This document shows positions 1 through 44,727 of a stretch of 44,727 nt of DNA, piece after piece. The notes below the pieces were generated by a model, which was not told the DNA's origin, ran no database searches, and saw only the letters and a program-made list of their open reading frames with translations. The position numbers and the translations under genes were made by a program. Source of the stretch: Pilasporangium apinafurcum (lineage: Eukaryota > Oomycota > Peronosporomycetes > Pythiales > Pythiaceae); assembly GCA_001600495.1 (NCBI GenBank), contig BCKE01000112.1, positions 1 through 44,727 on the forward strand. The letters are read 5' to 3'. Position 1 is the stretch's first letter; every line of letters starts with the position of its first letter.

Positions 1-305
1 CTTCATTGGTTTACATTCAATGTCCTACGGATTTGCATTCTATCCTGGATTCCTATGATTGCTAACCTTCTTAGCCAATGATATTCTTATATGACACCTT
101 GTCACTAATTAGACGTACTGGTGTGTAATCAATTAGTGTAATGTTGCAGTAACGTTGCTGTATCGAGTAATCGAGCAACACTATACTCTTGAATGCAAAT
201 TGATGTGCACATACACAATTTTTATATAATGACGTGGGACTCTTTCAGCCTTCTGATTGGCTGTTTAGATGGCCACGTCACATCACGAGCAGGGCGTCTC
301 TTGTG
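1..305. other. Left-edge non-coding stretch
   Basis: I see no convincing gene here. On the minus strand a CCAATCA box (complement of 254-260) is followed about 25 bases on by a TATATAAAA-like stretch around 222-231, and a CACGTCA motif lies between them. This could be a promoter reading leftward out of the window, downstream of the Fanzor-like gene that ends at 306. It could equally be chance AT-rich sequence. Confidence 0.3.
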
Positions 306-1544
306 TCATTTACGTCGTTTTTTGCGCTTTACACGTCTTCGACGGATCTTCTTCGTGAGCTTACATCGTGATCGTGGACGAAATGATATATTTCCTTCAA
401 TGACTGCAGTGCACATAGTACGCATCCCAGGATCAATACCAATTACTACTTCTGGGTCGTAATCGTCTGGAAGTACAGACTCATTCTCTTCAATTTCAAC
501 GTTGTTCTTCTTTTGTTCCCCACGCTCAAGTTCAATATCCGATTTGAGCCGTCTTAATAATACAGATACGTCGTACCCATTTGTCGTAATTTGATGTGCA
601 AATTTTCGAGTTCTGGTCTCGAATTGCGATACCCTGAACGCACGCCAAAGCAATTCATCCTTGTTCTCTTGGAAATATCTTTGGTCTACAAGTGCTCGTT
701 TGGATATAGGTATACGAAGTGGGTTCGCGCCACAATTTTTTCCGTTAAAAATTCTTGCACAAATCCCGTGAAGCGTACTGGCGTTGATCTTGATATGAGC
801 AGCAGCGTACGAGTTGGAGCATGGCAACAAGGAAAATACACGGCAACCTTTCATATTGGGTTCCATCTTTTGGCAGATCTTCATCCAGGTCAACATCTCG
901 TATAGCTTTTCAATGAAATACGTCAGATTCTGCTTGATTATACTTTTATATGGGATACAACCCAACCACTCGCGAACTTTGATTTCATCTTCTGTAAACG
1001 ATCCCTCCACTCGATAACAGCTTCTGACGATCTTTTGAGCCTCTTTGTATGACTTGTTGTAGTACAAACGCACATATCGAAGCAGTCGTTTCCCAAAGTG
1101 TTCAGCAATCATAACTTTTGCGTTTGTACTCATTTGCGCTCCAAGTTCGAGTAAGGACGCTCCTGCATGAGTCATATGAGGACGTTGGTATCCAGATATT
1201 GATTTTCGTTTGTTTCGATATATCTCCAGCGTTGTTGTAAGAGTAGGATCTGGGCATCTCAATAATTTGTTTTCAGCTTTGAGGACGCCAGCGCAACAAT
1301 GGTAGAAAAACATTTCATCAAGTTCTGGGAGCTCAACATCTTCCTTCAGACAGCGAAGCAAATGTATGTTGGCTACATGCCATGCTTCTAATTGAACTTG
1401 TTTGAGAACACGACAAGTATTCTGGATTTCTTCGACAAGAAGAGTGTTGGTATATACGCGAAATAACTTGCAAACGACACTGGAGTACTCCCGTTTCTCT
1501 TGTTCTTCTTTCTCTTCGTCAGTTCGTTGGCGTTTGCCACTCAT
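306..1544 (-). CDS. Truncated Fanzor (TnpB-like) protein
   Basis: The 412-residue protein resembles Fanzor proteins, the eukaryotic and viral relatives of the TnpB RNA-guided nuclease. The N-terminal part contains the LEAWHVANIHLLR and LPELDEMFFYHC blocks that also occur in the second Fanzor copy (40281-42295). The segment ETRTRKFAHQITTNGYDVSVLLRR leads into the first RuvC motif, GIDPG, near residue 372. The protein then ends about 40 residues later in an arginine/lysine-rich tail. RuvC-II, the zinc finger and RuvC-III, all seen in copy 2, are missing, so it should not be an active nuclease. The ATG is preceded by an initiator-like TCATTTTC and a CCAATCA box, and the upstream 200 bases match a dispersed repeat. 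The homology call is from motif recognition. Whether the short form has a role, such as DNA or guide binding, is unknown. Confidence 0.75.
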   Translation of the reverse strand: MSGKRQRTDEEKEEQEKREYSSVVCKLFRVYTNTLLVEEIQNTCRVLKQVQLEAWHVANIHLLRCLKEDVELPELDEMFFYHCCAGVLKAENKLLRCPDPTLTTTLEIYRNKRKSISGYQRPHMTHAGASLLELGAQMSTNAKVMIAEHFGKRLLRYVRLYYNKSYKEAQKIVRSCYRVEGSFTEDEIKVREWLGCIPYKSIIKQNLTYFIEKLYEMLTWMKICQKMEPNMKGCRVFSLLPCSNSYAAAHIKINASTLHGICARIFNGKNCGANPLRIPISKRALVDQRYFQENKDELLWRAFRVSQFETRTRKFAHQITTNGYDVSVLLRRLKSDIELERGEQKKNNVEIEENESVLPDDYDPEVVIGIDPGMRTMCTAVIEGNISFRPRSRCKLTKKIRRRRVKRKKRRK

Positions 1545-1545
1545 A

Positions 1546-1561
1546 GCAGATTGGAAAATGA
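1546..1561 (-). promoter_or_regulatory. Initiator/FPR-like start site of Fanzor gene
   Basis: On the minus strand TCATTTTCCAATCTGC lies directly before the ATG at 1544. It fits the oomycete initiator plus flanking promoter region, TCAYTYYNCAWTTTNYY, at most positions. An inverted CCAAT box (TGATTGG on the gene strand) lies about 75 bases upstream at 1618-1624. Confidence 0.5.
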
Positions 1562-1639
1562 GAAAGAACGAGATGGTTTATGCTGAACATATCCAATTGT
1601 CCATTCATTTTTCTAAGCCAATCAAGTGAAAGATAACAC

Positions 1640-1845
1640 GATGTTCACGTGACGATGCAAAAAGTTGCAGCTGTGTAAACCACATCAATCTTCAATTTTT
1701 GCGCAATTGACAGCACATCTGGGTAACGTAATTCTTTGTTTACTGTTACTTTGTTATCTTTATCAAACCTATCAATGCTATAATTTCTAATAATAGTTAA
1801 AATATCAAAAATATATCAAGTAAAAAAGGTGACATTCTCGTTGCC
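1640..1845 (-). repeat. Dispersed ~200-base repeat, copy R1
   Basis: Read on the minus strand, this sequence contains CAGTAAACAAAGAATTACGTTA, then TTGATGTGGTTTACACA and a CTGCAACTTTTT block, and ends near a TGATTGG box. Related copies lie at about 7930-8100, 15605-15703, 29240-29330 and 30722-30775. It fills the gap between the Fanzor gene and the 350-residue protein gene. It may be a non-autonomous transposable element or a promoter copied with genes. Confidence 0.65.
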
Positions 1846-1895
1846 GGATGTCATAAGTATACCGTTCCAGGTTCTTAAAGTTCTCACTTGAAAAC

Positions 1896-2948
1896 ATGTT
1901 CAAATTCTTAGCAAAGAAATCCATTGAGGAGCGTATTCATGTCGTCAAAGCTGAAAAGCTTTATGCAAAATACGAACCATATAATGTTCTTTTAGCATTT
2001 CATGATGGATATCATTTCATGATTGATACGATTGAGGATGCCATATTGGTTGCTCATTTGTTCAAGGATTGTTTTGGCGACATTATTCTGGATCTTGACA
2101 GATCTTCTAACAATGGAGCATTTATGACAATCATGGATTGTTTGCATGATTACGAAGATGACGTATTGGGGGAGGATGTCGACATCTGGCTGCTAACCCA
2201 TGCGTTCAAGCAATTGGGAATCAAGTATGCCAACGAATGTGATCTGGATGTACTTCGACGTATGTATTGTTCTGGAGATGAAGAAGAAATCCAAAAGAAT
2301 ACCATGACTGCTTTCGTCTGCGTCGATAAACCAAAGATGAAAACCGTTGTATACCCTGATCAACTAGAAGATTACAAAACAACCGGAAAAGTTACTGATA
2401 ACAATATCGGTTCTGTCTTCAGATCGATCACAGATGTTGACGAACGCATTCAATTGCTCAAGACTGTTGATTATGACTTTTACATGGGATTGTATCCTAA
2501 AGCCTCTCTGGATTGGTTCATGGATATCAAGAGTTTCAAGCATGCGATGAAGTTTGCCAAGGTTTTCATGGAGCGATGTGGTGACATTGTTCTATGTCGT
2601 ATATCATCGTATGGGGATAAGAAATTTTTGACTGTAATGGATATCGCTGAATGGAAACTTAAATACACCGATGAGGGAACTATTATTGGCCTTTGGTTGA
2701 TCGTTTATGCATTTAATCGCCTTGGGTTCAAACGGGCGAGGGATTGCGACTATCAAACACTTCTACGAATGTACAACGATGTCGATTGTTTTCGTGAAGT
2801 TAGTAATGAAATTGTTTCATACAACTATCCGAAGATGAAAGTCGATCGTGAGTGGCTTAAACGCGAACTTATCGAGTTCCTATTGCAGCCAAGTATCGTT
2901 CAGAAATGGCTGGATGCTGGAAATGAGTTGGAAGAATATCTTCAATAG
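1896..2948 (+). CDS. Unknown protein with an internal domain duplication
   Basis: I do not recognise this 350-residue protein. It holds two copies of one domain. The first, around residues 60-125, has the pattern FKDCFGDIILDLD...WLLTHAFKQLGIKYANECDLDVLRRMY. The second, around 222-292, has FMERCGDIVLCRISS...WLIVYAFNRLGFKRARDCDYQTLLRMY. The shared skeleton is a GDI strand, a tryptophan-led helix, and a C-D-x-L-RMY ending. No signal peptide or membrane segment is visible. The ATG follows CTCACTTGAAAAC, a weak initiator-like match. It stands alone between the dispersed repeat and a convergent ankyrin gene. The length and the absence of breaks suggest that it is expressed. Confidence 0.75.
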   Translation: MFKFLAKKSIEERIHVVKAEKLYAKYEPYNVLLAFHDGYHFMIDTIEDAILVAHLFKDCFGDIILDLDRSSNNGAFMTIMDCLHDYEDDVLGEDVDIWLLTHAFKQLGIKYANECDLDVLRRMYCSGDEEEIQKNTMTAFVCVDKPKMKTVVYPDQLEDYKTTGKVTDNNIGSVFRSITDVDERIQLLKTVDYDFYMGLYPKASLDWFMDIKSFKHAMKFAKVFMERCGDIVLCRISSYGDKKFLTVMDIAEWKLKYTDEGTIIGLWLIVYAFNRLGFKRARDCDYQTLLRMYNDVDCFREVSNEIVSYNYPKMKVDREWLKRELIEFLLQPSIVQKWLDAGNELEEYLQ

Positions 2949-3083
2949 TTGGAAGTTTTCATCGAAGTAAACATTTGATTATTGTGTTTATTTCGTGCCT
3001 GTCATATTTCATTCATGCAAGCATTGCTGTTTTTATTCATAAATGTAGCGTAATCCAACATCTACATGTCCATTTGATAATTT

Positions 3084-3611
3084 TCAACTGGAGATTTTTT
3101 CTCGTTTGCCACGAGTCCCAAGATTGTTGACTGGATCAGCACCATTTTCAAGTAAAAGTTCGATGATCTTCATGTGACCGAGTTTTGTGGCAATCTGTAA
3201 TGGAGTCATGCCACAGTTTTTTTCTTCATTCACTCTTGCACTATTGTCGATCAAATACTTGACAACATTGAGATGGCCCGCAAATGCTGCCGCCTGTAGC
3301 GGAGTTTCTCCAAGCCAGCCCACTTCATCCACAACTGCTCCCTTTTCGAAAAAATACTTGACTAGATCAAGATGCCCCTCACTTGCTGCTGCATGTAGCG
3401 GAGTAGTGCCATTTTCGCTCTTCGTAGTCACCGATACTCCTTTGTCAATAAAATACTTGACCGCGTCAAGATACCCCTCACGCGCTGCTAGTACCAAAGG
3501 AGTATCGCCATCTTGATCTATCTCGTTTATTGGTAGTCCCTCTTCCTCCACGAAATATCGAATTCGTTTTAGATCTCCATCTCGAGCAGCTCCATGTACT
3601 GGTGAGTCCAT
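3084..3611 (-). CDS. Ankyrin-repeat protein 1
   Basis: The protein of about 175 residues is almost entirely ankyrin repeats: roughly five units with TPLHAAA, TPLQAAA and TPLVLAA cores followed by GHLDLVKYF-type helices. The family mediates protein-protein contacts, and such proteins are abundant in giant viruses and their hosts. The reading frame stays open upstream to an ATG at 3716. I prefer the ATG at 3611 because the bases before it, TTCATTCGAAAACTTGCACGCG, resemble the leaders at 20624 and 21611, and because MDSPVHGAARDGD begins the first repeat. No F-box or other effector domain is visible. It reads towards the 350-residue protein gene, with about 135 bases between the stops. Confidence 0.85.
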   Translation of the reverse strand: MDSPVHGAARDGDLKRIRYFVEEEGLPINEIDQDGDTPLVLAAREGYLDAVKYFIDKGVSVTTKSENGTTPLHAAASEGHLDLVKYFFEKGAVVDEVGWLGETPLQAAAFAGHLNVVKYLIDNSARVNEEKNCGMTPLQIATKLGHMKIIELLLENGADPVNNLGTRGKREKISS

Positions 3612-3729
3612 GATGTTTTCGCGTGCAAGTTTTCGAATGAAGCTCCCTGTCCTCCACCCCACAATAAAAAATGTATAAAACAATGCACTGAATGAAAAAG
3701 CATCACAGTTGTACATTTTTTGTAACAGT

Positions 3730-4341
3730 TCAGACCCACGTTGATTTCGGTGTCATCAGATGCAACTTCATATTCAATATCTCGATTTCTTTTTCTTTTA
3801 CGTTGACAATTTGCTCTAAAATTTTGATATCTCTTTCTCTGAGTTCAAGTATGTGTTCCAGCCGATTAATTTTATGTTGAAGTGTTGACATCAAACAATC
3901 ATGAGCATGAGATGACGCAAAAGAATCAATGCTATTACCGCCATCAATATCGCTGCATTCATTCTCGTCTGTTATCGCTGTATTACTGGTGCCTTCATTG
4001 GAGAATCGAAAGGATACTGGTTTTGCTTTACTGTTAGCAAACAACAAGCCATCAACCCATGATAGATACGATTCCGCTAACTTGTTTTTATCTTTTACAT
4101 GAAAAAGCACTCGTTTGAGAGTAGGATACGAGAGATACTTTTCTTTGCCATTTGGAGCACTGATCCATGTGAAATCGATTTGGCTTGGAATAGTAATGTT
4201 GAAATAATTTTCCAGATCTGACAATGAGAAAAAGATGTTGAATAAGTATTTTGTGCCTCTGATAGTGATGTTTTTGAATCCATCTGGATACAAAGTATCG
4301 ATTGTGTCAAGCGCTAAATAATTCACTCTTGGCTCTTATAT
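3730..4341 (-). CDS. MSV199/KilA-N-type DNA-binding protein, no ATG
   Basis: About 200 residues. The N-terminal 100 residues resemble the MSV199 domain of viral BRO/KilA-N proteins, with KYLSYPTLKRVLFHVK and then SYLSWVDGLLF. A serine-rich linker follows, and a heptad-like coiled coil (residues about 150-195, LQHKINRLEHILELRERDIKILEQIV) ends the protein, which is also typical of these putative DNA-binding regulators. The odd point is the start. The frame has no in-frame ATG before the domain; it opens after a stop just upstream and its first start-like codon is GTG at 4326. An initiator, spliced leader or frameshift upstream could explain this, or the copy may be dead. Confidence 0.65.
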
Positions 4342-4449
4342 TATTATCTTACAATCTTTGGCATCTACCAAGAATTCATTAGACGACAATTGTCTATCCT
4401 CTATCTTTCTCTTTCAAAAGCAAAAAATGAAAAAAAAAATATTGGGTGT

Positions 4450-6528
4450 TTATCGTTTATCGCTAAATGATACAGTATGTCTGGGTTTTGAATTTGCCAA
4501 TTTCTCTGAACCCATCATGCTAAGCAATGAGGCCGCCATTTCGTTCTTCTTTGTGTTCCCCATATACGCATGGTTAGTAGTTATTTGCTCACTACTATCC
4601 GATTCCGTCTCGCTGCACTTACCGCTTTCGTCAATAATATCTTCAGCTTTATCCTCAATATCTTCAATAGATTCATTATCTACGTTGATGGCATCCATAT
4701 CTTCATCATTATCGTCATCATCATCAACAATCATCATATCGTTATTGTTGCCATCATTGCCGTATTTTGTGATACGATGATCGGTAATTGGCTGCTCAAT
4801 CCAATGAACGGTGGGTTCCGCATTTCCGTTGATTTTATAAACATGATCAAAATTATTTGGATCATGGGGTTCTTCAACAAATTTATTCTTGAAAGGATCA
4901 AAGTACATACAACGAGTATGCTTGAACTGATTTGGATTCCATTCCTTGAATAAATGACGTCTTGGAAAATAAGCTTTTGGAACTTTTGATTCATCAATCG
5001 GCTTCATCAATTGTGTCTGATAGTACTCCCATTCATCCCTTACATCCTTGACCAAAGCATCGTTAATCCCATGCCGAAGTTTAAATTTTTCAGAAAATAA
5101 ATGTGTAATTTCATCTGGAATATGTTCTTCAAAATTTGAATAAGTGGCTGGAGGAAACAACAAATCATAGTGTTCCTTGTAGAATCGATGAGTAGCCGGA
5201 TTGAAGATAAAATAAAATCGACTCGGATCACGCGCAGCACGAATAGCCATGTCGAGAAATAAATCTTCGCGAACTGGAAACCATGATACTTGATTGTCAG
5301 GCATGCGTTGAAATACTGGATCATGTTCAATAAATGATGGAACAGCTCCATAATATATCAACTTTTCAATTGCGTCCTTGATTTTCTTCGCCAAGTTGGA
5401 AAGCTTTATACGACGAGCATCTCGTGCAATCTTGTATGCTTCAACAAAATTATGATCGATGGGGTTATTGCATTTTGGCAATTCAATCCAAAATTCTCTT
5501 TCCCATCGAGCCATAGCCATTTCAACAACATGCTTGTTGGTCAATAGCCACAATTTTTTAAAAGTCTTTTCCTTGAACGCATCGGCTCTCAGAATACGGA
5601 ATGGAAAAGCCTTTTGGACTAACGCATCCCATGGACGTGCTAACAATAGACGCGCCAGTTGTTTCACCGTAACACAATATGACCCATATTGAAGTCGCAT
5701 GGGAGCATTTTTGGTTTTTTTGTTGATGTTCCCGACTTCATCATACCGAACGTTCTCTTGAAGATCTTCAAGTTCCCGTAATACATCTTTCTTACTCAAA
5801 TTCAAATAATTGAAACTACTTGATCGTTGTGGAAGAGTTGACAAAACACTTTTCTTTCTCTTGAATCCAACAGATTTTTTTGGATCAATTGGCTTTTCAC
5901 TTAGTTCTGCAATTGGCTTTCCACTTGGTTCTGCAATTGGCTTTTCACTTGGTTTTACAATTATCGTTGGATTTGGTTCTGGGTTCGGCTTTTCGTTGGG
6001 TTGAAATAATAATTCTTTTGGACAATCTACTTCATTCGTACCACCGATATTCACAAATCGTATATCCCCCAATATTTCCTTCGAGACCTTGGTTCCTTGG
6101 ATATACGCAACTAGCATGTTGCCGATTAATTTGCCAAATAAATTCACGTCGTCCGATTGTTGCTTGTCCATTTCAATGTTGACACTCGCTACGCGAAGCA
6201 CTTGGTTGGCATATTCTCCGAATCCACCACCAAGATCAGCGGCAATATGCGAAAGATCACGTACGCTACGTAGTATCAAACCTGGATTCGTATTTGTGGT
6301 TTCTTTTGATTCCTGTTGGGATTTCATTCGTGCTAATACTTCGCCAAATTGGATAAAAAAATCAATTTGTCTTGCTCCTTCATTATCACCCTCGCCCCCG
6401 TTATCGACATTACTGTCAACACTGTCAACACTGTCAACACTGTTATCCTGATTGTCGATAGCGCTAGATGTGTATTCGTCGTCACCGTACGTTTTCGTTC
6501 TCTTGTGTGTTTGCTTGATACGTGCCAT
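4450..6528 (-). CDS. Unknown 692-residue acidic-tailed protein
   Basis: I do not recognise the family. The start at 6528 is the first ATG in frame and is preceded by TCATTTGCGAATTCGCC, which fits an initiator-like leader. The protein begins MARIKQTHKRTKT, which resembles the histone H3 tail (ARTKQT), followed by a DSVDSVDS acidic stretch. A proline/glutamate/lysine repeat region (PSEKPIAEPSGKPIAELSEKP) lies around residues 200-235. The middle (about 280-600) is a folded-looking region rich in aromatic residues. The C-terminus has a very acidic segment (DDDDDNDEDMD). The layout of basic head, repeat linker and acid tail suggests a chromatin- or nucleic-acid-associated protein, but that is inference. 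Confidence 0.7.
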   Translation of the reverse strand: MARIKQTHKRTKTYGDDEYTSSAIDNQDNSVDSVDSVDSNVDNGGEGDNEGARQIDFFIQFGEVLARMKSQQESKETTNTNPGLILRSVRDLSHIAADLGGGFGEYANQVLRVASVNIEMDKQQSDDVNLFGKLIGNMLVAYIQGTKVSKEILGDIRFVNIGGTNEVDCPKELLFQPNEKPNPEPNPTIIVKPSEKPIAEPSGKPIAELSEKPIDPKKSVGFKRKKSVLSTLPQRSSSFNYLNLSKKDVLRELEDLQENVRYDEVGNINKKTKNAPMRLQYGSYCVTVKQLARLLLARPWDALVQKAFPFRILRADAFKEKTFKKLWLLTNKHVVEMAMARWEREFWIELPKCNNPIDHNFVEAYKIARDARRIKLSNLAKKIKDAIEKLIYYGAVPSFIEHDPVFQRMPDNQVSWFPVREDLFLDMAIRAARDPSRFYFIFNPATHRFYKEHYDLLFPPATYSNFEEHIPDEITHLFSEKFKLRHGINDALVKDVRDEWEYYQTQLMKPIDESKVPKAYFPRRHLFKEWNPNQFKHTRCMYFDPFKNKFVEEPHDPNNFDHVYKINGNAEPTVHWIEQPITDHRITKYGNDGNNNDMMIVDDDDDNDEDMDAINVDNESIEDIEDKAEDIIDESGKCSETESDSSEQITTNHAYMGNTKKNEMAASLLSMMGSEKLANSKPRHTVSFSDKR

Positions 6529-6911
6529 CTTGACGGCGAATTCGCAAATGACGAGCACACAGAGAGAAAATATGCTGTGTTTTAAACATGATTTTAAAAA
6601 AGCGACCAGAAAATCTGCTGGCTGAAATTCGCCGTTTTGAACCCATCATTTTTTGAGCTAATCGTCTCACTCATTGAATACCATTTGTTCCAGGTAGAGA
6701 CGGTTTTTTGTGTGGATACATAAAAATATCAGAAGCCAAGCTCTTTTTTTATTCAAATCCCTAAAGAAAAGCAACGCATGACCATTCTTCGTGATCAAAA
6801 TTTTCCAAACCCNGCACTCTGCACTCTTGGGTCTTCAACTAGATGCCAATAAATGATAAAAAAAAAGGAGCTTTGTGCTTGTGCTTCCATATTATTATTG
6901 GTTCCATATTT
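6529..6911. other. Non-coding stretch between two minus-strand genes
   Basis: This contains the upstream region of the 692-residue protein gene and the 3' side of the PCNA-like gene. There are poly-A/T runs and one ambiguous base at 6813. I see no RNA gene, repeat or ORF worth calling. Confidence 0.4.
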
Positions 6912-7836
6912 TTATTTGTAAGATACAATTTTAACGGCAAGAAGCAACGTAAATACATCGTCATCAATTGTGGTCTTGAATACCATCATATTCTCATGAT
7001 CTACAAAGATATTGATTTGGTCACTAAGTAATGCTGTTGCTAGACTTTGGATATATTCAATATGTACTGTTGTTGACAGGAATTCATTTTCTGCCAGCGA
7101 GGAGTTGATTTTAAATAAATCTGCTTTTGTAAAAATGTGATTTACATCAATTGTCTTTGAATTACTATCATAAGGAAATGCAAGTGGAACGCCAGCTCTG
7201 CGTTCAACTGTAAAATCCTTGCTAAATCTAGAAATGTCACCAAATCACCTTCTTAAAATATTTACTAGGAAGAGTAAACGAAAGTGGATACGTCTGATAA
7301 GGGATTGAACTGATTATATTATCATCCGCGGCCATAGACCTTTCCAATAATGAGATTCTATAATACTCCTTAACCTCTTGATCTTCGTCATTAAGAACAA
7401 TATACAACTCCTTCATGTAGGGAACTTGTTTGGCAATAAAATGAATACTGTCATAGCTTTTATCAACCTTTTGAATTATTTTCTCTAAATTTTTTTGATC
7501 AATAACCATGATAGTGTTATGCTTGCAAAAGTATTGTGTCAATTTCGCACTGTCAATGTGCAAATCAATAAAATTATGTTTGAGGTGCCCAGCTCCAGAA
7601 ATCCGAACTCCAGATAGACGAAACTCCATTTTCACATCTCGAGTATCCATAAGTTTGAAAAGAGTGAAAAATTTTTTAAAATTAATTGGTACATCATAAA
7701 CCAGTTCAAGCATATGATCNTCTACAANAGGATCNGCTACAATANCCTTGCGAGTAGCAGTCTGGGAACTCGGTTTCACAATTCTAGGTCTTCCGACACG
7801 GCGCTTAGTGGGTTTTGAATCCGTTTGAATATCCAT
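6912..7836 (-). pseudogene. PCNA-like sliding clamp, frameshifted
   Basis: The gene starts at the ATG at 7836 and stays open for 199 residues to a stop at 7237. The first part has a basic, AT-hook-like head (KRRVGRPRIVKP), then a clamp-like domain ending in PLSFTLPSKYFKKV. The downstream sequence in the next frame, from about 7236 to the TAA at 6912, continues the pattern: DISRFSKDFT, then a C-terminal strand pattern ending in a LLLAVKIV-like segment where PCNA usually has YYLAPKI. One extra base near 7236-7240 explains the break. PCNA is the processivity clamp of DNA polymerase and is common in giant viruses. Four ambiguous bases lie in the 5' part (7720-7745), so sequencing error is possible, though none lies at the shift. 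Confidence 0.6.
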
Positions 7837-8545
7837 GGCTGTTTTATGTTTCTATAATTTTCTTTCAAATCTGCTGACAAAAAAATATTTATTTCAAATG
7901 GTACTTTTTTTGTGTGTAAGTACACTCACGAAATTGAACTATTATCAGAAATTGTAACCTTGATAAGTTTAATAGATTTATAACAAAGCAACAGTAAACA
8001 AAGAACTACGTTATGGAGATGCGCTGCCAATTGAGCAAAAAATGGAAAGTTTGATGTATTTTACACAACTGCAAACTTTTGACATCACGTAAACATGATT
8101 GAACATATGGAAAAATGAACGCAATAACTGCGAGCGTGTTCTTAACCATCAATATGTAATCGCTCAACATGAATCAAATTTTTATTTTTGTTCTGAATTC
8201 TCTTTCCAAAATTCCTCATGGTGGTTGTGACGATTACTTGGTTTCCGAGACGATGATTGGACGAAAGTTGAATAGACGGATTATGATTGGCTGAAATACG
8301 AAGAACTTGAAGGACGTTGGTGGGCGGAGGTGGCAACTTGATGGCAAATTGAAAAGTGAATTACATGGAGGACTTAGTTCGCTACCAATACATCTAACCT
8401 CCCCTTCAATGCATATTTTCCTATTCTGATTACAATCATCTTTCTACTTTCTTCCTTTACACATGTATGATATGCAACTATGTATTTCTGACTATTTTCC
8501 CTCTTAATGTATTGAAATATCTTTAAGGTATGTACTGTCGTCTGA
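7837..8545. other. Non-coding region with dispersed repeat R2 and CCAAT boxes
   Basis: The PCNA-like promoter lies at the left (ACATAAAAC just upstream of the ATG). Repeat R2 occupies about 7930-8100. Two TGATTGG boxes occur at about 8255 and 8287. A pyrimidine-rich stretch follows, up to the broken RING gene. I find no supported gene here. Confidence 0.45.
7930..8100 (+). repeat. Dispersed ~200-base repeat, copy R2
   Basis: Contains AACTATTATCAGAAATTGTAA, CAGTAAACAAAGAACTACGTTATGG, TTTGATGTATTTTACACAACTGCAAACTTTT and an ACGTAAACATG block. It matches R1 (reverse) through most of its length and R4 over the AAACAAAGAACTACGTTAT part. It is not directly next to an intact gene start. Confidence 0.65.
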
Positions 8546-8605
8546 CCTCGAACGCAAGGTGAGGCACATGCCGACGCTACGCTTGCTCCTTGCGTGCGAG
8601 GTCAG
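8542..8605. repeat. Inverted repeat / hairpin
   Basis: CTGACCTCGAACGCAAGG at 8542-8559 pairs with CCTTGCGTGCGAGGTCAG at 8588-8605, with one mismatch; the loop is about 28 bases. It sits at the 5' end of the broken RING-type gene. It could be an inserted fold-back element or the tip of one. Confidence 0.6.
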
Positions 8606-9181
8606 GCATGTGTTACACAATGCGATGGCTGTAAATCCAATAGTGCGATCCTAAAACTCGATGGTTGCGGTCATCGCTTCCATTCACGATGTGTGTACAC
8701 ATGACCAATTTCTAAATGCGAAATCTGCTCGGCACCGGTGGCAGTTGTTAAAATCTTCCGCGAATTTCGTGACCAACCCAACACCATTGCGCGCAGGGGG
8801 AAGTGGAGTGATGAAGAAAACCAGTATGCTGATATAATGATGAAACAATTCAAATTAGGCGCGCTGCCTCTTGTTGACGGCCACCACTTGCGTGTATTCA
8901 TGGCCAGCATACTCCAGTGCGATCCGTTACGTATCACAAAGAAATATGTGGATGACGAGATTGGTAAGCAGAATTTCTTTTATTACGGGTGTCATCGAAA
9001 CTATGATTATGACCGGCACATCATGCTACAAAAGTTGATATCAAAGCTACGAAATCATTTCTATTGGCGTATTGAACGAGGAAGCAGTTTTAGACACCCC
9101 ACAAGCATCCAGGAATTGAAGGCAGCTGAGACGGACTATTGGATCCGCGAACTTTTCAAATTTGCCAAAAAGATTGATTAA
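8546..9181 (+). pseudogene. RING-type zinc finger plus SANT-like domain, broken
   Basis: In one frame the sequence encodes a RING-like cluster: CDGC, then CGHRFHSRC, then CEIC. An in-frame TGA at 8702-8704 lies between the last two pairs, at a position where a tryptophan would be ordinary. After it the frame runs open to 9181. The C-terminal part, WSDEENQYADIMMKQF then DGHHLRVFMASILQCDPLRITKKY, resembles a domain I know from many stramenopile proteins, with a W-S-x-E-E start and a CDPxRIxKKY core. The frame is also closed upstream by a TGA at 8543, beside the hairpin, so no start codon is visible. RING proteins are usually E3 ubiquitin ligases. This copy looks inactive unless the stop is spliced out. 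Confidence 0.55.
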
Positions 9182-9282
9182 CGTATTGAGTTTTCTGATA
9201 TAGAAATTTGATTATTTGGTATACAAAAAAAGATTTGTTATGATCTTTGGAGTAGTAATTCGTATGTCCACGTCTCTTCCTC

Positions 9283-10191
9283 TCACTTGCGCAATTCTTG
9301 GTATTTCTTGGCTTTCAATACAAGCAACGTGAATTTAGTCCTGAGAATGTTTTTCATGCGGAACAATAGCTCCCACACAAGGTCCACTTCGCCCATAAAC
9401 ACGGCGTAATCCAACACACTCCATGACTCGACTGTCCCATCCAACAATTGAACCTGCGCCTTAGTCTTGAGCTTCGACAATTGGTCAAACGTGTCGGCAT
9501 TTCTCTCGGAATACTTTACCAAATTATGGTAATTAATCTCGTCCAACGGATCAAAAAACGTGATTTCGAGTGCGTTGGTCAAGGCACCATTGTCAAGCAG
9601 ATACATGACTACATCCATATAATCTTCTTCTGCCGCTTCATTCAATGGAGTTTTACCATCGTTGTCTCTTACATCCACTGTCGCTCCATTATCGATCAAA
9701 TATTTTACCGCATTAAGATCATGAATAGATGCCGCGGAATGTAATGGAGTTCTTCCATCCATGTTTTTCGCATCAATGTTTGCTCCATGATCGACAAAAT
9801 ACTTGATCATATCGAAACTATTGACAATTGATAGATATAATGGAGTATTGTACCAGGCATTCTCTGCATTTACCGATGCTCCATTTTCGACTAAATACTC
9901 GACCATGTCTAAATGACCGCAACGTGCAGCATTATGCAATGGAGTATTATCCTTATCGTCCTTCGCATCAATGATTGCTCCATGATCGAGCAAATACTTG
10001 ACAACATCAAGATTACCATCACTCGCCGCATCATGCAATGGGGTGCCACGTGAAGTATGCTTCATATTCACTGACAATCCCTTTTCCTCCACGAGGTGCT
10101 GGAGTCGCCATAGATCTCCGCTCTCAACAGCATCGAACAATTTTATGACATCATATTCGCGTTTTTTCTTGGCAGCAGAATTGTTGACCAT
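9283..10191 (-). CDS. Ankyrin-repeat protein 2
   Basis: 302 residues. Six to seven ankyrin units lie between about residues 25 and 270, with cores such as GTPLHDAASDGNLDVVKYLL, NTPLHNAARCGHLDMVEYLV and GRTPLHSAASIHDLNAVKYL. The last unit (YAVFMGEVDLVWELLFRM) is degenerate, and a lysine-rich tail closes the protein. The head is AAKKKREYDVIKLF. The frame extends upstream without an ATG, so the ATG at 10191 is chosen; before it is TCATTGCGAGATTTTGCG, an initiator-like leader. It is divergent from the phosphatase gene at 10371. Such proteins bind partners and in viruses often adapt host ubiquitin ligases, but no F-box/PRANC is visible here. Confidence 0.85.
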   Translation of the reverse strand: MVNNSAAKKKREYDVIKLFDAVESGDLWRLQHLVEEKGLSVNMKHTSRGTPLHDAASDGNLDVVKYLLDHGAIIDAKDDKDNTPLHNAARCGHLDMVEYLVENGASVNAENAWYNTPLYLSIVNSFDMIKYFVDHGANIDAKNMDGRTPLHSAASIHDLNAVKYLIDNGATVDVRDNDGKTPLNEAAEEDYMDVVMYLLDNGALTNALEITFFDPLDEINYHNLVKYSERNADTFDQLSKLKTKAQVQLLDGTVESWSVLDYAVFMGEVDLVWELLFRMKNILRTKFTLLVLKAKKYQELRK

Positions 10192-10277
10192 CGTGTTCTT
10201 CGCAAAATCTCGCAATGAGATATTTGTCGGGCCTTTATGCAATTTTGGACATTTTTTGGCGCGAAAATAATGAGATA

Positions 10278-10357
10278 TGATTGGTCATAAATTATCTAAT
10301 CAAATTGTAAATATTTACGCAAAAATTATCAAATTAACATCAAGCATAAAAGATATA
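10278..10357 (+). promoter_or_regulatory. CCAAT and TATA-like promoter of the phosphatase gene
   Basis: TGATTGG at 10278-10284 lies 87 bases before the ATG at 10371, and CATAAAAGATATA at 10345-10357 lies close to it. The sequence ATCAAGCATAAAA recurs just upstream of the ORF at 11552, and TATAAAAGATATA upstream of the dUTPase. This suggests a second, TATA-type promoter class beside the initiator-type one. Confidence 0.5.
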
Positions 10358-10370
10358 TGGTTGCGCAAAA

Positions 10371-10865
10371 ATGAACGTCGTTTCGTCGAATTCCAAGCTG
10401 TTGCCACATGAGCGATGCAATCCACTGAGTGAGGATGGTCGTTTGTTATTGGGTGCGCGTCCGACAACAGATACTTTACCAAAGCTGTTGGCATATGGAG
10501 TGGACCTGTTCGTCAATCTAGAGAACAAAGAAGAAGGAATGTGGTATCATGCGCATTTGCCTGCTGACGTGAAAGTGCTTACGCTACCAACTCAAAGCGG
10601 TCGTGCGCCAACCATTCGTACAGCTGCTGTTGGTGTATTACGTTTGCAACAACATTACAGTGATGGTGGTATCGCGTACATTCATTGTAGCGGTGGCCAT
10701 GGGCGCGCAGGTACGCTTGGTGCGCTACTGTTGGGACGTATGCACGGTTTGAGTGCAGTGGAAGCTATCAATGAGATTGAACGTTGGCGTGATCTACGAC
10801 CTGATACATCTCGCAACTTTATTCCAACGCCGGAGACTGATGCGCAGGTGCGGTTTCTTGTATGA
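10371..10865 (+). CDS. Dual-specificity-type protein phosphatase
   Basis: 164 residues with the cysteine phosphatase signature HCSGGHGRAGT: nucleophile Cys106, five residues, then Arg112. The general-acid region upstream is not obvious. The domain begins LLLGARPTTDTLPKLLAYGVDLFVNL, as in dual-specificity phosphatases, and the helix after the loop (LSAVEAINEIERWRDLRPD) is well kept. The family removes phosphate from Tyr/Ser/Thr or RNA ends. The reading frame closes at 10865 immediately where a NADAR domain opens in the next frame, and VRFL is followed by YDNWESK there. I infer that this was once one fused protein, with a one-base frameshift at about 10857-10864. The alternative is two overlapping genes. 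Confidence 0.85.
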   Translation: MNVVSSNSKLLPHERCNPLSEDGRLLLGARPTTDTLPKLLAYGVDLFVNLENKEEGMWYHAHLPADVKVLTLPTQSGRAPTIRTAAVGVLRLQQHYSDGGIAYIHCSGGHGRAGTLGALLLGRMHGLSAVEAINEIERWRDLRPDTSRNFIPTPETDAQVRFLV

Positions 10866-11486
10866 TAATTGGGAGTCAAAGAGGGAGAAATTGTGCCTAG
10901 TAGAGCTGATAAAACATGGATTGCCAGAGTCAAGAAAGAATGACAAATCCACTGGCGCTCCAATATTATTTTATACTAATGGGATTTCGCCGGAGTTCTC
11001 CAACTATTTTCAATTGTCGCCACTTATGATTTTCAACGGAGCGCAATTCGCTACCTCTGAGCATGCTTTCCAGAGTGCCAAGTTCATCTATCCAGGAGCA
11101 TCTGCTGCATCGTTAGAGTATGGTGGACTCATTCGCAATGCATCGACGCCTAACAAAGCACGAATATTGGCACTACAAAAGACTAGTGGTGGATATCCAT
11201 GGCGAGTAGCGCTAAACGTGCATATTGAAGCGGTTTTGCAACAAGGAGTCACTCTGAGACCAGATTGGGATAACGTTCGAGACGAATTGATGTATCAAGT
11301 ATACTGGCCAAGTTTCAGCAGAACGAACACTGCCGACAAACGTTGCTGGAAACAGGGGAACGTCAGCTCGTTGAACATACACCACGCGATGCGTATTGGG
11401 GCGATGGTGGGAATGGCACGGGTCAAAACAAGCTTTGAAAGCTTCTCATGCAAGTTAGAGAAACCATTAAAGCAGGTGCTAATTGA
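10864..11486 (+). pseudogene. NADAR (YbiA-like) domain, decayed
   Basis: The NADAR family acts on NAD-derived or ADP-ribose N-glycosides. The pattern here is clear: FSNYFQLSPLMIFNGAQFATSEHAFQSAKF, then IRNASTPNKARIL, then RPDWDNVRDELMYQV. Around 11305 the pattern jumps to another frame (11307 on) and continues with KFQQN, ETGERQLVEH and YWGDG blocks. This frame has a TGA at 11436-11438 in a place where the family has glycine, and ends at a TGA at 11484-11486. The original first frame runs on to 11535 with unrelated residues. With the break from the phosphatase at 10865, that makes three lesions. Phosphatase plus NADAR would fit control of ADP-ribose-linked or phosphorylated substrates, but this copy should be inactive. 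Confidence 0.7.
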
Positions 11487-11551
11487 AAAAAAACTACCAT
11501 TTGTAGTCTTTATTTCTTTTTCATATCAAGCATAAAAAATTACTACATCAA

Positions 11552-11776
11552 ATGATGCCAGAACACGTAGGAATTCATTACAACAAAATCCCATGCAATA
11601 ACTCTACTTTATCGATATATCCACAAAATGGCGTTATCATACAAGATCTTGTTGTCGAAAATACGATCCAGTTTGGCGCTTCTAGCAAACGTATTCGTGA
11701 TAAGGCTGGAAGCTTTGCTGACATATTTAAGAAAAATCATCTCATTGCACTGGTGAACTTGGTCCTTGGGTCTTGA
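11552..11776 (+). CDS. Small unknown protein
   Basis: 74 residues, no recognised domain. The ATG is preceded by ATCAAGCATAAAAAATTAC, which shares ATCAAGCATAAAA with the phosphatase promoter, so transcription is plausible. The protein ends LIALVNLVLGS, and the stop lies inside the 5' arm and loop of a strong hairpin (11748-11808). It may be the remnant of a longer gene. Confidence 0.4.
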   Translation: MMPEHVGIHYNKIPCNNSTLSIYPQNGVIIQDLVVENTIQFGASSKRIRDKAGSFADIFKKNHLIALVNLVLGS

Positions 11777-11808
11777 ATGTATCGAATCAAGGACCAAGTT
11801 CATCAGTG
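11748..11808. terminator. 21-base-stem hairpin at the end of a small ORF
   Basis: CACTGGTGAACTTGGTCCTTG (11748-11768) pairs with CAAGGACCAAGTTCATCAGTG (11788-11808), with one mismatch and a 19-base loop. It overlaps the stop codon of the 74-residue ORF. It could mark a transcript end, as hairpins do in some giant viruses (mimivirus family), but no partner copy is seen elsewhere in the window. Confidence 0.55.
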
Positions 11809-11832
11809 AAACGGGAGAACACATAAGAACAG

Positions 11833-11947
11833 ACATGTATATTTCAATCAGTCTTCCAAACAGGTTCTAAAATATTCCACGTTTGCATGTGGAAGCAACA
11901 TGGAATACCTTAGAAACCTATTTGGAAGACTGATTGAAATATATGTC
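11833..11947. repeat. Long imperfect inverted repeat (~50-base arms)
   Basis: The left arm starts GACATGTATATTTCAATCAG and continues with TCTTCCAAACAGGTTCTAA. The right arm is its complement, ending CTGATTGAAATATATGTC. The loop is about 14 bases around GCATGTGG. This is a second, larger hairpin directly after the first. It may be a fold-back mobile element or a transcript-end structure. Confidence 0.65.
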
Positions 11948-12212
11948 GAGGCTTGATCAGTTGAGAAAAAACCGGGAAATGAATTGTGAATGGTTATGGT
12001 AAAAGTAGAAATCCGCAAACTTTTGTTGATAAGTTTCTACTCAAATATGCAATACTATACTCAAATCAAAATGAATATGTGCATCATACATACAAAAATT
12101 TAGATAGAAGCAGTATCTATGAAAAGAAACCTATGCTTGAACTTCAAACTTCTTAAATGACGCATCTTCGTCAAAATTTCTTTTTGATATCAATTTACGA
12201 TTGTAGCCATGG

Positions 12213-12346
12213 TCATTCGTCAGGGTATTCTCCGCCAGTGCGCTTCAAAATATTTCGCTCAGCTTCCTCACATGGTGAACAATTTGGAAGATATCCTGCT
12301 TTAAGTGCTTCAATATGTTCTTGTTCAACTTTTTGCAATTCTTTTT
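12213..12346 (-). pseudogene. C-terminal piece of an ORF cut by the MULE
   Basis: On the minus strand an open frame runs into the region from the MULE end and stops at TGA 12213-12215. It encodes about 44 residues, with KELQKVEQEHIEALKAGYL, a CSPC pair, and a KRTGGEYPDE end. The sequence reads like real protein, with a helical first half. The N-terminal part should lie to the right of the MULE (from 14748) but I cannot find a convincing continuation there, so it may be lost. I do not recognise the family. Confidence 0.35.
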
Positions 12347-12489
12347 GGAGGCTGATCGGCCGACACCCCCCCTGCGTCACACCCCCAAATTACTAAAAAA
12401 TATGATGAATTATTAAAAAAGGAATGAATAATTAAAAAAGAGATGTATTATTCATCATTCCATGCTAAAATTATCCTGTGAATCTGAAC
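12347..12489. repeat. MULE left terminal inverted repeat
   Basis: This matches 14600-14747 in reverse complement over about 140 bases, with small differences. A run of C's (CCCCCCC) varies in length between the two ends. The repeat contains the start or end of the transposase coding region, as in compact MULEs. Confidence 0.8.
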
Positions 12490-13810
12490 GGCTTCGCAGT
12501 CGGCAATGACACAGACTTCAGCTGCTTACAATTCTTGAGTCTTGTGCATTTTGGTGACTTTCAAATCATCGACATCGCTTCGCTCTGGGCATGTTCTGCG
12601 GTTATGTCCAGCTTGATTGCAAATGCGGCACTTTCGTTGTGCTTTTTCCACTGTTTCGAATAGTGAAGGATCTCTTCGAGTACTAGTGGATCCGACATTA
12701 GCAATTGATCCCACAGGACTACCGCGGGAACGGGTTAGTCGTGGATCTTGAACTACTTCCAGCAAAGGACCCTGTGAGAATTGAAGCATACGCTGCTGCA
12801 GCAAGCGCTGTTGATGGGGCGTCATATCGTCGTATTGAGACTGGATATTACTGAAAATTTCTGATAAAGATCTTTCGATAGACATGCTCTCCAAAGGTGC
12901 ATCAACAACAGGTTTGACCAGCCACCAATGTTGATCAAAGTGTTCTAGCATCAGGCGACCTCCGGAGTCCATCACAGCCTTAATCTCGTGAGAACATGGC
13001 AAACCCATTGTTGTGCGAAGTATCCCAAAGCAGGATGCGCCATTTTCGGAGACGATTGCATGTTTTGCTTTGGCGTATTCTTGGCGAGCCCTTTTCAGAG
13101 CATAATGAGACACTCGTCTTTTTACAGCTGACCAGATACCATCAGAAAGGAGGAGCAAGCTATTCGCTTGATTGAAAGCAATTTGATGGCGAATATTCTT
13201 CTCTTCGTATTGAGCAGCCAAACACATTTTTTCGTACACATCTTTGAGATATCCAGTGAACACCATAATCCATCCCTTGACTGACCCATGTTTCCCTTCA
13301 GCGCGTGAAGTAGCCAGATGCCCGAAGTGTAAAGCACACTTTGTCCATGCGAGTACAAACTTTTCCTTGTGTGGAATCCACGTTGAGTCCAAATACGCTA
13401 CGACTTCGGGATGATGTGCAGCAAAATCCTGTTGTAGGCGTTCCCACTTCGCTTTAAACGCTGTTTCGTCTATAGAATCGCGTACGAGTTCTTTCCAAAC
13501 CTTCAAAAAATTGTCAAATTCTTGCTTCGTGGAAAAATGCCTTTTGAGATTAGCAACAATATTTTTTTCGATGTGCCAAGAGCACAAAATGTGGGCCGAG
13601 TCCTTGAAGATATTTTCAACGGCATTCATCAGAGCAAGATCTCTGTCAGTGATTATCGTCTTTGGTTGCCGCTTGTGATAGATGCCTCGAGCTCGTGAGA
13701 GCGCCCAAGCATAATCACTATCTGTTTCACTTTTCATGAAGCAGAAACCAACAGAGAAGCTGTTGTGAGTACACGTCGTCCTGATCATATGCAGTAATGG
13801 CATTCTAAAT

Positions 13811-13864
13811 CTGAAAATCCGATATGAGTTGTGACGAAATACAGCAAAATGTATAGGTTCTTAC
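13811..13864 (-). other. 54-base GT-AG intron in the MULE transposase
   Basis: On the minus strand it begins GTAAGAACC and ends ATTTTCAG. Removing it joins TNR to FRMPLL in phase, restoring the motif STYKTNRFRMPLL that is usual in this family. This is the one clear spliceosomal intron in the window and shows that the DNA, or at least this element, comes from a eukaryote with short introns. Confidence 0.8.
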
Positions 13865-14480
13865 CGGTTGGTTTTGTACGTAGAGTCCATAAGCAACACG
13901 TCAGGAAATTCTCTCGCCAAACCTATTGAAGAAGGTAACGCAAGAAATAAATGTGTAATCTTCCCATCAGGATCGCGTTGATAGTCATGCATTATGTTGT
14001 TCATCTGCAAAGCGTCTAAAAGTGCTTCCAGTGAAGTTCGGCCAGAAAAACTTTTTTCTCGAGCTCTTGCTCTTGCATTGTAGACATCTCTTGAAATGAT
14101 ATGAGAATCAGGATTCTGTTGCTGTAACGTCGCGACGATTGCTTTGGGAGCTGCACCGGCGTTGGTCATTTGTTGAATGGTATCCAAATCTTCCAAGCGC
14201 AGTCTTCGAGCTGAGGGATAGGCTGAAGGGTTAACAGCAGCTTCGTGGCTGTGGGCTGCGTTTTCCACAGTAACGTGCCACTGATGACGCCTATTCCCAT
14301 CAGTTGCGTCGGCTTCTCGCTTGATTATCACTGCCCAAGGACAGCCTCCACATCACGTACTGGTTTGTTTCAACCTTGTTTCGTTGGTCAGATATTCACG
14401 ATGGTTGTCATACGAGCGCCCATGGGCATAACAAAGCCATACTTTCCGGATTTCGCCCTGATTGTCGCGTTTGGAGCGCC

Positions 14481-14500
14481 GACGGCCACCGACGGCCACC
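14481..14500. repeat. 10-base tandem duplication in MULE exon 1
   Basis: GACGGCCACC occurs twice in a row and shifts the reading frame by ten. The two parts of the exon are out of frame by exactly this amount. This is a simple, local cause for the frameshift. Confidence 0.75.
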
Positions 14501-14599
14501 GATGGCGTATCCTTGTTGGACTACAAAGTGACTAATAGCAGTCTCTGCAGCCAGAAGAGAGTCATAGACACCTTCCTCCGGAAGCAAGCTGTTCCACAT

Positions 14600-14747
14600 G
14601 TTCGGATTCGCAGGATAATTTTAGCATAGAGTGATGAATAATACATCTCCTTTTTAATTATTCATTCCTTTTTTAATAATTCATCATTTTTTTTTAGTAA
14701 TTTGAGGGTGTGACGCAAGGGGGGGGGGTGTCGGCCGATCAGGCTCC
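14600..14747. repeat. MULE right terminal inverted repeat
   Basis: This is the reverse complement of the left repeat and contains a longer run of G's (GGGGGGGGG) near the end. The transposase ATG lies at its inner edge. Confidence 0.8.
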
Positions 14748-14828
14748 TTTTCCATTTCACTTCTTCTTTTTCCAAACCAAGATTTTCCAAACCAAGAGCA
14801 CTGAGCTGCCAGTCATCTTTATATTGAT

Positions 14829-15125
14829 ATGGATATTTTGCACAAATTCGCTGGATCTGATATTCGTGTCTTCAACCAAGAGCACTATGTAAATGCAGCG
14901 AAAGTAAATAAATTTTATCGCACTTGTGTGCGTGGCGCAACGCAAATGGACTTGATCTCTGAATTCAAATTGGATTATATTGTGACGATCAATCGAAGCC
15001 CAAATAGCGACAGCATTGTGAACGTGAATATTACCAGTAAGCAATTCAATCAAACAACAATGACTGTGTATGTCAAATCGAGCCAACTTGAGAATTCCGA
15101 AGTACTAAGCGCCTTGCTCGGCTAG
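14829..15125 (+). CDS. Small KilA-N-like protein
   Basis: 98 residues. The stretch DIRVFNQEHYVNAAKVNKFYR resembles the start of KilA-N domains, which have an I-R-x(n)-G-Y-V/I-N-A-T-K pattern. The rest, with IVTINRSPNSDSIVNVNITS, does not resemble a second known domain. KilA-N proteins are DNA-binding proteins common in large DNA viruses. The ATG follows CTTTATATTGAT, a possible TATA box. The MULE end lies only 80 bases upstream, so the promoter may have been cut. The call is tentative. Confidence 0.45.
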   Translation: MDILHKFAGSDIRVFNQEHYVNAAKVNKFYRTCVRGATQMDLISEFKLDYIVTINRSPNSDSIVNVNITSKQFNQTTMTVYVKSSQLENSEVLSALLG

Positions 15126-15703
15126 CGACCAAATTCCAAATTGTCATCATTGCGCTACTTTAGTGAGAGTGAAGGTCATAAATGTTGATCAATATTGAAT
15201 CATAGAGGTATAAATCTGGGTACAATGTGGGATGGGTACAGTTCAAACTTCTTTCATTTTTATATTTGCAAATTATTTTGCTAAAAATATAAATCACACA
15301 TTTAAAAACCTTTCATTTCTTATATGGAGTTACGAATAAAGATTCCGCAGATCGTTCTGAATCCTCATTCATTGAGAAAAGATGCAAACAGCTATTTTGC
15401 TATCAGTAATAAGTGATCATCACATTGAAAATTTGAATTGAACTACAAAACTATCCATGGAATGAAATTACGAGTATCTTGATGACGCCAGATTTTAAGA
15501 ACAAGAAGTGGATTGCATGTACATGCAAATTTCTTTTATAAACTATTTCTCATTTTCCCAAACCAAGAACGCATTGAATTACTATTGTCAGTGGCACCGA
15601 GAATGCCACCTTTTTTACTATATTATTTTTTGATATTTTTAACTATTATCAGCAAACGTAACTTGATAAGTTATAATTAAATAGCAATCAACAAAGAACT
15701 ATG
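15126..15703. other. Non-coding region with repeat R3
   Basis: AT-rich sequence without a supported ORF. Between about 15605 and 15703 it carries repeat copy R3, which starts near GCCACCTTTTTTACTATATT and stops in CAACAAAGAACTATGTG, where the LINE begins. So the LINE probably inserted into the repeat, or the repeat is part of the target. Confidence 0.5.
15605..15703 (+). repeat. Dispersed ~200-base repeat, copy R3, cut by the LINE
   Basis: TGATATTTTTAACTATTATCAG, then AACTTGATAAGTTATAATTAAATAG and CAACAAAGAACTA, follow the order seen in R1 and R2. The part beyond AACAAAGAACTA is missing, and LINE sequence follows. Confidence 0.55.
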
Positions 15704-15731
15704 TGCACGACTAAAAATCATAGATGATTGC

Positions 15732-18700
15732 ATGACTCCGGAAACAAATGAAGGAGTCCAAAGGAAAACAGAAAATAACATCACACTTCTATCCCAGAAC
15801 CTGAGAGATTTCTCGAAAACGACACAAGAAAAATGGATAGATTCGTGGCGTAGAAGGAGAGATGGAAGAAGATTAGATTTAATAGCCGTACAGGAAACAC
15901 ATATCCGAACGGAAGAGGAGATGAACACATTAAACAATAGATGGCAACGAATATGGGAAATTCAGAAGAGTGATCAAGAGAGCACCTACTGGTCCAAAGC
16001 AGACGGAACTAAAGGAGGCGTCGGAATGCTAATCGGACCGAAAGCTGGGATCACAGCCAAACCAATTCTAAGGGAGCAGTGGACACACCGGTGGCAAATA
16101 GTGCGGATAGATGACTACAGTGTAATCAATATATACGCACCGAACACGCCAAAAGAAAGAGAAGAATTCTTCACAAAGATAGAAAAAATACTGACACAAG
16201 TCCAAAGCCCAATCGTACTAGTAGGAGATTTCAACTGTGTGATGCACCCGAGGCTAGACCGGTATAAACAAAGAGCGACACGACCCACTAAGCCAGAAAG
16301 CAGAAAATTAAGCGAATTAATAAGTTGCTACCAGCTGCAGGATGCAGCACTACATAATATAGAAGAGGATGGCCAAGATCGCCCAGACTGGTCGCAATTC
16401 TACACATATTGGACATAAGACAACGCGAGCAGGATAGACCGAATCTATATCTCAGCTACAGCACACAAAGTGGTACAAGAATGTTTCGCAGAATCTCCAG
16501 CGGTACCATTAGATCATCAAGCCCTAATAGTATCTCTATCGCCTGTCAGAAGCAAACCCACGATGCGAAAGATACGAAAGCTAAAGTATCCTTTCACAAC
16601 AGGAAGAAGACATACTTTACTGGATGAAACCAAGCAAGAAGTGGAAGTAGCAATCAAGAAAGTAAAAAACTCATTAAAAGAGGACTCAAGACAATGGGAT
16701 CAGAGTATAAAAGCTATCCGATATGCCATAACCACAGTAAAACGGCGAGAAAGAAGACGAAGGTATCACCGCAGATGCCAGCTTAACGGTAGAAGAACCC
16801 AAATTCAATCGAGAGATGAGGAAATTCAACAGAAGAGCATTAAAAAGGAAAAAGACTTACAGTGGCAGTATGGATATTACATACTAAACCACGAGAAAGA
16901 TCTTCGAAGCTTCTACAAACGGGTGAACAATTGGCAACGAGACCAATTGATCACAACACTACATGTGGCAAATGGGGAACAAGCAAAACCAAACGAAACT
17001 CTAGCTGACAAGATGGCCACAGCTTGGAGCTCTATATTAGGTAAACAACACGCAGAACTAAATGAAGACGGCATAGCACAGTTCTTAGAAACTCAAGTGC
17101 AGATACCTCAAGAGAGAAAAGTCTCTTCAGAATGGAACGAGGAATTAACAGCACCCATAGAACTGGAAGAAATCAAACGGGCAATACGAGCGCTGCAACG
17201 TCACAAAGCTAGCGGACTCGATGGTTTGAACAACGATGTGTTCAAAGCCTGTATGGACGAATTAAGCACCTCACTACAAGATATGTTTAATGGGATACTC
17301 GCAGGAAAGGATTTGCCGACATCCTTCAGAAAAGCGCTGATTGTACCACTACGAAAGAAAGGAGACTCCCCAAACCCAATGGACTATCGTCCGATAGCCC
17401 TGCTGCAGACGTGCTACAAAGTGTTTACACGAATTATTGCCTATCGACTACAAAAGCAACTAGATAAGATCATCGGANAAACACAACAAGGATTCATCCA
17501 TAACAGAAGTATACACAAATCGATAACGGTCATGCTAGCAGCTCTGCAACAAGCTTCGAAATCACAGCCAGAAAGTNTGGAAGAAGCACCGGCAGTAGTG
17601 TTGCTCGATTTTGCAAAAGCGTACGACTCACTGGATAGACGCTTCTTACTAGCAGTATTGCGAAAGTTTGGATTTTCCAACAAATTTGTAGAGCTCATAG
17701 CAAGACTACATGAAGGAACAACTGCACAATACCAAGTGAACGGAGAACTTTCCTCAGAACGAGCCATCAAATCTGGCATAAGACAAGNCTGCCCACTAGC
17801 GCCACTGCTTTTTATTATAGCAGTCGAAGTCCTTAGCCTGATGATTGAGCAAACGCCTGGCATCAAAGGAATACCCTTACCAGGATATACAAGAGAGGCT
17901 CCCAAAGTATCTGCTTTTGTAGACGATACTGCAGTCTTCTTGGAAAAGGGTGAACAGCTAGAGCCACTTCTAAAGGTGTTAGAAGACTTTAGAGAGATTT
18001 CTGGACTGCAGGTCCAGCCAGCCAAAAGTGTGTTTATCTCGCTGAGTTCGAATATTATAACGACGGAATTCAAGGGGATACCAATACTACAACCGGGAAC
18101 AACAACTAGATACCTTGGAATACAAGTTGGAACCTCTGAGATACAACATGCAAATTGGGACCTTCGAATAGAAACTCTGCGCAAAAGGCTGGGAATAGCC
18201 ACGTCAGTGACAAATAGTGTCCTGGGCAGGATTGCGATAGCAAACACGATCATGCTCCCATCCATACTTTTTACAGCAGCGCACGTACTACCACCACCAG
18301 ACATACTCGGCCAACTTAANAAAATGCAGAAGCAGTTCGTATGGAGAGCCAGTCTGTCGACAGAGCCATCAAGACACAAAGTATCGCCAGCACTCGTCCA
18401 CCTCCCAAGAGAGCAAGGAGGTCTGGACCTATGTTCCATCGAAATAGCCATTAAACAGCAAGCAATGCGACATGCGCAAAGATGGCTACTTCAAGAACCA
18501 GGATACATCCAACATGCATGGTTCACGCTCACACAGAGACAAGAACTAGAAGATACACAGCTCAACCTGTCACGAGCAAAGATCTCGACGCGGAAGCGAA
18601 TAAGGAAAGCAAACAGCACAGCCCAACTCAGTTGGCAGCTAATGCAAGAAGACATCACAAGACAAGCGCTACAAACCACCCCGAAGACAAATCGATTCCA

Positions 18701-20515
18701 ACAAAAAATTGAACGGAATCAGCATTGGTGCACCATAAACTGGATGAAGAATAACTGGGTAACAGTAAACATATCGAAGGAAATACGGAGAGAACAGCAT
18801 ACGTACGGAGCAGCGACAGACAGATTTTGGCTCACGTTCCATTGACATAACAACCCATTAGTGTTAGACGAAAACGGAGTGAGCTACTCCAACTCAGCGC
18901 TACCACAACTTAAAGACTGTACATTGGATGGACTTTCGCTACACCTATCAACGAGAGATACAGCCGTACTGCAAATACCATGGAAAGACTCGGAGATAAG
19001 ATATTCAAGAACCAAACGTCTAGAGCACTGGGTGCTAGCCATTGTCTACAGTATGCCGACAATATGGTGGGCACACCACTCTCAGCAAGAGCATTTAATA
19101 CATTCCCCAGCACTCCACTTCCTCTACAGATGGACAATGTGCAAGACAAACACAATATGTGGCTTCAACATTTGTGAAAAAGAGNNNNNNNNNNNNNNNN
19201 NNNNNNNNNNNNNNNNNNNNNNNNNNNNNNNNNNNNNNNNNNNNNNNNNNNNNNNNNNNNNNNNNNNNNNNNNNNNNNNNNNNNNNNNNNNNNNNNNNNN
19301 NNNNNNNNNNNNNNNNNNNNNNNNNNNNNNNNNNNNNNNNNNNNNNNNNNNNNNNNNNNNNNNNNNNNNNNNNNNNNNNNNNNNNNNNNNNNNNNNNNNG
19401 CAGCAATCACGCCATATCAGCAGTGGTTTCACTATAGAATGACTTTTCAGCAACTCAATCTTCATTACGCAAATTTCCTACCGGAGCGTCCATGCCTAGT
19501 GGAACAAGAGTGCAGACAACAAAAGGAAACAATAAGCCACATTGTATGGGAGTGCCCCCGAGCAAGAGAGGTATGGAGCAAACTATTGGAACACTGGCTT
19601 CCAACAATGATAGGAGGAATACCATGGAATAAAGCCAAGCGAATAATATTCAGAAACATAATGCCACGATACGATCCCCATCAAGTTGCACAGCTCAGGA
19701 GAGACTACGGATATTTCACCGAAGATCACTACTGAGCATTACAAACAATATGGTTCATCTGTTGCAGAGCAATACCAGCACTGCTATGGCAGTACCGGAA
19801 CAAGATAATCCACTCAAAAGAAACCATCACATGCGCAGCAACCACAATATCAATATGGAATTCTACAATGAGGCAAGNGACAGCAATAGCAACCGCCAAA
19901 CAGAGGCAACAAGGAACGCAAATACTCGGTATCTGTATGGAGCAATGCATAAGCGTACTTGTAAGAATCCCACAAGAGCGAGAAAAATTGGAAGTCACAA
20001 GTATCACCATAGCTTACGGTGTATTCAAGGGATGGGAAATTAGAGCACGAGACATGGCATGGATAATCGCCATCCACCATGAACAAAAATGGAGAGTAAT
20101 TGACTATGGGATACGAGCAGTAGAACCAGAACAGCCCGAACAGGAGGCAATGCGAAATGCTCTACAACAAAGCCTACTGACGATCCATAAGCAGCTGGAG
20201 GAGAAAGCAGTATCTCTAACACTACTGACGGACGAAAAGCAACAGAAAGAACTGAAGCGAAGAAGACGAAATAGAGGAAGAAACATTCTTCAAGAAAGCA
20301 TGCGTAAAGCACAATGGACTTAGTGGTTACCGCTGAATCCCAGTGAACAAGTGGCACTCACTGACTTGATCACACTAAAGCGTCTGAATCCAGATGAGGA
20401 ATTAACCAACTTGGTTGAAATGGACAAGTTGCAAAGCGCAATATCTCAAGATATACAAACAGCTACAGCAAATTATCAGAGCTGTAAACCCCTACTCAAT
20501 AGGATAGAAGTCTAA
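15732..20515 (+). pseudogene. LINE endonuclease-reverse transcriptase ORF
   Basis: The reading frame begins at the ATG at 15732. Endonuclease marks: LSQNLRDF, VQETHI, YAPNTP, VGDFN, SRIDRIYIS and DHQALIV. Reverse transcriptase marks: SGLDGLNND, MDYRPIALLQ, LLDFAKAYDSLD, a RQ-x-CPLAP block with one ambiguous base, FVDD in place of the usual F/YADD, and YLGIQVG. After the gap lies a CRQQ...HIVWECPRAREVW zinc motif. In-frame stops sit at 16416, 18843, 19733 and 20321. The first lies between TYWT and DNASRIDR with no frame change, so it is a simple nonsense change. The frame across the gap cannot be checked. The copy is non-autonomous in its present state. Confidence 0.8.
19185..19399. other. Assembly gap
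   Basis: A run of 215 unknown bases within the LINE ORF. Its true length may differ. Single ambiguous bases elsewhere (6813, 7720-7745, 17477, 17578, 17788, 18320, 19878) point to a draft assembly. Confidence 0.95.
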
Positions 20516-20581
20516 AACCTAAAGATTAAGGTTAAATAGAATTCCTTTCATCATCATCATCACAAACACTGTGCTTTCATC

Positions 20582-20643
20582 TGATTGGTTAAAAATGTGT
20601 ATTTTTTTTATGGATGATTTTTCTCATTCTCGAAATTTCGAAC
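20582..20643 (+). promoter_or_regulatory. CCAAT box and initiator of nuclease-like gene 1
   Basis: TGATTGG at 20582-20588 and TCATTCTCGAAATTTCGAAC from 20624 lie in front of the coding sequence. The same order and spacing occur at 21567-21630 before paralog 2. Confidence 0.6.
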
Positions 20644-20653
20644 TGGCGCGCAC

Positions 20654-21553
20654 GTGAAACCGGACATAATGCTGGAGCTAAATGGCATATTTGATGAATA
20701 TGTATTCACCATACGTATCAACGCCTGTGAACTCGGCACGGACTTGCGCGATAAGGTGGCAGAGAAATGTGACATCAATCCTCTTTGTGTGAAAATTTTT
20801 TCGCTCAAACAAAAAGATCGTGAGTTTTCCAGCGAAGAGGATGTATCTGGTGCCCGTGGTAAAGAAATCATGTACACCCATCCACTTGGCATCGAGTTTG
20901 AATACGCAAGTGTTGGTCAAGTCCATTTTCGTATGGTTAAAAAGGAACTGTCTGATTCTCGAAAGCGATCACATGACAAAATTGTTGAGCGCCTGGATGA
21001 AACCGTCAAGAAGAAATACAAGCAGCAAATTGAAGATATCCCTCGAGACCGTTTGGAGAAGCTCATAGGCGACGTCAAAGATCGCATGAGTGTATTTGAT
21101 GATCCAGGACAATTAGATGGTGATATTAAACGTACGTTCTTCCATATAATCATCAATGATATAGGACTGCTCTTCATAAAAGATCCTGATCGGCCTAAAT
21201 TCAAACTTGATGAAGACTTGGAATGCGATGAGCTCAACGTACATGCTCAAGCCGATATTATCGTCCAACATAAAAATAAACGAGTGCTATTCATCCAAAT
21301 AAAAAAAGGAGATATCGATTTGGGCTTGACAAAGATCATGATGATACTTGAAGCAGCACATCGCAAAAATAAAGAAGAAGGCGGAGACACACAAGAAACT
21401 TTTGTGATTTGCACTACTTTCAAAGATTTCTTATTTATCAAGCCAACCGAATTGGAGATATTTGAAGAGTTCAACTGCATCCGTACAAATGCATATCAAT
21501 CTAGCGATATCAAAAAAATAGCTGAGAAGATTTATCACATTCTCAAACATTAG
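20654..21553 (+). CDS. Ubiquitin-like header plus nuclease-like protein 1
   Basis: About 300 residues. The head (LELNGIFDEYVFTIRI...LRDKVAEKCDINPLCVKIFSLKQKD) has the size and strand pattern of a ubiquitin-like fold, like Crinkler heads, but lacks LYLAK and HVLVxxP. The C-terminal half has a restriction-enzyme-like core: Asp201 in QADIIV, then Gln215 and Lys217 in LFIQIKKGD. In classic PD-(D/E)xK enzymes the Gln is usually Glu. It is followed by helix ETFVICTTFKDFLFIKPTELEIFEEF. The paralog's ATG aligns to a GTG here at 20654; the first ATG is at 20669. I list the longer frame but cannot tell which is used. Confidence 0.7.
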   Translation: MKPDIMLELNGIFDEYVFTIRINACELGTDLRDKVAEKCDINPLCVKIFSLKQKDREFSSEEDVSGARGKEIMYTHPLGIEFEYASVGQVHFRMVKKELSDSRKRSHDKIVERLDETVKKKYKQQIEDIPRDRLEKLIGDVKDRMSVFDDPGQLDGDIKRTFFHIIINDIGLLFIKDPDRPKFKLDEDLECDELNVHAQADIIVQHKNKRVLFIQIKKGDIDLGLTKIMMILEAAHRKNKEEGGDTQETFVICTTFKDFLFIKPTELEIFEEFNCIRTNAYQSSDIKKIAEKIYHILKH

Positions 21554-21566
21554 CGTGTCTTTCATA

Positions 21567-21630
21567 TGATTGGTTAAAAACTTGTATTTCTCTTTATAAA
21601 CAATTTCTTGTCATTTTCAAAAATTCGAAC
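21567..21630 (+). promoter_or_regulatory. CCAAT box, TATA and initiator of nuclease-like gene 2
   Basis: TGATTGG at 21567-21573, TTTATAAAC near 21595, and TCATTTTCAAAAATTCGAAC at 21611-21630 lie directly before ATG 21641. The block is a near copy of the one upstream of gene 1. Confidence 0.6.
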
Positions 21631-21640
21631 TGGTGCGCAC

Positions 21641-22606
21641 ATGAACGCTAATAAAGCCGACACAACGCTAACACTCATTGGCGTATTCAAGGGATATATC
21701 TTCACCGTGCGTATCAGTGGTGACGAGCTCGGTGCGCACCTGCGCGACAAGGCAGCAGAGAAATGTGGACTTGATTTTTTTTGTGTGAAAATTTTCTCGC
21801 TCAGGCAAAAGGACGGCTCATTTCCTGGTGAAAAAAGTATATCTGACGTTCATGGAGAAGAGATCTTGTACGCCGATCCGATCAATACTGCTTTTAAATC
21901 TGCTAGTGTCAGCCAAGTCCATTTCCGCGTGGTGAAAAAAGAAGCGGAAGTATCTGAGTTCGCCGCGCAAGTGAGAAGGCTGGTTGCTCGAAAGCGATTA
22001 CATGACGCTAGCGTATCGGGTGACAAGATTGTTGAAAGTCTATATGAACCCATCAAGAAGAAATACAAGCAACCGATTGAAGATATCCCTCAAGACCGTT
22101 TGGAAGAGCTCATAGACGACATCAAAGATCACATGAGTGTATTTGGCGATCCAGCACTGTCAAATAAAGCTACCAAACGTGTGTTTATCGATCTATTTGT
22201 TTATCACATGGTGATGCTTTTCAAAAAAGATGAACATCCGGCTAAAATCAAATTGGAAGAAGATTTGGGATGCGATGAACCCAGCAAAAATGATCGAGTT
22301 GATATTACTATCAAACGTAAAAACAAACAAGTTTTGATTATCGAAATCGAGAATGGAGATATCAATGCGAGCCTGGCACGAGCCATGATGATACTCAAGG
22401 CAGTACATTGCAAAAATAAAGAAGAAGGCATTGACACACAAGAAACTTTTGTAATTTGCACCAATTTTAGGGATTTTTTATTCATCAAACCAACTGAATT
22501 GGAGATATTTGAAGAATTCGATCACCTGCGCACTGATGAAGAAGATCTCGAAGGTGATATTAAAAAAATAGCTGGTAAAATTTACCACATTCTCAAGCAT
22601 TGTTGA
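21641..22606 (+). CDS. Ubiquitin-like header plus nuclease-like protein 2
   Basis: The paralog of the previous gene, 321 residues from ATG 21641. The head (LTLIGVFKGYIFTVRISGDELGAHLRDKAAEKCGLDFFCVKIFSLRQKDG) aligns throughout; the middle has a small insertion (AAQVRRLVARKRLHDASVSG). The nuclease-like core has Asp221 in RVDITI, then Glu235 and Glu237 in LIIEIENGD. So the usual E-x-K has become E-x-E, while gene 1 has Q-x-K. Each copy has lost a different one of the two expected residues. Both end in a conserved FVICTNFRDFLFIKPTELEIFEEF block. It lies convergently against Crinkler gene A, with about 45 bases between stops. Confidence 0.75.
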   Translation: MNANKADTTLTLIGVFKGYIFTVRISGDELGAHLRDKAAEKCGLDFFCVKIFSLRQKDGSFPGEKSISDVHGEEILYADPINTAFKSASVSQVHFRVVKKEAEVSEFAAQVRRLVARKRLHDASVSGDKIVESLYEPIKKKYKQPIEDIPQDRLEELIDDIKDHMSVFGDPALSNKATKRVFIDLFVYHMVMLFKKDEHPAKIKLEEDLGCDEPSKNDRVDITIKRKNKQVLIIEIENGDINASLARAMMILKAVHCKNKEEGIDTQETFVICTNFRDFLFIKPTELEIFEEFDHLRTDEEDLEGDIKKIAGKIYHILKHC

Positions 22607-22649
22607 ACAAAAACTAGATAATTTCTTCACTGTCTTCTTCACTAATATG

Positions 22650-24533
22650 CTAGAACGAGTCGAGTCCAAGCACATATTGCAAAATGCTGTGCGCTTTGCT
22701 TGAGTTTTTACACTTTTTTCCATTAACCTCGAGAATTGATTGATGTCGAAATTTCTTGGCTATGTTTGTGCTGGTAACAAAGACGATATTGAACTTTTTC
22801 ACGCCTTTGACTTCCATTATCGCAGTGAAATCCTCAACTGCTTTCGCCACAATACCATGTCTAGGATTCAACGTGTACTGGAGCCAATAACATACACCAT
22901 TGTTAACGATAAACGCATCCAACCCAGGAAAGCATTTTGATACCGGTTGATAATAAATGTTGGGCGAGAACTCGGTCAAATCTCCCAGATTATCAAATCT
23001 CACAACTTCAAATCTTTTTTCACGTTTAAGTACGATACTTCTAGTAGTTGAAAGCGAACGCAATTGCAGTGTCATAGATCGTTGCACACCTATCCATCTA
23101 TGACACATCATTTCATAGATGCGTCCAATAACAGTGCTAATACTTCCAGATGGATCATTCTGGTACATGAGCGCAAATTCAGATAATCTCGAAAGCGCGT
23201 TTTCGGTTACAGTTTCAATAATCTTCTCCAAGATGTATGGTGACGCGAAATCGAGATGATAGTCAAGCAGAAAATTATCCGTTTCTGGAATCATTTGAAG
23301 AATACGATGACTGTAATTATTTCCGTTCACGGCTCCACGTAGCTTTGCAATCTCGATGACCTTCAGTGCATCATAAGACGATATTGCCTCATCCATCTCG
23401 TCGGAGATTTTTTTAGTTTCTATATCGTTCTTGGTGAAGATGAATCGCGGAATGCCACCGTATTTCTCAAAACGCGTAACCAAAACATCTTTCTTCAAGC
23501 GTAGCTCGTCGTCAAGCAATGTGTTGTAGAGTTCGAGCTCTTTACGACTCCATGTTGGTAAAATCCATTGGATACCAACCGCCTTTCTATACTCATTCAA
23601 GCCTTGAAGACCAGGTGACACAAAGAGAATCGAGATTCCTCTCCATCCATTCAATTTATTCGATACACCATCAATGAGTCGAAGGACATTTTTTGAACGT
23701 TTGATGCGAGCAACTTGGTTATCGGTCAATACTTCAAATACTTGAGTAGCGAAATGATATTCGTGGTATTCATCACCACAATTGATCACCAAACGTACGC
23801 CATGGAAGTTACTTTGCATGATACGCCAGATAAAGTACAGATACAATCTACTTTTACCCGTGCCTGGATTTCCCGTAACAACGTAGTTCCCACAACGGAT
23901 ACACTTAGCACAACCAAGTGTGTTATTTTTTTCACAATTGTCGCAAAGAATTGTAGATTCACCATTTATGCTTTTGGCACGATTGGTAAAACTTCGTATC
24001 AGCAGCTCATCGAAGATAATGCGATATGAATTGCGAATCATGATGTTTCTGTACTCGCTATTGTCACAAACCATAGGTGGGAATTCCTTCATCTCGAAGT
24101 ACTCGATTGATTGTTCATCATGTGTCCGTTGTCGTTTCTCTGGTTTAAACCACTCATCAGCCCGCAGGCGTTTATTTCCTGCAAGTGACACATCGAGAGT
24201 TACAAGCACGTGAATCGTTTGCGCTGGTAGAGTGTTCTCAAATATGTCGTTAATCTTGAGAGTTGGATTCAATTCTTGAACAAACAAATCTTGTGATGCG
24301 CTTGTGTCACCTTCCGTCAGAGCATTTATTTCATTCGACATACCAGATAGCCACGCGCCATCTCTCTTGGCGAGATACAACTTCAAACGATCTGCATCAA
24401 ACCTCCCCAAATCGTTCCTCTTTTTCTCCTTGATGACATCCCTCAAGCTGCTGATTGATAAACTCATATCGACGTCCACGGAGAAGATGCTTCCCTGAGC
24501 TTCCACCAACACACAAAACAGCTCCATTGTCAT
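22650..24533 (-). CDS. Crinkler A (header, P-loop NTPase, nuclease-like end)
   Basis: 627 residues. The header starts MTMELFCVLVEAQGSIFSVDVD with LKLYLAK near residue 50 and HVLVTLD near 109, the Crinkler junction motif in a diverged form. A P-loop, GNPGTGKS, lies near residue 220 in VVTGNPGTGKSRLYLYF. The middle includes WILPTWSRKELELYNTLL and RFEKYGGIPRFIF, typical of NTPase-type Crinklers. The C-terminal domain (FPGLDAFIVNNGVCYWLQYTL..H) has a D-x(n)-Q-x-T core seen in nuclease-like Crinkler ends. Crinklers are host-targeted or cell-autonomous effectors and conflict proteins that act in the nucleus. The leader CATTTCTTCATTTGA matches the other Crinklers. Confidence 0.85.
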   Translation of the reverse strand: MTMELFCVLVEAQGSIFSVDVDMSLSISSLRDVIKEKKRNDLGRFDADRLKLYLAKRDGAWLSGMSNEINALTEGDTSASQDLFVQELNPTLKINDIFENTLPAQTIHVLVTLDVSLAGNKRLRADEWFKPEKRQRTHDEQSIEYFEMKEFPPMVCDNSEYRNIMIRNSYRIIFDELLIRSFTNRAKSINGESTILCDNCEKNNTLGCAKCIRCGNYVVTGNPGTGKSRLYLYFIWRIMQSNFHGVRLVINCGDEYHEYHFATQVFEVLTDNQVARIKRSKNVLRLIDGVSNKLNGWRGISILFVSPGLQGLNEYRKAVGIQWILPTWSRKELELYNTLLDDELRLKKDVLVTRFEKYGGIPRFIFTKNDIETKKISDEMDEAISSYDALKVIEIAKLRGAVNGNNYSHRILQMIPETDNFLLDYHLDFASPYILEKIIETVTENALSRLSEFALMYQNDPSGSISTVIGRIYEMMCHRWIGVQRSMTLQLRSLSTTRSIVLKREKRFEVVRFDNLGDLTEFSPNIYYQPVSKCFPGLDAFIVNNGVCYWLQYTLNPRHGIVAKAVEDFTAIMEVKGVKKFNIVFVTSTNIAKKFRHQSILEVNGKKCKNSSKAHSILQYVLGLDSF

Positions 24534-24572
24534 CGTTCTTTTTATTCAAATGAAGAAATGTCTTTTGGTTGG

Positions 24573-24579
24573 CCAATCA
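24573..24579 (-). promoter_or_regulatory. Inverted CCAAT box of Crinkler A
   Basis: TGATTGG on the gene strand lies 40 bases before the ATG. With the leader CATTTCTTCATTTG (initiator-like), it makes a compact promoter. Confidence 0.55.
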
Positions 24580-24694
24580 AAAAATATGAGAATGTACAGT
24601 AAAATCTCTACTAAGTACGATATCTTGTCGATTTGAGTGACTGAAAAAAAGTTGCTGTTGGACATATATTTCCACATATATTTTTCAAATTATT

Positions 24695-24810
24695 TGATTG
24701 GTTGAAAAACATATGAAAACTGAATGCACAACAGCAAGTTGTTTTATTCAACCAATCATGTAAGAGTATTCTAAACAAATCATTTTCTCTCATTCATTCT
24801 TCAATTCGCT
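24695..24810 (+). promoter_or_regulatory. Promoter of W-LP repeat gene 1
   Basis: TGATTGG at 24695-24701 is followed by ACATATGAAAACTGAATGCA, also found before repeat gene 2 (29341-29360). TCATTCTTCAATTCGCT at 24794-24810 closely fits the oomycete initiator plus FPR. Confidence 0.6.
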
Positions 24811-24813
24811 TCA

Positions 24814-26907
24814 ATGGCGCCAAAAGACGAACAAAAGCGGAAGCGCCAACCGAGTGAGAGCGACGATGCGTTGGATTCCGCGCAGTTACGAACTAAGAAG
24901 ACCAAAATGACTGATGGGACACGTTTCAAGATTAATTTGGTTGCTCTTTTCGCTGATCCTAGATGTCAGAATGTGATTCCGTTTCTTGATTGGAGTGAAT
25001 TATGCCACCATCCGGAATCATGGATACTACCATTTTTTCAAGCAAACCCAGACAAACTTGATTGGAAACAACTTTCTGTCGAGCCCCAAAAATGGATACT
25101 ACCGCTTTTTCAAGCAAACCTAGACAAACTCTATTGGTGGAATCTCTGTCGGTGCTCTCAAAAATGGATGCTGCCACTTTTTGAAGCATGTCCAAAAGAG
25201 ATTATTTGGGAAGGACTCTGTGACGAACCTCAAGAATGGATGTTGCCACTTTTCGAAGCGCATCCAGATGAAATTTATTCGTACGATTTCTGTGGAATCC
25301 CTCGAAAATTGATGCTACCGTTTTTCAAAGCGCATCCAAAAAAGATTAATTGGTATCAATTTCATGAAAACCCTCAAGAATGGATGTTGCCACTTCTCAT
25401 AACACATCCAAATAAGCTTGATTGGAAAAGATTTTGTTACAAACCCCAAGGATGGATGGTACCGCTTTTCGAAGCACACCCAGATAAGCTTCATTGGAAA
25501 AAAATTTGTTCTTTTCCTCAAGAGTCAGTACTACCATTTTTGCAAGCGAATGCGGACAAGCTCTATTGGGAAAGACTTTGTAATGGTCCTAAAAAATGGA
25601 TACTGCCATTATTTGAAGCTCACCTAGACGAACTTTGGTGGTGTCAACTTTGTTATAAGCCCCAAAAATGGATTTTGCCATTCTTTGAAGCACATCTAGA
25701 TAAACTTAGTTGGCGACAACTTAACGAGAATCCTAAAGAATGGATACTTCCCTTCTTTCAAGCTCACTCAGACAGGCTCCCTTGGTACTCCATTTGCCTT
25801 CATCCGCCAAAGTGGATGTTGCCACTATTGGAAGCGAATCTAGATAAGCTTAAATGGGAACAACTTTGTGACCGACCTCAAGAATGGCTACTACCGTTCT
25901 TTAAAGCTCATTTAAACAAGCTTCGTTGGAAAGAACTCTGTGATGGACCTCAAAAATGGATACTGCCACTCTTTGAAGAATATCCAAATAAGCTCGATTG
26001 GGAACAACTTTGTGACGAACCTCAAGAATGGATGTTGCCGCTTTTCCAAGCAAATCCATACAAAGTACATCGAAATAGACTTTTTTGCAACATGGAGAAG
26101 TGGATGCTGCCATTGTTTCAAGCACATTCAGACAGGCTCTTGGATTTGGCGAGCCGGTATAATCTCGGTTGGAGTATCCTCTGTGAAAATCCTCAAGAAT
26201 GGATGTTGCCAGTTTTCCAAAAAAACCCGAAGATGCTCTATTGGCATTCTATTTGTGATAACCCTCAAGAATGGATGTTGCCATTGTTTCAAGCGAATCC
26301 AAAGATGCTCTATTGGTATTCTATTTGTGAAAACCCCCAAGAGTGGATGTTGCCACTTTTTGAAGCAAATTTAGATGAGCTTAGCTGGAATCGCCTTTTC
26401 AAGAACTTCAAAGAATGGATGAAGCCGTTTTTTCAAGTGCATCCAAGTAAGCTTGAGTGGGAGTTTGTAAAAAATCATCTATGGGCGCTTCCACTGTTGA
26501 TCTCATATCCAGAAAAAATTGATTGGGAATTTCTCATATCTGATCATTCTGCTTGGGATACGCATGAAGATCAGATTTTGACAATATTCAGCATACATCC
26601 AAATCGTGTAAAGAATTGGTTTCCAAAATATCCTTTGACTGAAGGGAAATTAGCATTCATTCGAAAGTACCCGCATACAGTCTGCTGGGATATGCTGGGA
26701 GAAGATGACATGGACGAATGGGCTATGCCGTTGTTTGAAGAATTTCCAGACTATGCGAATTGGGACAATCTATCATGTCGTGAATGGGCGATACCATTGC
26801 TCCGCAAATATCCTCATCGTGTTGTTTGGAAAAATGTTTGTTGGCGAGAATGGGGGGAAAAGTTTATGGCAGAGTTTCCAGAATATAAAGTTTATTGTGA
26901 AGAGTAA
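24814..26907 (+). CDS. Protein of about two dozen 24-residue W-LP repeats, 1
   Basis: 697 residues, intact. After a basic head (about 35 residues with KRKRQPS and RTKKTKM, a possible nuclear signal) the protein is a long run of 24-residue units. The unit is roughly L-x-W-x-x-L-C-x-x-P-Q-x-W-M-L-P-L-F-x-A-x-P-D-K. The last 150 residues drift (PEKIDWEFL, KYPHTVCWDML). Related W-x-x-L repeats with NPxAIxLLE motifs occur in giant viruses, so a solenoid-like binding protein is likely; I do not know its partner. The gene lies between Crinkler A (divergent) and the metalloprotease, 40 bases downstream. Confidence 0.75.
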   Translation: MAPKDEQKRKRQPSESDDALDSAQLRTKKTKMTDGTRFKINLVALFADPRCQNVIPFLDWSELCHHPESWILPFFQANPDKLDWKQLSVEPQKWILPLFQANLDKLYWWNLCRCSQKWMLPLFEACPKEIIWEGLCDEPQEWMLPLFEAHPDEIYSYDFCGIPRKLMLPFFKAHPKKINWYQFHENPQEWMLPLLITHPNKLDWKRFCYKPQGWMVPLFEAHPDKLHWKKICSFPQESVLPFLQANADKLYWERLCNGPKKWILPLFEAHLDELWWCQLCYKPQKWILPFFEAHLDKLSWRQLNENPKEWILPFFQAHSDRLPWYSICLHPPKWMLPLLEANLDKLKWEQLCDRPQEWLLPFFKAHLNKLRWKELCDGPQKWILPLFEEYPNKLDWEQLCDEPQEWMLPLFQANPYKVHRNRLFCNMEKWMLPLFQAHSDRLLDLASRYNLGWSILCENPQEWMLPVFQKNPKMLYWHSICDNPQEWMLPLFQANPKMLYWYSICENPQEWMLPLFEANLDELSWNRLFKNFKEWMKPFFQVHPSKLEWEFVKNHLWALPLLISYPEKIDWEFLISDHSAWDTHEDQILTIFSIHPNRVKNWFPKYPLTEGKLAFIRKYPHTVCWDMLGEDDMDEWAMPLFEEFPDYANWDNLSCREWAIPLLRKYPHRVVWKNVCWREWGEKFMAEFPEYKVYCEE

Positions 26908-26946
26908 TAGAAACTCTTTAGATTTTCATAGCTATACTATAATAAA

Positions 26947-27654
26947 ATGCTTTGGTTGCTGGTTTTAGGAACTCTTCTAGTCATAGTACTTCGTTATGTT
27001 TACCATGAATGGTGTATGAAGAAACTTCGCGATCAGCAATTCAAAATTGTACCATTTTCTTGGTTTGAAGGATTCGCGAAAATTAAAGTCGGGTCGAATA
27101 CATACAAAGTTCATGAAGATTTAGAAAATCCATATAAAGCAGCAGAAACGATGGATAAACTCAATACAGTTGCGCTGACATTGATTGACAAGCTTCAAGA
27201 AAAGTATATCTCTGATCCTAGTGGCTTAGATGCTATCAGACCAGAATATCAATCCATTGTATCAAAGGGAGTTAAAGCATTAAAGCGCAATTTCAACACA
27301 GCAAGTCTAGAAGAGAATATCCCTGAGCGTTCAGGTGGCGATACGTCTTATGTTATTGACAAAGGAAGTGTATTTGCGATGTGTTTACGAGATCCAAAGA
27401 ATGGCAATACGGTTGAAGAAGGATTCAACGATCTTGTTTTTGTGATGATACACGAGCTTGGCCATCTGTTTACTTCTGGTTTCGGGCATGACAAGGTCTT
27501 TTGGAACAACTTCAAGTTCTTGCTAGAGGAAGCTGTCCAAATAGATCTCTATAAACCAGTAGATTACAAAAGTGTTGGTTCACCGTATTGCGGGATTGTC
27601 ATTTCGTATAGTCCATTGTACGATTCTACTCTTGTTGAATACAAAATAGCGTAA
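26947..27654 (+). CDS. Membrane-anchored HExxH metalloprotease
   Basis: 235 residues. An N-terminal hydrophobic segment (LWLLVLGTLLVIVLRYVY) is a signal anchor. The motif HELGHLFTSGFGH, with His169, Glu170, His173 and His181, is a zinc protease site of the HExxHx7H type as in WLM/zincin proteins. The following FWNNFKFLLEEAV and DYKSVGSPYCGIVISYSP blocks match a protein family I know from large DNA viruses. The family cuts peptides; the substrate here is unknown. The promoter is CTATACTATAATAAA directly before the ATG. Placed 40 bases after repeat gene 1, it could share its transcript. Confidence 0.8.
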   Translation: MLWLLVLGTLLVIVLRYVYHEWCMKKLRDQQFKIVPFSWFEGFAKIKVGSNTYKVHEDLENPYKAAETMDKLNTVALTLIDKLQEKYISDPSGLDAIRPEYQSIVSKGVKALKRNFNTASLEENIPERSGGDTSYVIDKGSVFAMCLRDPKNGNTVEEGFNDLVFVMIHELGHLFTSGFGHDKVFWNNFKFLLEEAVQIDLYKPVDYKSVGSPYCGIVISYSPLYDSTLVEYKIA

Positions 27655-27697
27655 ACGTAGGGAAAAACCAAATGTATTGTAATATGATCGAGTTGAG

Positions 27698-28069
27698 CTA
27701 AGCATCATTTTCTTCATCTTCCAAATATTCATATTCTTTGTAGCAAGATAGACTCACATCACTGTACGTGTGCATGCATAGATATATCTTGTTTTTTTCT
27801 GGTAACTCCACGCCGTAACGCTTCTTGGCGTGCGCCTTGAATTCCTTCAATAGTTGATCATACTCCGCGTACACTTCTTCTCTTTTGTACATGGCATCGG
27901 ACAGACTGATGGCAACGCCATATCGTATACCACTTGCGCAACAGCGAATTACTCCTTTGCAGGCAAGAGTCAAGGATTCACTAAACTTGTCATTATCGAT
28001 GTCAATATATTTATTGTCACTTGGGTCTTTCACTCCATAGATGATGACTGGGTCATAAACACCATACAT
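27698..28069 (-). CDS. Unknown 123-residue protein
   Basis: The preferred start is ATG 28069 (MYGVYDPVIIYG). A near-perfect initiator plus FPR, TCACTTTCCATTTTGCT, lies 26 bases upstream of it. The frame also stays open to an ATG at 28210, which would overlap a promoter module that repeats elsewhere, so I regard that as non-coding. The residues GVIRCCASGIRYGVAIS and KEFKAHAKKRYGVELPEKNKIYLCMHTYSDV do not recall a family. The acidic end is EYEYLEDEEND. It ends close to the metalloprotease gene and divergently faces Crinkler B. Confidence 0.65.
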   Translation of the reverse strand: MYGVYDPVIIYGVKDPSDNKYIDIDNDKFSESLTLACKGVIRCCASGIRYGVAISLSDAMYKREEVYAEYDQLLKEFKAHAKKRYGVELPEKNKIYLCMHTYSDVSLSCYKEYEYLEDEENDA

Positions 28070-28094
28070 TTTTGCGAGTTTGACTTGAACGCTT

Positions 28095-28114
28095 GGAAGC
28101 AAAATGGAAAGTGA
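28095..28114 (-). promoter_or_regulatory. Oomycete-type initiator plus FPR
   Basis: On the minus strand TCACTTTCCATTTTGCT matches TCAYTYYNCAWTTTNYY at every position. It directs the gene starting at 28069. This is the best single match in the window. Confidence 0.65.
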
Positions 28115-28119
28115 ATGGT

Positions 28120-28253
28120 TTTTTTTATTGTCGTTGAATCTTTTTTTTGACTTTGCGATATATTGAAAAAGATATATAGTCAAGTGCAACAACAAGTAAT
28201 TGCTCATCATAGTTTTTACCTTTTTACCAAAGACATATGCGTAATTACGTATT
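28120..28253. promoter_or_regulatory. Divergent double promoter module
   Basis: Two copies of a module lie back to back. At 28172-28205, GTGCAACAACAAGTAATTGCTCAT points leftward to the 123-residue gene. At 28209-28253, TAGTTTTTACCTTTTTACCAAAG..GTAATTACG points right to Crinkler B. The same module lies upstream of Crinklers C and D (34636-34674 and 36206-36244). Confidence 0.6.
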
Positions 28254-28300
28254 TTGCAAAATTGAAAAGGGTCGACCAAAAAAATTTCTTCATTTGAACG

Positions 28301-29242
28301 ATGACGAAGAAGTTAGTTTGCATGCTAGTGGGGGTGGCGGGAAGTGTGTTTCCCGTGGACATTGATGAGAATGATACCGTCAGTGTCTTGAAGGAGGCAA
28401 TTAAGAAGGAGAAGTCCGACATTATCAAGTGCGATGCGCATGAACTGCAGTTGTATCTCGCTAAGAAAGGTGATACATGGTTGAATAGGACCGATGCAGA
28501 AGCTCTGACGATTAAAGAGCTCTCAAACTTCACGGAAATGGGTTCTTCGGCATATCTCAATAGTGAACTTGCTTCAAACGAAGAAGTGATCCACGTCTTG
28601 GTGGTTGTTCCGACGCGAAGGGAGATCAGAGAGAAAAATAGAAATACGTTCTCTCAATTCATGGAGAAACTTGTTGCCGCGGATGTCGAAGAATTCAAGT
28701 GGGAAGTGGAACTCACTGAAGAACAGCAACGAGAGAAGTATCGAAAGTACATAGAAGACAATATTGGAGATATCCTCACGAAGGCGAATCTATGTGTGTT
28801 TGATGTGGCGAATAACGAAGACCTCCTCACTGCTCAAGTTCCTGGTCATGATATCGAATTAGCCGGAACTACGGACCTACTGATATTGAGCTCGATTGTC
28901 AAAGAATTTCCATTTGAGGTGGACACATTACCCGATGCAAGAATGTTGATCGAAGTGAAAAAAGAAGTAGAAGGCCGTCATACTTATCAAGTCATTTCGG
29001 AATTGATGGCCTTGGATTTGCTTGTTCGACAACCAGTTGCAGGGCTGTTGACCAATTTGCAAAACTTTTGGAAGTTTTTTTGGATTGGCGAAAACCGCTC
29101 AATCAAAACAACGATTCTCAAGCGACCTACCCACGCTTTTAAAATGATCAAAAAATTACTTGAGGATTCATCAAATGATGGTGATGATGAAACTCTTCCA
29201 TATGTACAAGAAGGAGCGAAGAAACAAAAATTGGAGAAGTAA
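28301..29242 (+). CDS. Crinkler B (header plus restriction-enzyme-like nuclease)
   Basis: 313 residues. The header (VCMLVGVAGSVFPVDIDENDTVSVLKEAIKKEK) carries LQLYLAK near residue 52 and HVLVVVP near 101, the two Crinkler hallmarks. There is no P-loop. The C-terminal domain has Asp192 in GTTDLLI and Glu218-Val-Lys220 in RMLIEVKKEV, followed by a QVISELMALDLL helix: a PD-(D/E)xK nuclease core with complete acidic and basic residues. This small type of Crinkler is thought to cut DNA in the nucleus. The leader TTCTTCATTTGAACGATG is shared with Crinklers C and D. It lies 170 bases before repeat gene 2. Confidence 0.85.
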   Translation: MTKKLVCMLVGVAGSVFPVDIDENDTVSVLKEAIKKEKSDIIKCDAHELQLYLAKKGDTWLNRTDAEALTIKELSNFTEMGSSAYLNSELASNEEVIHVLVVVPTRREIREKNRNTFSQFMEKLVAADVEEFKWEVELTEEQQREKYRKYIEDNIGDILTKANLCVFDVANNEDLLTAQVPGHDIELAGTTDLLILSSIVKEFPFEVDTLPDARMLIEVKKEVEGRHTYQVISELMALDLLVRQPVAGLLTNLQNFWKFFWIGENRSIKTTILKRPTHAFKMIKKLLEDSSNDGDDETLPYVQEGAKKQKLEK

Positions 29243-29330
29243 ACAAAGAACTACGTTATTACGGGTTGCAGTAAAAATGGAAAATTTGATGTGGTTTACA
29301 CAACGGCAACTTTTTTGATAATTTGATTGG
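29240..29330 (+). repeat. Dispersed repeat, copy R4
   Basis: AGTAAACAAAGAACTACGTTATTACGGG, then TTTGATGTGGTTTACACAACGGCAACTTTTTTGA, then TGATTGGCTTAGAAA. The last 90 bases of R1 line up along this length. It occupies the space between Crinkler B and repeat gene 2 and holds the latter's TGATTGG. Confidence 0.6.
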
Positions 29331-29404
29331 CTTAGAAAGAACATATGAAAACTGAATGCATAATTGGCGACTTTCTTTCAACCCACATCATTTCTTTTTC
29401 TTCC
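29324..29404 (+). promoter_or_regulatory. Promoter of W-LP repeat gene 2
   Basis: TGATTGG at 29324-29330 is followed by ACATATGAAAACTGAATGCAT, as before repeat gene 1, then TCATTTCTTTTTCTTCC (29388-29404), an initiator-like block 4 bases before ATG 29408. Confidence 0.6.
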
Positions 29405-29407
29405 TCG

Positions 29408-30706
29408 ATGGCAGCGAAAACCGAATGTAAGCAGAAATGCTGGTCGGATGAAGCTGTACCAGATCTCACACTACCACGAACTAAGAAAATCAAGGAAGAA
29501 CGTTTTAAAATCAAGCTGAGTGTATTATGGACCGATCCCAGATGCCAGAATGTGCTTTTATTTCTCGACTGGAATGAGCTCTGCGCCAATCCAGACTCGT
29601 GGATGTTGCCGGTCTTTGAAGCAAATCCAGATAAACTTCATTGGGATTTGATTTGCTTTCTTCCGAAAAGGTGGATGTTGCCACTGCTGCAAACAAATCT
29701 AGACAAGCTTGATTGGAAATGCCTCTGCTACAACTCTAAAGAATGGATATTACCATTACTACAAGCAAACATAGACAAGCTCTATTGGTGGAATCTCTGC
29801 TACAACTCTAAAGAATGGATATTACCATTATTACAAGCAAATCTAGACAAGCTTCATTGGAAAAACCTTTGCAACAAACCTCAGGAATGGATATTACCAT
29901 TTTTGACGGAGCACTTGGACAAGCTCGATTGGAAACAACTTTGTGTTTGTCCTCATGAGTGGTTACTACAGTTTTTTACAAAGCATCCAGATAAGCTTGA
30001 TTGGAAACAGCTTTGTATTGGTCCTCAAGAGTGGTTGTTGCCATTCTTTGAAGCAAATGTAAACAGACTCGATTGGGGACAACTTTGTTACGCTTCTCAA
30101 AAATGGATGCTACCACTTTTTGAAGCACATCCAGACAAGCTCTGTTGGAGAGGACTCTCTACTAGGCCTGAAAAATGGTTAATGCCATTCTTACAAGCCA
30201 ATATGGATATGCTCGATTGGAGACAACTCCACTTCATCCCTCAAGAATGTGTATTACCACTTTTTGAAGCCAACCCAAACAAGGTCAATTGGAAAGAACT
30301 CTGCAACGAACCGAAAGAATGGATGTTGCCACTTTTCGAAGCGCATCCAAAGAAGCTTATTTGGAGAAAACTCTGCACCGAATCTCCAGAATGGATGTTA
30401 CCATTATTACAAGCAAATCTAGACAAGCTCGATTGGACATATCTCTGCGTGATCCCTCGCGAATGGATGCAATCTTTTTTGACAGAACACCACGATAAGA
30501 TTGATTGGAAACAACTTTGCTATCGTCCTAAAGAATGGATGTTACCACTTTTTCAAGCGCACCCAGATAAGCTTGATTGGGAAGTACTTTGTATCACATC
30601 TGAAGAATGGATGCTACCCCTTTTTCAAGCGAATCAAGATAAACTGGACTGGAATCGTCTTCATAAACATCCTCGAGAGTGGATGGCGCCATTGTTCGAG
30701 AATTGA
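29408..30706 (+). CDS. Protein of 24-residue W-LP repeats, 2
   Basis: 432 residues from ATG 29408; the open frame starts further left but the promoter and the match to gene 1 favour this ATG (MAAKTECKQKC against MAPKDEQKRKR). After a short basic head with LPRTKKIKEERFKIKLSVLW, about fifteen units follow with the same 24-residue pattern as the longer protein: W-x-x-L-C, then W-M/I/L-L-P-L-F/L. The head segment DPRCQNV-x-x-F-L-DW-x-ELC is nearly the same in both. Unlike copy 1 it stops on a repeat without a divergent tail. It has the same likely role as a solenoid binding scaffold. R5 follows. Confidence 0.75.
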   Translation: MAAKTECKQKCWSDEAVPDLTLPRTKKIKEERFKIKLSVLWTDPRCQNVLLFLDWNELCANPDSWMLPVFEANPDKLHWDLICFLPKRWMLPLLQTNLDKLDWKCLCYNSKEWILPLLQANIDKLYWWNLCYNSKEWILPLLQANLDKLHWKNLCNKPQEWILPFLTEHLDKLDWKQLCVCPHEWLLQFFTKHPDKLDWKQLCIGPQEWLLPFFEANVNRLDWGQLCYASQKWMLPLFEAHPDKLCWRGLSTRPEKWLMPFLQANMDMLDWRQLHFIPQECVLPLFEANPNKVNWKELCNEPKEWMLPLFEAHPKKLIWRKLCTESPEWMLPLLQANLDKLDWTYLCVIPREWMQSFLTEHHDKIDWKQLCYRPKEWMLPLFQAHPDKLDWEVLCITSEEWMLPLFQANQDKLDWNRLHKHPREWMAPLFEN

Positions 30707-30721
30707 AGAGTACTCGCTAAT

Positions 30722-30775
30722 TTTATATTTGATGTGGCTTACACAGTGACAATTCTTTTTTGATAATCTGATTGG
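30722..30775 (+). repeat. Dispersed repeat, copy R5 (short)
   Basis: TTTGATGTGGCTTACACAGTGACAATTCTTTTTTGATAA, then TGATTGGCTGAA (30769-30775), matches the 3' half of R4. It lies just behind repeat gene 2, so that gene is bracketed by related sequence. Confidence 0.55.
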
Positions 30776-30808
30776 CTGAATGTATGTGTTTTCAAGCAAT
30801 CATCAGAT

Positions 30809-30843
30809 TAGTTTTTACTTTTTACTGTGTGTAATTACGTATT
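30809..30843 (+). promoter_or_regulatory. Promoter module upstream of the RNase H gene
   Basis: TAGTTTTTACTTTTTACTGTGTGTAATTACG matches the module at 28209. It lies about 140 bases before ATG 30983. A TTTATAAAA sequence near 30871 follows. Confidence 0.55.
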
Positions 30844-30982
30844 GAAGAATAGATGCTTGAGTATTTGGATGTTTATAAAAACCCCATTATGGAAATATCG
30901 AAGCGGGTTTTTTTGAAGAGAGGAGGGGGAGAAGAATAATCAGATCCCAAAACGAAACGGGCAAGAAGAAACGACAAGAAAC

Positions 30983-31504
30983 ATGAACCCCCTCAACGAT
31001 GCCGCCGCTATTCACAATTTTCCAACCGTATTGTATATGGACCATAAGATTACTACTCTATCTCAATTGGAGTTTTCTGTTGGTGACGAACTTATGTCGA
31101 AGTTGAAGAAGCTTGAATTGAAAGAAGAACTAGCCGACAAGATTGAGGTACACTGTTGGGGTAGCTCTAACGGATATGAATGCATTTTCACCCAGTATCC
31201 AAAATGGAATATTGCCAAACCAAATGATAAACCAGATCCAAAAAACAATCGTAGCTATCTTCACGCGGCATTGGCGGCCATTCGATGTATAAATGAAAAG
31301 GATCCGACTAATGAAAAGGCGCTTCTCGTTAAATCAAACAGCATAAACCTTATCAGGTCTATGAAAGAGTTGGTTCGTGGATGGAAGAAAAATGGTTGGA
31401 AAACATACAATAATAAACCAGTGGCAAACCAAGATTTGATAAGGGCTTTGGACGAGGAAAAGGGCAATCGACCTATCACATGGGAATATGTAAAAAAACA
31501 TTGA
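30983..31504 (+). CDS. RNase H-fold protein, catalytic residues lost
   Basis: 173 residues. The C-terminal two thirds follow RNase HI: a LLVKSNSINLIRSM strand-helix, WKKNGWKTYNNKPVANQDLIRALDEE, then WEYVKKH. This block (W-x-NGW-x-T-x(2-4)-P-V-x-N-x-DL) is a good match. The first catalytic aspartate site reads CWGSSNG, the glutamate site RSYLHAALAAI, and the TDS-type aspartate NSI. All three acidic residues are therefore replaced, and the end stops right after the KKH where the family continues with a glycine-rich, GN-type loop. I expect a non-catalytic RNA/DNA-hybrid binding protein or a dying gene. It sits between repeat gene 2 and the dUTPase. Confidence 0.6.
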   Translation: MNPLNDAAAIHNFPTVLYMDHKITTLSQLEFSVGDELMSKLKKLELKEELADKIEVHCWGSSNGYECIFTQYPKWNIAKPNDKPDPKNNRSYLHAALAAIRCINEKDPTNEKALLVKSNSINLIRSMKELVRGWKKNGWKTYNNKPVANQDLIRALDEEKGNRPITWEYVKKH

Positions 31505-31660
31505 TAAAAAGATTGCGAGCAAAAAAGGAAAAAAGAGTAGCTTGTCGTACTTGGAAACTCAACTATCGTCTAGTCACACTACATGTCAAAACAATATACT
31601 CTCATTTTTTGATGGTAGATCATTGGCGAAATACAAAGTATATGAAATTGACTTTTGAAG

Positions 31661-31674
31661 TATAAAAGATATAC
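31661..31674 (+). promoter_or_regulatory. TATA box of the dUTPase gene
   Basis: TATAAAAGATATAC lies about 30-43 bases before ATG 31704. The same sequence, in nearly identical form, stands before the phosphatase gene at 10345. Confidence 0.6.
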
Positions 31675-31703
31675 AAAAAAAGTATTTTGGCAAGCTTTCA
31701 ACA

Positions 31704-32297
31704 ATGTTTTCATTTACTATTAATCCTACTCCTACTCTTGTTGTTGACGGAGAAGAAATTCATGGCATCAACATTCTTGATAAGCTTCATCAGCTGATGG
31801 AGACTTCCCCAGAAGCAAAGAAGTTGTTCTTAGATGTTGCTAGCATTTATCAGCGAACTCAATTGCCTCGTCTTGGCTTTCGTCTGGAAGATCCATCTGC
31901 TATTATGCCTACAAAGCGCATTACTGATGTTGGTTACGATCTTACTGTTGTTGCCATTCATTCACGCCCAACCCGATTGACGACAATGTACGAATCGTAT
32001 GTTTCTCTGAACATTCCGCTTGGGTATTGTGTTGAGTTAGTACCTCGTAGTAGTATTTCTAAAACTGGTTACATGCTTGCCAATAATGTCGGGATTATTG
32101 ATCCAGGATATACTGTTACAGTTAAGGTCCCGTTAATCAAAGTGGATCAATCTGCTCCTAATCTTGAATTGCCTGCTAAGGTATGTCAATTGCTTCTCAA
32201 GCCATATGTTGTTAGTGAACCATTTGATGCTACTGAAACAAGTAGTATTCAAACGCATCGTGGCGTTAACGGATTTGGCTCCACAGATTGCCTATGA
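31704..32297 (+). CDS. dut: dUTPase
   Basis: 197 residues; cleaves dUTP to dUMP and keeps uracil out of DNA. All five motifs are visible: I at 73-80 (ITDVGYDL), II at 114-118 (PRSSI), III at 130-141 (GIIDPGYTVTVK), IV at 159-166 (KVCQLLLK) and V at 186-195 (RGVNGFGSTD). The catalytic Asp of motif III (D133) and the motif V glycine-phenylalanine are present, so the enzyme should be active. A ~55-residue N-terminal extension precedes the core, which is longer than in typical dUTPases. Common in large DNA viruses. The stop overlaps the end of the convergent Crinkler C gene by 6 bases. Confidence 0.92.
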   Translation: MFSFTINPTPTLVVDGEEIHGINILDKLHQLMETSPEAKKLFLDVASIYQRTQLPRLGFRLEDPSAIMPTKRITDVGYDLTVVAIHSRPTRLTTMYESYVSLNIPLGYCVELVPRSSISKTGYMLANNVGIIDPGYTVTVKVPLIKVDQSAPNLELPAKVCQLLLKPYVVSEPFDATETSSIQTHRGVNGFGSTDCL

Positions 32298-34538
32298 AAA
32301 TATCCAATCTACTTTTTTTTCCAAAACGTTTTCCTCGATGCGCGTCCAATTGAAATTCTTTCGCAAAAATCTAAGGGTTTCTACATCCGCGATACTTCGA
32401 TCTTCTAACTCCACGAAAATGACCAGCTTCTTCGCTTCGTGCTTGTTTTCGATTCCTTTAATTTCTTCCAACCCAGTAGTTTCTTTAATTCGATAGAAAA
32501 AGGCATGTGCCACAAAGTCATCGAACGTATCTTCTTTAATGACGTACGAGTCTTGTAGCGAGTGGATAAAGACAAGATGGACTGTGGTTTGCTTTGGAAT
32601 TTGCTTGATGATCGTTTTCATGTCTTCAAGTCGCAACTTATCTTTGCAATTTCTGTATTCAACCGACAAGCTGTTATCTGAGATCAAGAAGTCAATCCGG
32701 GCGTCGTTCTTTGTTGTCTCGAGATTTCCCAAGTTCAATTCTTTGGGAAGGAAGTCTGGCCATTTTACATTTGGTGGAGAGAGAAACGGAATCCGCCAAC
32801 CACTCACTGGGAATGGAAATGCAATATAATCCTCTGGAGACTCTTTCATTCCCAATTCATACAATAATGCAGAAAAGAAAGCATCGAAACCGATCCCAGA
32901 GAAGCCACCTCTGTGACTTGCAAGAACGATAGAACCAGTGATCAGAGCTTCTAGTAGCTGATTGGTCTTTTCAGATCTGGAAATTTGGATCTTATATTCC
33001 ACGATAGACAAGGCTTGATAAAACGGCACTGGATCCTTATAACGATCCTTCAATGTACGAAATCCCTTCCCTCCCATCAACACAAGGTATAGAAGAATGT
33101 CTTCGTCCATTGTTGGAAATTCGCAATCGTTTTTCCAAATAATGCCATCCTTCGTAATTTTGTTATTCTCATTGATCTTTAGGTCGAATGGTTTCGTTTC
33201 AGTGAGCCGCGCATAGTGTTCATTGATGAGATTGCTTTTGCCATTATTTGCATAGTTCATATAGCTCGAACAAAGAAGAAGACAGACTTGGCCGGCAATA
33301 AACCATGGGAAACGGTTCTTCCAATATAAAAACACATCCGATATCTTGCCAATCATCTTGTCCATGTACTCCACAATATCTTCTTCGTTCATAGGATTTT
33401 CGGAAATGTATTCGAGAGCTTCCATTGCAAACAACGGTCTGCTGTTGAACACAATGCGCTTCAATTCTTCTGGGATGTGGCCAATTGATGGATCTTGAAA
33501 GCGCGGAAGTGACGGGAACACCACACACCATAGGGAAGAAGGCTCAATGCTGCCTCGCGAATATACATCTGTCGTACCGAGTTGTATCGCACTGTTATTC
33601 GTAGAACTTGCGATTACTGGCAAACCAAGCACAGAGAATACGTTCCGCATGAATCGAAGATATCTCACTTTGGAATAATTTGTTTCGTTGAGAAGTGGGA
33701 ATTCATCCAAGAAGAAAACACAGCGCTTTTGTCTTGATGCTAAAACTTCTTCGATATCTTTTTTTCGCTTTTTCTCATTAAAGCTTTCGGCTCCAGTCAG
33801 TAGTCCCCATATGAACCCATACGTGCGGAGCTCTGAATTACGAGCAATCTCATCCACTGCACTTTCGTCCATGAGACCATAGTCAAATTTAACACACATT
33901 TGAAAAACTATCGATCTGGAAGTAAACGGACGATACACACCCTGTGATGGCGTATCACCAAATCGTGCGCAAACAAGATAAAACACGTCTAGTTCTTCGC
34001 GAGCCATGAGATTGAATGCCATCTGCGTCTTCCCCATGCCTGACGAGTTATTTAATACGATAAATGGCGCTCTCTTGATCTTCGCAACAAGATTGACAAC
34101 TTCGTCCGAATTCTTTAGCATCTTTGCCACTTCAAAATATGGTTTGAGGTATTCTTCATTTCCATATTTCTTGTTCAATCTTAGAGAAAATGACCACTGA
34201 TCCGCTCTACCACTAGAAAATATTGGAAAAACCACAAGAACATGAACCTCGTCTTCGTTTGGAGTGAAGTTTTTTCCAAAATATGCAAGATTATTGAGCC
34301 GAAGTAAAGGATTCATTTGCTTGAGGTCTTGATGAATATATTCAGATTTTGTTTCTTCCACGTAATCTCTCGTCACCCAATAGCCCTTCTTCCACTTGGC
34401 GAGATACAGCTTTATACCCCATATACCTTCGTGCTCTTTTTTTATCGCATTGGTCAGATCTTCGACAGTATCGTTCTCGTCAATATCAATAGAAAGCGGG
34501 TCCTTTCCTGTTCGCTCCAACACGTAAAACAGCTTCAT
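32292..34538 (-). CDS. Crinkler C (header, P-loop NTPase)
   Basis: 748 residues, the longest Crinkler here. The header has IKLYLAKWKKGYW near residue 37 and HVLVVFP near 100. The P-loop reads SSGMGKTQ near residue 168 in PFIVLNNSSGMGKTQMAFNL. A Walker B-like CVFFLDEFP follows near 270. The final domain has DARIDFLISDNSLSVEYRNCKDK then HLVFIHSLQDSYV, a pattern like a degenerate nuclease fold at the end. The ATG is 6 bases past a GAACGATA, whereas Crinklers B and D have GAACGATG there. So the ancestral ATG may have been lost and the present one used. It shares the leader TCATTCTTCAATTTGAA (34547-34563). Confidence 0.85.
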   Translation of the reverse strand: MKLFYVLERTGKDPLSIDIDENDTVEDLTNAIKKEHEGIWGIKLYLAKWKKGYWVTRDYVEETKSEYIHQDLKQMNPLLRLNNLAYFGKNFTPNEDEVHVLVVFPIFSSGRADQWSFSLRLNKKYGNEEYLKPYFEVAKMLKNSDEVVNLVAKIKRAPFIVLNNSSGMGKTQMAFNLMAREELDVFYLVCARFGDTPSQGVYRPFTSRSIVFQMCVKFDYGLMDESAVDEIARNSELRTYGFIWGLLTGAESFNEKKRKKDIEEVLASRQKRCVFFLDEFPLLNETNYSKVRYLRFMRNVFSVLGLPVIASSTNNSAIQLGTTDVYSRGSIEPSSLWCVVFPSLPRFQDPSIGHIPEELKRIVFNSRPLFAMEALEYISENPMNEEDIVEYMDKMIGKISDVFLYWKNRFPWFIAGQVCLLLCSSYMNYANNGKSNLINEHYARLTETKPFDLKINENNKITKDGIIWKNDCEFPTMDEDILLYLVLMGGKGFRTLKDRYKDPVPFYQALSIVEYKIQISRSEKTNQLLEALITGSIVLASHRGGFSGIGFDAFFSALLYELGMKESPEDYIAFPFPVSGWRIPFLSPPNVKWPDFLPKELNLGNLETTKNDARIDFLISDNSLSVEYRNCKDKLRLEDMKTIIKQIPKQTTVHLVFIHSLQDSYVIKEDTFDDFVAHAFFYRIKETTGLEEIKGIENKHEAKKLVIFVELEDRSIADVETLRFLRKNFNWTRIEENVLEKKVDWIFS

Positions 34539-34546
34539 CGCTATCG

Positions 34547-34563
34547 TTCAAATTGAAGAATGA
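34547..34563 (-). promoter_or_regulatory. Initiator plus FPR of Crinkler C
   Basis: On the minus strand TCATTCTTCAATTTGAA fits TCAYTYYNCAWTTTNYY except the final two bases. It lies 8 bases before the ATG at 34538. Confidence 0.6.
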
Positions 34564-34635
34564 GCTTTGGCTTGTTGTCGAATCTTTTTAAGGTTGAAAA
34601 TACGCTAAAAGAATGTATAGTTAAGTGCAACAAAT

Positions 34636-34674
34636 GTAATTACGCATTATTCTTTGGTAAAAAGTAAAAACTAT
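34636..34674 (-). promoter_or_regulatory. Promoter module of Crinkler C
   Basis: Plus-strand GTAATTACGCATTATTCTTTGGTAAAAAGTAAAAACTAT, read in reverse for the gene. The module is the same as at 28209 (TTTGGTAAAAA..TAAAAACTAT), in the same orientation relative to the gene. Confidence 0.6.
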
Positions 34675-34736
34675 CAATCTAGAAGTAATTATGCATTTTT
34701 ACCAAAATATGGAATTGAACTTCGTCTTTATCGCGT

Positions 34737-36164
34737 TCATGGCAGTGCCAATTGCGCGTGAGCTTCCAACAAATACTTTCGAAGTGCAGAAAGAGCATCA
34801 CCACCTCTGTCTGGTTCAGAGATGAACTCGAGAAGCTTCTGCTTATTCCCTTTATATAAGCGTTTGTAGATCGTATCCCGCACATATTCAGACGCAAACA
34901 TAAATCGATCACCATGGAAATCACCCCGTATACGCTTGTGAAGCAAATGATACGACATTATACTGTAATCGTGATCAAATCTGCTACAAGCGTTCTTCAA
35001 AGTGTCCAAATCAAAAACACCATCAATCGCTGATTCGAGAAAACTCTGTTGGCACTTAGCTTGCGCATACGGCAACACATAACGAGCGATGCCACCCCAT
35101 CGACGAAAACGGTCTTCAACAATGTCCTTAGGGATGCGCTGATAGAGAAGCTCATGACACTTCATAATTTCTTCCTTTGACCACACAGGCATATAACAAA
35201 ATGTGCAACTTGTCTTGTTGAACTGATACCAAATTTCACGACTTGGATAGGTCAACAGGATCGTCTTAGCTTCAACATAAACAGGCTTGAACTCATCAAC
35301 AATGTAGTATGTTGTCTCTTTTTTGAGAATTCTGACAAAATCGTCTTGTTTTCCTCGAATAACCACATCGCGAGAGAAGAGAATGCGTTCCCTGGACATT
35401 CCTCTCTCGTACACCACAGTATTACCTAAACGCGCAAGGTGATGCAAGATGAAATATCCGAAAAAAGTCTTGCCAATTCCAGGATTTCCCAAGATCACGA
35501 GATGCGGTGTTCTTTTTGTATGAATGATCGTCCATGCTACTTCAAGCAGATGTGGGTAACAATGGCGAATATATATCGAAGAACCAAGAGTTTCATCTCC
35601 AAAAAGAAACACATCTTGTGGTAGAGTAATCATGGCATCGGGCTCAATTTTAGTGGTGTCCTCGATAAGTGCTTTCCAAAACGCCACGAGATCTGGTGGA
35701 TTTACGGTCATATACGTCGTCACTGGCATATCCACATCATCCACAGTGATTCTTGTCAACAGTTTAGTTATCATAGTCACAATAGGCCAGTTGCGATCCC
35801 GAATGCGCTTGCGGTCACTAACAAGCAAATCATCTGGGATAACCACCAGGACGTGAAGGACCTCGTCGTCATCATTTAAACCCGTGAACACCTTGTGAAT
35901 TTTTTCCGTTTCTAGCAGCTCTGTGCTCAGCAGATCTTGAATATGTGATTTCTCCCCATTTCTCAATGCTTTCATTTCTTCAGATGCACTAGGAAGCCAT
36001 ACGTCATCAGTCTTGGCGAGATACAACTTCAATTCACTCGCATCACACTTGATCTTGTCCTTCTCCTTGATCGCTTTCTTCAAATCGTCGATGGTATCGT
36101 TCTCATCAATATCCACGGGGAACGCGCTTCCTGCCACACCCACTAGCTTGCAAAACAGCTTCAT
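34737..36164 (-). CDS. Crinkler D (header, P-loop NTPase, shortened)
   Basis: 475 residues. The header MKLFCKLVGVAGSAFPVDIDENDT is nearly the same as Crinkler B, with LKLYLAK at about residue 46 and HVLVVIP near 104. The P-loop is GNPGIGKT at about residue 225-232 in LVILGNPGIGKTFFGYF. CYMPVWSKEEIMKCHELL and RWGGIARYVLP follow, as in Crinkler A. After a LRKYLLEAHAQLALP segment the frame closes, and no nuclease-like end follows; Crinkler A continues for another 180 or so residues here. It may be truncated or a natural short form. The module at 36206-36244 and CTCATTTCTTTATTTGAACG lie upstream. Confidence 0.82.
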   Translation of the reverse strand: MKLFCKLVGVAGSAFPVDIDENDTIDDLKKAIKEKDKIKCDASELKLYLAKTDDVWLPSASEEMKALRNGEKSHIQDLLSTELLETEKIHKVFTGLNDDDEVLHVLVVIPDDLLVSDRKRIRDRNWPIVTMITKLLTRITVDDVDMPVTTYMTVNPPDLVAFWKALIEDTTKIEPDAMITLPQDVFLFGDETLGSSIYIRHCYPHLLEVAWTIIHTKRTPHLVILGNPGIGKTFFGYFILHHLARLGNTVVYERGMSRERILFSRDVVIRGKQDDFVRILKKETTYYIVDEFKPVYVEAKTILLTYPSREIWYQFNKTSCTFCYMPVWSKEEIMKCHELLYQRIPKDIVEDRFRRWGGIARYVLPYAQAKCQQSFLESAIDGVFDLDTLKNACSRFDHDYSIMSYHLLHKRIRGDFHGDRFMFASEYVRDTIYKRLYKGNKQKLLEFISEPDRGGDALSALRKYLLEAHAQLALP

Positions 36165-36166
36165 CG

Positions 36167-36244
36167 TTCAAATAAAGAAATGAGCTGTGTACAGGTGCAA
36201 CAAAGGTAATGACTCATTATTCTTTATTAAAAAGTAAAAACTAT
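36167..36244 (-). promoter_or_regulatory. Leader and promoter module of Crinkler D
   Basis: Minus-strand CTCATTTCTTTATTTGAAC at 36167-36185 is initiator-like. Plus-strand GTAATGACTCATTATTCTTTATTAAAAAGTAAAAACTAT at 36206-36244 is the conserved module. This copy has TGACTCA, an AP-1/GCN4-type site, where the others have TTACG. Confidence 0.6.
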
Positions 36245-36568
36245 CGACACTACTTACCATAAAGATTTCTTTTTGTCTTTGCATTCGAAAAAAATAAATC
36301 AAAAAATATGACCCACTCATTTGCTATTTTTATTTTTTGATATTCAGTCTTTCATTCTCAAACTGGACTACTACAAGACACAAGCAACCCTAGAACCACC
36401 CAAAGAAGCCAAGTGTGTATCGCCACCAGAAGACAATCGAAGACATACGAACTCAAGTCGAAGATTACAACCGTTCGAAAAACCAAGCGAAGCGACAAGC
36501 GCGGCAACTCGTTCAAGATCAACCAAGAAAGCATTCGACAAGCATACATCCGTCCAATCGCTCAACCG

Positions 36569-37003
36569 ATGAACCGAATATCTGGACCATATCCAGTTCA
36601 TCAAGCGACGAAGACAAAAGAAGACGCCGATAGCCAAACGAAATCATATGAACTTGAACGAAGGCTTGACAACTTGAATCTCGACGCAAAATCGGTGCCA
36701 ACGGAAATGCAAATGAAAACGGGGACGACAACTCGAGACCTTGGATTACAGATGCTAATTTTGACCGAACTGGACCTTGAGTCAAAATTAGCACCTGATA
36801 CAGTCCATATGCTCGAGAGATGGAAGGCGATCAACCAAGAGTTTTACATTTGCGAAGACTGCTTCCAGTTCGTTCCTCGCGGCCAAGACGCCTGCGAATG
36901 CCTTGTTGATATCGACAGTGACTTCGTTTCTTTTGTTCGATACAACACCGAGCGATGGGAAGAAGACGAAGAACACTTGCGTCCCGGATGTGTTCCGTGC
37001 TAG
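36569..37003 (+). CDS. Unknown zinc-knuckle-like protein
   Basis: 144 residues from the ATG at 36569. The C-terminal part, YICEDCFQFVPRGQDACECLVD, has a C-x2-C-x10-C-x-C spacing, possibly a zinc site. The rest is charged. The open frame extends upstream to about 36413, and another frame is also open there with residues that look protein-like (RTQVEDYNRSKNQAKRQ, SSSSSDEDKRRRR). A frameshift near 36630 between these two frames is possible. TCATTCTC at 36352 may be an initiator for a longer form. Which ATG is used is unclear; no family is recognised. Confidence 0.5.
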   Translation: MNRISGPYPVHQATKTKEDADSQTKSYELERRLDNLNLDAKSVPTEMQMKTGTTTRDLGLQMLILTELDLESKLAPDTVHMLERWKAINQEFYICEDCFQFVPRGQDACECLVDIDSDFVSFVRYNTERWEEDEEHLRPGCVPC

Positions 37004-37232
37004 GAGAGAAATCAAAGGCATTCGTTTTCTTTACTGTTAATCAATTCATTTTTTAATTGCACTTGGTTTTATACTTTTTTGTTGAGTAAAACACAATTCA
37101 TTTTTGAATCATCTGTACTTCAACTTGCCCATTACTGATGAATCTTGCTTAAAAGAATGTGACACGCGTTCGTCTTTCACGTTTTTTACTTCGCTGATCG
37201 AGACAAAGGTTAAACCCATTTTCGAAGAAGAT

Positions 37233-38069
37233 ATGGAAGCGCAATTGAAAGAGTTTGTGGAGAAGGGATACATGCGAATTCCCGATGCGATCTCTCCAGA
37301 ACTAATCGATGATATCCTCCAAGAGGTTGACACCGTTAATTATACGCGAATTTTCAAGGTGGTGGATAGCAATGAAATGGATAGTCATCGACTACAAGGT
37401 GACTTCTCCAGGAGTCGAATTGAAGCATTTTGTAAATTTCGGGACGAGATGCGTACCCTGATCAAAGGTTTTGAAGCACGTTGGAATCCCAGAGCATGGG
37501 TAGTACTTCACAGCATTGGTGGCGGCGAAGAACAACAAGCGCATCGCGACTTTCCCGATTTTGAAATCAATCGCGCGCATACAAAATATGGTATCGTCCA
37601 AGCCAGCATGCTAGTTGGATTGATGGAAAATACGAGGCTGATTGTCTACGAGGGATGTTCTGGTGAAGCTGCCAAAGAGAAAAGACGCGAACTCCATATT
37701 GCTCCTGGCGAATGTGTCATTTTTAGGGGCAATTTGATTCATGCAGGAGCGGCATATACCGAAGACAACTATCGCCTATGTGCGTTGTTGACAGTCAATG
37801 GTATTGGTTGGGATGACAATGCGACTGAAATGGCTCCTAAACGCTATTTCATGTGTAGATACTGCCCCCTGAAGCTCGATGATCGCAATGCTATCACCAA
37901 TCATATGCGCCATTGCGATGGAAACAAAAACAAAGCCAAGTACAATGAGCGACGTAGAGAATTGAACCGACGTCCGAAAAAATGCGAGAAGTGCAAAGTT
38001 ACATTTCCAAGTCTGAGTACTTTTTACATACACAAAAAAATTGCAATATTGGGATGGAAACAAAAATAA
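37233..38069 (+). CDS. 2OG-Fe(II) oxygenase fused to zinc fingers, copy 1
   Basis: 278 residues. The core is a double-stranded beta-helix oxygenase: His104-x-Asp106 in QAHRDFPDF and His170 in NLIHAGAAYTEDNYRL. The LKEFVEKGYMRIPDAI head is as in such oxygenases. Two C2H2-like fingers end the protein: CRYCPLKLDDRNAITNHMRHC and CEKCKVTFPSLSTFYIHKK. In copy 2 the last finger ends HKKRC; here a shift in an A-run changes the end to KIAILGWKQK. The 5' frame is open further left but lacks ATG. Such fusions could oxidise nucleic acid or a bound protein; the substrate is unknown. Confidence 0.75.
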   Translation: MEAQLKEFVEKGYMRIPDAISPELIDDILQEVDTVNYTRIFKVVDSNEMDSHRLQGDFSRSRIEAFCKFRDEMRTLIKGFEARWNPRAWVVLHSIGGGEEQQAHRDFPDFEINRAHTKYGIVQASMLVGLMENTRLIVYEGCSGEAAKEKRRELHIAPGECVIFRGNLIHAGAAYTEDNYRLCALLTVNGIGWDDNATEMAPKRYFMCRYCPLKLDDRNAITNHMRHCDGNKNKAKYNERRRELNRRPKKCEKCKVTFPSLSTFYIHKKIAILGWKQK

Positions 38070-38160
38070 AGATAAGTACAATGCGTGACGCAGAGAATTG
38101 AATCAAGCCGCGTTTCCAAGCGAGAGCACGTTTTACATACACAAAAAAAATTGTAGCAGC
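38050..38160 (+). repeat. Degenerate partial duplication of the copy-1 gene end
   Basis: GATGGAAACAAAAATAAAGATAAGTACAATGCGTGACG..AGAGAATTGAA, then TTTCCAAGCGAGAGCAC..TTTTACATACACAAAAAAAATTG, repeats the coding segment at about 37918-38040 in damaged form. It reflects a local tandem duplication of the last finger region. Confidence 0.6.
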
Positions 38161-38497
38161 AACTAAAATTAGTGTGAATCTTTATAGAAAGAACGCTTCT
38201 AGCCACTCATTTTTTAATTGTTTGTATTTTAACTTCAATGAAATGAGACACGTATCGATCTTCTACAATTTTTGTTTGATAAAGAAACATTCGTCCATCA
38301 CCAATGTGTTACTTCATACGCAATAGCTGGCGTGCGTATTATCGTCCTTTTTTTATTATAGACAACTGTTGATGAGTGTATCACGTTCCGCTTTATTCCG
38401 TAGACAACAGCTGATGAGTGTATTGTCGCCACTTTTTTACTCTGTATGCGAGACGTCGAAACCGTATCGTCGCATTTCTACTTTTGCGTTGAAGATA

Positions 38498-39334
38498 ATG
38501 GAACCCGTGGAAGAAGCGCGATTGAAGGAATTTCTGGAGAAGGGCTATATGCGAATTCCCAATGCAATCACACCAGAAGAAATCGATGCTATCCTCGAAA
38601 AGGTCGACAGTCTCAAATATGCACGAATTTTCAAGACAGTTTACGGTGAGCAAATGGATACTCATCGACTCCAATCCGATTTTTCCAAAAGTCGAACTCA
38701 AACATTCAGAGTATTTCGGCAAAAAATAACTAACTTGATCAATAAGTTCGATCGTATGAATTGGGTTCCTCAAGCATGGGTGGTACTCCGCAGCGTTGAA
38801 GGTGGAGAAGAACAGGAACCACATCATGATTTCCCTGGATTTGAAACCGGTCATGCGCGATCGGAAGGTACTATTCAAGGGGGGCTAATTGTTGGTTTGA
38901 TGCCAAATACCAAGTTCATTGTGTATGAAGGTTGTTTCGCGGAAGCTGTCAAAACAAAGAGACGTGAACTTCATATAGATCCCGGTGAATGTATCATCTT
39001 TAGAGGTGATCTGGTGCATGCTGGAGCGGCCTTTACTGAAGACAACTACCGCATTCATGCTGCGTTGACAGTAGAGGGCATTAAATGGAATGACAATGCA
39101 ACTGAAGTGGCTCCCAAACGCATATACAAGTGCAAGTACTGTCATTTTACGCTTGATGATCGTATTCTCGTCAATAATCACATGCGTCATTGCAATAAAA
39201 ACAAAGATCGAGACAAACTCAATGCACGATTGAGAGAAACAAGACGGCGCCCAAAAAAATGCGAAAAGTGTCAAGTTACATTTTCTTCGGTGAATATTTT
39301 TTACAGACACAAAAAAAGATGTGGTAGTGACTAA
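38498..39334 (+). CDS. 2OG-Fe(II) oxygenase fused to zinc fingers, copy 2
   Basis: 278 residues, paralog of the previous gene. The oxygenase residues are His109-x-Asp111 in EPHHDFPGF and His174 in DLVHAGAAFTEDNYRI. The end has the complete fingers CKYCHFTLDDRILVNNHMRHC and CEKCQVTFSSVNIFYRHKKRC. An ATG at 38372 would add 42 residues (SRSALFRRQQL...PYRRISTF), basic like a mitochondrial leader. Copy 1 lacks a matching ATG, yet its 5' DNA is clearly homologous. I prefer 38498 but the long form deserves a test. The tandem pair is probably a recent duplication. Confidence 0.75.
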   Translation: MEPVEEARLKEFLEKGYMRIPNAITPEEIDAILEKVDSLKYARIFKTVYGEQMDTHRLQSDFSKSRTQTFRVFRQKITNLINKFDRMNWVPQAWVVLRSVEGGEEQEPHHDFPGFETGHARSEGTIQGGLIVGLMPNTKFIVYEGCFAEAVKTKRRELHIDPGECIIFRGDLVHAGAAFTEDNYRIHAALTVEGIKWNDNATEVAPKRIYKCKYCHFTLDDRILVNNHMRHCNKNKDRDKLNARLRETRRRPKKCEKCQVTFSSVNIFYRHKKRCGSD

Positions 39335-39339
39335 TAGAA

Positions 39340-40134
39340 TCAATGCTTTTTCTTTTGCTCCAACTTTCGAGCTCTCATCTCAAGGTTACGTAGTGATTGA
39401 AGAATCAGTGTCAATGTCTTGTCATTGCTGGTGACATGTCTAAAGATCTTTTTGATATTGTCTGGTTTAGTGATATAGCTGTACCCACGTTCGCTTGTCA
39501 GGCTCAAACGAGATAACCCATCAGGACCGCTAATAAACGTGTTAAACTTGGCTTTGTAGATGTACTCGCCATTGGTTTTTTCGTAAGAGATGACCATATC
39601 TCTTCGAAGAGTCTTCCATTGGTCATGGGGGATCTCAATGGTTTCTTTTAGTTGATCATCGCCTCCGCCAGTAATTGGAGATTGGCGAACATACAGTGTT
39701 TTGATATTATCGACTTTTTCAGAGTAGTTTTTTTTGTTATGCGGAAAGAAACCCACAACAAAAACCCCAGTAATTGAATCAAATTTTTTGAAATACTTTG
39801 TTTTTATCAATTTATCAGATGTGGTTTCGTATTGGATCAATGTGTTTGGTTTGATGGTCCCCATACGCATTTTGTTGAAGGGTACATACCCATCTGGAGT
39901 AGACAAAGGAACGACTATAGTTTGCGGCTGAGGAGACGGCTTGGGTAAAGTATACTCATCATTACTCTTGGTATCATTTAAACGGATAGAAACTTTTCTA
40001 TTGCTTTCCGATTCTGATGCGCTTGTACGCGAACGAAGAGGTGGTTTAGATGTTGTATCTACTTCATCATCGGAACTGCTATCAGACGAAAAGATGACTC
40101 CAATTGTTGGGGGTTTTCTGTTTTTTGATGCCAT
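39340..40134 (-). CDS. Unknown 264-residue protein
   Basis: The ATG at 40134 (MASKNRKPP) is the first in frame. A serine/aspartate-rich low-complexity head (SSDSSSDDEVDTTSK, SRTSASESESN) covers the first 70 residues. A probably folded part follows from about residue 100: KTKYFKKFDSITGVFVVGFFPHNKKNYSEK, IPHDQWKTLRRDMVISYEK, NTFISGPDGLSRLSLTSERGY. The end is a coiled coil (LILQSLRNLEMRARKLEQKKK). No family is recognised; the pattern looks virus-like. It is convergent with oxygenase copy 2, six bases apart. Confidence 0.7.
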   Translation of the reverse strand: MASKNRKPPTIGVIFSSDSSSDDEVDTTSKPPLRSRTSASESESNRKVSIRLNDTKSNDEYTLPKPSPQPQTIVVPLSTPDGYVPFNKMRMGTIKPNTLIQYETTSDKLIKTKYFKKFDSITGVFVVGFFPHNKKNYSEKVDNIKTLYVRQSPITGGGDDQLKETIEIPHDQWKTLRRDMVISYEKTNGEYIYKAKFNTFISGPDGLSRLSLTSERGYSYITKPDNIKKIFRHVTSNDKTLTLILQSLRNLEMRARKLEQKKKH

Positions 40135-40280
40135 AGTTGTCAAGGTATTTACTACCAAAAGCAATTAAAATGTCACCCCTGTTATCAATAGTAATACTGG
40201 AGCTTCAGCTATTCCTTAGCCACTATTTGAGTATATGATACCCATCAAATAGCACTAAACAACACTTGTTATTTTTTTCT

Positions 40281-42295
40281 CTATGTTCTTCCTCTGCAAA
40301 GCATCTGTGGTCGAGGTTTGCCATATAGTTCACAATGGAGAAGACAGATAATATTTTCGGCCGCATTTACGTCACGATTCACAGTCATACCACGACAGTC
40401 ATTGCTTCTACAATGGAGTACACTGTGAACCTTGAGAGTGCGTTCGATCCCATCTCTGCACATGCGCTTGGAATACTGATTGACCAACATATTTTGATGA
40501 CAACCCGAATGAAGCTTGCTTGTCTTGTGTTCATCAATGGATACCATCGTGAAATATTTCTTGAGCATGTGTTCAAATCGCTTGACTGGACCAGGAGAAG
40601 ATTTCTTGATGAATCCGCCAACGTCTTAATTACTCTAGTCACCAAAACCAACAAGCATTCGCCGACCGGATCCTTCAGTCAACTTCAAACATAACTCGCG
40701 CAATTTCTTTTGCATGAAGATATATCGTCGTAACTTGAGTTTTCGGAAAGGCTTTGTCATGTGGAAATCCAACAAGATATCCATTCTTGGAATCATAAAC
40801 TCGATATATATCTTCAATTGTTCCAGCAAAGCAGTCTTCTTGGTTGGCATGTTTCGTATAGCTTCAAGTACATCTTCTCGACACTCTTGCCAATATCGTA
40901 TCGTTTGATCATTCTTTTTGAAGCGTGCATCTTCATAGTACTCTTTACTAGAACACGAAATCTTCTCGCCATCGTGAGTGACAGCCATAAACATATCTCT
41001 TCGACCTGGATCAAGACTCCACATTACATCATAGTCTTCTTTCTTGAGTTTTTTTGGAATAACGTCTTCACTCTTGGGTTTACGTAATAATATGCTCACC
41101 GATTTTCCGTCTGTCATAATTTCCCCTGCAAACTTGCGAGTCGCAGTCTCAAACTTTTTTACTGTGAAAGAGTTTTCCCCACATCTTGCTTGGTATTACG
41201 TTCCACTTGGAGGGGCGATGATTAGGAACTTTCATACCAGCTCGTCTCAATAGTGCCCAGAGTCCTGTTGTGCACATCTTGAAATGGCTACGATCAAACC
41301 CTTTCTTGAATGGAAGAAGACTGAATAACCGAAGCTGCTTGCTTTCTGGAGTATATTCTTCGACTGGATGATGTTCTTCAAAATACCGGAGAAATCTGTA
41401 TTGTAATGGTATGAGCAAGTGTGGCTCTTGAACGACCTTTCCTTCTTCATTTCGAGGTAATCGTGTACGATACGACCACACTATTTCATCATCTCCTTCA
41501 TACTCACCTGCAAAGATATCGTTTAAGGTATTATAAGCTTATCTTCCATCCAATTGATATCGATGACGAAGATAACGCTTGAACCGTCGATAAAAGTTGT
41601 TTTTGACTGAGTTGGAAGTATTGGTTGCCATCTATTGACTGGCGTCGTGATGCCATCCTGATGTAATATAGGTATAATTTGCACGTTTGTCATCTTCAAC
41701 TCGCCAAGAGTTATATAACTTCACGGATGCTTGGAACTCATCATCCTCAATTGCTTTCTTGGTTCTTTCTCCAACAGTCACGACAGACGAACATTGATAA
41801 AAAAAAACGGGTGCTTGAGTTCTGGAAGAGCATATCCTTTTTGGCAGAGTCGGATGACGTGAAGAGTGGCAAGCACGTACGCTTCAAGAACAGCTTTGTT
41901 CATATCACGTAAAACTTCGGTCCAAGGGAACCCTTCTGACATCTCATTACAGAATGAGTTGAGAGTTGTTTTCACTGTAGATTCTTTGGTCCCAGCGTTA
42001 TTGGCTTTTCGTTCAATTACATCTGGACGTTCACGTTTGGGCTTTTCGGACTTTTTTTGTTTTCTTGACGACTTTGACCGTTTTGGTGGTCATCTTGCGC
42101 TTCTTCACAGTCTTCCGGACGGACTGTTTGGGTTTGTTGAGAGGAAGTTTTTTGCCAACGGTCATCCTTGCTATACTTCTTGTCACTGGTTCGAAGTCTG
42201 AATCTGAGTTTTCATTAACTTCTTCTTAATCGCTGTCGTCACTATCATCGCTCTCACCGAATCGGCGTCTCTTCTTCCGTTTGATCTTTTAGAAA
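40281..42295 (-). pseudogene. Fanzor (TnpB-like) protein, full-length but broken
   Basis: Read on the minus strand, the segments are as follows. A lysine/arginine/threonine-rich head lies at 42290-42030. LEAYVLATLHVIRLCQKGYALPELKHPFFF is at 41975-41778. A middle domain (RLPRNEEGKVVQEPHLLIPLQY, SLLPFKKGFDRSHFKM) is at 41481-41149. RuvC-I SLDPGRRDMFMAV, then a long helical part with LVGFGD, is at 41117-40635. VLHCRSNDCRG and NRDVNAAENI (zinc finger plus RuvC-III) is at 40568-40281. The segments are in different frames with stops between them. Copy 1 at 306-1544 aligns to the first three and RuvC-I. No adjacent tyrosine or serine recombinase is visible. Confidence 0.75.
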
Positions 42296-42891
42296 TGGAT
42301 CAAGTTTGTTTGGTGACAGAAATCAATGCGTGAGGTTTTACAAGTCAGTAAAGTTTGCTGTTTTGATCATACAAACAACAAGTACTGTGGTTCATGGTTG
42401 ACAAGCAACGAAGAAAGCCAGTTTGGAATATAATTGAGTTTCCTCATCGTCAATTCTTCATGTGAGTGACATTATCACTAATTGATTCATAGTATTCTTG
42501 TTCTCTGGTAAAGATAGATACTTTAGCATTATGACTTTAGTGGTTGGAATTACTGCTATCATCGCATATACTTACAAAATTGAGCAGTTTGAGCTATCAA
42601 GTTTTATTGATTTTCATAAAAGAATAACAAAAAAATGAGGTAAATAACTGTAAGAATGTGTTATTTAAGTAAGGCCACATCAATAAAAAGAATTCTTGAT
42701 TGAAGAAAAAAATACTCTTGGAAACAAAAAAATTCCAACAGTAATTCCTTTTGTTGACTATAGAGTTTACTATAGAAGAAAAAAATAGAAAAGTCTTCTT
42801 TCTGCTCACGCGGCACCTTTACAACTCAATCCCTCAATCTGATTGGTCAATAAGAAATTACGTAATTTAAATATCTTCTATATCTATTTCG
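42296..42891. other. Non-coding AT-rich stretch
   Basis: A 35-residue ORF with one hydrophobic segment (ATG 42531, stop 42636-42638) is the only thing of note, and I cannot support it. TGATTGG occurs near 42840, without a gene start behind it, and AAATTACGTAATT follows. Confidence 0.35.
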
Positions 42892-43501
42892 TCACACGTA
42901 TTTTATTTGAATGGCGACGAGAGGGTATATCACGATGATCACGATTAATGCACAAACGTACATGATCACCTGTTCAGAATCATGAGCACCATAATCTCCA
43001 CGTACAATAATTATTGTTATGTATAGTGCGAGTGTTGGTAAAATGTATCCAATTGGGTCTACGATAAATCCAAAGGAAAGATTCGCGATCAGCAATAAAA
43101 TCGCTTTTTGAGTACTCCGTGGCCGCGCATTGGTTGTTGTTGTAGTATTCGTGAGCACTGTCATTCCGATGGACATATACAAGTTCAGAAGAAGCATAAT
43201 TAAAATATCCGTCACATTGAATTGCAAATGTAGTTTACGTGAGAATAACCCCCCGTAATAGATCAACTATATTAAATCCAGCAATCGAATGGTAATAGAT
43301 CCCAGTCATTATAAATGCAGCTACAAATCCGGCTACGATATGTATCAAAATGTATTGAATATGTGTAACCATGCTGTATTCAAATATAACCGAATTCACA
43401 GATAACGATTCCCTTGTCAGGTTGATAGATCTAAAAGTGTCTGGATTATTACGGGTTGCAGTGAGAACGTCACCATTTTTTCTTTGTAAGAATATAGCCA
43501 T
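42892..43501 (-). pseudogene. Multi-pass membrane protein, frameshifted
   Basis: Two overlapping frames join as one protein. The first (43501 to about 43250) has IFLQRKNGDVLTATR and a membrane segment (YILIHIVAGFVAAFIMTGIYY). The second (from about 43250 to 42892) has VTDILIMLLLNLYMSIGMTVL, AILLLIANLSFGFIV.., LPTLALYITIIIV and VIMYVCALIVIIVIYPLVA. In total there are about five hydrophobic segments. The join lies at a run of six C's on the plus strand (43249-43254), where a one-base change would restore the frame. I do not recognise the family. It is on the opposite strand to, and starts at, the transposase remnant. Confidence 0.55.
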
Positions 43502-44433
43502 GAAATCAAATGTTGAACGACAAATCTGTTTTTGTCTTCGATCCCAAGGATTTACTCTCAACAAGATAGCCGGGATTCTTGATATATGTAAACGAACAGT
43601 TCAACGCTGACTCAGTGGTGTTGAGTTTGCACCAAGACCTCTCAATCGATTTCATCTACACAAATTGAATGACAACCAGCCCAACCAACTCGTCAGTTTT
43701 TTCTCAATCACAATACAAGCACACTTGCTGATGGGGTTACTTTTGTAAAAAAAATACATATGAGATCGATATCTCTCTACGAACAGTTCAACGCATCCTA
43801 ATAGAACGTAAAATCACGTACAAAAAGGCTTCCATCGCTTATCAAGAAGCTTGTAGTACGCGACAACGTCATTTTCTGGCATCACTATCTAAACATACAG
43901 AGAGAAAGCGGATAGCGTTGGATGAAGCAGCGTTCTTTCTCAATCACAGTCGAAAGTATGCATGGAGTATAAAAGGGCAGAGAGCTATTGTGAGAAAGCC
44001 AGGAAGAAGAGGGAATCTACATTCTCTAATATTAGCAACATCACCCGATGGTGTAGTTGATTGGCGTTTGTTTTCAGGAAGTGTCAACTCTGTCCGTTTT
44101 CATTCTTTTTTGAGTGGTTTACCAAATGAAAGCAATGTCATCTTAGATAATGTTGCAACACATAAAGCAGTGGCTTGTTTACAGAAGGTGGGTCTGTCCA
44201 CAATTCCTCAAACTGCTCAAGAGAAACACATGAACATGTTGTATCTTCCTCCGTATTCTCCACAGTTGAACCCTGTAGAGTTGTGTTTCAATATCATTCG
44301 AACGTTTGTCAACGCATGCACACCACGCACATCGGACGATCTCAAAAAATGCATTCAGAGCGTGTTACTAGCACTCACATCATCGATTTGCAGGAAGATG
44401 TTCTTACAAACACTCGCGATTCAGCATTCATAA
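43500..44433 (+). pseudogene. Tc1/mariner-IS630 family transposase, decayed
   Basis: A helix-turn-helix-like N-terminus (RQICFCLRSQGFTLNKIAGILDICKRTVQR) lies at 43515-43607 and ends at a stop; the next 170 bases are full of stops. The catalytic part is open from about 43780 to 44433: LDEAAFFLN (first Asp), ILDNVATHK (second Asp) and LPPYSPQLNPVELCFN (Glu). This is the DDE_3 order of Tc1/IS630 enzymes. The duplicated RTVQR at both sides (43592-43607 and 43780-43795) suggests that extra sequence entered between them. I see no clear inverted repeats. Fanzors are often captured by this transposon type, and a broken Fanzor lies nearby. Confidence 0.7.
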
Positions 44434-44492
44434 TCATTGGTCACGATCTGCTATCAAAACGCAAAGTGACCCGAAGAAAACAAATCACACTA

Positions 44493-44727
44493 TGAGCGAC
44501 GTTAATGATCAAGATGATGTCGTACCTCGCCAGACATATGAAGAGCTCAAACATGAATGCGAAAAGTACAAGCGAGAACTTGAACATACGATGATGGAGA
44601 CACTCGAAAAGCTGGATCAACTTCACATCATACTTATGGAAGACGAAGCGTTTATGGCAAAGAAAAAAGAGCTCGGATTCGCTTTTATGAAGAGAGTTGA
44701 AACTGGAAGTGGTCAAATCATACCACT
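44493..44727 (+). CDS. Coiled-coil protein, 5' part
   Basis: Starts at ATG 44493, 60 bases after the transposase remnant, and is open to the window end (about 78 residues). The sequence VPRQTYEELKHECEKYKRELEHTMMETLEKLDQLHIIL is strongly helical with heptad-like leucines. No domain is recognised from this part alone. Confidence 0.6.

Follow-up and report, generated by a model that had tools for sequence, protein, structure and literature searches.

Putative oomycete-type core promoter elements precede Crinklers and other duplicated gene families on a Pilasporangium apinafurcum contig

How do genes of foreign appearance on an oomycete contig come to begin with the leaders of host effector genes? 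An earlier note on this DNA had listed leaders at 1546, 20624, 21611, 24794, 28095, 34547 and 36167 that resemble the initiator plus FPR (INR+FPR) of Phytophthora and lie just before genes of viral type and Crinklers alike. It offered two origins, namely the capture of host promoters by a giant-virus fragment after its entry, or genes that were already part of an oomycete-adapted virus. The window analysed here is the entire contig (44,727 nt), taken from an oomycete genome of 36.5 Mb. For scoring we used the published oomycete consensus, YCAYTYY-NN-MWTTTNC (maximum 13/13), together with the 17-mer of that note, which has 15 informative positions. The oomycete INR+FPR marks pathogenesis and secreted genes (PMC3599244, PMC3520976), and the leaders share with it the YCAYTYY initiator, the 2-nt spacer and the MWTTTNC flank as well as the sense orientation, the position near the ATG and the enrichment before effector or secreted genes (PMC3599244, PMC3520976, PMC10031896).

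An initiator-like leader in the claimed sense was present at all seven coordinates, scoring 11–15 of 15 with the 17-mer and 11–13 of 13 with the published consensus, and the full match claimed for 28095–28114 was recovered as 28098–28114(-) with 15/15. Within 60 nt before the ATG, 12 of 25 gene starts scored ≥11/13 versus 77 among the 1788 remaining ATGs (p 3e-10); all seven sites fall among these 12, while 5/25 starts reached ≥12/13 and 1/25 reached 13/13. The first ATG served as the start of most genes in these counts, and gene-class labels were assigned with the motif already known, which leaves the overall count of 12/25 unaffected. With the 17-mer, 4/25 gene starts versus 20/1782 other ATGs reached ≥13/15 in the same 60 nt (p 2.5e-4) and 3/25 versus 0/1782 reached ≥14/15 (p 2.3e-6). 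Here homologue-supported ATGs were taken for two genes (28069 and 29408); always taking the first ATG gave 5/25 at ≥12/15 (p 0.0099) and 2/25 at ≥14/15 (p 1.8e-4).

Pyrimidine-rich, AT-rich leaders could match such a consensus by chance, and some of the numbers lean that way. Three of the seven sites (20624, 21611 and 36167) are at background and unexceptional singly under the 17-mer, allowing up to 3 mismatches yields 121 matches versus 88 expected, which is a modest excess, and column-permuted consensuses (n=300) can attain the observed count at ≥12/15 (maximum 8 vs 7), so that this level is weak by itself. At ≥13/15, however, none of the permuted consensuses attained it (maximum 3 vs 4), and scoring against shuffled leaders, as the earlier note had proposed, showed clear enrichment, the observed count being attained by none of 400 shuffled sets at ≥13/15 and by one at ≥12/15. 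Antisense and shifted control windows gave 1–3/25 at ≥12/15 and 0–1/25 at ≥13/15. Moreover, the leader is conserved within families, and paralogues of the seven claimed sites have the same leader. On the shuffles and the gene-start enrichment we rejected chance alone as the source of the leaders, a reading that deserves almost no credence. The leader motif is real and beyond chance, and its assignment as a putative oomycete-style core promoter element is supported; 2 of the 12 carrier placements in the window are probably due to chance.

The Crinklers and Crinkler-like genes of the window and their leaders are arranged as follows:

20624..20640, plus strand: leader of divergent Crinkler-like gene A, 12/15 and 12/13
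20669..21553, plus strand: divergent Crinkler-like gene A, 58% identical to gene B
21611..21627, plus strand: leader of divergent Crinkler-like gene B, 11/15 and 11/13
21641..22606, plus strand: divergent Crinkler-like gene B, residues 140–318 (C-terminal part) matching frames beside Crinkler headers
22650..24533, minus strand: Crinkler gene (PF20147, E 1.1e-19)
24546..24561, minus strand: its Crinkler-type leader ACATTTCTTCATTTGA, 11/13, the family element
28283..28299, plus strand: Crinkler-type leader AATTTCTTCATTTGAAC, 1 mismatch to the family element (L016), 10/13 with the published consensus
28301..29242, plus strand: Crinkler gene (PF20147, E 1e-22)
32292..34538, minus strand: Crinkler gene (PF20147, E 5.5e-14)
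34547..34563, minus strand: its INR+FPR leader, 13/15 and 12/13, the same in the C14 copy
34737..36164, minus strand: Crinkler gene (PF20147, E 3.1e-22)
36167..36183, minus strand: Crinkler-type leader TCATTTCTTTATTTGAA, 11/15 and 11/13, 1 mismatch to the family element (L018)

Four window loci thus carry the N-terminal PF20147 header and are clustered and duplicated like CRN effectors, whereas genes 20669 and 21641, unlike typical CRN genes, have a divergent header that Pfam did not detect. From a set of 41 Crinkler leaders (a further locus, L029, has no ATG) we scored 38, which include three Crinklers of the window; the weak starts L020 and L139, the locus L029 and the 34538 row of the window were omitted. 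Of these, 35/38 reached ≥11/13 with the published consensus, or 35/40 if the two weak starts count as misses. Many Crinkler leaders take the form CATTTCTTCATTTGARC, in which they differ from the Phytophthora INR+FPR; Phytophthora Crinklers are reported to be enriched in the CCAAT-only set and not in the INR+FPR set (PMC3520976). This form has 17 exact genome matches, all 17 positioned 7–16 nt before a Crinkler match. Among 26 Crinklers selected for CATTTCTTCATTTGARC within 4 mismatches, pairwise identity over the 17-mer is 0.87, compared with 0.33–0.41 for the 60 nt preceding it. Element and protein header seem to move as one unit. This suggests joint duplication of the Crinkler header and its own near-invariant start element in this oomycete; such a unit would explain how tails can be shuffled with expression maintained.

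The remaining occurrences in the window are the following:

306..1544, minus strand: short Fanzor-like nuclease ORF, open over 681 aa in the C59 copy
1545..1561, minus strand: INR+FPR leader abutting the Fanzor-like ATG, 14/15, unchanged in the C59 copy (95% identical)
4450..6528, minus strand: 692-aa gene with no assigned function and no Pfam match, paralogues on C50 and C102
6535..6551, minus strand: INR with weak FPR, absent from the earlier list, 12/15 and 11/13, 6 nt before ATG 6528
8226..8622, no strand assigned: dispersed repeat with an exact INR+FPR at 8343–8359(-), ~91–93% identical stretches in L001, L004 and L005
24794..24810, plus strand: INR+FPR leader of the first WLP gene, 14/15, identical in the C14 copy, 3 nt upstream of the ATG
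24814..26907, plus strand: WLP repeat protein gene of a multi-copy family (85 genome matches)
27698..28069, minus strand: 123-aa gene with no assigned function, paralogues on C14, C2 and C3
28098..28114, minus strand: its perfect INR+FPR leader, 15/15 here and in the C14 copy, 28 nt before ATG 28069
29388..29404, plus strand: degenerate leader of the second WLP gene, 12/15 and 11/13
29408..30706, plus strand: second WLP repeat gene, supported ATG 29408

The Fanzor-like ORF, in which a RuvC-type motif can be read by eye, matches a Spizellomyces Fanzor structure (phmmer E 1.4e-6 over 52 residues). Of its 103 listed genome matches ten were fetched, two of them without ATG, and one of the eight scored has the element, which is absent in all seven others. 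WLP leaders reach ≥11/13 in just 8 of 16 scored genes (18 starts besides the window's own, two without in-frame ATG). A C28 and a C102 paralogue have 15/15 with proteins 46–72% identical, piece by piece. The 4450–6528 protein has at least two relatives, and its C50 paralogue (61% aa) retains TCATTTG at the same place. For this protein and for WLP about 8000 candidates were scored each, so that the few relatives of each are a lower bound. WLP proteins also resemble short repeats of the metagenome protein P0045 (E 4e-14), a repeat type known from giant viruses. The perfect leader at 28098–28114 sits inside the longest ORF (27698–28210), upstream of the later in-frame ATG 28069; the 98%-identical C14 copy retains both motif and ATG, and the element is absent in three distant relatives of this gene. 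A second perfect match, unlisted by the earlier note, is the site at 8343–8359(-), which belongs to the dispersed repeat and is not followed closely by a long ORF.

The element is not confined to this contig. In elicitin genes (20 of 50 matches sampled, mostly the better-scoring ones) 20/20 reached ≥11/13 and 17/20 ≥12/13, and at ≥13/15 the elicitins gave 18/20 versus 0/11 scored Ras genes (30 loci fetched and 12 used, one of which has no ATG). The exact consensus has 327 genome matches versus 1 for the reversed pattern; many belong to the dispersed repeat, and we rejected the reading of all 327 as promoters, since 21 of the first 44 listed begin with TCACTTT. Of five exact matches taken from the top of the list, three (L001, L004 and L005) lie in the repeat, as does the related L003. 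The 40 exact sites sampled comprise 39 TCAT-form sites taken in list order (repeat L003 omitted) and a single TCAC-form site; for 29 of them an ATG with an open frame follows within 120 nt. Window carriers have the initiator 15–57 nt from the ATG, with a median of 22.5 versus 58.5 in elicitins, whose distances are biased longer because 130 nt were searched there but 60 nt for window starts, Crinklers and WLP genes. For Crinklers the distance is about 15–30 nt, the individual values being 17–34 nt with one of 57 and mostly well inside the 60-nt search. From the A of the initiator to the ATG this makes ~26 nt for Crinklers and ~59 nt for elicitins, while the median motif position given for Phytophthora in PMC3520976 is 81 nt.

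The better virus-type candidates of the window are three other genes:

7237..7836, minus strand: PCNA-like gene (PF00705), no INR found, 8/13 at both ATGs tried
31704..32297, plus strand: dUTPase gene (PF00692), no INR found, 9/13 and 8/13 at the two ATGs tried
39340..40134, minus strand: possible Nucleocytoviricota-type gene with 43 homologues, no INR found, 9/13

The relatives of the 39340–40134 protein are mostly of unnamed source, and its structure model (pTM 0.36) gives weak fold matches that mix asfa-like, mimivirus-like and phage proteins. The idea that virus-type genes and Crinklers use the element alike is supported for the Crinklers and doubtful for the virus-type genes: none of the in-frame ATGs tried for PCNA, dUTPase, the DSP/NADAR pair and the 39340–40134 gene showed a good match. 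Trying 26 later in-frame ATGs gave seven matches ≥11/13, three of them in new genes: one ankyrin gene (none at the first ATG, 11/13 at 3611), the RNase H gene (none at the first ATG, 11/13 before 31037) and the second PhyH gene (12/13 at 38498, as against 10/13 at its first ATG). The last one has the following possible leader:

38472..38487, plus strand: GCATTTCTACTTTTGC, 10 nt before the later in-frame ATG 38498

This leader is plausible because the alignment with the tandem twin begins close to 38498. These three genes make the division between carriers and virus-type genes less clean. The dUTPase has a conserved TATAAAAGATATA leader instead, common to two C14 copies; a TATA-type element as a general virus-type signature was rejected, as it fits the dUTPase and the DSP gene only.

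We consider it likely that the leaders are the host's own effector-class INR+FPR, spread mainly by duplication of host-resident families, a Crinkler-specific form, CATTTCTTCATTTGARC, probably having arisen. RNA polymerase II would initiate at the A of the initiator; Crinklers, WLP genes, the Fanzor pair and the two genes without assigned function would duplicate together with their start region, Crinkler header and element travelling jointly. The leaders would then be present in the window because families of Crinkler-rich regions duplicate with the start region. Between 24.3 and 36.2 kb the window corresponds to the end of C14 in inverted, broken-up form, with 85–92% identity in the main pieces. 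Conservation among duplicates may reflect shared descent and not selection. The non-Crinkler carriers among the claimed sites, called genes of viral type in the earlier note, are a Fanzor-like gene, a host-expanded repeat family and a gene without known family. As the carriers are mostly Crinklers, Fanzor-like and host-expanded families, neither viral origin is necessary for most sites, though either could apply to the WLP family, the 4450–6528 gene and perhaps the second PhyH gene.

Acquisition of host core promoters by giant-virus-derived genes after integration would fit the P0045-like repeats of WLP, the initiator kept in the C50 paralogue, the possible element of the second PhyH gene and the presence of one possible Nucleocytoviricota-type gene; we nevertheless regard it as unlikely, as viral descent was seen for no element carrier here and PCNA, dUTPase and 39340–40134 are without the element. 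A search of the genome with PF04451 (Capsid_NCLDV) found nothing, the control genomes giving no match either, so that this search had no positive control. Arrival in a nuclear-replicating virus or mobile element already using the oomycete INR+FPR is less probable still, even if the compact layout between initiator and ATG would suit a virus and the dispersed repeat has exact sites too. Scans of viral contigs with the 39340–40134 protein, WLP, P0045 and a Crinkler found no relative, the reach of four of the five scans being limited to close relatives. The canonical element is present in some host Crinklers on large contigs, and the three better virus-type candidates do not use it. Equally remote is the broader idea that a compact class, with the initiator ~15–30 nt before the ATG, marks the families of Crinkler clusters including virus-like repeat genes and the Fanzor nuclease, through past joint travel in a nuclear DNA virus or mobile element adapted to oomycetes, from which promoter layout and Crinkler header unit would both derive. 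Under the preferred reading, host-family duplication, the element offers a simple sequence test for foreign-looking genes inside the host effector expression programme (WLP) versus outside it (PCNA, dUTPase, 39340–40134).

A comparable known setting is contig 2.45, a giant-virus insertion in Phytophthora parasitica, which like the window holds transposons together with virus-type, ankyrin and Crinkler genes (PMC8204020). It differs in having capsid and RNA polymerase genes, none of which were identified in the window. The authors of PMC8204020 report no promoter-like sequence upstream of its sole expressed viral polymerase gene; Crinklers are among the expressed genes of contig 2.45.

The oomycete core promoter, an initiator plus flanking promoter region (INR+FPR), had been reported by the earlier note at 1546, 20624, 21611, 24794, 28095, 34547 and 36167, and we find it at all seven places, with scores of 14, 12, 11, 14, 15, 13 and 11 of the 15 informative positions of that reader's consensus. 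The leader at 28095-28114 matches at every position (15/15), as had been stated. Taken together the sites are commoner than by chance: with this consensus ≥13/15 is reached at 4/25 gene starts and 20/1782 other ATGs, ≥14/15 at 3/25 and 0/1782. None of 400 shuffled sets, the control proposed in that note, equalled the observed count at ≥13/15, and upstream-shifted or antisense windows gave 1-3/25 at ≥12/15 and 0-1/25 at ≥13/15. Column-permuted consensuses reached at most 3 at ≥13/15 and up to 8 at ≥12/15 against 7 observed, so that only the stricter levels are informative here. Because the motif was already known when homologues guided the choice of the starts 28069 and 29408, we also took the first ATG throughout, and the excess was then smaller, though still there.

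A second scoring used INR (YCAYTYY) and FPR (MWTTTNC) as printed in PMC10031896, with the 2-nt spacer from PMC3599244. At ≥11/13 it found 12/25 starts, including all seven claimed sites, against 77/1788 other ATGs (p 2.9e-10), and at ≥12/13 5/25 against 4/1788 (p 4e-8). The MULE, one of the 12, and the best site of the Crinkler CRN 28301 are probably chance placements. With Crinkler-type genes left out, 6/19 starts score ≥11/13 (p 1.3e-4).

The window is contig C112 in its entirety (44,727 bases). Crinklers are present as four genes recognised by Pfam, and two more genes (20669, 21641) are divergent Crinkler-like ones. The contig also holds WLP repeat genes, a Fanzor-like gene, two ankyrin and two PhyH-type genes, genes of PCNA, dUTPase and RNase H type, a LINE, a MULE-like transposon and an uncharacterised gene. 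The features needed below are:

306-1544, Fanzor-like piece
4450-6528, gene of unknown function
8226-8622, copy of a dispersed repeat
10371-11535, overlapping DSP-type and NADAR-like ORFs
24814-26907, WLP gene
27698-28069, minus strand, gene of unknown function (28069 gene)
29408-30706, WLP gene
32292-34538, Crinkler
37233-38069, PhyH-type dioxygenase
38372-39334, PhyH-type dioxygenase
39340-40134, uncharacterised gene
40635-41117, Fanzor-like piece

The genome (36.5 Mb, 136 contigs) contains 50 elicitin-domain and 63 Crinkler header matches, neither of which had a match in 14 control genomes, and judged from these matches its content is that of an oomycete. The exact consensus occurs 327 times, the reversed pattern once. 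Many exact matches have the form TCACTTT... and lie inside the dispersed repeat; this repeat, with an exact INR+FPR in the window, is present on contigs C1 and C14 too, so repeats explain many of the genome matches. At 29/40 sampled exact sites an ATG with an open frame follows within 120 nt, and many of these frames resemble signal peptides by eye. Elicitin genes (20 sampled from 50) carry the element in 18/20 cases at ≥13/15 and 20/20 at ≥11/13; Ras genes reached ≥13/15 in 0/11 scored. The motif thus looks like the host's own promoter, which fits the link of INR+FPR to pathogenesis genes described in PMC3599244 and PMC3520976. Most likely the leaders would be read by the host transcription machinery as ordinary INR+FPR core promoters; TAF1 and TAF2 are described as binding INR (PMC3599244).

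Crinklers have their own form of the element. Genome-wide, CATTTCTTCATTTGARC has 17 matches (0 reversed), all followed by a Crinkler header match after 7-16 nt, and with ≤3 mismatches it is present in 28/41 Crinkler leaders against 9/3000 random 70-nt windows. Over 26 Crinklers pairwise identity is 87% in the 17-mer and 33-41% in the 60 nt upstream, a contrast partly built in as these were chosen for CATTTCTTCATTTGARC within 4 mismatches. Several other Crinkler loci carry the canonical element (L021 and L144 15/15, L145 14/15, L027, L142 and L147 13/15), five carry degenerate versions of the Crinkler form (L006, L009, L013, L025, L146), and the leaders of L020 and L139 show neither. The leader of CRN 32292-34538 and its C14 copy is intermediate (TCATTCTTCAATTTGAAC). 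We infer that Crinkler header and core promoter duplicate as a single unit. The two Crinkler-like genes share 58% identity, and frames adjoining Crinkler headers on C42, C128 and C13 match 21641 in its C-terminal part. A stretch resembling GATTG(G/C/A)TCAACCAA, in part a palindrome and in part a CCAAT box in inverted orientation, recurs about 20-45 nt before the initiator of many Crinklers (L006-L035); GATTGG is also found ahead of the two WLP genes, the Fanzor and DSP genes, CRN 24533 and the two Crinkler-like genes.

Other families carry the element in part of their copies. The WLP family has 85 matches, on nine other contigs. Its copies on C14, C28 and C102 have a strong element, spaced 3 nt from the ATG, and in other copies it is weaker or missing (≥11/13 in 8/16 scored leaders). 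The Fanzor-like leader is identical in the C59 copy (95% identical), seven other scored relatives being without it, and the 28069 gene keeps its element in the C14 copy (98% identical), three more distant relatives being without it. The 4450-6528 gene is absent from the earlier list; its TCATTTG, 6 nt ahead of the ATG, is retained in a 61%-identical paralogue. The Fanzor-like pieces lie near opposite contig ends; 40635-41117, identified by eye only, had no match among solved structures. The end of C14 matches 24.3-36.2 kb of the window, inverted and in pieces (main pieces 85-92% identical), with only short parts matching in 29.3-31.5 kb.

From initiator A to ATG we measured 15-57 nt in the 12 scoring window genes (median 22.5), a median of 26 nt in Crinklers and 15-29 nt in the eight scoring WLP leaders, against medians of 58.5 nt in elicitins and 59 nt at 29 host sites (Crinklers vs elicitins p 6e-10, the search depths of 60 and 130 nt somewhat exaggerating the gap). 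PMC3520976 gives a median element position of 81 nt in Phytophthora.

No TCAYTY was found within 60 nt before the first ATG of the PCNA, dUTPase, RNase H, WLM, DSP, 39340-40134, both PhyH and both ankyrin genes, and the 14 genes in this class average 8.9/13 there against 8.6/13 at other ATGs (p 0.13). As the first ATG may not be the true start in some genes, we also scored 26 in-frame ATGs further on, within 60 codons; 7 reached ≥11/13. Of these, four fall in genes of the earlier count (MULE, CRN 24533, 28069, 29408). Three are new hits: 3611 in an ankyrin gene and 31037 in RNase H (both 11/13), and 38498 in the second PhyH gene (12/13). The background, about 4% per ATG, predicts one new match, so these three are possible rather than established. 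The PhyH match is the best of them, 38498 being close to the start of the alignment with its tandem twin (71% DNA identity), and the gene may start there. Both PhyH-type proteins end in a zinc-finger-like part.

The claim that viral-type genes and Crinklers alike bear the element is supported for the Crinklers and doubtful for the viral-type genes: PCNA, dUTPase and 39340-40134, like WLM and the DSP gene, gave no match at any start tried. For 39340-40134, with 43 relatives (one from Phytophthora boehmeriae), a viral origin is likely at best, as its fold matches are weak and mixed: they include phage proteins, an asfa-like virus C129R homologue and, at lower rank, mimivirus L6. It is possible that WLP and 4450-6528, and perhaps also the second PhyH gene, are virus-derived genes that captured the host promoter; that a virus already using INR+FPR brought these genes is a minor possibility. 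Most likely, the leaders would be present in the window because families of the Crinkler region duplicate together with their start regions.

Before the dUTPase gene a different leader, TATAAAAGATATA (31661-31673), is retained in two C14 copies; a version differing at one position precedes the DSP gene (10345-10357), and with ≤2 mismatches the window holds 8 matches against 1.9 expected. Oomycete promoters are described as lacking canonical TATA boxes. At 10371-11535 the DSP-type phosphatase ORF overlaps one matching a riboflavin-intermediate N-glycosidase (NADAR-like), and the pair may be a single two-domain gene split between two frames.
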